Assembly: GCF_001640025.1 (NCBI RefSeq)
Contig: NC_031672.1
Location: 3,906,001-3,970,000, forward strand
Direction: 5' to 3'
From: Sugiyamaella lignohabitans
Taxonomy: Eukaryota > Ascomycota > Dipodascomycetes > Dipodascales > Trichomonascaceae
DNA length: 64,000 nucleotides
The position numbers were made by a program, and so were the translations under genes. Numbering within the stretch: position 1 is the stretch's first letter; each line of letters begins with the position of its first letter. The notes under the pieces were generated by a model. It worked only from the letters and a program-made list of their open reading frames with translations, had not been told where the DNA came from and made no database searches. Below are positions 1 through 64,000 of the stretch, one piece after another.

Positions 1-482
1 GAGACATAGACCATGATGATGAGCGGTACAGAAGAGATAGGGGTTCTGCGAATTACGATAAATACTCGTACAAAAATGATGATTCTCGCTGGTCTAGAAG
101 TAATAGAGATGGTAGCTTTTCGCGTAGGAGTCCTGGAGACCGCGAAAGCGATGTTCGATATAACAGAAACAAAGATCGATATGAACATTCTGGAGAGTCA
201 AGTCCAACACGTGAAGCTGATAGCTCTGGTCGGGTATCGAAAGCGTCTGACGAGGAGCGCCAGAAGAGATTGGCTGCTATGATGCAGGATGCACAAACTC
301 TGGAAGAGTCTCGAGATAAAAGAGTCAAGTTGGCTCAAGAAGAAGATAGGAAAGCAGAGGAGGAAGACAAGAAAAAGAGATTAGGAACTCATTCTGGACA
401 AGGTTCATTTATTAGAACTGCAACAAAGAATCTAATAGATGGACCTACAGACGCCCTCCGCAGAGGAAGAATAGCAGGGTAA
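1..482 (+). CDS. CWC25: CWC25-like pre-mRNA splicing factor, 3' end only
   Basis: This is the C-terminal part of a gene that begins before the window. The reading frame is open from base 3, so the first in-frame ATG at 270 is internal. The visible 159 residues begin with a stretch rich in Arg, Ser, Asp and Tyr. A charged helical block (LAAMMQDAQTLEESRDKRVK) follows, and the protein ends in a basic DALRRGRIAG. That arrangement matches the C-terminus of Cwc25, the factor that joins the spliceosome before the first catalytic step. The diagnostic N-terminal domain lies outside the window, so the name rests on the tail alone. The gene converges on POP8 with a 163-bp gap. Confidence 0.6.
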   Translation, partial: DIDHDDERYRRDRGSANYDKYSYKNDDSRWSRSNRDGSFSRRSPGDRESDVRYNRNKDRYEHSGESSPTREADSSGRVSKASDEERQKRLAAMMQDAQTLEESRDKRVKLAQEEDRKAEEEDKKKRLGTHSGQGSFIRTATKNLIDGPTDALRRGRIAG

Positions 483-645
483 ACCGATAGATCATACTGT
501 CTATTGTGACAAGTTAAGTCTGTTCTCATGTAAAAGTAAGTACCACCTAGGGTAGGATGTAAAGCAGAATAATGACGACTGCTTATTTAATGAAGTTTAC
601 GATTGATTATAGAACCAGTAGCATTTTTCTTAGGGTGAATCAATT

Positions 646-1089
646 CTACGTCCATTTTCCTCGTCTAGGGCCCACTAAAGCCGATAAGTAACGAGAAGCC
701 CTTACAACGGAGATAGCTCCTTCTCCTAGCTGGTCACTACCAGGTACCACAGCACCGCTAAGAGCATTCCATACCGAATCAAGGTCACCAGCAGGTACAC
801 GTACCCACGCTTGTTTGTCCAAAATATGCAACAAATCCACTGGAATCGCAGTCCCTGATATGCCTAAAAATGTGTTCAACGAACGTGAAATCGCCATTCG
901 CCAGGTAATCAAATCAGGAATTGCAGTCTCCGAAGCAGTCAATCTGTTCCGTTAGTACTTGAAAATGACCATGTCCTTCGAAAACATGTTACAAACTTAC
1001 AACTCCAAGTGGAGATATGCCCAGTCGGGTTCATTTATGGCGAATCTTATAGCATTTTCTCTATTTTCCAATGTCTCAACCGCTGACAT
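646..1089 (-). CDS. POP8: RNase P/MRP subunit Pop8, two exons
   Basis: Exon 1 is 1001-1089 and exon 2 is 646-943. The 57-nt intron 944-1000 begins GTAAGT, has branch point TACTAAC and ends CAG. The joined frame gives 128 residues, close to the 133 of S. cerevisiae Pop8. It carries the family pattern in order: an aromatic EPDWAYLHLELL segment near residue 20, then ITWRMAISRSLNTFLG, then a LLHILDKQAWVRVP strand. Pop8 is a small protein of the nuclear RNase P and RNase MRP particles, which process pre-tRNA and pre-rRNA. The product is missed if only unspliced frames are read, because exon 2 alone has no ATG. It is divergent from the F-box gene. A GGGTTAGG motif lies 93 bp before the start. The POP1 gene for another subunit lies at the far end of the window. 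Confidence 0.75.
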
Positions 1090-1181
1090 AGTCAACGGGT
1101 ATAAACTTTAGCGGGTCGAGAATTTGACTGTGACGCACGTCATAAGCCGCTTCACAAGTTTCAATCTTCGAAGTTCAGATG

Positions 1182-1189
1182 GGGTTAGG
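1182..1189 (+). promoter_or_regulatory. Tbf1-like GGGTTAGG site before POP8
   Basis: The bases GGGTTAGG are seen 93 bp upstream of the POP8 ATG. Tbf1 recognises T2AG3-type repeats and controls ribosomal and snoRNA genes in several yeasts. Assignment here is inference, strengthened by similar motifs at similar distances before CGR1, MRP51 and NDUFA13. Confidence 0.4.
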
Positions 1190-1549
1190 ATTCAGATATG
1201 AAGTGAAAGAAACCGGAGCATTATCCATTCCATTTGGATGACGTCTATGTTAATTTGCTCTTCTAAGTTGTAATTGACGATCGAAGACTGGTATATCCCG
1301 GCAAGTTGTCTCAATGGATATTTAAATAACTGCAATCTATCCAATTCACTTTCTGCATAGTACGCTTTGGGCCTAAATATTCATGCAGGGACTATTCAGG
1401 GACCATCTAAGAGCGAAAGCCATATATGCCAAGTTCTTTACAAAAATAATATTGAATGTAGTAATAAAACTATTGGTAAAATTAGGGGCACCAAGGGCTT
1501 TTGCATTGGAGTATATTAATACTCTAATAATATGAATTTTATATGTGTA

Positions 1550-1557
1550 TCACGTGA
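1550..1557. promoter_or_regulatory. TCACGTGA (Cbf1-like) octamer before the F-box gene
   Basis: A palindromic TCACGTGA lies about 97 bp before the F-box ATG. This is the preferred site of the bHLH factor Cbf1. The same octamer appears in the LIP2, RPL16 and RET1 upstream regions. Confidence 0.4.
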
Positions 1558-1653
1558 TATTATGTCGTAAATGAGATAGCGCGTTGACCAACTTCACCAT
1601 TTCAGACGCAACCATATCTTTAATTTTGACTCATTTAACAAACAGTATCGAAG

Positions 1654-3381
1654 ATGACGGTGACGATACTTGACATTCCTCCAGAGGTACTGGTAAATAT
1701 TTTATTCATGTTGGACATCAAGTCATATCATGCGGTGAGACAAACCAATGGTGCACTTAGACGACTGGCTACCCAGAGAAAAGTTGAAGTGGTCATGCTG
1801 AATAGGTTTGTTCAAGAACAGATAGTACACTTGGATAGAGGAGAGGCAGATTACCATGGATACACAGATCCTACCACGTTAGCTGATATTAGAAGTAAAG
1901 AATGGAAAACTGGGGAACACCCAATTGATGACACTCTGATTAGTGGTACTACTGATAACCAGGCTCTTGACAAAAGTTATCTAGCCCTGAGTAGAGAGCT
2001 CTTTATTGGATTGGACGTTTATCCCAAACATAAGATATTTACGCCTAAAATCGACCTGAGAAGTCGAGATCAAAAAGATCAAGGAACATATGATCAAAAT
2101 GTGGGCAACAGCCAGCTATCTCCCAGTAAAGAGTTTTATTCTTTGGATGGCACAAAGCTTGTTCTCGTTACTTTAGTCTATCCAATCAATGCCGTCCGTC
2201 ATTATCAGATTGCAATTTACGATTTGAGTAAAGGTGCCCCGCGTTTGGAAACACTCTGCCCTATTCCGCATGATAATATTCCGTCGTGTCTGTCCGTAAG
2301 TGCAGAAGGTCGTTATATTGCACTTCAAGTAGATAGTGGCTCTGTTAACGTTTACGACAGATATGATTCAAAAACAAAAGGCTTTTTAGTGGATTCATTG
2401 GGAAAATCTATTTTCACCCAGATCTATCCTTCCATTATCAAGGATCTTCACATATCGGCAGGAGGAGAGATTTTATTTTTACGATTTTCACGATTAGGAG
2501 GCTTGATATTAGTTAATTTAGATACTAATGAGGAGATGGATATTGGACATTATCGATTGGATCTTGATCTGGGTCTGCATCATACTGACCGTGTGCTAAC
2601 AGTTTCATCTCGAATTGGCGAAACAGTAGTGTTTGGAAGGGCTACAGATTTTAATAAGGAAAGACCAAGGAATCTATGGGAATATTATAAAGTTCTGTTG
2701 AGTCAGGAAGTGTCAACATGTATTCCACTAACTCACGCAATTCCTTTGAATGCGGAGAATACTTTTATTGGAGTACCAAATCATAAAGTGGGTTTGTGCA
2801 TTGGGTATGATCCAGATTACTCGTCGTATGTCACATCATTCGAATCATTCTCAACGGATAATGAGCGGCGCTCAATTAAGCCAGATGGTGGACCAACGCA
2901 TTCTGTGGCTGGTGAAGGACCCGATAATAAAGATAATTCGGAATCTGAAAGTGAATCTGAGTCAGATGATGAATCTGAGGTAGGTTCACAGAGAGACGAT
3001 GCAGGAACAGCTCGACTTTGCAAAATACCTATGACTGATGAGGGTCCTAAAATTTGGGCTTTATCTCCCGACACCAGTAGAGTAGCGTTTGTTCGAAACC
3101 CAGCAATCCCAGTGAGTTCCATCGTTCTTGTAAGCTTAAATGCCCATCTCCTTAAAAAGTTCAGTTTCAACCCGGATGAGCCTGAGATCTACAAAGAGGT
3201 GCAATGGCGCACCATAATCAATGTAGAACAAAAGCCAATTTTTGACCTTCGATTTGTGGATCGCGATCATTTTCTTGTTCGACACGAGGACATGATTGTT
3301 ATATACGAAATCTCTACGACCACCGAAGCCACAAGTTATTCTAAAATAGAACCCACTGGTAAGGTGACGTATATCGCCTAG
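1654..3381 (+). CDS. F-box protein with a propeller-like body
   Basis: The protein has 575 residues. An F-box is visible at about residues 6-45 (DIPPEVLVNILFMLDIKSYH), the usual contact with Skp1 in SCF ubiquitin ligases. The rest is rich in short beta-strand blocks such as YIALQVDSGSVNVYD and HFLVRHEDMIVIYEI, suggesting a degenerate WD40-like propeller that could bind a substrate. A Ser/Glu/Asp run near residues 430-446 (SESESESESDDESE) is probably disordered. I do not recognise a specific orthologue. It may be a substrate adaptor of an SCF complex, but that is inference from the architecture. It converges on CGR1. Confidence 0.75.
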   Translation: MTVTILDIPPEVLVNILFMLDIKSYHAVRQTNGALRRLATQRKVEVVMLNRFVQEQIVHLDRGEADYHGYTDPTTLADIRSKEWKTGEHPIDDTLISGTTDNQALDKSYLALSRELFIGLDVYPKHKIFTPKIDLRSRDQKDQGTYDQNVGNSQLSPSKEFYSLDGTKLVLVTLVYPINAVRHYQIAIYDLSKGAPRLETLCPIPHDNIPSCLSVSAEGRYIALQVDSGSVNVYDRYDSKTKGFLVDSLGKSIFTQIYPSIIKDLHISAGGEILFLRFSRLGGLILVNLDTNEEMDIGHYRLDLDLGLHHTDRVLTVSSRIGETVVFGRATDFNKERPRNLWEYYKVLLSQEVSTCIPLTHAIPLNAENTFIGVPNHKVGLCIGYDPDYSSYVTSFESFSTDNERRSIKPDGGPTHSVAGEGPDNKDNSESESESESDDESEVGSQRDDAGTARLCKIPMTDEGPKIWALSPDTSRVAFVRNPAIPVSSIVLVSLNAHLLKKFSFNPDEPEIYKEVQWRTIINVEQKPIFDLRFVDRDHFLVRHEDMIVIYEISTTTEATSYSKIEPTGKVTYIA

Positions 3382-3472
3382 CGGTTGCCATAGCTTATTT
3401 ATTGTAACAATAGTAAATGTATCATATTTTTGATGTTTGTCTGAGCATTTTGACCTTCTACAAAATAGAAAA

Positions 3473-3501
3473 TCTAGGACAAAATCCCAGCTGCCGGAGG
3501 T
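3473..3501. repeat. Decayed NPE right-end remnant
   Basis: The block CCCAGCTGCCGGAGG matches the NPE right end at 14 of 15 bases, and weaker similarity continues to its left (TCTAGGACA against TCTGGGGCA). It sits in the 199-bp spacer between the convergent F-box and CGR1 genes, the typical NPE position. Confidence 0.45.
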
Positions 3502-3580
3502 AGCTGGACATGTGATGTCACAATAGCAACAGTAAGATGAATAAATTAGCATAAATACAGTTTTAAATAAAAAGGAAAAT

Positions 3581-4078
3581 TTACCTCTCCTTGAGGAGCT
3601 TGTTTCTCTTCTCACGTTTCCTTAGTCTTGCGACTCTCTTGGCATGCATTTTCTCAGATAGTTTGGCGTACCGCTCCTTCTCTTCCTTGGCAGCCTTCTT
3701 CTCCTTGATGGCCTTGATTCGAGCCTGAGTAGCAGCCTGCTTCTCATCCTTGAGCTCCTTCTCTTTTGCCTTGATGGCCTTTAATTCTAATTGGGCCAAA
3801 CGCTTTTTCTCCCAAGCGGTCTTGACAACAGCGTTTGTTCTTAATGGCTTTTTAGACTCTTTCCATTGCTTGCCGGAAACTCTCATTCCCAAGGGCTTGC
3901 TTGGAGCAGGAGCATCAACAACATCCTTGATGTCAGATTGTACTTGAGGGCTACTAGTTTGGGTACCCTTGGTCTCAAGAGAAACCTTTTTCTCAGCCAC
4001 TTGAGCCATCTTGTTGTCAGTCAGATTCTCTTGGTCGTCTGATTTCAAACCGGTTTTCTTTAACAGATAGCTAAACAT
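3581..4078 (-). CDS. CGR1: rRNA-processing protein Cgr1
   Basis: Cgr1 is a nucleolar protein needed for 60S subunit maturation. The family block is clear: MRVSGKQWKESKKPLRTNA near residue 85, then a long Lys/Glu helix, then the near-invariant tail HAKRVARLRKREKRNKLLKER. At 165 residues it is longer than S. cerevisiae Cgr1 (120). The N-terminal 60-80 residues are poorly conserved, and an internal Met at residue 23 (4012) is a possible start. A CTAACCCTA motif lies about 80 bp upstream, fitting co-regulation with other ribosome-biogenesis genes. Confidence 0.9.
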   Translation of the reverse strand: MFSYLLKKTGLKSDDQENLTDNKMAQVAEKKVSLETKGTQTSSPQVQSDIKDVVDAPAPSKPLGMRVSGKQWKESKKPLRTNAVVKTAWEKKRLAQLELKAIKAKEKELKDEKQAATQARIKAIKEKKAAKEEKERYAKLSEKMHAKRVARLRKREKRNKLLKER

Positions 4079-4729
4079 GCTTCTAAACTCAAAACTTAGC
4101 CGGCAAACGACCTCTGATCTCCTGCAAATATATTTTTTCTTATCGGGCTATCACTAACCCTACTTATTGATAACGTCATGTGATTTACAGACATAGGCAT
4201 CACCCTCCTCTGATTTAGAGGATACCCTATCATCAAATATCGATAATTATTAACACTTCTCCTCTCAGAGTCGTAGTTGGTGACCCTAGAATCTAAATAC
4301 TAGAAATTCAAGTTACTCTAAGAGTATTCGCGGGATTCCAGGAGTAACTTGAACCCGCCTTCTTCTAACTAGTGTCCGGGCGTGTCGAATGGAGTAATTC
4401 CTCAAAACCCTTAAAATCTGTTTACACATTTCATTATACCGTCGCCACTTTACGAACCAATTAACGAAACCAATAGTTTGCAATTCGAACATACTCAATT
4501 TAGACACAAATAGCCCAGGTTTAAATCCATATCCAGGGACCTTGCAACTGCACGGCGGCGTGCGGCTGAATGTGGGATGATGATAGGCTTTGTTGTGTTG
4601 TTCGCGGGAAATTCCTGTCGAGCCGAAAAAAAGGTTGGAATCGAAAACTCACGATTGGTTTAAATATTCATTTCTATGCCCTTTTGATGAAAGACGCGTG
4701 ATTTTGTCAAGCGTCTATAGACTGAAAAT
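4079..4729. other. Divergent spacer between CGR1 and a Zn2Cys6 gene
   Basis: No convincing gene is seen. The spacer holds the CTAACCCTA motif (4154-4162) and a perfect 10-bp inverted repeat, CAAGTTACTC (4309-4318) and GAGTAACTTG (4342-4351), of unknown meaning. Confidence 0.5.
4154..4162 (-). promoter_or_regulatory. Tbf1-like TAGGGTTAG site before CGR1
   Basis: On the gene strand the motif reads TAGGGTTAG and lies 76-84 bp before the CGR1 ATG. It matches the T2AG3 core recognised by Tbf1. Binding is inferred. Confidence 0.45.
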
Positions 4730-6565
4730 ATGGAAGCCAAACCACCTACTCTGACACCTAAAGCGCAACGACGCCAGGTCCAAAGAAGCAGCAATGGATG
4801 CTGGACGTGTAAGAAGCGTAAGAAGAAGTGTGACGAAACATATCCTCTGTGTCAAAGATGTATCAAAGCTAAGATCACATGTTTTGGCTACGGAGAGAAA
4901 CCAGCATGGTTTGAACGTAAATCCAATTCAAAGTCCAGGAAACCAAACGATGGAGCCGCGGGCGGTTTACACCTGGCCGCGACGTCGGCTTTCCCATATT
5001 CGATTTTCGCGAACGATGCTGCTGGGTCGGGTCCCACTGTGTCGGATGGTTTATTGGACAAGACTGCTAGATTGAAAAATCACGAGGCAGAGTTACTCTT
5101 GTACTACTTGGAATTCGTGTTTCCTTTACAATGGCAGTATTATAAAGGTTCTTTTAGTTGGCTGTTGCCTCTATTAAGGCAATCCAAACCTCTGTATCAG
5201 GCTGTCTTGTCTATGTCTTCCTTACTAGTAACTCTGCCATTGCAAGAGCCTTCTTTTACTATAGATAATGAGACTCAGACGCAACATCAGCTGGCTCTAC
5301 AAGAATTGCGAAATACGATTACTTTTGCTCAAGCTGAATCTGGCGATGGCCTCGTGAAGATGGAAGGGGCCAGCCCTGATATTGAGGGTACTGGTGGTGC
5401 TGGCGGATCAGATACTGCTCCTACTACCACTGGTGATGATGATATTGATCCTAGTATCACTGGACAAACAGTTGCTGCTGCTGCAGTGGCTGTGGCCACC
5501 GCTGCTCCACCGCCACCAAGTTCATCCACAGCTTCAGCGATGTTACTTCCTGGCATCCATTCTTTAGTTGCCAATGTTATGCTGTTGTCATTTGAATTAT
5601 TTCAAGGAGGATATCAAAACTGGCAACAGCATATTGTCACTGGTAGTGCACTTGTGTCGATGATGACTAGTGCTGGTACCCAGCCTGTGGAATCAGAGGC
5701 GGAAACTTTCCTCGTATCGGCTATGATTTGGATGGAACTAGTTTCCACTGGTACCACTGGTTTGCCGTGTCCATCGAGCTCTTTCCTGGACAAATTGTTA
5801 GAGACGTCTCCAGACCTAGTTCCACTGGAGCAGATAATGGGATGCAAGACAAAAGTTCTAGTACAATTGAATGAAGTTGCAAAACTCAACGCTCTCAAGA
5901 TTGATCGAATGGGCGAGTTTAAATACACTCGACCATTATTGTCACTTTCCAGTGAAGTCAGTGACCGTGCAGAACTGGATGGTAATGCTGGTGATGTGTC
6001 AGACTCTACTAGCGCTGAAGTCACTGCCACAGCAAGTGAGGCTCTATCAGCTCTTATTGTATCAGAAATCACGGAACGAGCTGAAGTGATAAAACGAGAA
6101 CTTGAATTTGCACTAACGGACTCTCTTACAACTGACTCTACCTTGATTGAAAACACTACAAGACTGTATGCACTTGCTATTTTGATTTACTTGTATGGTA
6201 TCACTTCTGGCTTCTATCCAGAGAGTACTGAAATTTCGAATGCTGTGGAGAGAGGTATTATCATTCTGAACAACATTCCACCAAAGTACTATCGAAGTCT
6301 GGTGCTGCCAATTTGTATTATAGGGTCGATGGCAAAGCCACACTTTCACGATTTTTTCGAGGCAGTATTTGGCAATGACGCTCATCAACTGGCTTTTGGT
6401 AACGTTAGTCAAGTACGTAAAGTCATCAAACACACATGGATCTTGCGAAATACTCTAGCTGCCGTCACCGCAGAACAAGGGTTTGCGAGCAGCGAACACG
6501 CTCGTACAGACGTCAACTGGTTTGATTCGATGAAAGATCTTAATATTCTTGTATTACTCGTATAA
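4730..6565 (+). CDS. Zn2Cys6 transcription factor
   Basis: The 611-residue protein begins with a complete binuclear zinc cluster, cysteines 24, 27, 34, 41, 44 and 51, followed by CFGYGEKPAW, a form common in the Fungal_trans_2 group. A middle segment (about 210-270) is low-complexity Gly/Asp/Thr/Ala/Pro and probably disordered. The C-terminal half looks like the helical fungal-factor domain (LLYYLEFVFPLQWQYY near residue 122 onward). Targets are unknown. It lies 196 bp before LIP2 on the same strand. Confidence 0.85.
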   Translation: MEAKPPTLTPKAQRRQVQRSSNGCWTCKKRKKKCDETYPLCQRCIKAKITCFGYGEKPAWFERKSNSKSRKPNDGAAGGLHLAATSAFPYSIFANDAAGSGPTVSDGLLDKTARLKNHEAELLLYYLEFVFPLQWQYYKGSFSWLLPLLRQSKPLYQAVLSMSSLLVTLPLQEPSFTIDNETQTQHQLALQELRNTITFAQAESGDGLVKMEGASPDIEGTGGAGGSDTAPTTTGDDDIDPSITGQTVAAAAVAVATAAPPPPSSSTASAMLLPGIHSLVANVMLLSFELFQGGYQNWQQHIVTGSALVSMMTSAGTQPVESEAETFLVSAMIWMELVSTGTTGLPCPSSSFLDKLLETSPDLVPLEQIMGCKTKVLVQLNEVAKLNALKIDRMGEFKYTRPLLSLSSEVSDRAELDGNAGDVSDSTSAEVTATASEALSALIVSEITERAEVIKRELEFALTDSLTTDSTLIENTTRLYALAILIYLYGITSGFYPESTEISNAVERGIIILNNIPPKYYRSLVLPICIIGSMAKPHFHDFFEAVFGNDAHQLAFGNVSQVRKVIKHTWILRNTLAAVTAEQGFASSEHARTDVNWFDSMKDLNILVLLV

Positions 6566-6623
6566 TTTTCCAATAAACTAATGTCCTTTCCAATCTATTA
6601 TTAGACCCCCTAGTGAGAATGTT

Positions 6624-6631
6624 TCACGTGA
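6624..6631. promoter_or_regulatory. TCACGTGA octamer before LIP2
   Basis: The palindrome lies about 131 bp before the LIP2 ATG, in the 196-bp gap after the Zn2Cys6 gene. It is a Cbf1-type site by sequence. Confidence 0.4.
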
Positions 6632-6761
6632 CTAAAAGTGGTGAAGAAGCATGAGATCAGCGATGCTGTAGATCTGCAAAGTCTGACATATCATAGCCCG
6701 CTAAACCAAACCGAAGATCAAGCCAGAGAGCAGAGTCAGAAACCCAGGTTACCGTTAGATT

Positions 6762-7565
6762 ATGAGAGCTAGTAAACGAGTCTGGCAGCTAGCTGCCAGT
6801 CTTGCGAAACCAAGCGCAAGTGGAGATCTGTGTAGTGGCATGACGATAAAGACGAAAGAAGGTAGCCAACTGCTGTTTATACCACCCAGAGGTCTAACTA
6901 CATATCAAGAAGCTGGTCGGATTCAGGAGACATATGTTCGACGATGGCTAGACTTCAAAGCTGGAAAACTGCCACCACATACAGAAAAGATAGATCCACT
7001 ATTGCTAGCATTTGAAATGAGTCCTGTGTACACTACAGGCAAGAGACAAATGGGTCGAATGACAGCAGAAGAAATTGAATATTTCAAGTGTAACGGAAAA
7101 GCCGAGTTCATAGAAGCCCAGCGTGGTGGCCAGACAACATTCCACGGGCCTGGTCAGCTGGTAGTCTACCCCATAATTGATCTACGAGAGGCCGGTATCA
7201 AGGTCCGCTGCTACGTGCGACTGCTCGAAAACAGCATCATCGAGACCCTCGAAACCTATAATATCAAATCGTTCATCACAGACGACACCGGAGTCTGGGT
7301 ATCCGACAAAGAAAAAATCGCGGCTATTGGCATACACGTCAGACGAAGCATCACCTCACATGGCCTGGCCCTCAACGTCAACACAGATCCGTTCTGGTTC
7401 GACCGCATTGTAGCCTGTGGTCTGCCTGACAAGTCCACCACGACCATGGCCCAACTCGGAGCGTCAAATGCCACAATTTCCGACGTCGCCAACACCCTCG
7501 CTCACCGGCTCGCATCCAACCTCAAAATGAACCTCCAGCCCATCACATCCATACCGACTCTCTAG
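6762..7565 (+). CDS. LIP2: Lipoyl (octanoyl) transferase, mitochondrial
   Basis: This enzyme moves the octanoyl group from acyl-carrier protein to lipoyl domains of mitochondrial 2-oxoacid dehydrogenases and glycine cleavage H protein, the first step of lipoate assembly. The LipB signature RGGQTTFHGPGQLVVYP is intact near residues 120-137. The region with the catalytic Lys (KIAAIGIHVRR) and the segment with the catalytic Cys (VACGLPDKS) are also present. The first 25-30 residues are rich in Arg, Lys and Ser without acidic residues, as expected for a mitochondrial presequence. The CTG codon at the invariant Leu of GPGQL shows standard decoding. The gene converges on RIM101, with an NPE filling the spacer. 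Confidence 0.93.
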   Translation: MRASKRVWQLAASLAKPSASGDLCSGMTIKTKEGSQLLFIPPRGLTTYQEAGRIQETYVRRWLDFKAGKLPPHTEKIDPLLLAFEMSPVYTTGKRQMGRMTAEEIEYFKCNGKAEFIEAQRGGQTTFHGPGQLVVYPIIDLREAGIKVRCYVRLLENSIIETLETYNIKSFITDDTGVWVSDKEKIAAIGIHVRRSITSHGLALNVNTDPFWFDRIVACGLPDKSTTTMAQLGASNATISDVANTLAHRLASNLKMNLQPITSIPTL

Positions 7566-7584
7566 AAATACTGGGGAGTGCTCT

Positions 7585-7722
7585 GCCTCCGGCGGCTGGG
7601 GCTCCGCTCCAGACCCCGTGGCTCCTGCTTCGCAGGAGATTGCTGGGACCGTCGGCATGACACGACTCGAGCACAGCGAGAGGAGCAGCGGGGTCTGGGG
7701 CAGAGCCCCAGCCGCCGGAGGC
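7585..7722 (+). repeat. NPE-1, complete, between convergent LIP2 and RIM101
   Basis: This is a complete nested-palindrome element. The left end begins GCCTCCGGCGGCTGGGGCTC and the right end is its reverse complement. Inside lie the A arm (CTCCTGC-TTC-GCAGGAG) on the left and the B arm (CTCGAGC, then AGCGAGAGGAG) on the right. It occupies 138 of the 241 bp between two stop codons. Strand is set as plus when A is left of B, a convention used for all copies here. Confidence 0.9.
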
Positions 7723-7806
7723 AGGGTCGGGTTCGTCAATAAAATAGCATTTCGTTAATATCTAATAAATACATAGCCCAAATAAAAAATAATAAAATAG
7801 ATTGCT

Positions 7807-9870
7807 TTAGTAAGCAGCAACACTGGGGTACAGCTGGGTGGACGCGGACGACGAGGCGTCCTTTTCGACGTGCTTGGCTTGCTCTTCCTTGAGCAGCTCG
7901 GCAATGACTTTTCGTAGAGCAGCAACGATGTTGAGGTGTTTGGTCATCTGCTCTTTGGCGTCAGGCTCCTCGGAATCGCTGCCACTTTCGCTGTCAGATT
8001 TCTTGTCCTCGATATCGACCTTCTTTAGAGAATCTGTCAGGTCGTCAACAGACGTAGAGGATGAAGGTGGAGCAGCACGCTGACTCACGCCAACTGACTG
8101 TCTCTTTGAGTAGTCGTATTCGTACCGGCTGGCAATTTGTGGATATCCAGCGTTGAAGTCTGTAGAAGAGTTCAACACGGGATACATACTCGTTGACGAA
8201 GATGTTGTCGTTGGTGCTGGACCCAGTTTCTGTGGATAGTTGTGGGTAACAGGGTACGACGACTGGTGATTGTACGAATGTGCTGGTAGTTGTTGGTGTT
8301 GAGGTTGCACCATTGGCTGCTGTGGTTGTTGTTGTGGTGGTTGTGGTTGTGTCTGTAAAGGCAGTCTTTGGTTGTAGCTGTACTGGTCTTCGCTAGAGCT
8401 GGCTGAAGAAACAGACGAGCCCGAGTAGTTGCTGTAGATGTTTGAAGACAGTTGTGATAGGAACTGGTCGGCATCCAGTAGCTCTTGAGTTGATCGGAAC
8501 GATGGCAGAGCTCGGCTGGAGTTGTTCATATTGGCAGCAGGAGCACTGACAGGATTCGATTGCATGGCAGTTTGCGAACTCACTGGCTTACTGACCGGAT
8601 CAGAGTAGTAAGTATATCCCCATGTATTTGGCGAGATGGTCAGAATAGACTCCATTGATGACAGTCGGTTAGACATCTCATTTGAATAGATTGGAGCAAT
8701 TCGTGATCTCTTAATATCGTCAAATAGATCAGCAGTGGCATCAAAAGCACGCTTTCTGTTAGGTGAAGGCTCTTCATATCCGCTGGTATATCGACTGGGT
8801 TGCTGCTGGTGCTGTTGTGGAGGCGATTGGCGAGTCATTTGTGGAACAGCAGGACTGTATCCTTGGGACGACATCATTGGCTGTTGCGAGTACAATGGTG
8901 GATATGGATATTCAGCAGGTCCACTGTTCATACTCACTAAAGCAGGAATAGGTTGATGAGGTTGTAAAGGATAAGAACCTGGAGCAGAGCCTGGTTGTCC
9001 ATAGAGATACTCTCTTTTAAGTGAAGGTACTCTAGATACTAAAGTATCGTCAGCATGGGTCTTGACATGCTTTTTCAGATCCTGGGGTCGCTTGAATGTC
9101 TTTTTGCAGAATTCACACTTGTATGGTTTAAGAGGCACATGCACTCGAATGTGTGAAGTGATATGATCTCTCTTAACTGTGATGACACGGCAGCTGTCCC
9201 ATCTACAAGCGAGGGAAAGATTGTTGGTACATCTTCTGCCTACATGGGCCTCACACAAGTGGTTATACAGGTCTTCAGGAGTAGGAAAACTCTCTTGACA
9301 AGTCAGCCATTTGCATCTCAACACAGGTTCGGCAGAGTAGCTAGCATCGTACATGCTTGAATTAGGTGAGTTGTTAGGTAGTGACTTTGGAGACATTGAC
9401 GATTCTCCCTTTGAACTACCCAAACTATTAGGAGTTGCTCCGTCATATTCACCTGGAGGGGTAATAGAGTCCAGAGCACCGAGTGCTGGAGGTGGTTGGT
9501 TGTCGCCAACCACATCCTGAGCAGAAATAGGTGGAGATGGCAATAATTCGTAATTAGCAGCAGCTGCTGCGGCAGCGGCGGCTGCAGCATGAATAGATTC
9601 TGAAGCCAGCTTCATTTGTTGTTGGTCACCAGTGTGAATATTGGTATTTGGAGTTGCTACCAATGAATCTATAGAAGAAACCGAGGTAGCCGAGGCTCCT
9701 GAAACTGATGACTTGGGGGTTGTTGGCGAGCCTTCAGACTGAGCTGGTGATGTTACTGGCACTGTCAAGGTCGAGTTGGTTTGGAACTCATGTGTCTCGC
9801 CTAAAACACCACTATTTTGTGTGGTATAGGTGTTGGTGTATAGTGTTTGATATGGAGCTGAATTGTTCAT
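7807..9870 (-). CDS. RIM101: RIM101/PacC pH-response zinc-finger regulator
   Basis: Rim101/PacC drives alkaline-pH gene expression after proteolytic activation by the Rim/Pal pathway. Three C2H2 fingers lie at about residues 184-270. The third, with [20 protein letters not shown] and the following [11 protein letters not shown], is nearly the family consensus. The N-terminus has a polyalanine run (about 94-104) and Ser/Pro/Thr-rich sequence. The middle is Gln-rich, and the C-terminus has an acidic [11 protein letters not shown] followed by an amphipathic helix, as in the negative regulatory tail. The length, 687 residues, is usual for the family. Upstream sequence is long and shared with a small orphan frame. 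Confidence 0.93.
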
Positions 9871-10230
9871 TGTCGATGTATATTACAAGTCGGAGTAGAC
9901 AGGTCGAAATGGACTAGTTTGGTTTGACTAGTTTAAACAAAGTCTGAACGCTGGTATAATCGAGCTATGATGAGCTGATTAAATACAGAGAATATCGGGT
10001 CGTGAAGCAGAGATGCCGCACTAGTTTTGGAGCAGAAAGTATGAGGCCGCTGATGGCAGTCTTCTTAAAAATTTCCTAATCCCTTAGCAGGTACGTTGCT
10101 GGTACGGTGCTGGTGTGTTTATATTAGAAGACTGACCGGCTCACCGGGTACCGCTTTCTGTTATTTAGAATGTACTTTTAGACAAAAAAAAACCTAAAAG
10201 CCAGAACCACAATCGACAAGATATATCGCT
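9871..10230. other. Spacer upstream of RIM101
   Basis: This is a 360-bp promoter region with no recognised element. A short A-run lies just before the small frame at 10231. Confidence 0.5.
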
Positions 10231-10440
10231 ATGGCGAAAACCGAACCACTAATAACAAGATCGAGAGGGGCTCCCTATTCTACTAGCGAGTTGAGATGTT
10301 TGTTGATAGAAAAGCCAGCAAAGGAAACTTGTTTAAACTATCGGGTAGCCGAAAGTACCGAGTGGGACGATTTTATAAACAAAAAATATCCAACCGAAAT
10401 AACAGCGCAAAAACTGAAGCGAAAATACAACAAAAAGTAG
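10231..10440 (+). CDS. Small orphan frame, possibly SANT/Myb-like
   Basis: An ATG-started frame of 69 residues contains an initial basic patch, then STSELRCLLIEKPAKETC, then a tail KLKRKYNKK. The spacing of hydrophobic residues, one Trp and the basic tail recalls a SANT/Myb helix-turn-helix, but only one aromatic of the usual triad is present. It could be a decayed or short DNA-binding gene, or a chance frame. No function is claimed. Confidence 0.3.
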   Translation: MAKTEPLITRSRGAPYSTSELRCLLIEKPAKETCLNYRVAESTEWDDFINKKYPTEITAQKLKRKYNKK

Positions 10441-11333
10441 GCCGCGTGGTTAAGTTACCGTTAGTTTAGACGCCATCCCGCCCCATGGCACCCCGGTCCT
10501 TATATAATTACGGCATAAAAAAATGCCAAGAGATTTTGTTAGACTTGGTGTCTGGCTAATAACAATAGCGAGGTATGACACCTAACCCAGAAAAGTTTAG
10601 GCTGTAAACGATCCAATGCTGCGCCCACAGCAGCCTGGGCAAGGGCCATGTCTGTAAAAAGCAAGGATTCAGGTTTGTCGGCAGTCAATCATATCATTCG
10701 ATGCTGTCGAGCCCTGCCGGATATGCTTACTGCAACCGGTTTTAATGGGGGGCCGACTGACTATCCTGTACTACAGTGCTGCTGGCGCTGCTGGCACTGC
10801 TGGCCGGCGTGCAGCTGTCGTTCAACGCTGCACCGAAAACGTTCATCCGGCCCAGAAATAGCATCACTCACTAATGTGCTTAAAACTGGCCTTATCCTAT
10901 CTGTAACTGCCTGTAACTGTCTGTAATCATGGGCGAAACCGTTAGCAGAATAATCATCACCACATTCTTCCCACCCAGTCATCAGGCGGTTTTCAAAAAC
11001 ATCTCAGGTGATGTCAGCCAACATACTCCCGCGCGGTATAAACCTATTTTCATCTCTTTACGCCCTTGGCATGCAACCTGGATCGATACCACGACGCTAG
11101 CTTCAGCCAACCGATTCCATCCAAACACTAACCAGCCAGCCAATCTCGTTCCAAGTCTTCGTTGTCTGAATTTTATCAACTCTCACTTCCAGGTTCCTCA
11201 TTCCTCAAACGGCATGGCACCCACAATGTCTCAGATAAATGAGCTCGGCCCAGACCTGCCTCATACCGGGCATCGTGCGACTGCCCAGCATCTGCTGTCC
11301 AAGCTTATCGGGAGTGCTGATGGGGGAGGTCAT

Positions 11334-11396
11334 GCCTCCGGCGGCTGGGGCTCCGCCCCAGACCCCGCGGCTCCTCTCGCTGCGCTCGAGTCGGGC
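11334..11396 (-). repeat. NPE-2, left half (B arm)
   Basis: The left terminus and B arm of a minus-oriented copy end abruptly after TCGGGC. The matching right half in the same orientation begins 357 bp later at 11754, so the two are probably one element split in its central spacer. Confidence 0.8.
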
Positions 11397-11753
11397 TTGG
11401 GGGTGCCCCTTTTTGAGTGGGAGTAGCCGGTTTTAGTGAGTTTTGGGGGTTGCTGGCCCTGCTGGTGTGACCCGTGTCATGGTGCTGATGCCAGACATGG
11501 GACTGTTGATTTTGAATACCCATGCATTAATGTATATGCACCTGAAAAGTGACGTGATAATATTCTCGTCGGTCAGTCTATCAGCAGCCTGCTACACTTT
11601 AATTCTATCACCGAGACCCGGGCTGGCAGGTGCCCACCGCCCAGTCTGTGGATCTCACCCGTATCCAGACCGTTTCTACCACTTCACACAGCCCTGTCTC
11701 CGACACCGGCCACCTCCTCCTTCTCTTCGTCCGCTCCTCAACCACACCCCTCC

Positions 11754-11822
11754 ACGATCCTAGCAAACTCCTGCGAAGCAGGAGCCACGGGGTCTGGGGC
11801 AGAGCCCCCAGCCGCCAGAGGC
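11754..11822 (-). repeat. NPE-2, right half (A arm)
   Basis: It starts with ACGATCC, a variant of the central ACGGTCC of complete copies, then the A arm and a right terminus with small changes (GCCGCCAGAGGC). It is complementary in content to the half at 11334. Confidence 0.8.
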
Positions 11823-11974
11823 ACACGACCCCGCCGATGCGTTAACCGATGGGTATGCACCAGCACGGGCTGATAATGCACTCAAGGGCCCTGTGGGGAC
11901 CCCCATTTTTGCGTTTCTGTTCTCGTCGCTGGTGGGTCTTGGCACCGGGCATTCCCCCCGTGGGAGTGTGTGCT

Positions 11975-12123
11975 GCCTCCGGCGGCTGGGGCTCTGCCCC
12001 AGACCCCGTAGCTCGCTTCGCTCGTTCGTCAGGGGACGTTCATGAACCTCCGTCCACCCGCGAGAAAATCTCCTGCGAAGCAGGAGCTACGGGGTCTGGG
12101 GCAGCGCCCCAGCCGCCGGAGGC
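11975..12123 (-). repeat. NPE-3, complete with altered B arm
   Basis: Both termini are intact and the A arm is at the right. The left arm is changed to a GCTCGCTTCGCTCG form, and the centre has a different spacer that includes GTTCATGAAC. Confidence 0.85.
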
Positions 12124-12180
12124 AGCCAGCACCCACTCGGAAAACAGTACACTAACCTTCCTCAATCCCTGTTAGAATCC

Positions 12181-12224
12181 GAAGGGGCACCAGGGTCTGG
12201 AGAGCGCCCAAGACCGCCGGAGGC
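12181..12224. repeat. NPE-4, decayed right end
   Basis: The remnant is recognised by CAGGGTCTGGAGAGCGCCCA followed by CCGCCGGAGGC. Several substitutions break the hairpin. Confidence 0.55.
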
Positions 12225-12380
12225 AGTAGCACCGAGTAAAAGTTTTTTTTTTTTTAATTTTTTATTAATAAAATACCTAGACTTAAATTTTTTAAAAGAC
12301 CACTTTCTAAACAGTCAGCCAGGACCGGCTGCTTATCCAACGGTTGTTTTTCAATTATCTAATCATCAGTCTGAGATAAT

Positions 12381-14329
12381 TTATTTCTTGGCAGCCTTTT
12401 GAGCAGACTTGGTAACCTTACCAGCAGCTTGAGACTTGTCAACAGACTTGATGACACCGACGGCGACAGTGACACGCATGTCACGGACGGCGAAACGACC
12501 AAGAGGAGGGTACTCAGTGAAGGCCTCAACACACATGGGCTTGGTGGGGATCATCTTAACGATGGCAGCATCACCGGCCTTGACGAACTTAGGAGAGTCC
12601 TCAGTCTTCTTACCAGTACGTCTGTCGATCTTCTCAATGAGCTCGGCGAACTTACAGGCAATGTGGGCAGTGTGACAATCCAAGACTGGAGAGTAACCAG
12701 CAGAGATTTGACCAGGGTGGTTGAAGATGATAACTTGGGCGTTGAAAGAAGCACATCCTTGAGGAGGATCGTTCTTAGAGTCACCACAGACGTTACCACG
12801 TCTGATTTCCTTGACGGAAACGTTCTTGACGTTGAAACCAACGTTGTCACCGGGAAGACCCTCAACAAGTTGCTCGTGGTGCATCTCGACGGACTTGACT
12901 TCAGTGGTGACACCAGCGGGGGCAAAGGTAACAACCATACCGGCCTTGATAACACCAGTCTCAACACGACCGACGGGCACAGTTCCGATACCACCAATCT
13001 TGTAAACATCTTGGAGGGGAAGACGGAGGGGCTTGTCGGAAGGTCTCACAGGAGGCTCAATAGAGTCAATGGCCTCGAGAAGGGTCTTACCCTTAACGAC
13101 ACCACTGGCCTTGGTCTCCTTTTGCCATCCCTTGTACCAAGGACAGTTGGTAGAGGCCTCAATCATGTTGTCACCGTTCCAACCAGAGATGGGGACGAAA
13201 GCAACAGTCTTGGGGTTGTAACCAACCTTCTTGATGAAGTTGGAGGTCTCCTTGACGATTTCCTCGAAACGGGCCTCGGACCACTTGACGGAGTCCATCT
13301 TGTTGACAGCAACAATAAGTTGTCTGACACCAAGGGTGAAAGCAAGAAGAGCGTGCTCACGGGTTTGACCGTCCTTGGAGATACCAGCCTCGAACTCACC
13401 GACACCACCAGCAATGATAAGGATGGCACAATCGGCTTGAGAAGTACCGGTAATCATGTTCTTGATGAAATCACGGTGACCGGGAGCATCAATAACAGTA
13501 ACGTAGTACTTAGGAGTCTCGAACTTCCAGAGAGCAATATCAATAGTGATACCACGCTCACGCTCGGCCTTAAGTTTGTCAAGGACCCAAGCGTACTTGA
13601 AAGAACCCTTACCGAGCTCGGCAGCCTCCTTCTCGAACTTCTCGATGGTACGCTTGTCAATACCACCACACTTGTAGATCAAGTGACCAGTGGTGGTAGA
13701 TTTACCGGAATCGACGTGTCCAATGACGACGACGTTAACGTGAGTCTTTTCTTTACCCTATTATTTAGTTAGTATTGACTCCAAAAACATTATCATAACT
13801 TTGGGTTACTACTCAACTGCAACTATGTTCGCATGCATGGTTGATCTTTTTTCAGCTGGAAAATTTTTTTCTTCCCACCCCATAAAATTTCCAGGGTAAG
13901 GACATTATTCGAGTTTTTTCACTGTTCTGGCAACTTCCTTATCAGCCACAAGAGCATTCGAATATCTGATCTTTCAATGTGGCAACTTTTTACGTATCAT
14001 CTAAAATACCAAAAATTTGGTATTTGAAAAAAAACATAATAAAATTAAGTCACTCACAAATAATGGAAATCAACAGAAATACTTGAACAACTCATTGTAA
14101 CTAATAAACCAATCAACCATCTAACAACTGAATATGAAATCGAATCAACTTATTAATCTGATCTATTGAAATGATGCTATCCTCAATTCAATTAGATATC
14201 AATCAATAAACTTGAATCACCACCCAAAAAAAATTTGACCCTTATCGCCCGATCCAACTCAATGATAGAAACAAACCAATTGCAAAAGTAATAACCCATT
14301 GCCGACTAATTGGCAAAGCCACTTACCAT
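12381..14329 (-). CDS. TEF1: Translation elongation factor EF-1 alpha
   Basis: EF-1 alpha delivers aminoacyl-tRNA to the ribosome as a GTP complex. Exon 1 (14327-14329) is only the ATG. A 569-nt intron (13758-14326; GTAAGT, TACTAAC, TAG) separates it from exon 2 (12381-13757), which starts GKEKTHVN. The spliced product has 459 residues, the family length. The G motifs [14 protein letters not shown] and NKMD are intact. Codon use is strongly biased, as in highly expressed genes, and this creates a long antisense open frame that should be ignored. The AT-rich intron directly after the start codon is a layout also seen in TEF1 of Yarrowia. The upstream region has a TATA box and an RRPE. Confidence 0.97.
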
Positions 14330-14452
14330 TTTTAATAAATTAGCTTAATAATAAAATACTCAGGAGGAAATGCCTTGATTTCTGGTGTGAGTTGACAAAG
14401 AAAAAAAAAGAAGAAGAAAAAGAGATTCAAAAAGATCCGGTGTAGGTAGCCT

Positions 14453-14461
14453 TTATATATG
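14453..14461 (-). promoter_or_regulatory. TEF1 TATA box
   Basis: On the gene strand ATATATAAAGG lies about 125 bp before the ATG. A pyrimidine-rich leader (CT-rich, about 14395-14425) follows, typical of strong yeast promoters. Confidence 0.6.
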
Positions 14462-14487
14462 CGATAGATGCAAACTCCCAAACAGTA

Positions 14488-14499
14488 GAAAATTTTTCA
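14488..14499 (-). promoter_or_regulatory. RRPE in the TEF1 promoter
   Basis: On the gene strand the 12-mer TGAAAAATTTTC matches the ribosomal RNA processing element bound by Stb3 in S. cerevisiae. It lies about 30 bp upstream of the TATA box. Confidence 0.5.
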
Positions 14500-15332
14500 T
14501 TGGCAGTAGATCTGGTACCAGTAGGGCGTAAACGCTCGTCTGGGGACCATCATCCAGGGTGTTATACATGGAAAAGCAGGGTAAATCCACTAAATTAGGG
14601 GGCAACTGGAGGTACATGAGGGGCTCAACGCAGCCGTCTGAAAAAAAAATTTCTTGCTTGTTGGGCGGCCGGCCAATCAGTGGGGTGAGGTGTCGGCTGA
14701 GGTCGTACAGGGCACACTTTACAGGCCGGCTGCTAAATGGGCCCAAAGAAGGCACCCACTGCCCTGCAGCTGACATGATTGCTGGCCGATGTCCGTTTAA
14801 CCGGTACGGTCTCTGCCATACCACGCGCTCCCAGCCTGCCTGCCACAAGCCAGCTTTCCAACCCGCAGATGGCAGTCAGAATCCAGCCCACAGACCAGCC
14901 AGCCAGCCAGTCAGCCAGCCGTCAGTCACGATTGAGTTCTGACCTACAGATCAGATGGTCCCACCAGCGGCAACCATGACTCGCTCTGACAATACAAACC
15001 CAATCAGTCATTCAATCAGTCACTCGACACCTGACCGTTCAGTCATACCCAGTCCATTGTCCCCCAATTGTACCCAAAATTGAATGAGTCAGAACCGTCA
15101 CCCCTCGCAACGACTCTCTACCCTTGAAAGAAATATAATCCCCCCCCTGTGTAACCCCAAGCAAGCCCGGACAAACTACGCATGAAAAACCACCCCTCCA
15201 GCCCGATTAAGCTCGCGATTAAACACCTGCAGCCCCAGCACATCAACCGAGTGAAAAGTCCCACCCGCCTAAAATTTTTTTCTGTGGGGTACCTTACGGG
15301 CCTGGCTGGGCCGCTGGGTTGGGGGGGGGCCT

Positions 15333-15464
15333 GCCTCCGGCGGCTGGGGCTACGCCCCAGACCCCCTGGCTCCTCTCGCTTCGCTCGACTCGGGCGTACA
15401 CGGTCCCAGCAGTCTCCCGATACAGGATCTACCGGTCTGGGGCAGAGTCCCAGCCGACGGAGGA
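15333..15464 (-). repeat. NPE-5, complete with damaged right end
   Basis: The left terminus is perfect with loop TAC, then the B arm. The right side is eroded (CAGAGTCCCAGCCGACGGAGGA) and the A arm is largely replaced. Confidence 0.8.
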
Positions 15465-16394
15465 AGGTGACGACCGGATCAATTGACCCCTGCCAATTGA
15501 GTTTGGCGAGTGAGTTGTCGAGATCGGTCCGGTTGAAAAAAATCATACCTGCCCTGGCAACGATGGGCTTTGGGCCTGCCAGTCGCAGGATGCGATGCCC
15601 GGCAGCAGCACAGACCTGCTGCTGAAATTAAACGGATCAGCTAAAAAAAATTTTTTTCTGCAGGCTGTCTGATTTTCCCGTAGGTGGATGGATGTCCGCT
15701 GCCTGTCGAAATTGCTCCGACCCATGTCGGCTGTTGGTGGAGAAACCGCTGGCGATGTGCATGTTCCGTTGCAGGCTCTGGCTGTTTGTTGAGCGTTTCG
15801 ATCACCCGACTTGGGACGCCAACTCGCTCGTAGACTCAGGCGTGTGAACAATTGCCTTGTCCGCGGCAGATTTCTCGCCTCAGTTCCTTGCATAGAGCAT
15901 GAAAGTGTTACTTCTCCGATAAATGGATACCAATTGGCAGTCTATCGCTGTAATTTTACTGCTGCTGTGATGCCATTGTTACACTGGTACATATCGATAT
16001 TTTTAACTTTGTCTCTTTCTCGTGCTCCTGGTAAATAAATCCAGCTGCAATTCCATTCATTCTTATAAAAATACCAATCAGTTGTTTAATTAATTAAAGA
16101 GAAAAAGGTAGATATTAATCATACTCTCCTACTCACCCCACTGATTTAATTCACCTACCAGACCGAATAGAACTGCTATATTAAACTCATATATGCAGAC
16201 CCGCACATCGTGACAAGATCAAATCTGCTGCGGCTCACCAACTGCTACCCTCCAGGGGCCATGTAACCGGTGCCATCCCGCCCCTCAAACCACATATCTT
16301 CACACACAATCCACACCTCAACACCCTCTAAAACACACATCAAACCCACCAGATCCACCCTACACTCCCAACCCGCTCATCTTGGGCCCGGCTA

Positions 16395-16529
16395 GCCTCC
16401 GGCGGCTGGGGCTCCGCCCCAGACCCCGTAGCTCCTGCTTCGCAGGAGACTGCTGGGACCGTCGACGCCCGACTCGAGCGCAGCGAGAGGAGCCGCGGGG
16501 TCTGGGGCGGAGCCCCAGCCGCCGGAGGC
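16395..16529 (+). repeat. NPE-6, complete
   Basis: Both ends and both arms are intact. The left loop TCC and right loop GGA are exact complements. It lies in the TEF1-MRH spacer. Confidence 0.92.
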
Positions 16530-17287
16530 ACACCCTTCTGTGGGTCCATATCGCAATGCAGATGATAGTCCAACGGCGGCAGAGGTGCCCAGGAACGAGA
16601 CCAGCCGGAAAATGGACCGGATATGCATGCATGTGAGGTGTGGTGCATCCGTTGTCAAACCACAGTCAAACTGCGACAGAAATACATGGCCTCAAACACA
16701 ACTCTAATCGCCGGTGTCTCAGTGCCAGAAGCAGCACCAGGAGCAGCCAAGAGACGGGTGACCTCATTTAACAAATCCCGCTCATTAAAAAAACCACCTT
16801 AAAGTGTGATAGTTGAAGTTTGTAGAGAGTGATAGTGGGACCAGATCCCTGTCGGAATGAGATAAGGGGCCGCTGCATACTGAAATCATTTTAGGTTCCA
16901 AGTCGGCACTAGCTCGAGCGCATCTGAGATTCATATAAACCTTGCTGCAGGAAGATTACCAGCCCGACGTCGATATTACTGCATAGGCATCCAGCACGCC
17001 CATACCGCCATCTGATTCATTCTGGGAGAACAAAGCATAAATACAGGATAGTTTGCTCTGGATTTCTCCACCAACCATCCCTGTTTCGACTCGAGCTGCT
17101 CAAATCCATCTTTTGCTACCAGCTACAAGCTCTATTTATTCTACAGACACTTTACATCTTCAGCTATTCTTAGCTACTGAAGGACAGACCAGTAATCGAA
17201 CACTCACTCGCTCGTTTATGAAAACAGCCTCAAAACTCAACATAGACACTGGAAACTGAACTTTTGGACAGTCTAAACTTTGGAAAT

Positions 17288-18277
17288 ATGGGTATAATAA
17301 CCGACCACGAGCCACAGCCCGACGGTCTGGCCACCAGACCGGTCTCACCATCTGCCAGCCCAGCGGCTGCTACCGAAGGCACCGAACTGCCCAAAAACGA
17401 AGACGAAACGCCGTTCTGCTCCACAACATCCAAATGGACCGGCAACTTCGTCGACCTGACACACCTGGCCCGAAAACACTCGCTGAAGTAAGTGGTTGCG
17501 GCCTTGCTGCCTCCGGCGGCTGGGGCTCCGCCCCAGACCCCGCTGCTCCTCTCGCTGCGCTCGAGTCGGTTCCGTCGACGGGTCCAGCCATCTCCTGCGA
17601 AGCAGGAGCCATGGGGTCTGGGGCAGAGCCCCAGCCGCCGGAGGCACACCCTCCCTTGAAAGTGAGAACTAACAGAGCCCCCCAGTGAACCCCCCCTGGC
17701 CGACTGGAATGTGAGAGGGCTGGACTTTCCTCACAATTTCACGGTCAATATTTGTAACCCACTGCTGACGACTGTGGCTGTAGCGGACGCGCCAGACCGG
17801 TCGTTGGTTAGTGCTCTTTATATGGATAACGAGGGAAAGGCCCACTCGCTGGGAGAGTCGGCCAAACCGTTTTTCCGGGGTCGGTCGCTACTGCTCGAGT
17901 ATAAGAATGGCTCGCCATGTATGGACGACGGACTGCCCACACCGTTTCGTATGTCGTCGACGTTTCTGTTTAAATGCGACCGAGACCTTCCTACCACAAA
18001 AGAAGCGGCTCTGTCGTTTGTGTCACAATCCAACAACTGCTCGTTCTTTTTTGAAGTGCGCACTCCATATGCGTGTCCCAGTCTCAACTCGCACGAGAGT
18101 ATGAGCCCCGTATCCATTTTCTTCATCATCACTATAGTGGCCCTTCTGGTCTATTCCACAGGCACCTTCCTCTACCGACCACCAGCGTTCCTCATGCGGT
18201 TCCGCACCCAACGAAAACGCGCCGACCACGGCTCACGAGCCCATCTGTCCAAGTCGTACGAAGAGGACTACAGCTAA
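17288..18277 (+). CDS. MRH-domain membrane protein (Mrl1/M6PR-like), two exons
   Basis: Exon 1 is 17288-17487 and exon 2 is 17686-18277. The 198-nt intron (GTAAGT, AACTAAC, CAG) contains a whole NPE. The spliced protein has 263 residues with a mannose-6-phosphate-receptor homology domain from about residue 45: FCSTTSKWTGNFVDLTHL, GLDFPHNFTVNICNPLL, YKNGSPC, and FLFKCDRD, with paired Cys. A membrane segment spans about 208-230 (IFFIITIVALLVYSTGTF), and a basic cytoplasmic tail ends SYEEDYS. Such proteins act as sorting receptors in the Golgi-endosome system. Oddly, the first in-frame ATG gives a hydrophilic start with no signal peptide, although the domain should be lumenal. An upstream exon may be missing. 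A 13-codon upstream frame (17218-17259) precedes the ATG. Confidence 0.75.
17509..17645 (-). repeat. NPE-7, complete, inside the MRH-gene intron
   Basis: It sits 21 nt after the 5' splice site and 40 nt before the 3' splice site. In gene sense it reads B arm then A arm. Without it the intron would be 61 nt. Confidence 0.93.
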
Positions 18278-18318
18278 CTATTTATTCTATTTTGCATGCT
18301 ATCTCGTGGGGTGGTGCT

Positions 18319-18452
18319 GCCTCCGGCGGCTGGGGCTCCGCCCCAGACCCCGCTGCTCCTCTCGCTTCGCTCGAGTCGGGCGTCGACGGTCCCAGCATCT
18401 CCTGCGAAGCAGGAGCCACGGGGTCTGGGGCGGAGCCCCAGCCGCCGGAGGC
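18319..18452 (-). repeat. NPE-8, complete, between convergent genes
   Basis: It fills 134 of the 235 bp between the MRH and ASG1 stop codons. Flanks GTGCT and AGCAC extend the terminal inverted repeat. Loops TCC and GGA are complementary. Confidence 0.93.
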
Positions 18453-18512
18453 AGCACCCCCCCAGAGCAGGAAAAGAGTCATTAATATACATTGAAATGG
18501 TAATAGGGGAGA

Positions 18513-21499
18513 TTAAAAGTTCATGAAGCTGTTCATGCCCGAGAGCTCGGCGTTTTGCGAGATGAAGTCGTCCCAGCTTCGCGAGGAGAAGATGGACGAG
18601 ATGCTGCCTCGTCGCACGTCTTCGGGTAGCTCATCGTTGACGGCAGAAGTGGAGTTGGTGGTGCTGGCGAACGGGTCGGACTGGGTAGTGTGGTGTGGTG
18701 CAGTGGTGGTGTTGGCAGACTGCATCATGTACGGGGGCAGAAACCGGCCGAACAGCTGGGTGTCGACCTGGTCCATCAGTCCAGGAACGTAGTTTTGTGG
18801 AATGAAATCGGTCGACGAGATGGACAGCGCACCGTCGGCAGTGATGGGTTCAATTCCAGTCGCCGTGGTCGTGGTAGCGGCAGGATTGATATCACCAGTT
18901 AGAAGTGAAGCATTGTGTTCGCTAGCAGCGTCATTGTCAGAAGTAGCAGCAGTGGTAACTGTTGTAGGATTCGATGAAGTAGTTGTGTTGCTGTTGGCAT
19001 GGTCGTTGGATGCTGATTGCGTGGCAGGAATTTGGAAACCACCGACAGCAGGGAATCCTTGGGCAAGAAACTCGAGTCGTTCTAAAAGCTTGCCGCCATC
19101 AGGGAACACTACACTAGCACGTCGTTGCAGTCCGTCGGCAGAATCGTCTCCTGTTCCATAGTTGGCGACCTCAGGCATCGACACTGAGCTTACAATAGCA
19201 CTGTTGATGTTTTCTGATCCGGCAGCAGCCCCTTCTTTAGTAGCAAGTGCGTTTCGAAGCTTGGCTGTTCGCTTGTTCAGCTGGTCAAACATTCCGTTGA
19301 GAAGATTGTATGTCCTGGATGCAGACGTACTGTTGTCTTTCAACTTGTCTAGAGCACTCTTTCCAAGCTCGGCATCCAGCTGGACTTCAAGAGCATCGGG
19401 TTCGTTGAAATTCTCGTGCGAATAAAACACTAAGCAGGCCACCGAGAAAAACACCGTGTAGACAGAAAACCAGTATGCTCCATTAAGCATCTCGTGAGAC
19501 ACCATATCATGAGCAATGTGAACCACTTGTCTGGAAACGACAATACACTTTCGGGCGTAATACTTTGCTCTCTCATCCCCATAGTTAGCTGCTGGTTGGT
19601 GACCATGACCATAGCTGGGACTGAGATAATGGATAAACGGTCGATAGAGTAATATCAGCACATAACAATAAGCCAGACTGAGCAGTCTGTTTGCTTTTAG
19701 ATATTCTGCTCTTACATCAGCACCGTGTTTTAATTGATCAGGAAGCGACTGTTGCCATTCGTCAATCTCCTTTTCCAGCTCCACGATCTTAGAGTAAGTG
19801 ATACTGGATGCTTTGCCAGGATGTTCACCGTTGGTGCTGGAATTAGATGTAGTTCCAGTGGGGTTGTTGACGGTAGAAGACACTCCACCTGGATTCACTG
19901 GATAGATTTTCTTCAAAATATGGCCTAAAATCGTCATGAGTCTTGTATGGGCATTGGCAATACCAGCAGACGACAGTTTGTTTTCCTTTTGTGGGTAGTA
20001 AGCGTCTTCAGTGATATTTTCATCATCGATTTCTTCGGGCAGATCCTGGTCGAAATCTTCTTCACTGATGCTAAGAGGCAGACCAAGAACAGAGTTTACA
20101 TACACATCCATTTTCCGAATAGTCCAGAACAGCCGTTTCCTGGTTTCCAAGTCGATTGGATTGAAGTTATAATTGACTTTACGATGTAGACCGGCTCGTA
20201 GTGCCGCTCGAAGAGCTATTCCAATATATGAATAGCACGTCGATAGACGAGCTGAGCACTGTAGAAACAGGATCATCATGACTATCGACTGAATAGCATG
20301 CACATCCCGGGTATCTGTTATATCGATGAGTCGTCTGGCAGCCACAAAGTATTTATATCCTTCACTGGCGTCTTTAAATCCCAATTGTTCGCTCTTATCC
20401 ATGGAAAAGAGCACACCCACCGCCATAATCGAGTACACCAGCGGTAATATCCGATACTGCTTATCAGTATAATCTTCAGGCTCCGATTCATACAGTAAAT
20501 CCAGGTCTCGAATGAACGATGGTCGGTGATAAAACCGGAACAACACACATGCATTCTCCCATACTGCCTCGATCAACTGCACCGCGACAAACTTCGGTGG
20601 CAGAATGATCCTGAACTCAGCTGAGTTGTCGCTGCTCGGTGACTGAAGCACCGAACCGGCATTCGACTCACTTCGCAGAGCAGCGAATCCTGCTGCTGGT
20701 GACCGTTTACTTTTAGAAGCACTAGTAGCGGCACTGGCTCCCGGCGTGCCTGACTTGACACTGGCCAACGCGGCCTGTAAATCAAAAGTCGGCGAATAAA
20801 TATCAACCCCCGGTAGCAACTGCTCAAGAACCGACTCGGCACACTTCAACTTCGTCTCAGTCTTCAACCCGTCCGGTGCTTTCTTTCTGTTCGACGGCTG
20901 GTCGTAAGTACACTCGTACGAATACACCGAACAGTGGGTACATGGCTGCTTGCCATCGCACTTGACTTTCTTCTTCCTGCCTGATCCTTGTTAGTGCACT
21001 GACTGGGGGGTTTCAGACAGCCTCCGGCGGCTGGGGCTGCGCCCCAGACCCCGTTGCTCCTGCTTCGCAGGAGATTGCAGGGACCGTCGACGCAACCGAC
21101 TCGAGCGAAGCGAGAGGAGCAGCGGGGTCTGGGGCGGAGCCCCAGCCGCCGGAGGCACGTCCGGTACTTACACTCGTCACAGGCACGAATGACCCGCTTT
21201 CGTTTTCGTCCGTCGCTCGAGAACTCGCTCTGTACCTCGTAGTCGAGGACAGGGTAGCTACCGACCACGGGAGCATTGGTTGCTGGGTGTTGTCCGTGGA
21301 AGTGGCCCGGCAGGGGCTGCATGCCAGGTACCATGAGCGGGATTCCGCCCGGTAGTGACTGGAGTTGGAGGGGATTTGGATGTGGCATCGAGAAGCTGCC
21401 GTTGCCCGCTAGATGATGTGGTTGTTGAGGAGGTGGTGGATGGCCGCCGGCACCGTTGCCGTTGCTATTGGCATCCTCGTAGTAGAAGTTCGGATCCAT
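18513..21499 (-). CDS. ASG1: Asg1-like Zn2Cys6 regulator, two exons
   Basis: Exon 1 is 21172-21499 and exon 2 is 18513-20980. The 191-nt intron 20981-21171 (GTAAGT, CACTAAC, CAG) splits the codon of the second zinc-cluster Cys and contains an NPE. Splicing restores a full cluster, cysteines 107, 110, 117, 123, 126 and 133, with the segment CRKKKVKCDGKQPCTHC and then ECTYDQPSNRKK, very close to yeast Asg1. The helical fungal-factor domain follows (FVAVQLIEAVWENACVLFRF; LSTCYSYIGIALRAALRAGL). The C-terminus is Ser/Thr/Asn-rich. The product has 931 residues, close to Asg1 (about 960). Asg1 relatives act in stress tolerance and lipid/carbon metabolism. The start ATG at 21499 is the first in frame. 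The 5' spacer is 3.1 kb. Confidence 0.8.
21020..21156 (+). repeat. NPE-9, complete, inside the ASG1 intron
   Basis: It sits 15 nt after the 5' splice site and 39 nt before the 3' splice site of a minus-strand gene. In gene sense it reads B arm then A arm, the same as NPE-7. Without it the intron would be 54 nt. Confidence 0.93.
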
Positions 21500-24400
21500 A
21501 TCTGACAAATGAGTTCTCTCTTCAGTCAGCTCAATCTTATTTTTGGTAGTAATGACAGGAGTAATAACTGTGTTGAATGATTCAAGCGAGTGGGGTCTTG
21601 AGATCGGTCTGGACTTGCGAGTTTATTCGTGCTGTGCCCTGGACTCTACTGGTTCTTGGCTCTTGGCACTTCGTTTATTCTGTATTCAGTCCTTATCACG
21701 TCACAAAACCGATACTTCTCAAATGTGATATCCTTGACAAAACCAGTTCGTGCGTTTTATGCAGCCAAACCAGAATTGACGTGAACTGAACTGCTTCGTC
21801 AGCTGCTATGCTTGTCGTGAATGTGCACCAAAATGTGTACTCCAATCCAATGAGAATATATAATATCAGTTCCAGATGCCAGTTCCAATACTCCAATATT
21901 CTGACTTCCGAAATTCCAGAGTTGATTAAACAAATCTGAAAATTCGAAGAAAATGTTCTTCAGACAGACGAAGATCCTATCCTATATATATGTATATATA
22001 TTGTGACCCCCAATGTACAATTACCAAGATCAATTTTATCTTGATGCTGTGCGTCGCATATGAAAATGACAAGCCTTGAAACCCAAAACCCGTGCAGTTG
22101 GTCATAATTCAGTTTTGTTTAGGTTAGTCCGTCCGCATTTACAAGGACAGATGCACTGCAGGTTTCTGCTGACAGGGTCGCACCCTAACCTGGAGCCAGC
22201 AGGAGAGGGCACGGACCACAAGATCTCCGCGATCTGAGCGAAGGTAACTCATCTCCGAGATCAGTCAATCATCATTCATGATCCGAATCCGATTCAACCG
22301 TTTTTGCCGTTGTTCTTATCGCTTTGCTGTTATCGTTGTTGTCGTTATCTCAGAAGTAAACAGATGAACTGAATAATATCAAAGTTATCATTGGCATTTT
22401 TGCTCCACCTAAGTTTAGTTACATTTAGAGAAATTGTTGCTGGAGCTCGATTCATGTTCGCTCGACATGCTTACCTCCAACGGGCTGCATGCACCTTCTT
22501 CCAGATTGGAAGTTTTCTAGAGGCAGATTCTGACCCTGGACTCCGAGTTGCCCCGGATAGGCTCCTACCTCGGAACGAGGTCGGATACCATGACACACTC
22601 GCACCTAATGAACTTGAGCGATTAGTCATATTGTCGGTATATCGCTGAGACTGGATGTGAATCTGGTCCCTAAACCGTCATTTAGGTTTGCGGATCGCCA
22701 TTTCTTCAATTCTTAGCTCACAGCTCACAGCTCACACTTCACAGATTACAAAACACACTTCCACAGCTTTTGAACCCATTCGCTAATTGACCAGAAAACT
22801 TCTTTTTCTGAAAAAAAATTCCGTGCATCGTTTAGTAGCAAATGTTACGAAAATGGAAAGCAAATAAGTCAAGCAGAGTGGGGAAGCGAAAATGGGGGTA
22901 CAACGGGGGTATAATTAGAAGTGCACACTACGTCAACGGATGCATTTACACACGGCACGATGCACAGGAACTTCTTTCTATATGCAGTTAGAAGCAGTTT
23001 GTTTCATTGCCAAGAACTGTTTGGCATAATTTTAATATTCCTCAAACCGTTCCTGGCGAACCCGAGTTTCCGACTCCAACATCCAAGCATGACCACAACC
23101 TATGCGGAAGATCCGCACTGATCCGACCGTGCGGCGCTTATCTCTGACGCAGGGCCCCCTTCCAAAACCACGCCCCGGCTCCGGCACCACTCGGCACGAC
23201 CCACTATTCCCCTGATCACCCCTCCTCCAAAACGTTCGAAACTGGGCGTTACCGACACTCACGCTCCGTATGCTCACGAACACGGGGAGGCGGGGGTCAG
23301 CCTCCGGCGGCTGGGGCTCTGCCCCAGACCCCGTAGCTCCTGCTTCGCAGGAGACTGCTGGGACCGTATACGTCCGACTCGAGCAGCGAGAGGAGCAGCG
23401 GGGTCTAGGCAGAGCCCCAGCCGCGGAAGCAGGGTCCGGGTTAGGGCTGCAGGATCCGGATGCAGGTTCATGGGATCGCTGCGTTTCTGCAACAAAGTTT
23501 CAGTGAGATAAGGGCGATGGTGGATTACAATTAGGTTTATCGTTCGGCAAAATACAGTTTGCTCGGATGGCTTTGTGTGATAATGAGGACGGTGGGTCAT
23601 ATGGAGCGTCTGCTAGGGGGCTGTTAGACAGTGTTTGTGGAGTGGTGGTTGGTGGGAGTGTCGGATGAGGGTCGAGTGAGTCTGCAATGGCTGGCCATGC
23701 ATCGAAGACGCCATCGCCGTGCGATCGAGATGTCACTGTCCATACAGGCATGTACTTCCGCGGTCGGCAGGCCAGGATGATCTTGAAAACATCTTTCGTT
23801 CTGGCCTGTATTTGATTAAAAAACAGCTGGACATAGCTAATTGTACCGAAATAGCTTCGTTAGTTGCGAACTTCCTCGGTTCGGGTGTGGAGATGGTGCA
23901 ATTGCGGGAAATGAACTGGTTCAGAGAAGTGAGAACGCCTCACCCGCCGCGCAAGATATTGCATGGTTACCCTAGTAACGGCGAGACAAGAAGAAACAGT
24001 TTCCTTGGGAAAAAAAAAACATTGCTTAGTTGTGTACAGTCGAGATTGAAATTTTGTATTTGTTTTGAAAGCGTATCGGTAGAAACACAGTCAGCAACGG
24101 CATCCGGAAAGGACGTGCAACGCTTGATATCTCAGTAGACCTTGATATTAACTGATTTTATCCACTGAGTGGGTTTTTGGCTACCGCTAGTTTGCGTCAC
24201 AAGAAAGGAAGGATATAAATATTGGTTTCCTTTGTAAGTGCGTCACCACGTTGTTGTCAACAAACGACCAGTCAAACTGACCAACAAAAGTACACAACAC
24301 TGCTATAACTGTTTGGAAAATCCCACAAAACAACTTCTACTCTGGGTCACTCTTTCAAAGTGCATAGAAATTGCTTGAATTTTGGTGTGGGTCCATCTTG

Positions 24401-24627
24401 CATTGACTAAAACGGAACTTGCAATCAATCATTGCCGACGATACTAGTAGCATATTTTTCCTAGGATATACCGACAATTTTGGCGACACAAGAGACTTAT
24501 CGAGTATTATTCTGTTGGGTTGGACATTGTGCTGGTTACTTTTTTCCGGCTCGGACTTCACATAAAGACACAAACAACAACAGTCCGTTTCTGATAGGAT
24601 TTTGTTTTTTGGGTTGAACTATGAAAG
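21500..24627. other. Long divergent spacer between two regulator genes
   Basis: These 3.1 kb separate ASG1 from the forkhead gene. They contain a TA-rich tract (about 21978-22000), an isolated CACCCTAACC (about 22180) and NPE-10. No gene is supported. Large shared promoters are common for regulators. Confidence 0.55.
23300..23430 (+). repeat. NPE-10, complete with a decayed right end
   Basis: The left end and A arm are intact. The right terminus carries deletions (GGGGTCTAGGCAGAGCCCC, then GCCGCGGAAGC). Confidence 0.85.
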
Positions 24628-24638
24628 ATGAGCACTAA
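24621..24638 (+). promoter_or_regulatory. Upstream frame overlapping the forkhead start
   Basis: A five-codon frame, ATG AAA GAT GAG CAC TAA, begins 7 bases before the main ATG, is out of frame and overlaps it. Scanning ribosomes would meet it first, so it could reduce or control translation. Confidence 0.45.
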
Positions 24639-27252
24639 AAGTAAAGGGTCTCCAAGTAAACGCCGGCACGTTTCACGTGCTGAGTCTTCGGCTGAAAAAG
24701 ATGTGATAGTGAAGAGTGACGACAGTAAAGATGATCAACACTCGGGGTCAGCAACTGGTGATGTTGGAGTGGGCCAATCACTACAAAAACAGTCTGCTTC
24801 TCCCAAACGAAGAAAAGTGCCCAGTCTAAACACAGCTCCAGATTTGTCAGTCGAATCTAATGCTCCAGTAGTATCCGCACCTTCCGCAGATGAGATCAAC
24901 TCTATCATTGCAAATCTGGCTCTGCCAGATCCTAATATTCAGGTGGCAATCGACCATGCCAATCACAAGACATCTAACACTGAGGTGCAAGCCTATGCCA
25001 AGTTAGCAGGTGCTAATTGGACTTATTATGTACAAAGTTTACGGGTCATTATTGGACGTTCATCTGAGCCATCGACGTCGACTAGTGGTGATCAGAATGG
25101 CGCCGAGCAAGTCCAGATAGATTTGGGTCCTGCAAAAGTTGTTTCTCGTCGTCACGCATCTATTCAGTATAACCAGGACGGCAGATACTGGGAGCTGACC
25201 ATTCTCGGTCGTAATGGTGCTAGAATCGATAAAGTGTCGCATAAGGAGGGAACAACTCGGTTATTCAGTGGTAATATCATCGATATAGGTGGTGTTCAAA
25301 TGATGTTTGTATTGCCTGATGTCGAGCCAAGAGTGGCTAGTAGCTTTTTAAACGCTGCCAGACGCTTTTCTCCAAGAGTTAATAATGTTGTACCATCGCA
25401 GCAGGCTTCATCACAAAGTTCCGAAGCTGCTGCAGCTGCTGCCGCAGCGGCTGGTTTAGTATCATTGTCACCAGGCCGGAATCAGCAGGGTGTACACAAG
25501 TTTGAAAATTCAACAGGGCCATCTAACGAGCAAAAACAAGACTATGTGGCTGCTGCTACATTAGCTGGTGCTGCTGCTTATGCTTCAAGCGTAAATGGTC
25601 AAGGTGGAGCTGGTGCTTATGCTAATAATGCAGCATACCCTCGTGGAGTAGCTATGATCACTCGACCTCAAGTACGAGGAGTTCTTCAAACCAGTCATTA
25701 TGTTGATCAGGATCTCAGTGCTGATGATGCTAAGGATATCAAACCTCCATACAGTTATGCGACAATGATCACCCAGGCCATTATGTCGAGTGAAGAAATG
25801 ATGCTGTCTTTGGCAGATATCTACGAGTGGATCATGCACCGCTACTCATTTTACCGACATTCGAAATCGGGATGGCAAAACTCAATTCGTCATAATCTAT
25901 CGCTTAACAAAGCATTTGAAAAGGTTCCTAGAAAAGCCAATGAAGCTGGTAAGGGTATGAAATGGCAAATCAACGACCAGTACAAGGTTGAATATATGCA
26001 AAAAGCCAATCTGAGTAAACCAGGTAGAATGAGACTGTCTCCTATGGCCAAGCAGCAAATCCAATTCCCTCAACATCCTCAACAACAGCAACAACAGCAA
26101 CCTCCACCACCACCTATGCTACAGCACCAGCATCCACAACAGCCTCCGCTCCAGCAACAGCATCAACAACCCCCTCCATTGGCACTTCAGCAGTTGCAAA
26201 ACCACACTTCACAACCACCTTCGGTTCAGCTGAATCCTATTCAAAATCTGCCTCCAGGAGTTCCTGGTACACAACAGGTTCAACCTCCGTCGTTGGCTCA
26301 TAATAATAGTACATTACCACCACCTATCCCGACAGGAGGATACCAAACACTTCCGCCACTAAATATGTCACCATTCCCAATGTTGCAACCACGTAACGAC
26401 AAAGAAGACAGCAAGCTGGATGCTGGCTTCGTTACACCTCAAAAACCCAAGACCACGGTAGACGTGCCCTACTCTGATCAGTACGGACTGGCTACCACAC
26501 CCGGCAACAATGATAACAATAATAATAATACTAGTGGTAGTGTTGCCAATACCTCGCCAACATTACTACCCTCTCCCCAGAGAGGCTACATGGGCAGTTC
26601 GACAGCAGCTACTGGTCAGATCTCTCAATTAGAGGCATATACCCCAGAACGAGGTAGTCGTGGTGGCAGTATGGGTCATCAATCCAAGCCATCGTCCAAT
26701 GGTAGTGTTATTGGTGATACTAATGCATCCGGTCCTGGTGCAGAAACCGGTGAATCTGGCAGTGGAATAAATGCGACTGGTGATTCTGGTGCGAATAATG
26801 CTGGTAGCGGTGGAGACGGTTCTGGAATAGCTGGGTCATCAGCCAACAGTGCTGCCACTGTAGGAGCTAGCTCTACAGGAACTGGTACTAGTTCAAGTAA
26901 TGGTAACTCATCAGGCCAGCAGCAACTCAATCCACCCACACCATTTGGTCAGTTTGTGGGTATGACACCAGCCAGACAGACTTCACAATTGCAACTTGCG
27001 CCACCATCATCAGCACAACAACAGCAATTGCCATCGTCGTTCATGCCAGGTAGCTCGCCTGCTCCGTTCTGGAAAATGACGCAATTCTCGTCGACACCAA
27101 TACGATCGAGCGAATTCTCGCCTTCGAAGTTCTCGTCACCACCAGTGTCTTCGCAAATCGAGCGACGCAACGACGGCTCGGACGATACCATAGGCGACCT
27201 CCAAGATGTGGACCTCACACGGTATGGAAAAAAGAAGCAACAGCTTTGGTAA
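24628..27252 (+). CDS. FKH2: FHA-forkhead transcription factor (Fkh2-like)
   Basis: The 874-residue protein has an FHA phosphopeptide-binding domain at about 130-230 (SLRVIIGRSSEP; VVSRRHASIQYNQDGRYWEL; LGRNGARIDKV) and a forkhead DNA-binding domain at about 370-457 (IKPPYSYATMITQAIMSSEE; KSGWQNSIRHNLSLNKAFEK). This combination defines yeast Fkh1/Fkh2, which control the G2/M gene cluster and replication timing. A Gln/Pro-rich and Ser/Gly/Asn-rich tail of about 400 residues fits Fkh2 (862 residues in S. cerevisiae) better than Fkh1 (484). The last 100 residues have several Ser-Pro/Thr-Pro sites, possible CDK targets. It converges on the ubiquitin-fold gene. Confidence 0.88.
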   Translation: MSTKSKGSPSKRRHVSRAESSAEKDVIVKSDDSKDDQHSGSATGDVGVGQSLQKQSASPKRRKVPSLNTAPDLSVESNAPVVSAPSADEINSIIANLALPDPNIQVAIDHANHKTSNTEVQAYAKLAGANWTYYVQSLRVIIGRSSEPSTSTSGDQNGAEQVQIDLGPAKVVSRRHASIQYNQDGRYWELTILGRNGARIDKVSHKEGTTRLFSGNIIDIGGVQMMFVLPDVEPRVASSFLNAARRFSPRVNNVVPSQQASSQSSEAAAAAAAAAGLVSLSPGRNQQGVHKFENSTGPSNEQKQDYVAAATLAGAAAYASSVNGQGGAGAYANNAAYPRGVAMITRPQVRGVLQTSHYVDQDLSADDAKDIKPPYSYATMITQAIMSSEEMMLSLADIYEWIMHRYSFYRHSKSGWQNSIRHNLSLNKAFEKVPRKANEAGKGMKWQINDQYKVEYMQKANLSKPGRMRLSPMAKQQIQFPQHPQQQQQQQPPPPPMLQHQHPQQPPLQQQHQQPPPLALQQLQNHTSQPPSVQLNPIQNLPPGVPGTQQVQPPSLAHNNSTLPPPIPTGGYQTLPPLNMSPFPMLQPRNDKEDSKLDAGFVTPQKPKTTVDVPYSDQYGLATTPGNNDNNNNNTSGSVANTSPTLLPSPQRGYMGSSTAATGQISQLEAYTPERGSRGGSMGHQSKPSSNGSVIGDTNASGPGAETGESGSGINATGDSGANNAGSGGDGSGIAGSSANSAATVGASSTGTGTSSSNGNSSGQQQLNPPTPFGQFVGMTPARQTSQLQLAPPSSAQQQQLPSSFMPGSSPAPFWKMTQFSSTPIRSSEFSPSKFSSPPVSSQIERRNDGSDDTIGDLQDVDLTRYGKKKQQLW

Positions 27253-27487
27253 CAAAAGCGTCTCCCTGCCAAATAGCCTCGCAAAATCCGTCTTTGTATT
27301 TATATTTTTTTGACTGTTCCTCCTCGCTCCTCTCCATTTTGTTTCTAATTATTTATTTACGCAGAACGTGCTCCTTCTGAATGCATAGCATGTCCTAAAC
27401 AAAGATACGATTAATATATACCCGGCTTAGCTACCACGATTAGGCACAGCTCTAGTTCGTGGTACAGCTATCGATAGCTGACAGACT

Positions 27488-27623
27488 GCCTCCGGCGGCT
27501 GGGGCTTCGCCCCAGACCCCACTGCTCCTCTCGCTTCGCTCGAGTCGTCACCTGGACGGTTCCAGCCATTTCATGCGAAGCAGGAGCGATGGGGTCTGGG
27601 GCAACGCCCCAGTAGCCGGAGGC
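27488..27623 (-). repeat. NPE-11, complete, between convergent genes
   Basis: It lies between the forkhead and ubiquitin-fold gene ends and finishes 48 bp from the latter stop codon. The left loop is TTC and the right loop AAC. One base change is seen in the right terminus (CCCCAGTAGCCGGAGGC). Confidence 0.9.
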
Positions 27624-27671
27624 AAATCCGAGAGAAAATAAAAGGGCAATGCTATTGAGAGGAAATGAGGA

Positions 27672-28385
27672 CTAGAGGATAATACAGCAGCTACTGGAGC
27701 CACGAGACTGGCCCTCCCGTTGGTCGCCAGACCGGCCGCCTCGAAACCCGGAGCGTGATTTGACTTTAGTAGGAGCCTCCATTTCGAACGATTCGGGCTT
27801 GACAGACAAGTGTACAACGTTGTGGGATTTAGAACTGGTCAAACTGCACTCTTCTAGCGTTTGCTGGTCTTCGAGAATTTTGCCGAGATGTATTAATCTG
27901 ATAAGCCCCGTGGTGGTGGGGGCAGATCCCCACTCGTCCTGCCAGCTGGAAAATAAACTACTTTTAAGCGATCCTACGGTCATGCTTTCAGGTGCCGTGA
28001 TGGGGATCGAGTGGGTCTGCATATAATTGTCGTCTATTTTGATTTTGACTCTCAGTCCTGATATCAACAGTAGTGTGAGCTCCAGACTGAGAGCAGGAGC
28101 TTCTGGCTGTTTTACAGTTTTGGATGCGATTTCCTCCTGTATCGAGGAATACTGATCTGTTGTAGTGGTTTGGTTGGTGGTGTCTTGACTGGCTAGATTA
28201 CCAGTGGATTCACGTTCATGTTCGGTGTTTTCAGCACTCGCATCGGTCGGCGCATGCAGAGTGGCAGTTGTGTCAGAGTCAAGAGGGCTCTTCTCAGAAG
28301 GAAGTTCAAGCCCACTGGTGCCAGTAGCAGGAGTAGTGATGTCTTCTGCCGAGTCGACAGACTGGACTGGGTGTTCGGTCGACAT
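27672..28385 (-). CDS. Membrane-anchored ubiquitin-fold protein (UBL3/MUB-like)
   Basis: The 237-residue product starts at the ATG of MSTEHPVQ. A Ser/Thr-rich N-terminal half is followed by a ubiquitin-fold domain at about 100-197 (LELTLLLISGLRVKIKI; IRLIHLGKILEDQQTLEEC) and a basic tail ending CCIIL. CIIL is a classic CaaX prenylation box, and the preceding Cys could be palmitoylated, exactly as in UBL3/MUB proteins that anchor at membranes. No Gly-Gly end exists, so it is not a conjugated modifier. The leader contains a 200-nt intron (28400-28599; GTAAGT, ATACTAAC, CAG) with NPE-12. An open frame runs into that intron, but no ATG supports the extension. An 18-codon frame (28639-28695) may lie in the leader. 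Confidence 0.75.
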   Translation of the reverse strand: MSTEHPVQSVDSAEDITTPATGTSGLELPSEKSPLDSDTTATLHAPTDASAENTEHERESTGNLASQDTTNQTTTTDQYSSIQEEIASKTVKQPEAPALSLELTLLLISGLRVKIKIDDNYMQTHSIPITAPESMTVGSLKSSLFSSWQDEWGSAPTTTGLIRLIHLGKILEDQQTLEECSLTSSKSHNVVHLSVKPESFEMEAPTKVKSRSGFRGGRSGDQREGQSRGSSSCCIIL

Positions 28386-28432
28386 AGTGATGGTGGATAC
28401 TGGAGCGGTTAGTATTCTGGTTGGGGGTGTGT

Positions 28433-28569
28433 GCCTCCGGCGGCTGGGGCGCTGCCCCAGACCCCGTGGCTCCTGCTTCGCAGGAGATGGCTGGGACCGT
28501 CGACGAAAACGACTCGAGCGAAGCGAGAGGAGAAACGGGGTCTGGGGCAGCGCCCCAGCCGCCGGAGGC
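28433..28569 (+). repeat. NPE-12, complete, inside a 5' UTR intron
   Basis: It lies 30 nt after the 5' splice site and 33 nt before the 3' splice site of the leader intron 28400-28599. In gene sense it reads B then A. Loops GCT and AGC are complementary. Without it the intron would be 63 nt. Confidence 0.9.
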
Positions 28570-29568
28570 TGCGAGTTTACCCCACACTTGAGCACTTACA
28601 GAGTCGGGTGCCGTTGCTCTTGTCGATATAGCGAGCTTTTAATGTAGCTCGAAGGAGATATCAAGACGGTCGTCGACACAAAAGCCGGTTTTCATATTTT
28701 GAGGGCCCGGTACGGTTGGTGACTTGAAAAAACAGCACGCTTGAATCAGAGGTGTCAACTGCGATCCTAGAGATATAGCCGCCAACAACACAAACGAAGT
28801 AGTGGGTGTCAGGGTGTGAAATGGATATAGACCCTTGAGACGAATTAAGGTAAAAATATCAAACCAACTGAAAAAAGGACCCGAAAAAGAAGGCAAGTTA
28901 GGGAACTAAGACCGACAGTCGGAGTTTAATGTGCAAGCAGCAACAGGCTAGAGGAAATGACAACCGCTAGCAAAAGGTATAGTAATCCGCCGGAGAAGCC
29001 GTGAATAAAAATGAGTAATAAAATAAATTTTTATTAAGCCCACAATAAACCTGCCTTTCTGCTGATACCTCTTGCGTACAGAGACAGACAGTAACAAGCA
29101 GAGTTTATTTTTTGCTGCCGTCTGTCGTAGTGTCGTCGGCTGATTAGTTGATAAGATCGAAATACGAAAGAGGCTTCAACAAACAATGGGTACGGGGTAA
29201 TGATAGCACAAGAGCTGCGTTGCCTATTACATGCACCATGTATGTATGTAGACTGTCAGCTGCAGGTATATCGAGGCTAGTTAGTTTCTAAACGGTTACG
29301 AAAGGTGTAACTATCAGACGACCTGAGTATCCTCTTCAGACCAAACACAAGATAAACGTGCGTTCTCCACTGAGTTAGACTTTGACCGAGCCGGGTCAGC
29401 GGTCAATAGAGCCGAAAACTCCTCGGCTGAACGAGGAAAGCTACTGCACTTGCTCTTTAGACAGATCAGTCCAATGCTAGCACATATTTTTATCTCAGCC
29501 AGCTTCGCTCACGGCTGAAAGCACATTCGTCTCAACTCTCTCCGACAGAAACCAGCAGCTCCCATCTC

Positions 29569-29636
29569 ACGGTCCTATCAAACTCCTGCGAAGCAGGAGC
29601 CACGGGGTCTGGGGCAGAGCCCCAGCCGCCGGAGGC
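29569..29636 (-). repeat. NPE-13, right half only
   Basis: It begins at the central ACGGTCC, then has the A arm and a perfect right terminus. No left half is found nearby. The break is at the same central point as in NPE-2. Confidence 0.85.
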
Positions 29637-29998
29637 TCGATTTGTCAAGGAAATATGGATCAATTTTAGTCCGTGATCCCATTTCAGCCACAAGCAGAAC
29701 CCCAGAACAACGCCCGATCACGGTGCCCCGTTGTGTCGAATGTAACTTCCAGCGGGTACCTTCGTCGCCAGTTCCGCTATTCTTCTAGGTCCGGCTGGTC
29801 ACATATGACCGTTGGCGCTGCACCCTATGGGTCATGCATCACCCCACATCATCACTTATCATGCTGCTCGCTGCTTACACAGCTCCTGTCGAGTGACCAT
29901 GTCCCCTCGAGTCCTGGGTCACAATCCAGGGCCAGATCTCTCAGAGCATACTCTTATGACCCGTTCAGAGTCCAGTCCCCTCTTTTCCCATCGTTTTA

Positions 29999-30006
29999 TC
30001 ACGTGA
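29999..30006. promoter_or_regulatory. TCACGTGA octamer before RPL16
   Basis: A Cbf1-type palindrome lies about 239 bp before the ATG. A TTTAGGGCT (T2AG3-like) follows 26 bp downstream. Cbf1 and Tbf1 are established regulators of ribosomal protein genes in non-Saccharomyces yeasts. Confidence 0.45.
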
Positions 30007-30244
30007 CGTTATCTATATCTCAGGGTACGGGTTTAGGGCTGATGCCCTGCACACAAACAAGTGTGACTACTAAGAGATTGGTTTCCTAATTAGGAAATAT
30101 AGGATATTCCACTCAGACTCATGGCAGAAGCGAGATGCATAGCGACTCAGACGCAGGCCGTGCTAACTGGAATATCCTATCTCTACAAGTTTCGACACTT
30201 CTTCGCGATATCACCAACCACCAACGCGAGATCAACCATAAAAA

Positions 30245-31293
30245 ATGAGCACTTTCGAGCCTGTCGTTGTCATTGACGGTATGTTTAAGAAACGAGGAAT
30301 GGAGATTTGGAGTAATTTGTGATGTCCTGGAGCCCCTAGCTGTCGATTCAGCTCTGATAAGATACATGTTTGGCTTGGTCAACAGCTTGAAAGAATAGCG
30401 ACAAGAAATGCAAACCTGAAGTAAAGTAGTTTATAGCGACAAGATCAGTAGATATATGTCAGGATTATTCACCATTTCGACAAGATGCTACTTTTTATCA
30501 AAAAAAGACTGCTGGACTTAAATTTTCTTTCAACCCATTTCAACATGCCCAACCAGTATCCTGAAATTTCAACATTAACTCTTGGCATTATCAAAAAATT
30601 TTATCACATCATCATTCGATAAATCACTGCTATGTCACTTCACCGATATCACAAACAACTCCAAATCCCTAATTCTATCCCAACTCTCAAAAACGTTTAG
30701 TGCAGATTTACTAACTACTACCAGGAAAGGGACACCTTCTCGGTCGTCTTGCCTCCACTGTTGCCAAGCAACTCCTTGCTGGTCAACACGTTGTTGTTGT
30801 CAGATGTGAGGCCCTCAACGTCTCCGGAGAGTTCTTCCGTACCAAGCTTAAGTACCACGCTTACTTGAGAAAGGCCACCCGTTACAACAAGAACCACGGT
30901 CCTTTCCACTTCCGTGCTCCTTCCCGTATCCTCTACAAGGCCATCCGTGGTATGATTGCCCACAAGACCGCCCGTGGTAAGGCTGCTCTTGAGCACCTCA
31001 AGGTCTTCGAGGGTATCCCTCCCCCATACGACCGCAAGAAGCGTGTTGTTGTTCCCCAAGCTCTCCGTGTCCTCAGACTCAAGCCTGGCAGAAAATACAC
31101 CACCATCGGCAGATTGAGTCACGAAGTTGGCTGGAAATACCAAGACGTTGTCAGCCGTTTGGAAGAGAGAAGAAAGGTCAAGTCTGCTGCCTACTATGCT
31201 AAGAAGGTTGCTCTCCAAAAGAAGGTCCAAGCTGCTCAAAAATCTGTTGCCGACTCTGAGACTTCCAAGGCTCTCGCTGCTTTGGGTTACTAA
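30245..31293 (+). CDS. RPL16: 60S ribosomal protein L16 (uL13), two exons
   Basis: Exon 1 is 30245-30278 ([11 protein letters not shown] plus one base). The intron 30279-30724 has 446 nt (GTATGT, TACTAAC, CAG). Exon 2 is 30725-31293. The spliced protein has 200 residues and begins the uL13 fold with [20 protein letters not shown]. It contains [19 protein letters not shown] and the [19 protein letters not shown] block. uL13 sits on the solvent side of the large subunit. Codon bias is strong. An early intron in the first 40 bases is usual for yeast ribosomal protein genes. It converges on an oxidoreductase gene. Confidence 0.97.
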
Positions 31294-31492
31294 GTTAATC
31301 TCGCCCTTGTTGTGAATATATTTTTGTATTTTTGTCGGTTTTAAAAAAGTAAAATAATAACACTGATGATTTTGATGACACACGATGCCTCCCAAAGCCA
31401 GTGCCTTATAAATGCATCTGTGATGCGCTCGCCATCCTCCTCCTCCTATATTACATAGAAATCATTTTCATTCTTTATCTTGTCTACCTCGT

Positions 31493-31630
31493 GCCTCCGG
31501 CGGCTGGGGCTTCGCCCCAGACCCCACTGCTCCTCTCGCTTCGCTCGAGTCGTTTGACGGGGTGTCCCCAGGGCGCTCCGCGAAGCGGAGCACAACCAGG
31601 GTCTGGGGCGGAGCCCCAGCCGCCGGAGGC
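31493..31630 (-). repeat. NPE-14, complete, with compensated A-arm stem
   Basis: It lies between the RPL16 and MDR stop codons. The A arm here is GCTCCGC-TTC-GCGGAGC, changed on both strands of the stem relative to the consensus, so pairing is kept. The left loop is TTC and the right loop GGA. Confidence 0.92.
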
Positions 31631-31660
31631 AGACTACGTGAAATAAGCTTATATTTATTT

Positions 31661-32722
31661 CTAGTTCAGGCTGATGACAACCTTTCCTACGTGCTTGGCT
31701 GACTTGAAGTACTTGTATGCCTCGACGGAGTCTTCGAATTTGAACACCCTGTCGATGGCCAGGGGAATCTTGTTTTGGGAGAGGAAGCGAATGAAATCAT
31801 CGGCAAGTGCCTTGCTGCCGACAATGATACCGCGCACAATGGCGTTCTTGCTGAGTGCCAGGGGACCCACGTCGGGCATGTCTTCTTGCTTGGCTGGAGC
31901 AATGAGTCCAATAATGCTCACTTGGCCGCCGGTGGTCAAACTCAAAATACTCTCCTTGAGAGTGCCGGATCCACCGTTCTCAAGAACAATGTCTACACCA
32001 CGGCCATCGGTGAGACGAAGAACTTCCTCAGACCAATTGGGGTTTTTGGCATAGTTGACGACATGATCGACCTTGAGCTCAGCCTGGATCTTAGCGAGCT
32101 TCTCATCAGACGATGAAGTAACAATGGTTTTGGCACCAGCGGCCTTGGCAATGGCCAAACCAATTGCGGATACACCGCCAGTACCAAGAGCAAGAACAGT
32201 CTGACCAGCGATAAGTGGAGCTCCTGGCAGTCCGTACAAACCATTCCAAGCGGTAACACCAGCACAGGGAAGAGTGGACAGTTCTTCCCAGGAAAGGTCA
32301 ACACTCTTGGGAATCTTGTTCACAGCAAATGATGGAAGTGTGACATATTCACGTAGACCGCCGTCGATGTTACCACCAAGCGAATCGTCTACTCTCTTGG
32401 GAGGACCGTAAAGGTTGTGAACTGAAAAATTGCCAATAACTCTTTGGCCATCAGCAAACTCCTCGGGAGAAACATTCTTTCCTCTACCAACAATCTCACC
32501 AGAAAAGTCCGAGCAGGGAACAACGTTTTTCTTAGTGGGGAATGGGTAAACTCCACTAAGAATCATCAAATCTCTCTGATTGAGCGAAGCGGCCTTCACC
32601 TTAATAAGCACATCCTCAGGGCCAACTTCAGGGAGTTCCTCGGTGGACTGTTTAATATCGTCAATTGAGCCATTGAACTCGGTGACGTGGAAAACCTTGT
32701 GTTTGGACGGCAGCGATACCAT
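31661..32722 (-). CDS. MDR-family NAD(P)H-dependent oxidoreductase
   Basis: The 353-residue protein is a medium-chain dehydrogenase/reductase of the zinc-type alcohol dehydrogenase-like/quinone oxidoreductase group. The GroES-like N-terminal half has VLIKVKAASLNQRDLMILSG and PCSDFSGEIVG. The Rossmann part near 172-187 has LALGTGGVSAIGLAIAKAAG. The catalytic and structural zinc Cys/His sets of true alcohol dehydrogenases are not seen. The substrate is unknown; reduction of quinones or unsaturated carbonyls is the family norm. There is no targeting signal. Confidence 0.85.
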   Translation of the reverse strand: MVSLPSKHKVFHVTEFNGSIDDIKQSTEELPEVGPEDVLIKVKAASLNQRDLMILSGVYPFPTKKNVVPCSDFSGEIVGRGKNVSPEEFADGQRVIGNFSVHNLYGPPKRVDDSLGGNIDGGLREYVTLPSFAVNKIPKSVDLSWEELSTLPCAGVTAWNGLYGLPGAPLIAGQTVLALGTGGVSAIGLAIAKAAGAKTIVTSSSDEKLAKIQAELKVDHVVNYAKNPNWSEEVLRLTDGRGVDIVLENGGSGTLKESILSLTTGGQVSIIGLIAPAKQEDMPDVGPLALSKNAIVRGIIVGSKALADDFIRFLSQNKIPLAIDRVFKFEDSVEAYKYFKSAKHVGKVVISLN

Positions 32723-33206
32723 TGTTGATTAACGTATTAGACTTGGCACTGAAATACAACGATTGAAATGTCAAAGTGACCTTGCCAAATATTTATATCT
32801 TGGAGGATTGACCGGGATCCCCTGACATTGGGTGCTTCCCTTGCCCTGTCATCGGAGAAGTAAATCTTCCCTTCGGAGTTACTCTTGATTGCGACAACTA
32901 AAATACGTGTCAGCAATCTTTACATCACTAGTATTTGCTGCTTATCTCCACTAGTAATCACCGTCAAAAACGGATATAACGCCTATACCTTGGTGCTCAA
33001 AACATTCTAGAAATTTTTGCTGGCATTTGCTCTGCTTATAAAGCCATGTGCCGGAGAAAAAGGCACATTTTATCGCCGACGCATCCCCTGAAAATACCCA
33101 ACCGGTGGTGCCACGGCGTTAAGGGTTCTGACCGCGCAGATCCACGGCGACCCTCCTGGACCTATGCCTGCCTGTCTCTGTTTCCTGACGTTCTTCTCAC
33201 GGGCAT

Positions 33207-33403
33207 GCCGCCGGCGGCTGGGGCGTTGCCCCAGACCCCATTGCTCCTGCTTCGCAGGAGATTACCGGGGGACTCAAGTTTATATAATATACTATGAGTG
33301 GTGCACGCACCTAACAAAATAAATGCCGGAAAGGTCGACGAAACGACTCGAGCGGAGCGAGAGGAGCCGTGGGGTCTGGGGCGAAGCCCCAGCCGCCGGA
33401 GGC
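33207..33403 (+). repeat. NPE-15, complete with a 60-bp central insert
   Basis: The termini and both arms are intact, but the centre holds about 60 bp of AT-rich sequence (TATATAATATAC), making it 197 bp long. The left loop is GTT and the right loop GAA. Confidence 0.9.
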
Positions 33404-33962
33404 ACACTGCGACCCAGAATAGGAAACCTATTATAAATATTATCTTGAGATATTATTAAGATCCATGGCAGTTGGAGCTGGATCCGCGCTATAAGCGCCC
33501 ACCAATGGGAGGAGGCACCAGCCGTCGTTGGTATCAGTGGTCTGTGGCACGATAACTACAGCAGATAATAAATATATATTTATATAAATTGAGAATATTA
33601 TTATAATTATTTTATATGTAAGTCGTTTAGGTGGGGTAGCTGCGAGGCAGTGAAATTTCATGGTGACATGCAGGGCTTGAACACACAACTGATATGGTAT
33701 CCACGAGTATTCATTGTTTCAGAACAACACTCGCCGAATTCCTGAAAACAAGCAATAAACAAAACGCAACCCGACATGACTCCACACACACATACAAAAA
33801 CGGCCAATGGATACACTGGCGTATCGAGCGAGATCCTGCCACAAGTCGAGCGGAACCCAGCGGGCGATCGAAGGCTAACAAGACTAACAGTACATGATGC
33901 AACAGCTTATCGTGGCAACATACATTTCAAACTGGCAACTCCAACAGCGCCACCACCAGACG

Positions 33963-34021
33963 CCCGAGAGCTAAGCGAGAGAACCCGTGGGGTCTGGCGC
34001 GAAGCCTCAGCCGCCGGAGGC
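33963..34021 (+). repeat. NPE-16, right half (B arm)
   Basis: A right terminus with an altered B arm (GAGAGCTAAGCGAGAG) and GGGGTCTGGCGCGAAGCCTC. No left half precedes it. It is followed 31 bp later by a left half. Confidence 0.75.
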
Positions 34022-34052
34022 AACACCCCGGGTAGACAGTGTGCGACAGAGG

Positions 34053-34106
34053 GCCTCCGGCGGCTGGGGCGCTGCCCCAGACCCCGTTGTGCTCGCTTCG
34101 CGAGCG
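34053..34106. repeat. NPE-17, left half with a novel arm
   Basis: A perfect left terminus (loop GCT) is followed by GCTCGC-TTC-GCGAGC, a different but fully paired arm hairpin. With NPE-16 it gives a right-half/left-half order, as if two tandem copies each lost their outer part. Confidence 0.75.
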
Positions 34107-34652
34107 GTGTTGGTGCAATCGGATGCTCGCCGATGGGGAATGTCGCGCTAGTGGATCGCAAGTGTGGGCAGGTGCAGTCAGTCATGTGCTGCTGTCAGGC
34201 AGACAAGCAGGCACGCAGTTGGTGGTGATGGGCGTGAGGTGAGGAGCCAGGGGTAATGTGGTTGCCCTTTTTATCAGCCCTGTTTCACCAGTTTAATTAG
34301 TGAGTGGCTAGGAGGAGGTGCTGAGGCGGGCTGGTTTGGGCTATCTCGCGTTTTGCCCTTTATGGCTGCTGGGGCGATTGCTTCCTATCTGAGGGCGCCG
34401 GTTTCCTTAATTAGCAACAATTAGGCCGTTTACGTCACTGGCGCACTTTATTCGGTATCTAACCCTGCCGGTGTGTTAGATTAGCCTTATATGGAAAGCC
34501 ATCCTACTAACTGCACGACTATCGCCAGCTGCTACTTACAGTAGAGCAGTGGTAGTAGAATTAGGAGTGCAACAGCGGCTAGTGGGGTGAAATAGCTTGG
34601 CAAGTGGTATTATTATGATAGTCTGGATTGGGCTGGACTGGACTGGACTGGC

Positions 34653-34690
34653 GGTGGGTTGGGTTGGGTTGGGCTGGGTTGGGTTGGGCT
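34653..34690 (+). repeat. GGGTT tandem tract, G-quadruplex candidate
   Basis: Seven GGG runs are separated by TT or CT. It is preceded by a short TGGAC repeat. The tract resembles interstitial telomere-like sequence, though the telomere repeat of this species is not known from the window. Confidence 0.55.
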
Positions 34691-35191
34691 ATCATGCCGC
34701 TTGTAGGGAACGGTGGTGGCTGGCGGCTGAACATCGGGCTGGCGATAGGGCCCGGCAGGATTTCTCAGCCCATTTTTGTGGCAAGACCCAACAATGAGAG
34801 ACAGAGAGAAGCCGACATACTGGAAATTAGTCAATACAGATGCTGTTAATTGGTAATTGTCAATCGCTTGGCAGACTGCCTGAAGACAAAAGTCGCTCTT
34901 TGTTTATATGTGTACACCCGGCAGGTTACCCAGCTGCAATCATAATAATTCGTCAGATATTATTCAGAGAGTGATGAGCAAGTTTCACATGCCTCGAGCG
35001 TCGAAGGTACTGTATATCAAGCTCAGCAATTAGTCACTGACAACACTCAGCGCGTATCGGCTAAGACGCTAAGGTAAGAATGTTTGCATACGTAATGTTT
35101 GGTTGGTTCGGTTGGCAAATTGCGGCTGAGGAGGGTCAGGTGGATTGGGCGGCGGCCTGGTGGGTCGCACCACCGCCGCCAGGTGGACCCA

Positions 35192-35215
35192 GGTGGGTTG
35201 GGTTGGGCAGTTGGG
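35192..35215 (+). repeat. Second G-quadruplex candidate
   Basis: Four GGG runs lie within 24 bases (GGTGGGTTGGGTTGGG, then GGG after five bases). Confidence 0.5.
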
Positions 35216-35399
35216 TTCTAGCTAATTGTAGCCCATACCATCCCCACGCATGCATTTTAAAGTTAGGTCTAGATGGGCAAGGTTTGATCGTTGTAAGTCG
35301 GGACCATCGCCGTAAAAAGGTCATGTTGGATCTGTTAAAGAGTGCTTTTTGTTGGTCGTTCAGTATGGTTGCTGTGGTATTTCTTGCTGCTTGGTGTTG

Positions 35400-35700
35400 T
35401 TGCTGCTGCTGCTGCTTGTCTGATTCTGCGGGCTGATTATGACTGCTGCTGCCCGAGCTATTGCCTATCGCTGCTGCTCATGCTCCTGCTGCCGCTGCCG
35501 CTACTGAATGAGTACTGAGGTACTGATTGAGCTGAGGATTGTGCTGCTGCTTAAAGCTATTGCGTGGAGCTACTGATTAACATGCTGATTGAGATATGAA
35601 ATATTACCACTGATTCAGCTACTAATTCAGCTCCTGCTTAACTATTAATCCAACTACTGACTCAAGTACTGATTCTACTGAACTACTGCATATCTCTCTG
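35400..35700 (+). repeat. Imperfect CTG and ACTGATT-type repeats
   Basis: CTGCTG blocks grade into a loosely periodic series of TACTGATT, GCTACTAATTCAG and similar units. There is no long open frame with matching periodicity. Confidence 0.5.
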
Positions 35701-35777
35701 CCGACAGTACTTGCTACCTACCACTTGACAATGATGATAGCGGTAATATTCACAGTTTGAATACCGTAACCAGTATC

Positions 35778-35808
35778 CACACACAAACACAAACACACAC
35801 ACACACCC
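35778..35808 (+). repeat. CA dinucleotide microsatellite
   Basis: A CACA-rich run with occasional AAA interruptions. Confidence 0.8.
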
Positions 35809-37086
35809 CATCGGTTGCTACTGGTAAGTACCACTTACTCTCCACTACCCTGTATACCTGTAAATAGCTTATTCCCCAGACCGGTCGAATTGAAAAAAAA
35901 AAAGACCTATCTCGGCACAGTAATACAACCTAAAACCGCTAGTCACGGCGTTGGCGGTCCAGGTGCCCAATTTTGTTTTTCAAGCTTGTAACCGTTTTTT
36001 TGCTGTTTCATCTCGTTTATGGCATACTCGTTTTTTACAAAAAAGCCTCCCGTTTTCGTACCTTGCTTTTCTTTTGTTGCTGCTGTGTTCTATCTTCTCT
36101 CTCCACACACAATAACGCAAGTCCCAACTGGTGAGTTCCGCCTGTAATATATTTGACGCTGCTGCGGTTTCGCGATATTTTCGTCTCCCTCTCCGTCCCG
36201 ACTGCCGCTGTCACGTATTGTAAACCCGCCGTTAACCAAACCACCGCACCGCTACTGCATTAGCATCAGCAGCTTACAGCACCCTGCCGAACCACATGGT
36301 CCACCCGTCATGAGCCTGCAGCTGGAATTTCATCCGTCCTCTCCACGTTTATATGTAATCCCGTGAGAGATGCACATTGCCTAAAATGGCCAGATTAGTG
36401 CTTTACATACAGTACTAATATATATATGTCCAAATATATCTAGATAGTTCTAATATTGATTGAAGTGAAAAATTCATTATTCGTCATCTCCTTGAATCGA
36501 TATTGCTATTGTACAACGTTGATAATATCCTTGAATACTGCTAATTCCGTGATTGATTTTATTCCTTGAATTCGTTTCTTTATCATCTATCTCTTGTTAT
36601 TGATAATATCCCCGCCGCTAGCTTGTTGATTATCTAAATTACTGTGGCTGTTGGTGTGAAATATCACTCAAGCACGTTTTGAAAATTTCCAACATTTATT
36701 TCGACGCGTTTGTTTAGCACTATCCAGCCTGATATTGACTTTGCTGATATTTATTGGTGTCTACGACGATATCAAGTAATATATTTCATAACCTTGGACG
36801 TGTAACCATTTAGTTTGTCGCCGCGCTTTTCCTCCGGTACACCTCCCCAGTTTGTCACCCATTTTCTTCCGGATAGGGTCCTTGGTTTACGTTTCAAATT
36901 AATAGTTGGGTTTCTTTCAGTCTGCTTATAATTTATTTGCAAACAGTTGATTACATTGCACATTATATCAGGTTCACTTGAAACTACTGCGCCTTAGTCT
37001 ACCCCACAGTTCAGTTTCACAGTCTGTCTCCATATTTCGTTTTCGACTTTCCCGTTGGTTATTATACTCTCACTACACTACCTACC

Positions 37087-39075
37087 ATGTCTGCTTTGTC
37101 AGTTGCTTTAAACGGATTGAGATCCCATGATCACACCACGAACCCTCATTCTCATTTATTATCACATTCGCGATCGCCCCCACCTGCCTTGGATGGCTAC
37201 TCCAACCTTCGCGGTAGTCCTCCCAACGGCATTAAACATAGCCTTGCCAATGGTTCAACAGACCATGCTCCTGGTAACTTTGAAAGATTAGCTGTATTCG
37301 CTAATGGGTCTCGAAGTTCCAGCATTGATGGAGCCATTAGCTCCAGTACGTCGGCCATCGACAATAGTGCTGCTACACCCGCTTCTGCTGTGGGTGCTAG
37401 TACTGGATCAGGCAGATCTGGTTCGCCCACTCCTGCTCAGAGATTTGTAAATGTTCCTCGCACTACTGTTGACACTTTAGGTTCATCTCCATCTGCTTTT
37501 TCACCTCTGTCGTCAAATTCATATCGATTGACAAATAACTTACGTCGCTCGTCTCTTTCTCCCGCTGGAAGTGTTAGCAGTAGCACTGGCCAAAGTATTC
37601 CTCATGGTTCAGTGTCTCCTATTGCTACAGCTGAAGGAGCTGATCTTATTGCTCCACCCTCGCCAACTTCTGCCAATGCTGCCAATGTTTTACTTCAAAC
37701 AGCCCAGTTGAGTCAAGCTTCGTCGCAGAAGCAATCACAGCCCATTCAGACTTCACAAGTAAGCAACACGTTACTAGCTCAGCCCTCGTCTCTATCAAGA
37801 CAATTGGCTCAGTCTGCTACACGTCATTACGACATTCCTAAGACCTCTAATTCATCAAATGCTTCGTCGGTGAATAATAATGGTTCTAGCACCCCTAGAA
37901 ATAGAAGACTGTCAAATACTGTGCACACTCCAACTGGATCTTATGGTGCCAAGGCTTCACCTGGTCTTCACCCAGTTGGTTCTGCTTCGTCTTCTCTTCT
38001 TAAGTCACACTTGATTCAGTCAAGCACTACTCCTGTTGGCAGTCCTGGAGCCGCCTCTAATGGCCCACTAAACACCAATTCACCAGTTGCGATTGCCGCA
38101 GCCGCTGCAGTTACTCCAGACAAACTGTCTCGTCTTCTACTTACGCAGGGCCCACTTGCTATTCGTCATATCACCTCACATTTGGCTCTCACTATCAATG
38201 GATTTGCAGACCTATCGCTTTCTAAACAGAGACGGTTAATCATTGCTGTCCTAGACAGTGGTGATCCTGTCAACAGTGTAGTTTTCGAGAAGGTTGGATG
38301 GGGTCGATGGGCTGCTCGTAAGACTGATTCTCCTGCAGCAGCAGCAGCTGCTGCATCTGCTGCTTCGGCTGCCAACAATGGCTCTTCCAAACATCGTCGT
38401 GATAGTATCAGTGCCGAACTTGTATCGTCATCAGTGAACCCACCTATCTCGCCAGTTCTAAACGCTGTTGACTCACATTACCTGTCTTCATCACTCAAGA
38501 ACTCGATCACAACTGCCTACGCTGACGACGTGGATCTAGCTGATGATGATATGATGTTCCATAACTCCGTCATTCGCAAGCCCGTACGACCAAGTCATCT
38601 CTTGCAAGGAGCTCTTCGCAGCCGTCGTCACCGAAGGCCTTCACAAAAGATGCGTGAAAGAATTGCATTTGGTGCTGAGGGCCGTAACATGGACGACAGC
38701 GATAATGACGATGATGACGAGCTCGAACGTGTTGGTGACCGCAACAGCGTCTTCGACGAAAATGTGTTTGAAGACGACGACGACGAGCTGGACGAGCTGG
38801 ATTCTCTCGATGACCAAGAGGCCATGGACGACGCGATCCACCTCAGCATTCGACGACCCAGCCGCAACGGTGGCGACACCGACGACGAGGACTGGCAGGC
38901 CATCGGAGCAGCCAAACTCCGACGAGACACAGCAGCCACGATAGCACAGCTCAGTGCCAGCCACAGTCACTACCACCAACAACAAGCGGCAGACATCAAG
39001 CAGCCCACCCAGGACGACGTGGTCAAGCGCGAACAAGAGGCCATTGACGCCCTCGTCCAGCTCAAATCCATCTGA
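37087..39075 (+). CDS. STB3: Stb3-like RRPE-binding regulator
   Basis: The 662-residue protein carries the Stb3/Sin3-binding family domain at about residues 344-410 (LLLTQGPLAIRHITSHLALT; SLSKQRRLIIAVLDSGDPVN; VVFEKVGWGRWAARK). In S. cerevisiae Stb3 binds the RRPE motif and represses ribosome-biogenesis genes with Sin3/Rpd3 until glucose or TOR signalling releases it. The rest is low-complexity: Ser/Asn/Thr-rich to residue 340, with polyalanine near 420, then basic patches and long Asp/Glu runs (about 535-595). RRPE motifs in the TEF1 and STM1 promoters of this window are candidate targets. The 5' spacer is 4.4 kb. It converges on STM1. Confidence 0.85.
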   Translation: MSALSVALNGLRSHDHTTNPHSHLLSHSRSPPPALDGYSNLRGSPPNGIKHSLANGSTDHAPGNFERLAVFANGSRSSSIDGAISSSTSAIDNSAATPASAVGASTGSGRSGSPTPAQRFVNVPRTTVDTLGSSPSAFSPLSSNSYRLTNNLRRSSLSPAGSVSSSTGQSIPHGSVSPIATAEGADLIAPPSPTSANAANVLLQTAQLSQASSQKQSQPIQTSQVSNTLLAQPSSLSRQLAQSATRHYDIPKTSNSSNASSVNNNGSSTPRNRRLSNTVHTPTGSYGAKASPGLHPVGSASSSLLKSHLIQSSTTPVGSPGAASNGPLNTNSPVAIAAAAAVTPDKLSRLLLTQGPLAIRHITSHLALTINGFADLSLSKQRRLIIAVLDSGDPVNSVVFEKVGWGRWAARKTDSPAAAAAAASAASAANNGSSKHRRDSISAELVSSSVNPPISPVLNAVDSHYLSSSLKNSITTAYADDVDLADDDMMFHNSVIRKPVRPSHLLQGALRSRRHRRPSQKMRERIAFGAEGRNMDDSDNDDDDELERVGDRNSVFDENVFEDDDDELDELDSLDDQEAMDDAIHLSIRRPSRNGGDTDDEDWQAIGAAKLRRDTAATIAQLSASHSHYHQQQAADIKQPTQDDVVKREQEAIDALVQLKSI

Positions 39076-39175
39076 CCGTGCACGCCACATCCATCGTCAC
39101 AACCGCCTCACGACCCTACTATTATAGATCTCAGTTTACGAATTACGAAGCTCTTAATTATCCAGCCCAGTTTCT

Positions 39176-39313
39176 GCCTCCGGCGGCTGGGGCTCCGCCC
39201 CAGACCCCGTTGCTCCTGCTCCGCAGGAGACTGCTGGGACCGTTTACGGAAACGACTCGAGCGAAGCGAGAGGAGCTACGGGGTCTGGAGCAGAGCCCCC
39301 AGCCGCCAGAAGC
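39176..39313 (+). repeat. NPE-18, complete, between convergent genes
   Basis: It lies between the STB3 and STM1 stop codons. The A-arm loop is TCC instead of TTC, and the right terminus has small changes (GCCCCCAGCCGCCAGAAGC). Confidence 0.9.
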
Positions 39314-39568
39314 ACTCCAACTACGGATAGTATGCGGATAGTTTTTTACATTGCATCAGAATATTACATATGTTCCTGAAATCGTCATCGGCATCATTTA
39401 ACAGAGGGATTTTGGAGTGAAATTTTAAATATTTTAGAGAAAAAAAGGGCCTTAGTCGTAAAATCATCTTCATCGTCGATACTAAAAAGAATCTTTTTCA
39501 AACACGCACCATGTCTGTCAGTGTCCTAGTGCAGGTATACTTTTTGCGAGTTTCTCTAAAGCAGACGC

Positions 39569-41075
39569 TTAGTTGCCCAAGGTGGGGAAGTCAGCTTGAG
39601 AGGTGATGTTGACCTTGGCTTGGGCACCAGCACGGCCACGTCCTTGGTTGTTGTTGTTGGCGTTGTTACGACGGGGTCCGTTACGGGCACCACCACGAGC
39701 AGGGCGCTCGCTACGGTCGCCACGGTTGTTAGCAGGACGAGCAGGACCGGAGAAAGAGACGTCGGCCTCAATGATGGTCTTCTCCTTTCTGGTCTTGGTA
39801 CGGACAGCCTTGGAACGAGCTTCGGGAACGAGCTCCTCGTCAGACTTCTTAACCTCGTTGGCATTGGCCCACTTGGCATCCTCAACACCCTCGTTAGCCT
39901 TACGGGCGGAACGGGAAGCATTGAGCTCAGCGTTCTTAGCGTTGAGCTCAGCATAGTACTCCTCAAGAGTCTTGGTGTTATCAGCCTCCTCCTCAGCAGG
40001 AGCGGCCTCGGCAGATTCAGCCTCAGTGGCATCCTCCTTGGCAATAGACTCGGCAGCAGCCTCGTCATCGAGTTTCTTCTTGTCATCACCCCAGGCCTTG
40101 TTAACCTTCTTGTCAGAGTCGGTCTTGCCAGTTTGAGAGTGACGGTCGAAACGACGGTTGTTGGTCTTAGAACGGGGGGTCTCACCCTCGGCACCACCTC
40201 TGGAACGGTTGTTGGCACGGCCAACGTTCTTGTCCTTCAAGGCAGCCTCATTTCCACTAAGGGGCTTCTTGTTACCGGTAGCACGGGCAGGGTTGGCACG
40301 AGCAGGAGCAGCATCAGCCTTCTTGGAGGAAGTGGTGTTCTTGACAACCTCCTTGACGGGGCCAGAAGAAACGGGAACAGAGGGAGAATCCTCGTCGTCG
40401 AGAAGAGCAAAGGGGTTCTACATATAAGTTAGTTTCAACACTCGTTTACTTCAACTCGACGAATGCTGTCAAGGTTATACCATCATACATCCGAGCAAAG
40501 GGATCTTGTTCAATTGAGATACTGCGACAAAAAAGAAACCAAAAAGATAAAATCATAGACAAAATGCAAATTGTATAACCAAACGAGACCATAGGTAGAT
40601 TTAAGCACCCCAACATCAACAGCGTAATCACATAATAGTTCAGCTGCCTACTAAAGTTGGCAATTTTTAAACGTGCGATCTCAACTGTTTCATGTTGGAT
40701 GTGACAGGTCTAAATGACCAAATACCTAACTCGTCTATCTCATTCTTGTTTTCAAGGTTCGACTAAAATGTACTCCACACTACTACATGATGCAATTACA
40801 GCAATTACGCTGTACGATCTTGCACTTTGCCAGTCCTAACCATTGAACCTTGACTTGCACACCCGCATCATGAACATATAACTCCATTCAAATTTGCTCG
40901 AATTTTCAAGTTCTTAACAGGCCAGAAATCTCAATAATCAAAATAGCGGGTCGAACACCAGTACAAAGGAATTTTACGGTCTCCAAACGTCTATAACAGT
41001 CACAATTCACAAGTCCAGAACCCAGATGATTTTGCGCCCACCACATAATATATTTACCTTTGAAGCAACAGACAT
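39569..41075 (-). CDS. STM1: Ribosome-associated protein Stm1, two exons
   Basis: Stm1 clamps idle 80S ribosomes and also binds G4 nucleic acid. Exon 1 (41058-41075) encodes MSVASK. A 640-nt intron (40418-41057; GTAAAT, ACTAAC, TAG) follows. Exon 2 (39569-40417) opens with NPFALLDDE. The spliced product has 288 residues, close to 273 in S. cerevisiae. Family blocks are the N-terminal NPF motif, GNEAALKDKNVGRANNRSR, RRFDRHSQTGKTDSDKKVN and KAWGDDKKKL. The C-terminal half has Arg/Gly/Asn stretches and ends QADFPTLGN. The codon bias is strong. An RRPE lies 150 bp upstream. Confidence 0.93.
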
Positions 41076-41224
41076 GGCCAATTTAGTCCTGAACTACACT
41101 ACCTAGCGGAATTATCCCTGGATATGGCGGTGTTGTTGTATAATGTGTTTGACTAGATTTACTATAAACAGTAAGAGAAGAAGAGAAGGCAGGAGAAGGA
41201 AAAAAAATGCAACAATTGAGTGGG

Positions 41225-41235
41225 TGAAAAATTTT
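41225..41235 (+). promoter_or_regulatory. RRPE in the STM1 promoter
   Basis: The exact 11-mer TGAAAAATTTT lies 150 bp before the STM1 ATG. It is the known Stb3-binding motif, and an STB3 gene is the next gene but one. Confidence 0.5.
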
Positions 41236-41579
41236 GACCAAAAAGAGATAATATGCAAGCTGGACCTCACCTTACCCTCTAGCTTTTAGAATGATGACCG
41301 CTTGACAACCTATTCTTATACAGGGGAATCTGCGCTTGCCCACAATTATAGCAACCATCCCTGCCAGCTCCCCAGCTCCCCAAATTATCCATTCCAAGCA
41401 CAAATGAGTTCCTTCGCCTCCTACAATTGGAGGATTGGGCGCCTTCTTGTGAAATTTCGGTTATGTATATTGCTTCTAGTCAAGGTTGCCAGTCCGTGAC
41501 CCACACCTAGACCACCAGCCCATTGACCACTCATTCCTATACCGAGTGCGGAGGCCCAGACCCTGAGGGAACGGGTTCT

Positions 41580-41724
41580 GCCACCGGCGGCTGGGGCTCT
41601 GCCCCAGACCCCTTAGCTCCTGCTTCGCAGGAGATGGCTGGGACTACCGAAGGAAACGACAAGAGAGGAGCGAGAAGAGCGAGAGGAGCAGCTGGGTCTG
41701 GAGCTCAGCGCAGCCACTGGAGGC
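41580..41724 (+). repeat. NPE-19, complete but diverged
   Basis: The left terminus has GCCACCGGCGGCTGGGGCTC and the A arm is intact. The B arm and right terminus have several changes (CAGCGCAGCCACTGGAGGC). Confidence 0.8.
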
Positions 41725-42714
41725 CGTTCAGGTCATATCATGTGACGACGTGAGTTTATGCACCCCAGGTTTGTTTTCCGGTGCGGAGAAGTAGAACCCT
41801 GATTCGAGTGAATGCAGGTTCATTTCTTGGGGTAAGTGCCTGGAAGTTTATAGGATGTGTGGTGGGTAAAGGGGATTGATGCTCTGCTTGGACAAACATC
41901 CGCTCGGACCAAACACGGACATCAGCTGTGAGCGGGCCTGCATATCGGGCGCTGCCACTGCATATACGCTGGTGTGCGATAAGCAGTTATACATGAACCA
42001 GGCTCGTTCGGGAATAATCCAGGTGTGAGATGTTTTGAAAACGACGCAGAAATCTCGGCGAAGTGATTCTAGCACTGATCCCAGAAACTCGATATTATTT
42101 TCTGTTGATACTCGCGGGACCTATAGCCTATTCAGCTGATCCTAATTGAAAGACTGGGGGTCGAGATGAAAGCCACGCCTTCAGACGAGTGTGAGTCTGA
42201 TGTGTTACTGCGGTTCTGTCCATATGGCTTATCGCTTATCCACTTATCCGAACGATCGCGATTAGCTTGTCCGGTAATTGTTCGGACTATTTACGCCCGC
42301 CGACATTCCTCCGGCATCCAGAATACTGGTGTTAGACATGCGGCGGTTTTTATGCAGTGTGGGGTAAAGTGGGGTATTTCCCCCCCTGAGTACCTATTGA
42401 TCGTACTAATGGTAATAGTTTATTCGACAGCCCGTTGCCGATATCGTTTGTAGTTTACGTGGAGTTTAACCGGCGCCAGCACGGAAGCAGAGATCGTAAT
42501 TTTGAGTTCAGGCTCTCACAAGACCCCACTTTGAATATATATATATATATAGGGGTCTACAATTGCCCCGTTTCGTAGGTCTGGGAACGTGGTTCATTAT
42601 CATTTTGAATTATTTACGTCATCATTATTAAACTATTTTCATACTTGGATTCTGCTTATTTTGTTTATTTGTTTATTCTCCCTGGTTCTGTTTGTTAAAT
42701 ATTTCATCTTCACT

Positions 42715-44526
42715 ATGCCACCGTCAACTGCTAAACAAAGACTAAGTCAAGTGCTATGTCATTTGTCTAGTCGGCCTGTGGCTACCAACGCCACAAATGG
42801 TTCTTTGGTTTCAGGGATTACTCAGAACCAGCCATTGTCTACTACTGCATTTGCTGTGAAGACTGAGGGAAAGCATCCTCATCACGTTCCTCCAGAAACA
42901 ACTCCTGTCAACTTCCATCAACTAAACCCAACCTATTTCCTACCACGGTCCGCTCAAATTGAACCACAGGCTTTAGCAATTGTTCATAAGAGTGTCAATG
43001 GGAAGATTATCGAGAGAACTTACAAAGAATTTTCTGATAGAGTCATGGGACTTGCCTATTACTTCAAAAAACACAATTATAAGAGAATAGCTATTTTGGG
43101 CCCTAACACGCCTGCTCATCTTGAAACAATGTTTGCGGCCGTTGCTGCTGGCGGCATCACCATGGGTCTAAATTATCGGTTAAAGAAGTCAGAAATCGAA
43201 TATATGCTTGATTTGGGTAAAGCTGATTTAGTAGTTGTTGATGCTGAGTTTAAGGATCTTGCTGATGCAAAGCCTGGTAAACTCGATGTTATTGTTGATG
43301 AAGATCTGGGAGATCCAAATTCCACTGCCTGCCAATATTCTTCAGCTGTTCGTGAAGGATTGGAGGCGGAAAATGGCCGTGGTTGGGCTGGTCTCGACGC
43401 TGAACATGTGAATGAGGATGCTCTTATTGGATTATACTTTACAAGTGGTACTACGGGAAGACCAAAAGCTGTCGAATATACCAACCGCGGTGTTTACCTC
43501 GCTGCCATGGCCAACATTGTTGAAGCCGGTTACAACAGTCAAGATATTTTTGGAAGGAACAGATGCCACTACCTATGGACCTTGCCAATGTTTCATGCTA
43601 TGGGTTGGACCTGTCCACATGCAGTCACCGCTGTTAGAGGTACACATTTCTGCTTAAGAAAGGTTGATGCTGATTATATCTGGGATTTGTTTCTTACCCG
43701 ACGAATCACTCATATGAATGCTGCTCCTACTGTCAATTCTATGATCCTCAATTCACCCAAAGCGCAAAAGATTCCATATCAAGTGCGTGTGACTGTGGCA
43801 GCTTCTCCACCATCTGCTAAGCTTTTTGAAGATATGATTGATCACAACCTGTTCCCTGTGCACATGTACGGGCTCACCGAGACTTATGGGCCATTTACGA
43901 GAGCATACTTCAAAGAAGAATGGGCTGATCTTCCCAAGAAGGATCATTTCTCGTTATTGGCACGCCAGGGACACAGTTTTATCACCTCATCCGAGGTTCG
44001 TGTATTTAACGACAAGGCCGAAGAAGTGGCCAAAAACGGTAAAGAAATTGGCGAAATCGTTATTCGTGGAAACTTGGTCACTAAGGGATATCATGAGAAC
44101 CACGAAGAGACTGCCAAGGCATACGGACGAGGCTGGTTCCGAAGTGGAGACTTGGCTGTTTGGCACCCTGATGGATCTATTCAAATCTTGGATCGTAAGA
44201 AGGACATCATCATTTCAGGGGGTGAGAACATTTCATCAGTTGTTGTAGAGAGTATTATTGTCCGATACCCAAATATTTTTGAAGCCAGTGTAGTTGGTGT
44301 TCCAGACGACCATTATGGTGAAGTGCCATTTGCATTTGTCACTCTCAAGGATGTAAAACAACCCTTAGATAAAGAGGCTATTAGGGCGTGGATGAAGGGC
44401 GAAATCGGTGGCTTCCAAGTGCCAAAGGGCTTTGAAGTTGTTGATGACCTTCCCAAGACGTCTACTGGCAAAGTCCGAAAGAATGTACTCCGCGACCTCG
44501 CTAAGGGTTTGTATCAGAAGCGCTAA
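42715..44526 (+). CDS. AMP-forming acyl-CoA synthetase-like enzyme
   Basis: The enzyme activates a carboxylic acid with ATP and then forms a CoA thioester. The ATG at 42715 is the first in frame; upstream open sequence lacks ATG. The 603-residue product shows the adenylation motifs in order: YFTSGTTGRPKA (about 241-252), YGLTETYGP, GWFRSGDLAVWHPDG, ILDRKKDIIISGGENIS, and the C-terminal catalytic Lys in KTSTGKVRK (about 585). The sequence resembles medium-chain or aromatic acyl-activating enzymes rather than long-chain Faa proteins. The C-terminus (YQKR) is not a peroxisomal SKL signal. The N-terminus (PPSTAKQRLSQVL) could be a mitochondrial presequence. The substrate is unknown. It converges on MRP51. 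Confidence 0.88.
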   Translation: MPPSTAKQRLSQVLCHLSSRPVATNATNGSLVSGITQNQPLSTTAFAVKTEGKHPHHVPPETTPVNFHQLNPTYFLPRSAQIEPQALAIVHKSVNGKIIERTYKEFSDRVMGLAYYFKKHNYKRIAILGPNTPAHLETMFAAVAAGGITMGLNYRLKKSEIEYMLDLGKADLVVVDAEFKDLADAKPGKLDVIVDEDLGDPNSTACQYSSAVREGLEAENGRGWAGLDAEHVNEDALIGLYFTSGTTGRPKAVEYTNRGVYLAAMANIVEAGYNSQDIFGRNRCHYLWTLPMFHAMGWTCPHAVTAVRGTHFCLRKVDADYIWDLFLTRRITHMNAAPTVNSMILNSPKAQKIPYQVRVTVAASPPSAKLFEDMIDHNLFPVHMYGLTETYGPFTRAYFKEEWADLPKKDHFSLLARQGHSFITSSEVRVFNDKAEEVAKNGKEIGEIVIRGNLVTKGYHENHEETAKAYGRGWFRSGDLAVWHPDGSIQILDRKKDIIISGGENISSVVVESIIVRYPNIFEASVVGVPDDHYGEVPFAFVTLKDVKQPLDKEAIRAWMKGEIGGFQVPKGFEVVDDLPKTSTGKVRKNVLRDLAKGLYQKR

Positions 44527-44722
44527 TGTGGTCTATAGAATATATTGTTTTTTTATCACAATTCAGACTTTTGTGTTGGAAGGGTCTAGCCTAAACCGCT
44601 TACGTCACAAGAGCGAGAACTGGGATGGGTCCAGACCCACAGAAGAGGACTTCTAGCATCCATGCTGTGGAGATAAGACAACTGGGAGTTTGTAGAAAAA
44701 ATATTTACATTATGTACATAAG

Positions 44723-45658
44723 CTACTCGCTAAACAACTTTGGCGATCTTCTGGAGATAGGCTGATCTCGCAAAACAGACTCAACATTGGCAAGCTTAGT
44801 TCTCGAGGCAGGGCGGATAGCATCAACAGCAATAACCGAGAAAGAAACGTGACCACGGTCGTCCATGCTGGCCTTGTTGATGATGAAATTGTGAGCTTTG
44901 GTTCGATCAACCATACCTGGAGCCAATGTACTGTTGGAGACGAATCCACCAATACCGACAACACCGCTGTAGGTTTTGTCCAAAACACGACCAGGAACGG
45001 GCTTTGTCGTTCGGATGCCCTCAGGTGTATTAATGAGCGAACCCTTGAGCTTATAACTAAGACCAAGGGCCATTTTATGACGATAGTTGTGTGCAAAAGG
45101 AACTGTGGATCCAGGATCTAGTCCCAAAAATGAAGCCACCGTCTCTCTAGAATCCGCACTGGATGTACGGAAGCCATCTGGTGAGATCTTTTTAGTCTTA
45201 GCTAGGTATTCTCTGAATGCTAAACGCTTGTCGACACTGGACAAGTTCATGTCACGAACTTCTTTCTTAGTCAATGACTCAATGCTCTTTAGTTTCTTGG
45301 AATTGGCCTTAAAATGGCTATCGGCATCAGTAAGCTTGGCCAATTCTAATGGCACTTGCATCTCTCTAAATCTCTGCAGTTTGCGATGAAATCCTGTGTT
45401 TCCATCAAACTGGGCCAGGCCAACTTCACTATCCAGAGCAGATACATTAAGATACAATGACTTGTGTTTGCGAGGAATAGGACTTTTCAAACCCCAGTTA
45501 CGTTTATGGAATGAAGCAGCAGTGGTGCCTACTACCTGATCTACTGGGTACCATTTGTTCTTTATCAGGTCCGCAGCAGCAGCAGAACCTTTATCAGAAG
45601 CAGATTTATAAAGGCCCACAACACGCGAATTCCTTAAAAGGCTCGGGAATTGTGACAT
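44723..45658 (-). CDS. MRP51: Mitochondrial small-subunit ribosomal protein Mrp51
   Basis: Mrp51 belongs to the mitochondrial small ribosomal subunit and helps initiation on several mitochondrial mRNAs in yeast. The ATG at 45658 (MSQFPSLLRNSRVVGLYK) is the first in frame, giving 311 residues. Family features are the basic start, the VVGTTAASFHKRNWGLKSPI block near residue 42 and the KSLYLNVSALDSEVGLAQFD block. The rest is less conserved, as is usual in this family. An AGGGTTAGG motif lies about 90 bp upstream. It follows RET1 on the same strand. Confidence 0.8.
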   Translation of the reverse strand: MSQFPSLLRNSRVVGLYKSASDKGSAAAADLIKNKWYPVDQVVGTTAASFHKRNWGLKSPIPRKHKSLYLNVSALDSEVGLAQFDGNTGFHRKLQRFREMQVPLELAKLTDADSHFKANSKKLKSIESLTKKEVRDMNLSSVDKRLAFREYLAKTKKISPDGFRTSSADSRETVASFLGLDPGSTVPFAHNYRHKMALGLSYKLKGSLINTPEGIRTTKPVPGRVLDKTYSGVVGIGGFVSNSTLAPGMVDRTKAHNFIINKASMDDRGHVSFSVIAVDAIRPASRTKLANVESVLRDQPISRRSPKLFSE

Positions 45659-46082
45659 CTTTTTTTGAACTTGTCCCTTTAGCTTCTGGTGCAACTCAAA
45701 TCATGAACATGTACAACATGAACATGAAAAATTAGAAATATACTTAACCTAACCCTGATAATTAAACTTGGTCAGAATTTGTAGGAATCAAACAAAAAAT
45801 GTCTATAGCTTATAAATAAACATCAAATTCAGATAGTAGCGCTAAGATTTATATTTTCAAGATACGTAGATTACACATTTTCAGGTGAGGGAAGCTGAAA
45901 GTACCTTCTAGTGTATCCAGACGGTATATAAAAAAAGTCGCCGATCGATGCGTGCAAACTACTACTAGGTAAATTAGCTTGTGGTTTACAAGCAAAACCT
46001 CTTAGGGACATACGGTTGGGTCAAGATCTGAACCCATATTATTATAATAATATGCAAATAATCTATTAAATAAGGAGTTTTT
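45659..46082. other. Spacer between RET1 and MRP51
   Basis: This 424-bp region holds the MRP51 promoter with CCTAACCCT (45748-45756) and an ATTATTATAATAAT palindrome near the RET1 3' end (about 46038). No gene is seen. Confidence 0.55.
45748..45756 (-). promoter_or_regulatory. Tbf1-like AGGGTTAGG site before MRP51
   Basis: On the gene strand the motif reads AGGGTTAGG, 90-98 bp before the ATG. Confidence 0.45.
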
Positions 46083-49000
46083 TTACTTAAAAACGTCATC
46101 AAGTTTGAGCCTAGGGGCGATGTTCATGGCCATGAGTTCTTGGAAAAGAAGTTTGGCTGCATATGGGATTGTGAGTTTAACGACTGTTTCACTGGTTCGA
46201 CAGGAAGGACACCATCCATTATAACCCATCAGACCACAGGTCTGACAAACATCTACCTCGAAAGCGTCAGAGGAAATCATGAGACGTTCCAACAACAACT
46301 GCGAAGCACCGTATGCAATTACACAATCACGTTCCATCTCACCGAGACGAAGACCACCATCACGGGATCTACCTTCGGTAGGTTGACGAGTCAGTACAGC
46401 TCTGGGACCTCTTGGACGGGCATGCATTTTATCCATAACCATGTGCTTAAGCTTTTGATAATAAATAGGGCCGAAGAAAATATACGCTTGAAGACACTCT
46501 CCCGTGATTCCCGAATACAGCATGTCTTTACCGGAGTAGCTGTACCCCTTTTCAACCAGGATTTTGGACATATCTGCTAGCTTGGATCCTCCAAAACATG
46601 TACCATATTGCAAAGACCCATCTAATACACCGGCCTTTCCAGAAACCAACTCAATCATTTTACCTACTGTCATACGAGAGGGGAAACCATGTGGATTCAT
46701 AATGATATCAGGACAAACACCTGAATCACTAAACGGCATATCTTCTTGTTGGACAATAATACCACACACACCCTTTTGTCCGTGACGAGAGGAAAACTTG
46801 TCACCCAACTCTGGACGACGAGTTTGTCGTAGCAACACTTTGACAAGAGGCTGTTCCGACTCTGACGATGAAAGCATCACTTTATCGATGTAACTGGGCT
46901 CTGGCGCTTTATAGTTCATTGGCGTTGGTCTATATGCGTCCATTCCAGCTTGTCCATTTTGAATTGCTCCATTGGGATTGATCAGATTTTCACCTGCGTT
47001 GACTGGGACTGATTTGTTGATATAAGTTTGACCGGTTTCAATTCTAGCACCTACTTCTGCCAAACCGTCGGGTCCAAGAACCTCGTGTTGGAAAATTGGA
47101 ACTGTGAATTTCTTCTGTTTGGGACCAATTTTTGTTTCAGCAGAAATACCTTCCAAACGATCTGATGTTTGATTGGGATATCTTTTGAGCACAGCAGTTG
47201 CTTTTTTCATGACTTGACATCGACCAAAACCACGGTCGATAGATGACTTGTTCAGAACGAGAGCATCCTCAATATCGTAACCAGAATAACTCATAACTGC
47301 AACAGTGGCGTTTTGTCCTGCTGGCAGCTTATCATAGTCAATCAACTCTATGGTTTTAGTCTTTACCATTGGCTGTTGTGGATACACCATAAGATACAAT
47401 AATGTGTCGATACGGTTAAGTTGATTATAGGCGATAGCCCCAATAGCTTGTTTACCCATTGCACATTGATAGGTATTACGAGGCGATTGATTATGATGAG
47501 GATATGGAATCAAACCAGCAACAGCACCAAGTACTGTGAAGACTTCAATCTCAAGATGCGTGGTTTCGGAAGTAACGTCAGGCTCATATAGCGCAATATA
47601 ACTATCGTTTTCTTCATTACAGTCCAGGTATTCTACCAGTCCTTCCTTAAGGAAATCATCAAACACCATTTCACCAGCTAGCAGCTTCTTAAGGTGATGA
47701 TCTTTGACTAGTGGTTGACCATTAGTAACAATGATAAGGGGTCGACAAATTCTGCCACCATCAGTAGCAATATGCACGGCATTGTGATGATGGTTACAGT
47801 ACACACTAATAAACTCCGATACCTTTCCTGTTCTTCTCAGTTGTCTGAAAGACTTGACAAATTTAGATGGAAATCTGGTAATACCTACAGGAGTACCGTT
47901 CAGATAAACACCATATGTTCCAGGTGAATGCAGTTCGTGACCTCCAATAATTGAAATGTCTTCAACACCCAATACCATACAGCATTTACGAATTGGATCT
48001 TCTTCAACATCAGTTGTGATATGTGTCATGAGAGCCAGATTTTTAACCAAACCACATGCTTCACCTTCTGGGGTATCAGATGTACATAACATGCCAAATT
48101 GCGAAGGTTGCAAGGCACGAGGCCCTGACACTTTTCTTGACTTCTCGAACTGAGAAGAAATACGTGTCATCATACCAAGAGCTGATATATAACTGAGTCT
48201 ACTTAAAACATGTGTGACACCAGCTCTTTCCATCTTGAATCTCTTCAGAGACCAGTTACCAGTAGAAATAGCTCTATTCATTCCCATAGTGATGTTACTG
48301 CTATGAATGGTGATGTTAAGAAGAGCATCAAACTCATTTGTACGATTAGGCTTTTTCAAAACCTTGTCAATGTTAGCCTTGAAGTCACTATTAAACTTTT
48401 TGAATAAATCTTCGAAAAGAAGTGACATCAACTGACCAGCCAGTTCCAATCTTTTGTTTCCGACATAATCTCTGTCATCTACCATCTTTGGATTAGCAAT
48501 GGCCATTAACACGCGTCTCGTCATAATAGCCATATACAAGGCCTTTTCCCGGAAATCGAGATCATGGACTGAGATATGTGCGATAATAGTAGTTGCCAAC
48601 GCTTCCATACCTTCTTGCAATGCCGTCAGCTTAGGTGCATTGAGTCTTCTGACGGTCTTGACTTTCGAACCGAGGTATTCCAAAGCTTGTTGCTGGGTTT
48701 GAACACCAAGTTTAGAGCACTCTTCAAAATTGATAGCAAAGGACTCTTGATAAGTGGCATCGGGACCAGCGACCAATTCCATGATTTCGTGATCAGTCAC
48801 AATACCGGCTGCTTTAAGTACCAATACGATTGGGATCTCTTCACTGACAGAGTTGTGTTTAAGATATATCTTTCCATTTTTCGTTAAGACATAGGTTTTG
48901 GATTTTCTCTCGTGCGTAGAACTGGTTACACTTGCTTGAACGATGCCTTTCTTCTCATCAGTCTCGACAATAATTCTGTTTTTACTCAGCTGTTCTTGCA

Positions 49001-49766
49001 CAAGAATAACCTTTTCGGTACCATTAACGATAAAATATCCACCAGGGTCTAATGGGCATTCGTCTAACTTGGCCATTTCTTCCTCAGTTTTATTTGTTAA
49101 AACACACTTTGAACTTCTTAACATGATAGGCATTCTTCCAATCTCTAAGTTTCGGTGAACAACAATCTTCTTTCCTCTAGTATACTCAACATCGACAAAA
49201 ATGGGCGCTGCATAAGTCAAATCTCTCAATCTACATTCATGAGGAGTGATATCGTTACTGAAACTATGAACATCTTTTCTTTGAGGAGTGCCCACCTTAA
49301 TATCCAAATACTTTAGATAAAACTCGGGGTCAACGTCACTGAGGATTTTTTCATTAGCTTTTACAATTTTCTTCAGGTCAGTTTCAATAAAATAATTGAA
49401 AGAGTCCAGATGTTGCTTGACTAATCCCTTGACTTTCAGAAATGCTGGCAACAGATTCCACTTATCTTCAACCGTATTGACAGCATCTGTAAGTGCTCGT
49501 CCTTTATACATTGGCTTCATGAGCTCATTCATCGAGTCCTGTTAATGTTAGATATACGTCCATATAATCAGAATCTTACTCATTTAATCTTTTGTCAGCT
49601 TGACCATGGAGCGAGCCAACTAAAGGTATGAGGGCTGTGAGACCAGTCTTAGCCCCACCGAGTCTATAGGCGATTGTAACCTTTAAATAGGTTTCTCACT
49701 TACATCCGCCACAGCGGGCTCTGAATAACTTGTTCTGGCTCCAGTCTTCCTCTTTTTTGGGCCCAT
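46083..49766 (-). CDS. RET1: RNA polymerase III second-largest subunit, two exons
   Basis: This is the beta-like catalytic subunit (Rpc128/Ret1) of RNA polymerase III, which makes tRNA and 5S rRNA. Exon 1 (49704-49766) encodes [20 protein letters not shown] plus D. A 165-nt intron (49539-49703; GTAAGT, ATCTAAC, CAG) follows, then exon 2 (46083-49538). The product has 1172 residues (1149 in S. cerevisiae). Pol III-specific blocks include [16 protein letters not shown], and universal ones include [34 protein letters not shown] and [12 protein letters not shown]. The C-terminal zinc ribbon is [25 protein letters not shown] octamer lies 117 bp upstream. Confidence 0.96.
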
Positions 49767-49882
49767 TTTTTACTGTACAGCTCGTAGTCGATTACCAAGC
49801 TTGCGTTCACAAGCTGTTTTTCATTCAGGTTGGATATGCACCCAGGATATTTTTTTTCGGGGTTGGTGACCTGCGTATCGTG

Positions 49883-49890
49883 TCACGTGA
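49883..49890. promoter_or_regulatory. TCACGTGA octamer before RET1
   Basis: The palindrome lies 117-124 bp before the RET1 ATG, in the 234-bp gap to the next gene. Confidence 0.4.
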
Positions 49891-50000
49891 AGCATCTTGC
49901 AGGGTCCAAACATGAAGGTATCAACGGTGTGGATTTTGTCATTTAACTCAGTGAAGAAAGAAACAATATGGCAAAAAGATTCTTCAATTTGATAAAAAGC

Positions 50001-50423
50001 CTATGGACGGTGAAAAGTGATAATCGACAGTACAAGATCCGCAACGCTAACAAGAAATTCGGGGATGTAAAGAAAGAAAAGTGAGAAAATGGTGATAACG
50101 AATGCTTTTCCATCAATACCAGCATTCCAGGTATCGATTATGACTTCGGTTAGACGACGTTGTTTTAATTGCTGACGTAGACGCTCATTTTCGGCCTGAA
50201 GAACAGTGCAAGCAGTGGTTAGCGCCTGTCCACGTGCTTCCCACGCCGAGCAAGCACCTTTAAGTAGAACTATCTGGCTCATCAGATTAGTGCATTCTTC
50301 AATAGCATTATCTCTTTCCTGACACACCCTAACATGGTCTTTTAATAAAAGCTCATGCAAATTTTTGCTTTCCTGTGGTCCTGTTGAATTAATTGTATTT
50401 GACCCACTCGCTGGTGAAAACAT
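50001..50423 (-). CDS. Small coiled-coil protein with a C-terminal membrane segment
   Basis: The 140-residue frame starts with ATG. Residues 22-95 form a likely coiled coil (HELLLKDHVRVCQERDNAIE; TVLQAENERLRQQLKQRRL). Residues 106-135 are strongly hydrophobic (AFVITIFSLFFLYIPEFLV), giving a tail-anchored appearance. I do not recognise the family. It lies upstream of RET1 on the same strand, and its codon use looks ordinary. It could be a real fast-evolving gene. Confidence 0.5.
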   Translation of the reverse strand: MFSPASGSNTINSTGPQESKNLHELLLKDHVRVCQERDNAIEECTNLMSQIVLLKGACSAWEARGQALTTACTVLQAENERLRQQLKQRRLTEVIIDTWNAGIDGKAFVITIFSLFFLYIPEFLVSVADLVLSIITFHRP

Positions 50424-50846
50424 TACTGATTGTAATGTTGCTGGAATCTAGGGATCTATGCGTCGTTATGTTTTTTTTTTGTTTACCAACCCATTGATGA
50501 TAGATCAGATATGCATCAGCATATGCAGGGTCCTAACTTAATAGCAGATCTTGTCAGGTGGGCCCTGCTACCAGTAGAGGAGTCCGGAGTTAGTTTAGCC
50601 ATTTTGAATCAAGACTTTAGCCCAGACCGAACGAAAGAAAAGCTGAATCCCATAGATTCTAGCTCGGCCCGAGTACGGTGACATTAATCTAACAACAGGC
50701 AACAGCGGCTCCGGGTCTTTTAATTCGAACCCCCATATAAGCATATTTGTAGGGATCTTTTACCCCACGGCCTGCCGGTTGTCACCAAAGCGGCATGATA
50801 ACATTAGGTCAGAGTGAAATCAATCCTCTACTGATACCGTCACGCA
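50424..50846. other. Divergent spacer before the Asi-like gene
   Basis: No element is recognised in these 423 bp, apart from a T-run at about 50470. Confidence 0.5.
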
Positions 50847-53366
50847 ATGGATGCTATGGAAGCGATAAATTTTTTGGCTACCGAGTATCTATTTGGAGGG
50901 CGGGATTCTGGCTCTGCCACGATACAGTCTGGTTCCGCAGGTATTGATGATGTTACTTCCAGTAGTACAATAAGTACAATAACTGTAACCGGGGATGTGT
51001 CTCAGCTCAGGGAAGCTATAGCGAGCTCTCTTATTAGCCCGACTGCCACCTTGGCAGCTTCTGCTACTCCTGTTATAACTGGTGAAGTCGTTGCTTCAAG
51101 TTCAGAATTTGTATTGAAAAGAATAGCCAAGTCAGTAGGATTTAAAATAGCTAAGAAGTTGGCGGAATCGGGCGCACCTGATAGACACATTTCATCTCTG
51201 ATTTCTTACTTGGTTTCTCCTTTTGCGTTGCTTTGTATTGGCATGGCAATTATATTGAACCGTACTGTAGTATTTGCGACTACGAGACGACCAGCCCCTT
51301 TGCCTTTAGTCTATAGGGTGATATTGCGGTCTATTGCTATATACATGCTAGCTGCCCAATTAAATCCTCTGCTACGGGCTCTAGCTTGTTCAAATAACCA
51401 GTTGAGAGAATTTGTACTGGATAAAAGCAAAACCGGAGGATGGTTTATTGGAAATATTTGTCGGTCTATACTGGCTCCGCCTCTATCAGGTCTTAGAGGA
51501 CATCAAATTTACGCCGTTCCCGATTCTTATGCCAAATCTTTGGCCCACAGTCTTTCTCCCAGAAAACTACTAGAAAGGTTCAACATCCCTTGGTTTTCAC
51601 CAAAGACGACTAAAGTCCATTATGTTTTAAGCGAGAGTGAAGCTAATTCATTGTATTTATTTTGTCCCGCTCCAGCAGATACCCTTTGGGATTTGTATCG
51701 TGCCATTTGTATCGGTCACTTTATTGAAACATTCACTAGTGTTATTCAGGGACTGATTCCTTATTCAGAGACAGGAATGACACTGTTTGAGTACTCTGTC
51801 GCATTTCAAGAAGTGCAATCATTTGCTCAGCTTTCACCAGAGATTCTCGTTCTTTCGATCATTTCTGCTTTATCACAAATTGCATTCCACCTCCAGGGGA
51901 TGGTCAACTCTTACAGATACAGACTTATTCCATCAGCTTTTTTCGGTTTAACTTTCATGTCATATTTAGCATATGCTGTTTACAATGGGAGATTACTTTA
52001 TTTCCCATCGGTTTGCGTTATTGGCTATGTTCCACAGTTGGTGGTCTCAGTTGTGGTACTTGTATGTGGTATTATCTACGGATTAGCTTGTTTGGTTGCA
52101 GGTGGTTCGGAGAATATGCAGACGTCTCTCCAGTCCATTCATATTGATCTAAATGATGATTTCTATACTTGTCTTATGAAGTTGGGAGTCATTTCGCTAA
52201 CATCGGCTACAAAGGCTACATACCTTACTGAAGCACGCTCATTATGTGCTCCATTGGCCACATGGATCGAGTACGTCGATGAAGGTGGTCTTGGTTCTGC
52301 TATAAACAATCACAAGAACTCAACTAAAAGTCCCTATGACATTGAGGTTAACGGCCCACCAAGTGAAAAGGGTTATTACACCCCAGCCAAAAAGCTAAAA
52401 TCTGCAGATGGGGATCCAAGACCAAAAGAGCTGAAATTCAATTCTTCAAGTAATTTGCTTATGAGGGTCATGACTGCTCTCAGGATGGCACAAGCATTAT
52501 TCACAATTTCCGTTCTCATAGTCTGGAAGTTTCTTAGAATTGTAACTTTTAAGTTAGTGCCGTCATGGACTAATCAGCAGGGACGAAGCCGTGCTGAGGA
52601 ATTTGAAGCAGCGCTTATGGCTGTCAGAAACAATTTTATCTATGCAGACTTGAATGATGAATATGAAGGAGGCTACTTGGATCTTCTCAACGGAGAAACC
52701 CTACCTGAAATGGACGATTCAAAAGATTATGACCCAAACGACGAGTCAGAAAGTGAAGTAGAAGGAGGTTATGAATTCGAAAGTGACTATGCTTCGTCAG
52801 ATGATGAGGATAACAGCACAAAACAAGAATATGTCTCTAATGTGGCACAGCTTAGAGTACCTACAACCGCTCAACTGGCTACTGGTGAAAACGAGCAGCC
52901 TCCGGCGTCACATACTTCCAAGAAGTCATCTATTAATGAGTTTTACGATCTCGTAGTATCTACACCAGATTACTTTTTATCACTCATTGCACCAAAAACA
53001 TCTGAAGAAGCTGAAGAAGTAGAGATATTATCTCGACATCTATCTAGCGCCAAACCTGGTCCCTTAACGAGAGCTAAATATCACGACTCAAATCAGGAAG
53101 ATGATCTCCGAGTAATTCTACAGGTTCTCCGAGACCGTCGCAAGCCACGGGAACAAGATGGTGATCACGACGATGAAGATAGCACCCAAATTAGAAGCAC
53201 AATATGCGTGGTATGTCAAACGGCACCGCGTCAAGTCATTCTTTGGCCATGTCGGTGTTTCGCTATCTGTGAAGAATGCCGAGTAGCACTAGCGTTCAAG
53301 CATTTTAAAGGCTGCGTCTGCTGCCGCCGCGAAGTCGACTCCTTTAGCAGAGTGTATATTCCATAA
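50847..53366 (+). CDS. Asi1/Asi3-like membrane RING ubiquitin ligase
   Basis: The 839-residue protein has several membrane segments in the first 440 residues (for example LVSPFALLCIGMAIILNRTV and VVSVVVLVCGIIYGLACLVA), an acidic linker at about 620-660 and a C-terminal RING-like domain at 786-833: CVVCQTAPRQVILWPCRCF, AICEECRVALAFKHF and CVCC. Yeast Asi1 and Asi3 share exactly this layout and RING sequence. They form an inner-nuclear-membrane ligase that removes mislocalised proteins and latent Stp1/Stp2 factors. Which of the two paralogues this represents cannot be decided; a single ancestral gene is plausible. Confidence 0.85.
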   Translation: MDAMEAINFLATEYLFGGRDSGSATIQSGSAGIDDVTSSSTISTITVTGDVSQLREAIASSLISPTATLAASATPVITGEVVASSSEFVLKRIAKSVGFKIAKKLAESGAPDRHISSLISYLVSPFALLCIGMAIILNRTVVFATTRRPAPLPLVYRVILRSIAIYMLAAQLNPLLRALACSNNQLREFVLDKSKTGGWFIGNICRSILAPPLSGLRGHQIYAVPDSYAKSLAHSLSPRKLLERFNIPWFSPKTTKVHYVLSESEANSLYLFCPAPADTLWDLYRAICIGHFIETFTSVIQGLIPYSETGMTLFEYSVAFQEVQSFAQLSPEILVLSIISALSQIAFHLQGMVNSYRYRLIPSAFFGLTFMSYLAYAVYNGRLLYFPSVCVIGYVPQLVVSVVVLVCGIIYGLACLVAGGSENMQTSLQSIHIDLNDDFYTCLMKLGVISLTSATKATYLTEARSLCAPLATWIEYVDEGGLGSAINNHKNSTKSPYDIEVNGPPSEKGYYTPAKKLKSADGDPRPKELKFNSSSNLLMRVMTALRMAQALFTISVLIVWKFLRIVTFKLVPSWTNQQGRSRAEEFEAALMAVRNNFIYADLNDEYEGGYLDLLNGETLPEMDDSKDYDPNDESESEVEGGYEFESDYASSDDEDNSTKQEYVSNVAQLRVPTTAQLATGENEQPPASHTSKKSSINEFYDLVVSTPDYFLSLIAPKTSEEAEEVEILSRHLSSAKPGPLTRAKYHDSNQEDDLRVILQVLRDRRKPREQDGDHDDEDSTQIRSTICVVCQTAPRQVILWPCRCFAICEECRVALAFKHFKGCVCCRREVDSFSRVYIP

Positions 53367-53550
53367 TTAAGCATCTCCGATCAATCAGATCAATTTTTTG
53401 AAGGGTTTGTGACCACCCTAGCGCATGACTGCTGGCTTTAAACAATACCCGAGATCCCCCACTATTATCCCCTTAGTATATAGGCATTCCAACATTTCCG
53501 GGAAGTTTAAGCACAAAACACGTAATACCGTTTTAAGAGTAGGAGATTAG

Positions 53551-53579
53551 AGACACGGGATCCAGGGCAGAGCCCCAGA
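53551..53579. repeat. Decayed NPE fragment
   Basis: GAGACACGGGATCCAGGGCA followed by GAGCCCCAG resembles the inner right part of an NPE (ACGGGGTCTGGGGCAGAGCCCCAG), with several changes. Confidence 0.45.
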
Positions 53580-53648
53580 TTCAGGTGACGTTAGCAAGCG
53601 TGGGGTGCAGCAGATAGGAGGGTCCTTCTGAGGTTTGCCCCTGCATTA

Positions 53649-53977
53649 CATGTGAAACTCATCTTACCTCGCATCTTAGCATCTGAACTGCATGTGAAAC
53701 AAACTTAAGTGGCTGCCATAGAAACTCACCAGGACTGGGTTAATCACCGAAGCAAAATTTCGACTCCTTTAAAAATTGGTCTTCAATTCATTCTTTCTCT
53801 TATCTTCTTGATTAAGACCCAGAATTCAAGGTGCACGTCAGTTCCGCTCCCCATTGCGGGGTTGATGAAGCCTCTCAAGTCTCTTAGATAAAGTTCAATA
53901 TCAATTGGTTCATATCCATTTTAAGTTGTTGAATACGGCTGCCGACAGCCACCATTGTGTGGGGTTGCATGCATGTG
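53649..53977 (+). promoter_or_regulatory. Three CATGTG motifs upstream of a CYP52 gene
   Basis: CATGTG occurs at 53649-53654, 53691-53696 and 53972-53977, and the first two are both followed by AAAC. CATGTG is half of the alkane-response element ARE1 used by Yas1/Yas2 in Yarrowia ALK promoters. Function here is inferred. Confidence 0.4.
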
Positions 53978-54118
53978 GCGGGGCAAGAGCGAAGTGCCTG
54001 CATATTCGGTACAAGATAATAACCGACGAATGCAATGAGCAGGTTTAAGAAGACGAATGTTTCCACCGATTTTGATCGATTCCTTTAGCTGACAAGTCGA
54101 TAGTGGGTGATGTAAAAG

Positions 54119-55741
54119 ATGTTGTCAAATGCTTCATTCATTTCATTGGAACAGCCAATTACGGTGACGACGATATTCACAACGATTGTCGTTCTTGTAG
54201 TGTCTAGTATCGTAGCAGCATATGCCTATGAGCTATATCGCGAATATGATTATGCTAGAAAATCTAAGAAGCGTGGTCTTGGAAAGCCATATACTGTAAT
54301 GAACAGGCCCTTTGGTATTTTCAGCTTTCTAAGATTGATGAAGTCAAGTAAACACAACAAGTTGCTTCCCGAGATTCGTAGAGGCTTGGAATCGGTTCCT
54401 CGACTTACTTTCCGTGCCCAGAATATGTTTACAGTCAACATCATGACTCAAGATCCAGAGAACGTGAAGTCGATTCTTGCTACAGATTTCAAGTCCTATT
54501 CAACAGGTCTTCGATATAAGCAGCTTAGCCCTCTTCTTGGAAGGGGTATTTTTACTTCAAACGGCGATTATTGGAAACATTCGAGAGCGATGCTAAGACC
54601 GCAATTTTCGAGAGAAAGAATATCACATCTTCATTTATATGAGAAGCACGTACAAAAGCTTTTGGATATCCTGAAAAAGGGCCCCGATGGTATCACTGAC
54701 ACGGGAAGCGGTAGTTCTTTTAATGAAGATGACCATGCGGGTCTTGTTGATGTTCAGAACTTATTCCTCAAATTCACAATGGATACATCGAGTGAATTTC
54801 TGTTTGGCCAGAGTATGGAATCGCTATCGCCTCATGATAGTATTTTAAGAACCTCGAGATCAGAATACAAATCCTCTGATTTTATGAAAGCTGCTGATTT
54901 TTGTAGTAAGACATTGGCGAACCGTGCCCGTGCTGGCGCCTTGTACTTCCTGTTCAACAGCAAGGAGTTTCGAAACTGTATTAAGACCGTCCACGATTTT
55001 GTTGATGATGTTATCACAGATACATTGAATAAAGAAAAGAAAGGAGATGATGATGCAACAAGTTTCTTGGAAGAGCTTTCTTTACAAACTCGGGACCCAA
55101 TCGAGCTGCGGTCCCAAGCACTAAATGTACTACTTGCTGGTAGATCCACAACCGCTGGCTTGCTATCATTTACCATCTACTTATTAGTCCGTCATAAGAG
55201 AGTCTTTAATAGACTTAGAGGGACAGTTTTGGAGGCATTTGGAACCGACGAAGAAGCTATCACATATGAGTCCATTAAACGTTGCACATATCTTCAATAT
55301 GTGCTTAATGAGGCGCTTCGTATCTATCCCCTCGTACCACTAAATGTAAGGTATGCAATCAAAGATACTTCATTACCGAGGGGAGGTGGTGAACTGGAAG
55401 ACCAACCGGTATTTGTACCTAAGGGAACACAAATTGTGTATCCAGTTTTCATGATACACCGCCTCAAGCAGTTCTGGGGCCCTGATGCAGAAGAGTTCCG
55501 TCCGGAAAGATGGTATGAAAATTCCTACCATACCTGGGATTTCCTACCGTTCAACGGCGGTCCCAGAATTTGTATTGGCCAGCAATTTGCTCTTTCTGAG
55601 GCCTCCTATGTGATCGTTCGTCTCCTGCAAAATTTTAAAGACATCACGACTAGCCAGGATGTTCTCGACCGTGAGCTTTTATTGCGGGCTTCTGTATCTA
55701 CCAACGTATATGGGGGTGTATGGGCCAAATTTGTCCAATAA
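54119..55741 (+). CDS. CYP52: CYP52-type cytochrome P450, copy 1
   Basis: CYP52 enzymes hydroxylate the terminal carbon of n-alkanes or fatty acids on the ER membrane, starting alkane use or omega-oxidation. The 540-residue protein has an N-terminal anchor at about 18-40, the I-helix AGRSTTAGLLSF (Ser343 where family members normally carry Asp or Glu), the K-helix EALR, and the heme loop FNGGPRICIG with ligand Cys485. It also has the CYP52 block RAMLRPQFSRERI. It is followed in tandem by a second copy. The substrate class cannot be told from sequence. Three CATGTG motifs lie in its promoter. Confidence 0.95.
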   Translation: MLSNASFISLEQPITVTTIFTTIVVLVVSSIVAAYAYELYREYDYARKSKKRGLGKPYTVMNRPFGIFSFLRLMKSSKHNKLLPEIRRGLESVPRLTFRAQNMFTVNIMTQDPENVKSILATDFKSYSTGLRYKQLSPLLGRGIFTSNGDYWKHSRAMLRPQFSRERISHLHLYEKHVQKLLDILKKGPDGITDTGSGSSFNEDDHAGLVDVQNLFLKFTMDTSSEFLFGQSMESLSPHDSILRTSRSEYKSSDFMKAADFCSKTLANRARAGALYFLFNSKEFRNCIKTVHDFVDDVITDTLNKEKKGDDDATSFLEELSLQTRDPIELRSQALNVLLAGRSTTAGLLSFTIYLLVRHKRVFNRLRGTVLEAFGTDEEAITYESIKRCTYLQYVLNEALRIYPLVPLNVRYAIKDTSLPRGGGELEDQPVFVPKGTQIVYPVFMIHRLKQFWGPDAEEFRPERWYENSYHTWDFLPFNGGPRICIGQQFALSEASYVIVRLLQNFKDITTSQDVLDRELLLRASVSTNVYGGVWAKFVQ

Positions 55742-56177
55742 TATATAATATATATAGTAATGAAGAATTTGAAGTTGACATGTTGACACCATCCAGGTCG
55801 GGATTAATTAGTAAAGAACTAGATGTGGTCCATATCTATTCCACAAACTGAATCTCGTTTATGAGATATGGCTTTGGAAGTTTGGTACTTATCAAAGTAT
55901 CTCGTAGATAAGTTGAATACATGGATCAACCCTAGTGGGGAAAATGCGCCGCCAATCTTGATCTGAGATTTAAACGTCTTTTTGACACAAAAGTACGGGG
56001 TAATGCACATTTGGGACGTATATGCATGCAAGATTCAAGAACGGATAGCCACTTACCTTCTAGCGTACTAAGCATAAATTTAGCGTCGTCTCGTCCTTGT
56101 TAGTTCCACGTCATTTCTAACTTGCAACTAGAGTCTTCGTGTTCTAGCTTTTAGAATTCTATCATTGGGCTTTTGAA
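55742..56177. other. Spacer between the two CYP52 genes
   Basis: Only an AT-rich run just after the first stop codon is noted. No CATGTG motif is seen here, unlike the first copy's promoter. Confidence 0.5.
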
Positions 56178-57839
56178 ATGCTAGCTGGAGTGGGCGCATA
56201 CCTGCCCTTAAATGAGGACAACGGTCTTGTCATAACGCTGGCATATCTGCTACTTCTTTTTCTATTGACGGGTTTCATTAGTGGACTGATATTTGAAACC
56301 TCTCGAGAAATAACATATAGAAAGGGCAGTAAGAGAAATAATTGTAGCCTACCATGGACTAACTTGAATCGTCCGTTTGGATTAAAATCATTCTATTCCC
56401 TCCTTCGCGGCAGTAAGAAGAACAGGCTTCTTGAGGTGATTCGGAATGGAGTGGAATCAGTTCCCAGGCTGACGTTTCGTAGCCAGACTATGTTCAGTAT
56501 GAATATTGTTACACAGGACCCTGAAAATGTAAAGTCAATCCTTGCAAGTGATTTCAAGTCATACTCCACGGGTCTGCGTTACCAGCAACTGTCCCCACTA
56601 CTTGGCAAGGGCATCTTCACATCGAATGGCGCATATTGGAAACATTCCCGTGCGATGCTAAGACCACAGTTCTCAAGAGAAAGGATCACAAGGCTGCATC
56701 TTTATGAGGGTCATGTTGTAAAGTTGCTGGATATCTTAAAACAAGGATCGATCGCTATAACTGATAAGGGGAACACGCTGAATAGTCATGAAAGTGATGG
56801 AGTCGATGGACTAATAGACGTACAGAACTTGCTTCTGAAACTGACCATGGATACTTCTACTGAATTCTTATTTGGCCAAAGTCTAGATACGTTGTCTCCT
56901 GATGATGCCATTCTGAAAACCTCGCGATCGTCATACAGGTCCTCGCAGCTCAATAACGCATTTGATGTTTGTGGCAAAACTTTGGCAGACCGTGTGAGAT
57001 CAGGGAACTTGTATTTCCTTTTCAACAATAGGAAGTTTCGTCAATGTACAAAAACAATTCACAATTTTGTGGATGATATCATATATGACACTTTAAATGG
57101 TAAAGGAAAGAACTTGCCGTCTGAGAAAGTGCCGGATGAGGCAGTGGACGAAGGAGCAAGCTTTCTCGAAGAACTTTCATTAGAAACTCGGGATCCCATT
57201 GAACTGAGATCTCAAGCACTGAATATTTTGCTTGCAGGAAGAAGCACTACAGCGGGGCTGTTATCGTTTATGCTTTATTTCTTGGTCAGGAATAAATCAG
57301 TTTGGAACCAATTGCGGGAAACTGTTTTGGCCACTTTTGGTACTGATCCAGAAAACATCTCATATGAATCAATTAAGAGATGTACATATCTTCAGCACGT
57401 CATAAATGAAGTTTTGCGTCTATGCCCGCTAGTGCCAGTCAATATGAGGTGTGCAATCAAAGATACAGTTTTGCCCCGGGGTGGAGGTGAAGAGGAAGAT
57501 ATGCCCATATTTGTACCCAAGGGAAGTTTAGTTATCTACCCTGTATTTCTTATTCACCGTTTAAAACAGTTTTGGGGCGAGGATGCGGAAGAATTTCGAC
57601 CAGACCGGTGGGCTGACAACTCCTTTCACACTTGGGACTATATCCCATTTAACGGTGGACCCAGAATCTGTATCGGGCAGCAGTTTGCGCTGTCTGAAGT
57701 ATCATATGTGATGATTCGTCTGTTACAGACCTTCAAAGATATAACGACCACACAGTCGGTACTCGACAGAGAGTTTCTGCAACGAACCAACCTTTCTTCA
57801 AATGTTCTCGGAGGCGTCTGGGTTAAATTTATCGAATGA
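56178..57839 (+). CDS. CYP52: CYP52-type cytochrome P450, copy 2
   Basis: A tandem paralogue of 553 residues shares long identical blocks with copy 1 (DPENVKSILA, DFKSYSTGLRY, WKHSRAMLRPQFSRERI). It has its own N-terminal anchor (TLAYLLLLFLLTGFISGLIF reads as ALAYLLL-type hydrophobic, about 20-40), I-helix AGRSTTAGLLSF with Ser356, K-helix EVLR, and the heme loop FNGGPRICIG with Cys498. It is slightly longer because of insertions near residues 195 and 320. The different promoter suggests different regulation. It ends only 54 bp from the convergent POP1 stop codon. Confidence 0.95.
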   Translation: MLAGVGAYLPLNEDNGLVITLAYLLLLFLLTGFISGLIFETSREITYRKGSKRNNCSLPWTNLNRPFGLKSFYSLLRGSKKNRLLEVIRNGVESVPRLTFRSQTMFSMNIVTQDPENVKSILASDFKSYSTGLRYQQLSPLLGKGIFTSNGAYWKHSRAMLRPQFSRERITRLHLYEGHVVKLLDILKQGSIAITDKGNTLNSHESDGVDGLIDVQNLLLKLTMDTSTEFLFGQSLDTLSPDDAILKTSRSSYRSSQLNNAFDVCGKTLADRVRSGNLYFLFNNRKFRQCTKTIHNFVDDIIYDTLNGKGKNLPSEKVPDEAVDEGASFLEELSLETRDPIELRSQALNILLAGRSTTAGLLSFMLYFLVRNKSVWNQLRETVLATFGTDPENISYESIKRCTYLQHVINEVLRLCPLVPVNMRCAIKDTVLPRGGGEEEDMPIFVPKGSLVIYPVFLIHRLKQFWGEDAEEFRPDRWADNSFHTWDYIPFNGGPRICIGQQFALSEVSYVMIRLLQTFKDITTTQSVLDREFLQRTNLSSNVLGGVWVKFIE

Positions 57840-57893
57840 ACGACTATATATAATAATTCAATATATCTACATAATATCAATAAATAATGAGAC

Positions 57894-60350
57894 CTATATT
57901 TTCACCCAACGTGCAAGGCGTACTGTGGATGTTCCAACATTTCGCACGAGGCAATAGTTGCTACTCTTTTTGGCATGAGTATCGAGAATGCCACCTATAC
58001 CCGTTCCACACCCGCTGGCAAGGTTGAAGTCACCGGTGGTAATATATCCTATGAGGTCATCACAAGAGGGACATGGCAAACTTTGCTTCAAATCAACCTG
58101 CTGTTTGTTGTTTATGGCATTTACAACAAACTCCCAGACAGACTTCGCTGGTATGCGATAAATCCGGGCTCTGTCGTGAGGTGAGCCCCGCTGTATATAC
58201 TTGATATGAACAGTGGTTATCGGCAGCAAATGACTTTCCCCAGAAGTAGTAACGCATCGTTCGACTGTCTCATCGTCCACTAGTAAAGAATCATTGCCAG
58301 CAACTGAGGTAGGTTGATCATTGTCTGGTGAGTCAGATTTATTCTGAACAGCTGCTAGAAATTTCCAATCACACAGAAAAGGGTTACCATGTTCACCAAG
58401 TCCTGTATTTCCAGTTTTTATTTTGTCGAAAGCAACGCGCTTTGCGGGTGGCCTACCATTCCATTTAGCAAAAGCTTCCTTTCCTTTTACCAAATTCACA
58501 ACATTGCCAACATCAGTATCAGGGAAGTCGTCAGGAAAGTGTGCCCTTCCATGTTCATAAGAAATCTGATGTTCTTGAGTATACCCCGATACTTGAACTT
58601 CAGGGAAGTGCATGAGACAGAACCAGATTGGTAAAATCCATCCCCAAGGAGCAAGTAAAGTCCAGCCATCTTTGGTCTTCTGGCGCATAAGAATAATCGG
58701 GATTCTGGGATCATTTGTCTGCGGGCTGAGGTGTTTTCCCGGCTCATTCCCTGCTTTCCTCTTGTATAGTTCTTTTAGAGTCAATTGGTTTGTAACAGAC
58801 CTTTCCCTTCCTTGTATGCTGAACAAGCTGGATGTCTTTGTTACATCTTCGTAAGGCCAATTACCGAGCAGATCGGCAAGAGGGTCTTCGGAGCTTTTGC
58901 TCGCTTTCGTTAGCTGAGGTTTATGAGGTGGATAAAATAATCTAGGATCATGAACTGCGAAAGACAACACTGCATTCTCTGGTAATGATGAGGGATTAGC
59001 TAATCCTGCGAGAGATCTCCACAGTTTAGAAACCTTCGAATTGTGGTCCGCACATCTCAGGATTGAAATCAACGCATTTGTACTCTGCGGTCCCAAGAGT
59101 TCTATAGAGCCTATTGAATATCTGCAGTCGTAGAATGTAAGATTACCACCACCAATATCATATTCGTTCTTTAACCGGGTCAGCAGGTCGATAGTAGCAG
59201 GTGCTATGCTAGGATGTACACGGACAAGGAAAGATGGTCTATGGGTTTCACCTTGGTCATCTAAACCTGGTCTATTAAAATAAATCAGTCCAGGGCCAAT
59301 TGGTTTATCAGAGTCATAAAGCGTACCTTCCCAGCACCTATATCCATTAGTGAAGCGGCTTTGTGTGATGTCAGGATTGTAGGGAGTCATTTTACCAGCA
59401 AGGCGCCGCAAGATGTCCAGCAAAAGATCCTGCAATGCACTTTCTATTATGAAAGTAGCGAAATAGCTTTTATCCCAAGCTAATGTACCAGCTTTGGGTC
59501 CAGCAAAAGCGGCAGCTCGGTGAGTAGCACGGTAGCATTTTTGAGTGGGTGTTTTTGGAATCGAATACTGCCATATATTCTCCATGTGACATCGTTTAGA
59601 ATGCCATACATGAGTGGGTAGCCATACTTTGTCCTTTTGGCGAGACCTGAATTTAGGCTTTCCTTTAGGCGCTATAGCTAACCTGTTGATGCCCGTCAAA
59701 TCAGAAGCAATGCCGAAAAACTTGTCCGTTTTATTTGCATTAGCAATATCAGCTTGTTTCTTATTCTCAGCCAAGTTATAAATAGTATCATCTATACTTT
59801 CCTCTAGGCCTAGCGGCTCGACCGAACTTGCTTTTAATTCATGATCCTTCAACTCTCTATCAACATCCATCTCATCTACATCAACTTCTGCATCCATTTC
59901 TTGGCTTGCTGATTTCATGATTTTTGACGCTTCCTTTTGCTTCGCCTTTCTCTTCAGCTTGAGTTTTTTCTTTTCATTAGGAGAGATTGTACTAGCCAAT
60001 CCATCGTTATCATTCTGCATTTCATATGCTGCCCTCTCTCGCATTCTCTTTGGCACCCGTTTTACATTGTGACTCGCAGTCCGTCTTCGTAATACCCTTG
60101 GTAAGGACTGAAATATTCTTTTCTTGCCAGAACTTTTAGAACTGAGCATTGCACTTTCCAATCGCTCAATCTCGAACTGCCTCGACTTTATGAAAGAAGG
60201 AACATCTAACCTGCCGTCCACCAGTGCATCGTCCGTGTTCTGGGCAATTATCGAGCGAGCTTGCATAAGCTTCGCCCTTTTCTGTTTTCTCCTGTCGTGG
60301 CCATTAGGAGCATAGCTCACGTCCCTTTTAGAAGACGATTCAGGGGCCAT
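57894..60350 (-). CDS. POP1: RNase P/MRP subunit Pop1
   Basis: Pop1 is the largest protein of nuclear RNase P and RNase MRP and contacts the RNA core. The 818-residue product has the N-terminal family block (RKQKRAKLMQARSI; VPSFIKSRQFEIERLESAML; HNVKRVPKRMRERAAYEM) and the central block KVWLPTHVWHSKRCHMENIW with the following HRAAAFAGPKAG. The C-terminal part covers the POPLD region. Length is close to S. cerevisiae Pop1 (875). The start is the first ATG. It is divergent from NDUFA13, and together with POP8 it gives two subunits of the same particle in the window. Confidence 0.93.
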   Translation of the reverse strand: MAPESSSKRDVSYAPNGHDRRKQKRAKLMQARSIIAQNTDDALVDGRLDVPSFIKSRQFEIERLESAMLSSKSSGKKRIFQSLPRVLRRRTASHNVKRVPKRMRERAAYEMQNDNDGLASTISPNEKKKLKLKRKAKQKEASKIMKSASQEMDAEVDVDEMDVDRELKDHELKASSVEPLGLEESIDDTIYNLAENKKQADIANANKTDKFFGIASDLTGINRLAIAPKGKPKFRSRQKDKVWLPTHVWHSKRCHMENIWQYSIPKTPTQKCYRATHRAAAFAGPKAGTLAWDKSYFATFIIESALQDLLLDILRRLAGKMTPYNPDITQSRFTNGYRCWEGTLYDSDKPIGPGLIYFNRPGLDDQGETHRPSFLVRVHPSIAPATIDLLTRLKNEYDIGGGNLTFYDCRYSIGSIELLGPQSTNALISILRCADHNSKVSKLWRSLAGLANPSSLPENAVLSFAVHDPRLFYPPHKPQLTKASKSSEDPLADLLGNWPYEDVTKTSSLFSIQGRERSVTNQLTLKELYKRKAGNEPGKHLSPQTNDPRIPIILMRQKTKDGWTLLAPWGWILPIWFCLMHFPEVQVSGYTQEHQISYEHGRAHFPDDFPDTDVGNVVNLVKGKEAFAKWNGRPPAKRVAFDKIKTGNTGLGEHGNPFLCDWKFLAAVQNKSDSPDNDQPTSVAGNDSLLVDDETVERCVTTSGESHLLPITTVHIKYIQRGSPHDRARIYRIPAKSVWEFVVNAINNKQQVDLKQSLPCPSCDDLIGYITTGDFNLASGCGTGIGGILDTHAKKSSNYCLVRNVGTSTVRLARWVKI

Positions 60351-60775
60351 TCTTGCCCTAATGTTTATCGAAAAGTTGGATCAACGCGCATCACGGATTT
60401 TCTGAAATTTCGCTGCATAGCCGCAGTGATCATCTATCACATATAGTGTGAATAGTATATTGATTTACCTCGTCATCTGGCGTCAGCTACATTCTTTATA
60501 TAGTACAATTCACGACAAGTTGGAAGATGGGGTTTACTACTGAGAAACAGATCACAATCTTGCTCGTCCCAATTAATACATTCTTTCAGGCTTATAGATT
60601 ACCTAACCGCTATCGTTATCAACTTCCGCGCCAGCGGGCACTAAGGGCTTTCGTCTGATTGGCCACTCCTAACCCTGCTTCACGACATTTGACATTTCTC
60701 TTCTTTACATAGAGCATATCGACTAGGAAAGGAGCCTCGATATATTCTTTATTTATACACAACAGATCATACATA
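60351..60775. other. Divergent promoter between POP1 and NDUFA13
   Basis: This 425-bp region has CCTAACCCT (60668-60676) and a TTTATATAGT TATA-like element (about 60495). Nothing else is recognised. Confidence 0.55.
60668..60676 (-). promoter_or_regulatory. Tbf1-like AGGGTTAGG site between POP1 and NDUFA13
   Basis: The motif reads AGGGTTAGG on the minus strand and lies 100-108 bp before the NDUFA13 ATG and 318 bp before the POP1 ATG. Confidence 0.45.
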
Positions 60776-61471
60776 ATGGCTCAAGATTTACCACCCCAAG
60801 GTGGATATGATCCTATCCAATGGAAGGTTAGTATTCAATGATGGTATTGGTAGTAGTGATCATTCATGATACACGATCAAGGGATTGTGATTGCAGGACT
60901 GTAAGGTGACTGAAATGGAAGAAGTCTAAACCTCTGGCATTTATACAGTGTCTGATTTTCTCGGCCATATAGTGTACTTGTTTTGGCACATTGTGGATAT
61001 AGCTCTGTATCCGATTTATCATACAATGCCGACCCGTGAAGTCGTTTCCTCCTGTTAAAGTCAGCCACGGTCCATGGTTGACATTGACGGTAGTAGATGA
61101 CACTAGCTACAGTCCATCTTTTAGTCTCAGAATCATTTTCTAACGTTTTATAGCGTAACTTGCCCTCCAGAGGTTTTAGACCATCTATTTGGCTCGCTGG
61201 TCTGGTTGGTGTCTGTTCATATGGCTTCTACGTTATGATTCAAGGAATTCATGAACGTAACGAACTGGCCAGAGAACGTGCTTGGTCTCGTATTTATCTT
61301 CAACCCGTATTAGAAGCTGAATCTGATCGAGATACTGTTCGTCGACACTTTGCTCGTATTGCCCAAGAAAAGGAAATCATGAAGGACGTCCCAGGTTTTG
61401 ATGCCGAAGAAAGCGTCTACAACGACAAGCGTTTCCGCACTCCTTCCTTCATCGCAACTCCAAAATTCTAA
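60776..61471 (+). CDS. Complex I subunit NDUFA13/GRIM-19-like, two exons
   Basis: Exon 1 (60776-60826) encodes AQDLPPQGGYDPIQWK after Met. A 327-nt intron (60827-61153) has an unusual 5' site GTTAGT, branch point TTCTAAC and end TAG. Exon 2 (61154-61471) starts RNLPSRGFRPS. The 122-residue product matches the B16.6/GRIM-19 accessory subunit of mitochondrial NADH dehydrogenase: a single membrane helix at about 27-46 and a charged C-terminal helix. The C-terminus ends TPSFIATPKF. Its presence implies a proton-pumping complex I, absent from Saccharomycetaceae. Confidence 0.92.
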
Positions 61472-61835
61472 ATAGCATTTTTAATAATATAAACGGTTCA
61501 TGTTACCATCAATGATCTTGAAGCTGCGCTCTGTCTTTCGGCTGATCATTAGAGACTACTTAAAGGGAGCACAGCTCCTTTGGCTAGGATCAGTCTAAAT
61601 CTTATACAACTATTTATTTGATCCATTAGTGAATTAGAACTGCTGATTGTTATAAAAGTTCCAGACTTGAGCTAGGCTTTAATGAAGATATACCTTAGTG
61701 GAAGAACGTTCTCCGATGTTCATGCAGACTTCGCGCCGTACGTAATAATCACATCCCCCCTGAAAATAATGGCTTGTCTTGTATCAAGATAAACTAAGCC
61801 AAAACAAAACCTGTATATAGATAGAACAGGCCACA
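61472..61835. other. Spacer between NDUFA13 and ALG9
   Basis: A TATATAGATAG TATA-like sequence lies about 25 bp before the ALG9 start. Nothing else is seen. Confidence 0.5.
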
Positions 61836-63572
61836 ATGGTTCATTGGTCGTCCGTGTTTATAGCATGTCTTACAGTCAGATTGATATGTGCTCGATTTTC
61901 AATTATACCTGACTGCGATGAAGTATTCAATTATTGGGAACCTACACATTTCCTTACTCATGGCTTTGGTCTTCAAACATGGGAATACTCACCAGTGTAT
62001 GCGATTCGAAGTTGGGCTTATGTCGGTCTTCATGGTCTTATTATTAAGGCTCTTTCGTATGCTATTCCATCTGAAAGGCCTAATGATTCTGTGTTATTCT
62101 ACGGTCTAAGAGCAGTGTTTGCTATTTTTTCGGCATTTACCGAAGCTAAACTGTACGCTGCTCTTAGTAACAACATCTCTAGGCGAGTAGGGTTCAGCTA
62201 CCTTGTCCTTTCGCTTCTCTCAAGTGGAATGTTTCATGCGTCTGTTTCGTACCTGCCCTCTTCTTTTGCATTGTATTTTGTGACGTTGGCATTGGCCAAC
62301 TTTGTTGAAGACACTGGGAGATCAGGAGCAAAGAGCAGCAGCCAGTTGATAACCAGAGGATTTACTTGGTTGGCTGTGGCCGGACTATTGGGCTGGCCCT
62401 TTACTCTTGTTTTGGCATTGCCTTTTGGGCTAAGATTTACTTTGAAGTCATTTTTGGGTAAATCGTATTCGAAGTATTTTGTGACTGTGGTTAAAGTCCT
62501 TCTATCTAGCGGATTGATCTTGGCTTCCATTGTTGCAGTTGACTCAATCGCTTATAAAAAACTGGGTGTTGTGGTACCGTTCAATATTGTCTCTTACAAT
62601 GTACTCAATTCTGACGACAGTACCGGACCAACTATTTTTGGAACAGAACCCTGGACTTATTACGTGTTCAACTTGGCCATTAACTTCAATGGCGCGACCG
62701 TCCTTGCTTTATTGAGTTTGCTTGCGCCACTGATAAGTCGTCGTCCTCAAAATTCTGCTTTCTACTTATTGACTATTATTTCACCCTTTTTCCTTTGGCT
62801 GTCGATTTTTATTTCCACTCCTCACAAGGAAGAGCGGTTCTTATACCCTGTCTACTCATCTCTGCTGCTTAACTCTGCCCTAGGTCTAGAGGTAGTCATC
62901 ACAATAAGCAGTAAAATTCTTGGTTTGGTCGGAATTCGCTGGACGCATCGTGGTCGATTGATCGGAACTGTGGTGGTGATCGCAATCTCGATTGTGTCTC
63001 TGTCACGGTCACTTGCTCTTAGTATTTATTACAGCGCACCATTAGACGTGTATGATCATATTCCTTACGAGGCAAATGCCACTTCTATAACTAATGTTTG
63101 TGTTGGTCGCGAATGGTACCGCTACCCTTCCTCATACTTCCTCGCCGAGAATCAGCGACTGAAATTTGTAAAGAGCGGATTTTCAGGGCTATTACCAGGG
63201 GAGTTTCAAGAACAACAAGCTGATACGACGCAGGCAACGAAGTACTGGTGGGATCTTGTTGGAACCTCGGCTGTGCCATCTGGAATGAACAACCAAAACC
63301 TTGAAGACCATTCTAAATACGTTGATATTAAGGAATGCGACTACATAGTCGATACTAATTCCTTTTCAGTTGATAGCGAAGCAGGCGAAGAGCTGTATAT
63401 CACCGATAAGGAGAATTGGCAACCAATATACTGTGGAAAATTCTTAGATTCTTCAGCTAGCAGTGGCATCGGTCGTGTCTTGATGCTGCCTCCACCTCTA
63501 GTAACCTCCACCAACACCAAGCTGGCAGGCCTGTACTACTGTCTTATGAAACGGATATCATCCGAAAATTGA
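61836..63572 (+). CDS. ALG9: Dolichyl-P-Man alpha-1,2-mannosyltransferase Alg9
   Basis: Alg9 adds mannose from dolichyl-phosphate mannose to the growing N-glycan precursor in the ER lumen. The 578-residue multi-span protein has the GT22 N-terminal motif PDCDEVFNYWEPTHFL followed by GFGLQTWEYSP and AIRSWAYVG, and the later HKEERFLYP motif near residue 330. Many hydrophobic segments follow. It is complete, ends in SSEN, and converges on ADE12 with a decayed NPE between. Confidence 0.92.
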   Translation: MVHWSSVFIACLTVRLICARFSIIPDCDEVFNYWEPTHFLTHGFGLQTWEYSPVYAIRSWAYVGLHGLIIKALSYAIPSERPNDSVLFYGLRAVFAIFSAFTEAKLYAALSNNISRRVGFSYLVLSLLSSGMFHASVSYLPSSFALYFVTLALANFVEDTGRSGAKSSSQLITRGFTWLAVAGLLGWPFTLVLALPFGLRFTLKSFLGKSYSKYFVTVVKVLLSSGLILASIVAVDSIAYKKLGVVVPFNIVSYNVLNSDDSTGPTIFGTEPWTYYVFNLAINFNGATVLALLSLLAPLISRRPQNSAFYLLTIISPFFLWLSIFISTPHKEERFLYPVYSSLLLNSALGLEVVITISSKILGLVGIRWTHRGRLIGTVVVIAISIVSLSRSLALSIYYSAPLDVYDHIPYEANATSITNVCVGREWYRYPSSYFLAENQRLKFVKSGFSGLLPGEFQEQQADTTQATKYWWDLVGTSAVPSGMNNQNLEDHSKYVDIKECDYIVDTNSFSVDSEAGEELYITDKENWQPIYCGKFLDSSASSGIGRVLMLPPPLVTSTNTKLAGLYYCLMKRISSEN

Positions 63573-63682
63573 TTTAAAATTTGTAAGTCTCTCTAATCTA
63601 CATTTTGTTGGGGAGTGCCAAAGTACCCTCCCAGTTAATTAATATAATGATGCATCATCAGCTCTTTGAAGTTAGGACTGAA

Positions 63683-63741
63683 AAGTCTCTCCAGCAAAGC
63701 GAGAAGAAGTAAATGGTCCAGGGCAACCCCAGCCACTGAAG
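63683..63741 (+). repeat. Decayed NPE half between convergent ALG9 and ADE12
   Basis: AGCAAAGCGAGAAGAAG, then GGTCCAGGGCAACCCCAGCC matches the B arm and right terminus of NPE copies with about ten changes. It is the only NPE trace in the last 10 kb and occupies the expected convergent position. Confidence 0.6.
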
Positions 63742-63797
63742 ACTCAACTAATAACAAGGGATAATAATAGTTTACAGTCTATTTCTAATAATGTTGT

Positions 63798-64000
63798 TTA
63801 ATTTCTAGTAAGCATGGACTCTCTACCTGGACCGACACCAATCCACTCAACAGGGACGTTGAGGAATTTTTCAATGTATTCGACATACTTCTTAGCGTTC
63901 TCAGGGAGATCGGAGAAGGTGCGGCACTTGGAAGTATCGGACTTCCAACCAGGAAGAGTCTCATAAATGACTTCGACCTTTTCTAATAAACTGAGATCAG
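63798..64000 (-). CDS. ADE12: Adenylosuccinate synthetase, 3' end only
   Basis: The last 66 residues of a gene that continues beyond the window are visible. The segment [17 protein letters not shown], then [14 protein letters not shown] and [13 protein letters not shown] near the stop, match the C-terminus of adenylosuccinate synthetase. The enzyme makes adenylosuccinate from IMP, aspartate and GTP in AMP synthesis. The reading frame begins at base 63998. Confidence 0.85.

What the first reader, a model, noticed from the sequence alone, without database searches (positions are those of the whole stretch)
7585..41724. A family of nested-palindrome elements (NPE) with a defined architecture
Seen: 14 complete copies of about 131-149 bp (one of 197), one split copy, four halves and several remnants. 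Every complete copy has terminal inverted repeats beginning GCCTCCGGCGGCTGGGGC, each end itself a hairpin (CTGGGGC-loop-GCCCCAG), then AGACCCC. Inside lie two different arms: A (CTCCTGC-TTC-GCAGGAG) and B (CTCGAGC, then AAGCGAG). Copies occur in both orientations. None encodes a protein. They resemble in style the GC clusters and double-hairpin elements known from fungal mitochondria, but these are between and inside nuclear genes. I know no named nuclear family with this layout. No target-site duplication was visible.
Basis: partly seen in the sequence, partly recalled or inferred. Interest (0 to 1): 0.88.

Follow-up and report, generated by a model that had tools for sequence, protein, structure and literature searches.

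The report
Hairpin-built DNA repeats crowding a yeast
Some 5,700 copies of one folded, hairpin-rich DNA end, often in facing pairs about 140 bases across, are scattered over the chromosomes of a yeast; they look like mobile DNA with a layout best known from bacteria, and no mover has been found.

Summary
In detail: 31 end motifs in the window, 0.03 expected. The genome (15.93 Mb, 4 contigs; fits Sugiyamaella lignohabitans) holds 5,732 exact ends; 93.2% carry one further T, so the end is sharp. The recurring module is an end hairpin plus one arm (55-60 bp), seen as inverted doublets (median 139 bp) or solo halves: 37 pairs and 33 unpaired ends in window plus tiles. B-arm loops follow a DNA hairpin rule: 3,203 of 3,299 are G-N-A on the strand running centre to end, N varying. 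No target-site duplication. A 15-bp G-rich zone lies outside each end. Ten of 67 copies have copy-specific inverted-repeat flanks (1.05 expected); the other 57 show no excess, which fits fold-back synthesis at insertion. Density tracks intergenic GC (rho 0.90). The 33-nt end recurs, sporadically, in bacterial genomes as repeats. No Y1 transposase was found. Best reading: non-autonomous mobile DNA of REPIN-like layout, joined without target duplication. Mobility itself is not shown; no empty site could be examined.

The parts
7585..7722 (+). complete element, A arm left, B arm right, 138 bp; about 20 bp after an ORF stop, between convergent ORFs
11334..11400 (+). half element: end hairpin + B-type arm, then unique DNA (inner limit approximate)
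11768..11822 (-). half element: end with 2 mismatches + A arm
11975..12123 (-). complete element, 149 bp
15333..15464 (+). complete element, B arm left, right end with 3 mismatches, 132 bp
16395..16529 (+). complete canonical element A-centre-B, 135 bp; DNA fold z -11.0 and -10.7
17509..17645 (-). complete element, 137 bp
18319..18452 (-). complete element, 134 bp, with copy-specific inverted-repeat flanks (11 of 12 bases)
21020..21156 (+). complete element, 137 bp (falls in an unverified ORF 20864-21499)
23300..23431 (+). two-ended element, right end degenerate (4 mismatches)
27488..27623 (-). complete element, 136 bp, one end with 2 mismatches
28433..28569 (+). complete element, 137 bp, complementary loops at its two ends (GCT/AGC)
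29583..29636 (-). half element: exact end + A arm, then unique DNA
31493..31630 (+). complete element with B arm and a different second arm (GCTCCGC-GAA-GCGGAGC), 138 bp
33207..33403 (+). complete element with long centre, 197 bp
34004..34021 (-). end of a degenerate half element
34053..34070 (+). end of a half element with a third arm type; its outer end faces that of the previous half, 31 bp apart
39176..39313 (+). complete element, 138 bp, one end with 3 mismatches
41580..41724 (+). element with one end at 1 mismatch and a decayed second half (alignment z 13.4)

Best explanation
A non-autonomous, mobile-DNA-like family that acts as folded single-stranded DNA. The unit is a module of 55-60 bp: terminal TGCCTCCGGCGG, an end hairpin CTGGGGC-NNN-GCCCCAG, then one arm hairpin (A, B or rarer types), often used as an inverted doublet. 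SHOWN: copy number, sharp end (T 93%), copies in both orientations, presence on all four contigs, solo halves, no direct target duplication, the G-N-A loop rule on the centre-to-end strand, a G-rich outer zone ending about 15 bp out, a discrete minority with copy-specific inverted-repeat flanks, a tie to GC-rich regions. INFERRED: an element strand folds by its hairpins; an unknown activity that sees the hairpin ends makes or captures it; it is joined at a G-rich site without staggered cutting; and in a minority of events the element's 3' end pairs with the opposite terminal repeat and copies some 7-21 bases of the neighbouring flank before the second joint forms. Budding-yeast break repair is reported to make short fold-back inversions of this size (PMC11724301: abstract and one results section read). 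Halves would be joins of one module only.
For: 5,732 exact ends, reversed-pattern control 0; T next to 5,342; B arms, which give a doublet its direction, 1,662 forward and 1,637 reverse; places on C1-C4. Loops: B arm GNA in 3,203 of 3,299 with this exact stem, N = A 34, C 18, G 5, T 4 of 63 sampled; A arm GAA or GGA; end loops GNA in 100 of 129. GNA loops are the class reported as extraordinarily stable DNA minihairpins (Yoshizawa 1997, seen only as cited in PMC6479982). No direct repeats. Inverted flanks: score 7 or more in 10 of 67, 1.05 expected by re-pairing flanks; the other 57 show no excess (p 0.29), so the class is discrete; in 6 of the 10 the two 38-nt ends differ, so copying of the whole arm is not what is seen, unless later mutation made the differences. 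In the window and tiles such flanks occur at 5 of 35 copies against 71 of 247,816 positions elsewhere, 0 of those with GGGG beside them (a prefilter makes the 71 a slight undercount). Module fusions and tandem copies (L044, L038, L068).
Against: Mobility is not shown: no empty site, no polymorphism, no intermediate. G-rich flanks occur on both sides also in the 54 copies with little or no inverted flank (mean G 0.44 and 0.38); fold-back does not predict that, a symmetric target preference would. A sharp end suggests a cutting enzyme, but none was identified: Y1_Tnp 0 matches with controls ringing; Helitron_like_N 0 matches but no control rang, so that answer is empty. DDE families were not searched. 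The loop rule could partly reflect descent from a few loop subfamilies; 29 of 129 end loops break it. RNA folds are as strong as DNA folds.
Confidence: 0.42

Rival explanations
1. Ordinary MITEs of a DDE transposon whose transposase prefers symmetric G-rich/C-rich targets and leaves no, or a very short, duplication.
For: Terminal inverted repeats, sharp ends, high copy number, G-rich zone on both sides; weak 2-bp direct excess at offset 0/0, 5 against 1.6.
Against: No other direct repeat clearly beyond chance in 67 copies; one-ended halves nearly as common as pairs; nested C(GNA)G hairpins are not a MITE feature known to me (recalled). No DDE family was searched.
Confidence: 0.25
2. Not mobile now: old palindromes kept and spread locally by recombination, template switching and GC-biased conversion in GC-rich regions.
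For: Density against GC of intergenic DNA without elements rho 0.905, against GC3 0.77, 21 stretches; the two ends of one copy resemble each other more than chance (equal loops 34 of 60, 27.0 expected, p 0.005).
Against: Among 134 flanks of 67 copies only one pair of different copies is alike (two tandem copies in L068), so copies sit at different places; present on all four contigs. GC enrichment may be cause or consequence.
Confidence: 0.15
3. Host-useful structures, such as 3'-end, terminator or boundary signals, expanded under selection.
For: 10 of 23 copies with ORFs on both sides lie between convergent ORFs, which make up 13% of intergenic positions; median 155 bp from an ORF 3' end, 843 bp from a 5' end. 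Several bacterial look-alikes lie between A-rich and T-rich tracts as bidirectional terminators would.
Against: No end in 6 of 20 tiles, 4-5 forward ends in 6 others; avoidance of promoters would explain the 3' bias as well.
Confidence: 0.1
4. A bacterial REPIN-type repeat that entered a yeast and spread there by an unknown HUH-type activity.
For: 33-nt end shared with three Desulfovibrio-type genomes and one Acetobacteraceae MAG; 343 exact 18-mers in that MAG, G003, and 204, 19 and 46 at up to 2 mismatches in G001, G002 and G004; two facing ends 98-128 bp apart in 7 of 9 contigs of the viral collection.
Against: Sporadic: of 100 genomes of the MAG's family only the MAG itself matched; of 198 of the Desulfovibrio phylum, 6 including G001, four of them with a single match, the level of the control pattern. 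A and B arms were not seen in the bacterial copies read. No Y1 transposase found in the yeast or in G003. Convergence of GC-rich hairpins cannot be excluded.
Confidence: 0.1

Closest known systems
REPINs / REP elements of bacteria (moved by RAYT, TnpA-REP)
   Same: Short non-coding inverted doublets forming hairpins, singlets beside doublets, high copy number, mainly extragenic, less conserved spacer (PMC3116915, passages read).
   Different: Yeast nucleus; no fixed GTAG or CGTC tag at the ends (tags: PMC3733652, PMC8266576, passages read); no Y1 transposase found; a second hairpin arm in each unit of 55-60 bp.
Mitochondrial GC clusters (for example GC42 of Saccharomyces)
   Same: GC-rich palindromes, dispersed, modules that merge and shuffle, shared heads with different continuations (PMC4478555, passages read).
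   Different: Nuclear; far more copies (the four commonest clusters in S288c mtDNA have 5 to 25 identical copies); no AG/ACT duplication; terminal inverted repeats with nested hairpins.
MITEs
   Same: Terminal inverted repeats, short, non-coding, high copy number.
   Different: No target-site duplication found; nested GNA hairpins; one-ended halves nearly as common as pairs.
Bacterial GCCTCCGGCGGC hairpin repeats (Solidesulfovibrio, Acetobacteraceae MAG, contigs of the viral collection)
   Same: Identical 33-nt end (18-mer, hairpin, GACCC); in the MAG and the viral-collection contigs two facing ends around a centre that differs between most copies read.
   Different: No A/B arms seen; 98-128 bp; outer flanks often A-rich/T-rich in the MAG; loops of 3-6 nt; I know no name for them (recalled).

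Membership tests
REPIN / REP | inverted doublet of palindromic units plus singlets, high copy, mostly extragenic | tested here: met
   70 two-ended copies and 53 unpaired ends read; 5,732 ends genome-wide; 35 of 37 outside ORFs of 150 aa
REPIN / REP | fixed GTAG or CGTC tetranucleotide beside the palindrome | tested here: not met
   majority consensus of 48 copies has no such tag at its ends; GTNG before arm A varies between copies
REPIN / REP | RAYT (Y1_Tnp) in the genome | tested here: not met
   PF01797: 0 matches in six frames; 5 of 14 control genomes ring
MITE | terminal inverted repeats | tested here: met
MITE | target-site duplication | tested here: not met
   67 copies, offsets 0-4, lengths 2-6 and 8; only a weak 2-bp excess at 0/0
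MITE | related autonomous transposon | not tested
Mitochondrial GC cluster | in mtDNA | tested here: not met
   window is on a 5.93-Mb contig with nuclear genes; whether mtDNA also has copies could not be tested
Mitochondrial GC cluster | short direct repeats AG/ACT at the ends | tested here: not met
Helitron non-autonomous | Rep/Hel protein in genome | tested here: inconclusive
   0 matches but no control rang
Rolling-hairpin (parvovirus-type) ends | nested palindrome plus replication protein | not tested
   likeness recalled only; no family searched

The most novel reading that the evidence does not exclude
A eukaryotic counterpart of REPINs: a nuclear repeat that multiplies as a folded single DNA strand, recognised through successive C(GNA)G mini-hairpins, integrates without target duplication and primes fold-back copying of its flank, perhaps sharing its end by descent with bacterial repeats.
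Probability: 0.18. Interest if true: 0.92.

Novelty: new variant of a known kind. Interest (0 to 1): 0.7.

Why it matters
I know of no comparable short palindromic mobile family in a budding-yeast nucleus (recalled; the searches made are named in Tried and rejected). Here one makes up about 2% of a genome, tracks its GC-rich regions, and carries a loop rule that points to single-stranded DNA. It offers a tractable yeast system for asking how hairpins spread without target duplication, whether they raise local GC, and whether bacterial and eukaryotic palindromes share a mechanism.

Tried and rejected
Target-site duplication at shifted boundaries: rejected. A 2-bp inverted signal 15-16 bp out (z 3.0 and 4.2 in 39 copies; 3.3 and 3.5 in 67): the added copies were nearer background and many positions were tested, so I treat it as chance. 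Insertion into pre-existing palindromes: such palindromes are rare elsewhere and none found is G-rich, but this is not excluded. Halves as decayed doublets: 2 of 46 reach z 3, 5 reach z 2, so mostly rejected. Relatives through spurious ORFs: 46 candidates, none scored; one frame and one length range only, weak. Plasmid and phage blastn at E up to 10: no record covers 80% of the query; 47 plasmid records (33 Streptomyces; 30 rows seen, lowest E among them 7e-4 for 30 bases of the end hairpin) and 43 phage records (15 rows seen, E 1 or more). Rfam: nothing at gathering threshold. rRNA look-up in the genome failed. Papers, listings only unless said: five searches showed no description of this family in the rows listed; one on REP with yeast and one on REPINs in eukaryotes or yeast showed none either. 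The original genome paper is not held. Rows dropped before counts: loci L002, L003, L007, L008 were left out as overlapping L001 and L006, which loses the sites at C1:32469 and C1:106671; 3 of the 70 pairs lacked 40-nt flanks and are not in the 67.
Full report
WHERE IT IS. The window is bases 3,906,001-3,970,000 of a 5.93-Mb contig in a 15,932,016-base, 4-contig genome. An ORF at 61836 is an Alg9-type mannosyltransferase; the named relatives with about 50% identity over nearly the whole length are Trichomonascus and Blastobotrys. Size, four contigs and 49% of the sample in ORFs of 150 aa or more fit Sugiyamaella lignohabitans CBS10342 (16.0 Mb, 4 chromosomes, 50% coding; PMC5499181, passages read). 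The species is inferred, not looked up.

THE OBSERVATION. The 18-mer end occurs 31 times at up to 3 mismatches against 0.03 expected, and the 14 two-ended copies reported are there, 13 by program and one by eye. Genome-wide there are 2,860 forward and 2,872 reverse exact ends and none of the reversed control pattern; the balance itself follows from doublets, but the B arm, which has a direction, is balanced too (1,662 and 1,637). 5,342 of the 5,732 ends have T next to them, so the repeat begins TGCCTCC. Twenty 10-kb stretches of contig 1 (18 at 300-kb steps plus its two ends) hold 0 to 5 forward ends each at up to 2 mismatches. At about 58 bp per end the family is near 2% of the genome (my arithmetic).

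ANATOMY. I read 70 two-ended copies and 53 unpaired ends from the window, the 20 tiles, four loci, and 40 stretches that cover 43 of the 92 sites listed without a locus. Those 43 are the first listed on contig 1, all exact ends, hence biased to one region and to good copies. Pairs were sought up to 330 bp. Length is 132-149 bp in 51 of the 70 and 153-292 in the others; in 48 aligned canonical copies ends and arms are conserved and the centre is not (mean pairwise identity 0.83). Arm pairs are A with B in 50 of 70; the rest are B-B, B-C, A-C, A-A or have an unclear arm. Of the 43 listed ends, 15 have no partner within the stretch. In the less selected window and tiles there are 37 pairs and 33 unpaired ends, a few of them perhaps cut by tile edges. 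Of 46 halves tested, 2 show a clear trace (z 3 or more) of a second half and 3 more reach z 2, one of these because a complete copy lies next to it. In 44 usable halves the 60 bases beyond the arm are G-rich (0.34-0.60 by bin) and mostly C-poor (0.12-0.30).

LOOPS. Read from centre to end, hairpins tend to C-GNA-G: arm A GAA or GGA in all 52 exact matches, one of them in the unexpected half; arm B GNA in 61 of 63 in the expected half, with all four bases at N; end loops GNA in 100 of 129, the exceptions being AGA, AGC and AAC. Genome-wide, 3,299 B arms with one exact stem have any loop and 3,203 a GNA loop. The terminal GCC-GGA-GGC can be read as one more such hairpin, and B-arm stems contain facing GA/GA steps (sequence reading, not tested). 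GNA loops are known for very stable DNA minihairpins (Yoshizawa 1997, seen only as cited in PMC6479982). RNA folds are as strong as DNA folds, so the case for DNA rests on the loop rule, and descent from a few loop subfamilies could mimic part of it.

FLANKS. No direct duplication was found, bar a weak 2-bp excess at offset 0/0 (5 against 1.6). Outside each of 110 ends, positions 4-15 are 37-53% G; GGGG occurs in 44% of the first 15 bases and 9% of the next 15. Beyond 30 bases the same strand is mildly C-rich (skew -0.14 to -0.20), which I cannot explain. In 10 of 67 copies the two flanks are inverted repeats private to that copy over 7-21 bases, against 1.05 expected by re-pairing flanks. The other 57 have no excess (p 0.29), so this is a separate class rather than the top of a gradient. 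In the window and tiles, 5 of 35 copies have such flanks, against 71 of 247,816 positions outside elements, none of the 71 with GGGG in the 20 bases left of the axis (its prefilter makes 71 a slight undercount). An earlier scan found 37 exact palindromes of arm 8 or more without spacer against 3 in one random draw, many of them in one TA run. Nine of the ten have two exact ends, 36 of the 57 others do (p 0.15, not significant). In six of the ten the two 38-nt ends differ. Fold-back synthesis at a break would give such flanks; PMC11724301 reports templated inverted duplications of mostly 5-34 bp at yeast breaks (abstract and one results section read). Against it, G-richness is present on both sides also in copies without inverted flanks, which favours some symmetric target choice.

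GENOMIC SETTING. Across 21 stretches, element density correlates with GC of intergenic DNA from which elements were removed (rho 0.905, p 2e-8; the short G-rich flanks were left in) and with third-position GC (0.77, p 5e-5). Two of 37 copies fall in ORFs of at least 150 aa. Of 23 with ORFs on both sides, 10 lie between convergent, 7 between divergent, 6 between tandem ORFs; intergenic positions are 13, 54 and 34%. ORFs were called mechanically.

BACTERIAL LOOK-ALIKES. The strict pattern GCCTCCGGCGGCTGGGGC-NNN-GCCCCAGACCC is found in 4 stretches of the 84,980-species collection: Solidesulfovibrio aerotolerans (G001), two other Desulfovibrio-type genomes (G002, G004) and an Acetobacteraceae MAG (G003). 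At up to 2 mismatches the 18-mer occurs 204, 19, 46 and 449 times in G001, G002, G004 and G003, its reversed control 0, 0, 8 and 8 times; G003 has 343 exact. Of 9 distinct sites read in G003, 6 are two-ended, with centres mostly different; in the viral collection 7 of 9 contigs have two facing ends 98-128 bp apart. The distribution is sporadic: among 100 genomes of the MAG's family only the MAG itself matches exactly; in the Desulfovibrio phylum 6 of 198 carry GCCTCCGGCGGCYGGGG, at 198 copies (G001), 17 copies, and four single matches, while the control pattern also occurs in two genomes. Descent and convergence of GC-rich hairpins cannot be told apart here. Y1 transposase was not found in the yeast, with controls ringing; it is present in G001, G002 and G004 and was not found in G003, a MAG.

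VERDICT. A genuine, very abundant, hairpin-built nuclear family, mobile in appearance, REPIN-like in layout but failing two tested features of that family (tag, transposase), and failing the target-duplication feature of MITEs and GC clusters. I rate it a new variant of a known kind. Mobility and mechanism remain inference.

Noticed in passing
L009:100-210 and L028:9150-9940 (both ends of contig 1): Subtelomeric AT-rich hairpins, for example ACAATATTTAGGC-TTC/GAA-GCCTAAATATTGT, have the same GAA/TTC loop though unrelated stems; 9 of the 12 GAA-loop hairpins (arm 7 or more) found outside elements have GC-GAA closing.
   Followed up: partly
L044:121-375, L038:121-380, L068:520-810: Fused elements sharing one end hairpin without its head, a tandem copy of a B half with its G-rich neighbour, and two near-identical elements 19 bp apart.
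   Followed up: partly
L069, L074, L078, L082, L083: Desulfovibrio-type genomes combine the head GCCTCCGGCGGC with different hairpins (CCGGGGGG-ATGA-TCCCCCCGG, CAAAGGGC-TTT-GCCCTTTG), a modular intergenic repeat system of its own.
   Followed up: partly
L086-L093: In 5 of 8 two-ended copies in the viral collection (two of them the same element) the loops at the two ends are complementary while loops differ between copies, as if one end were templated on the other (read by eye).
   Followed up: no
unpaired halves, 44 read: About 60 bases of unrelated but G-rich sequence follow the arm of a half element (G 0.34-0.60 by bin); unexplained.
   Followed up: partly
window 4001-44000 against the rest: The ten 4-kb bins that span the elements have GC 0.46-0.52, the other six 0.41-0.43; the genome seems divided into GC-rich, element-rich and GC-poor, element-poor stretches.
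   Followed up: partly
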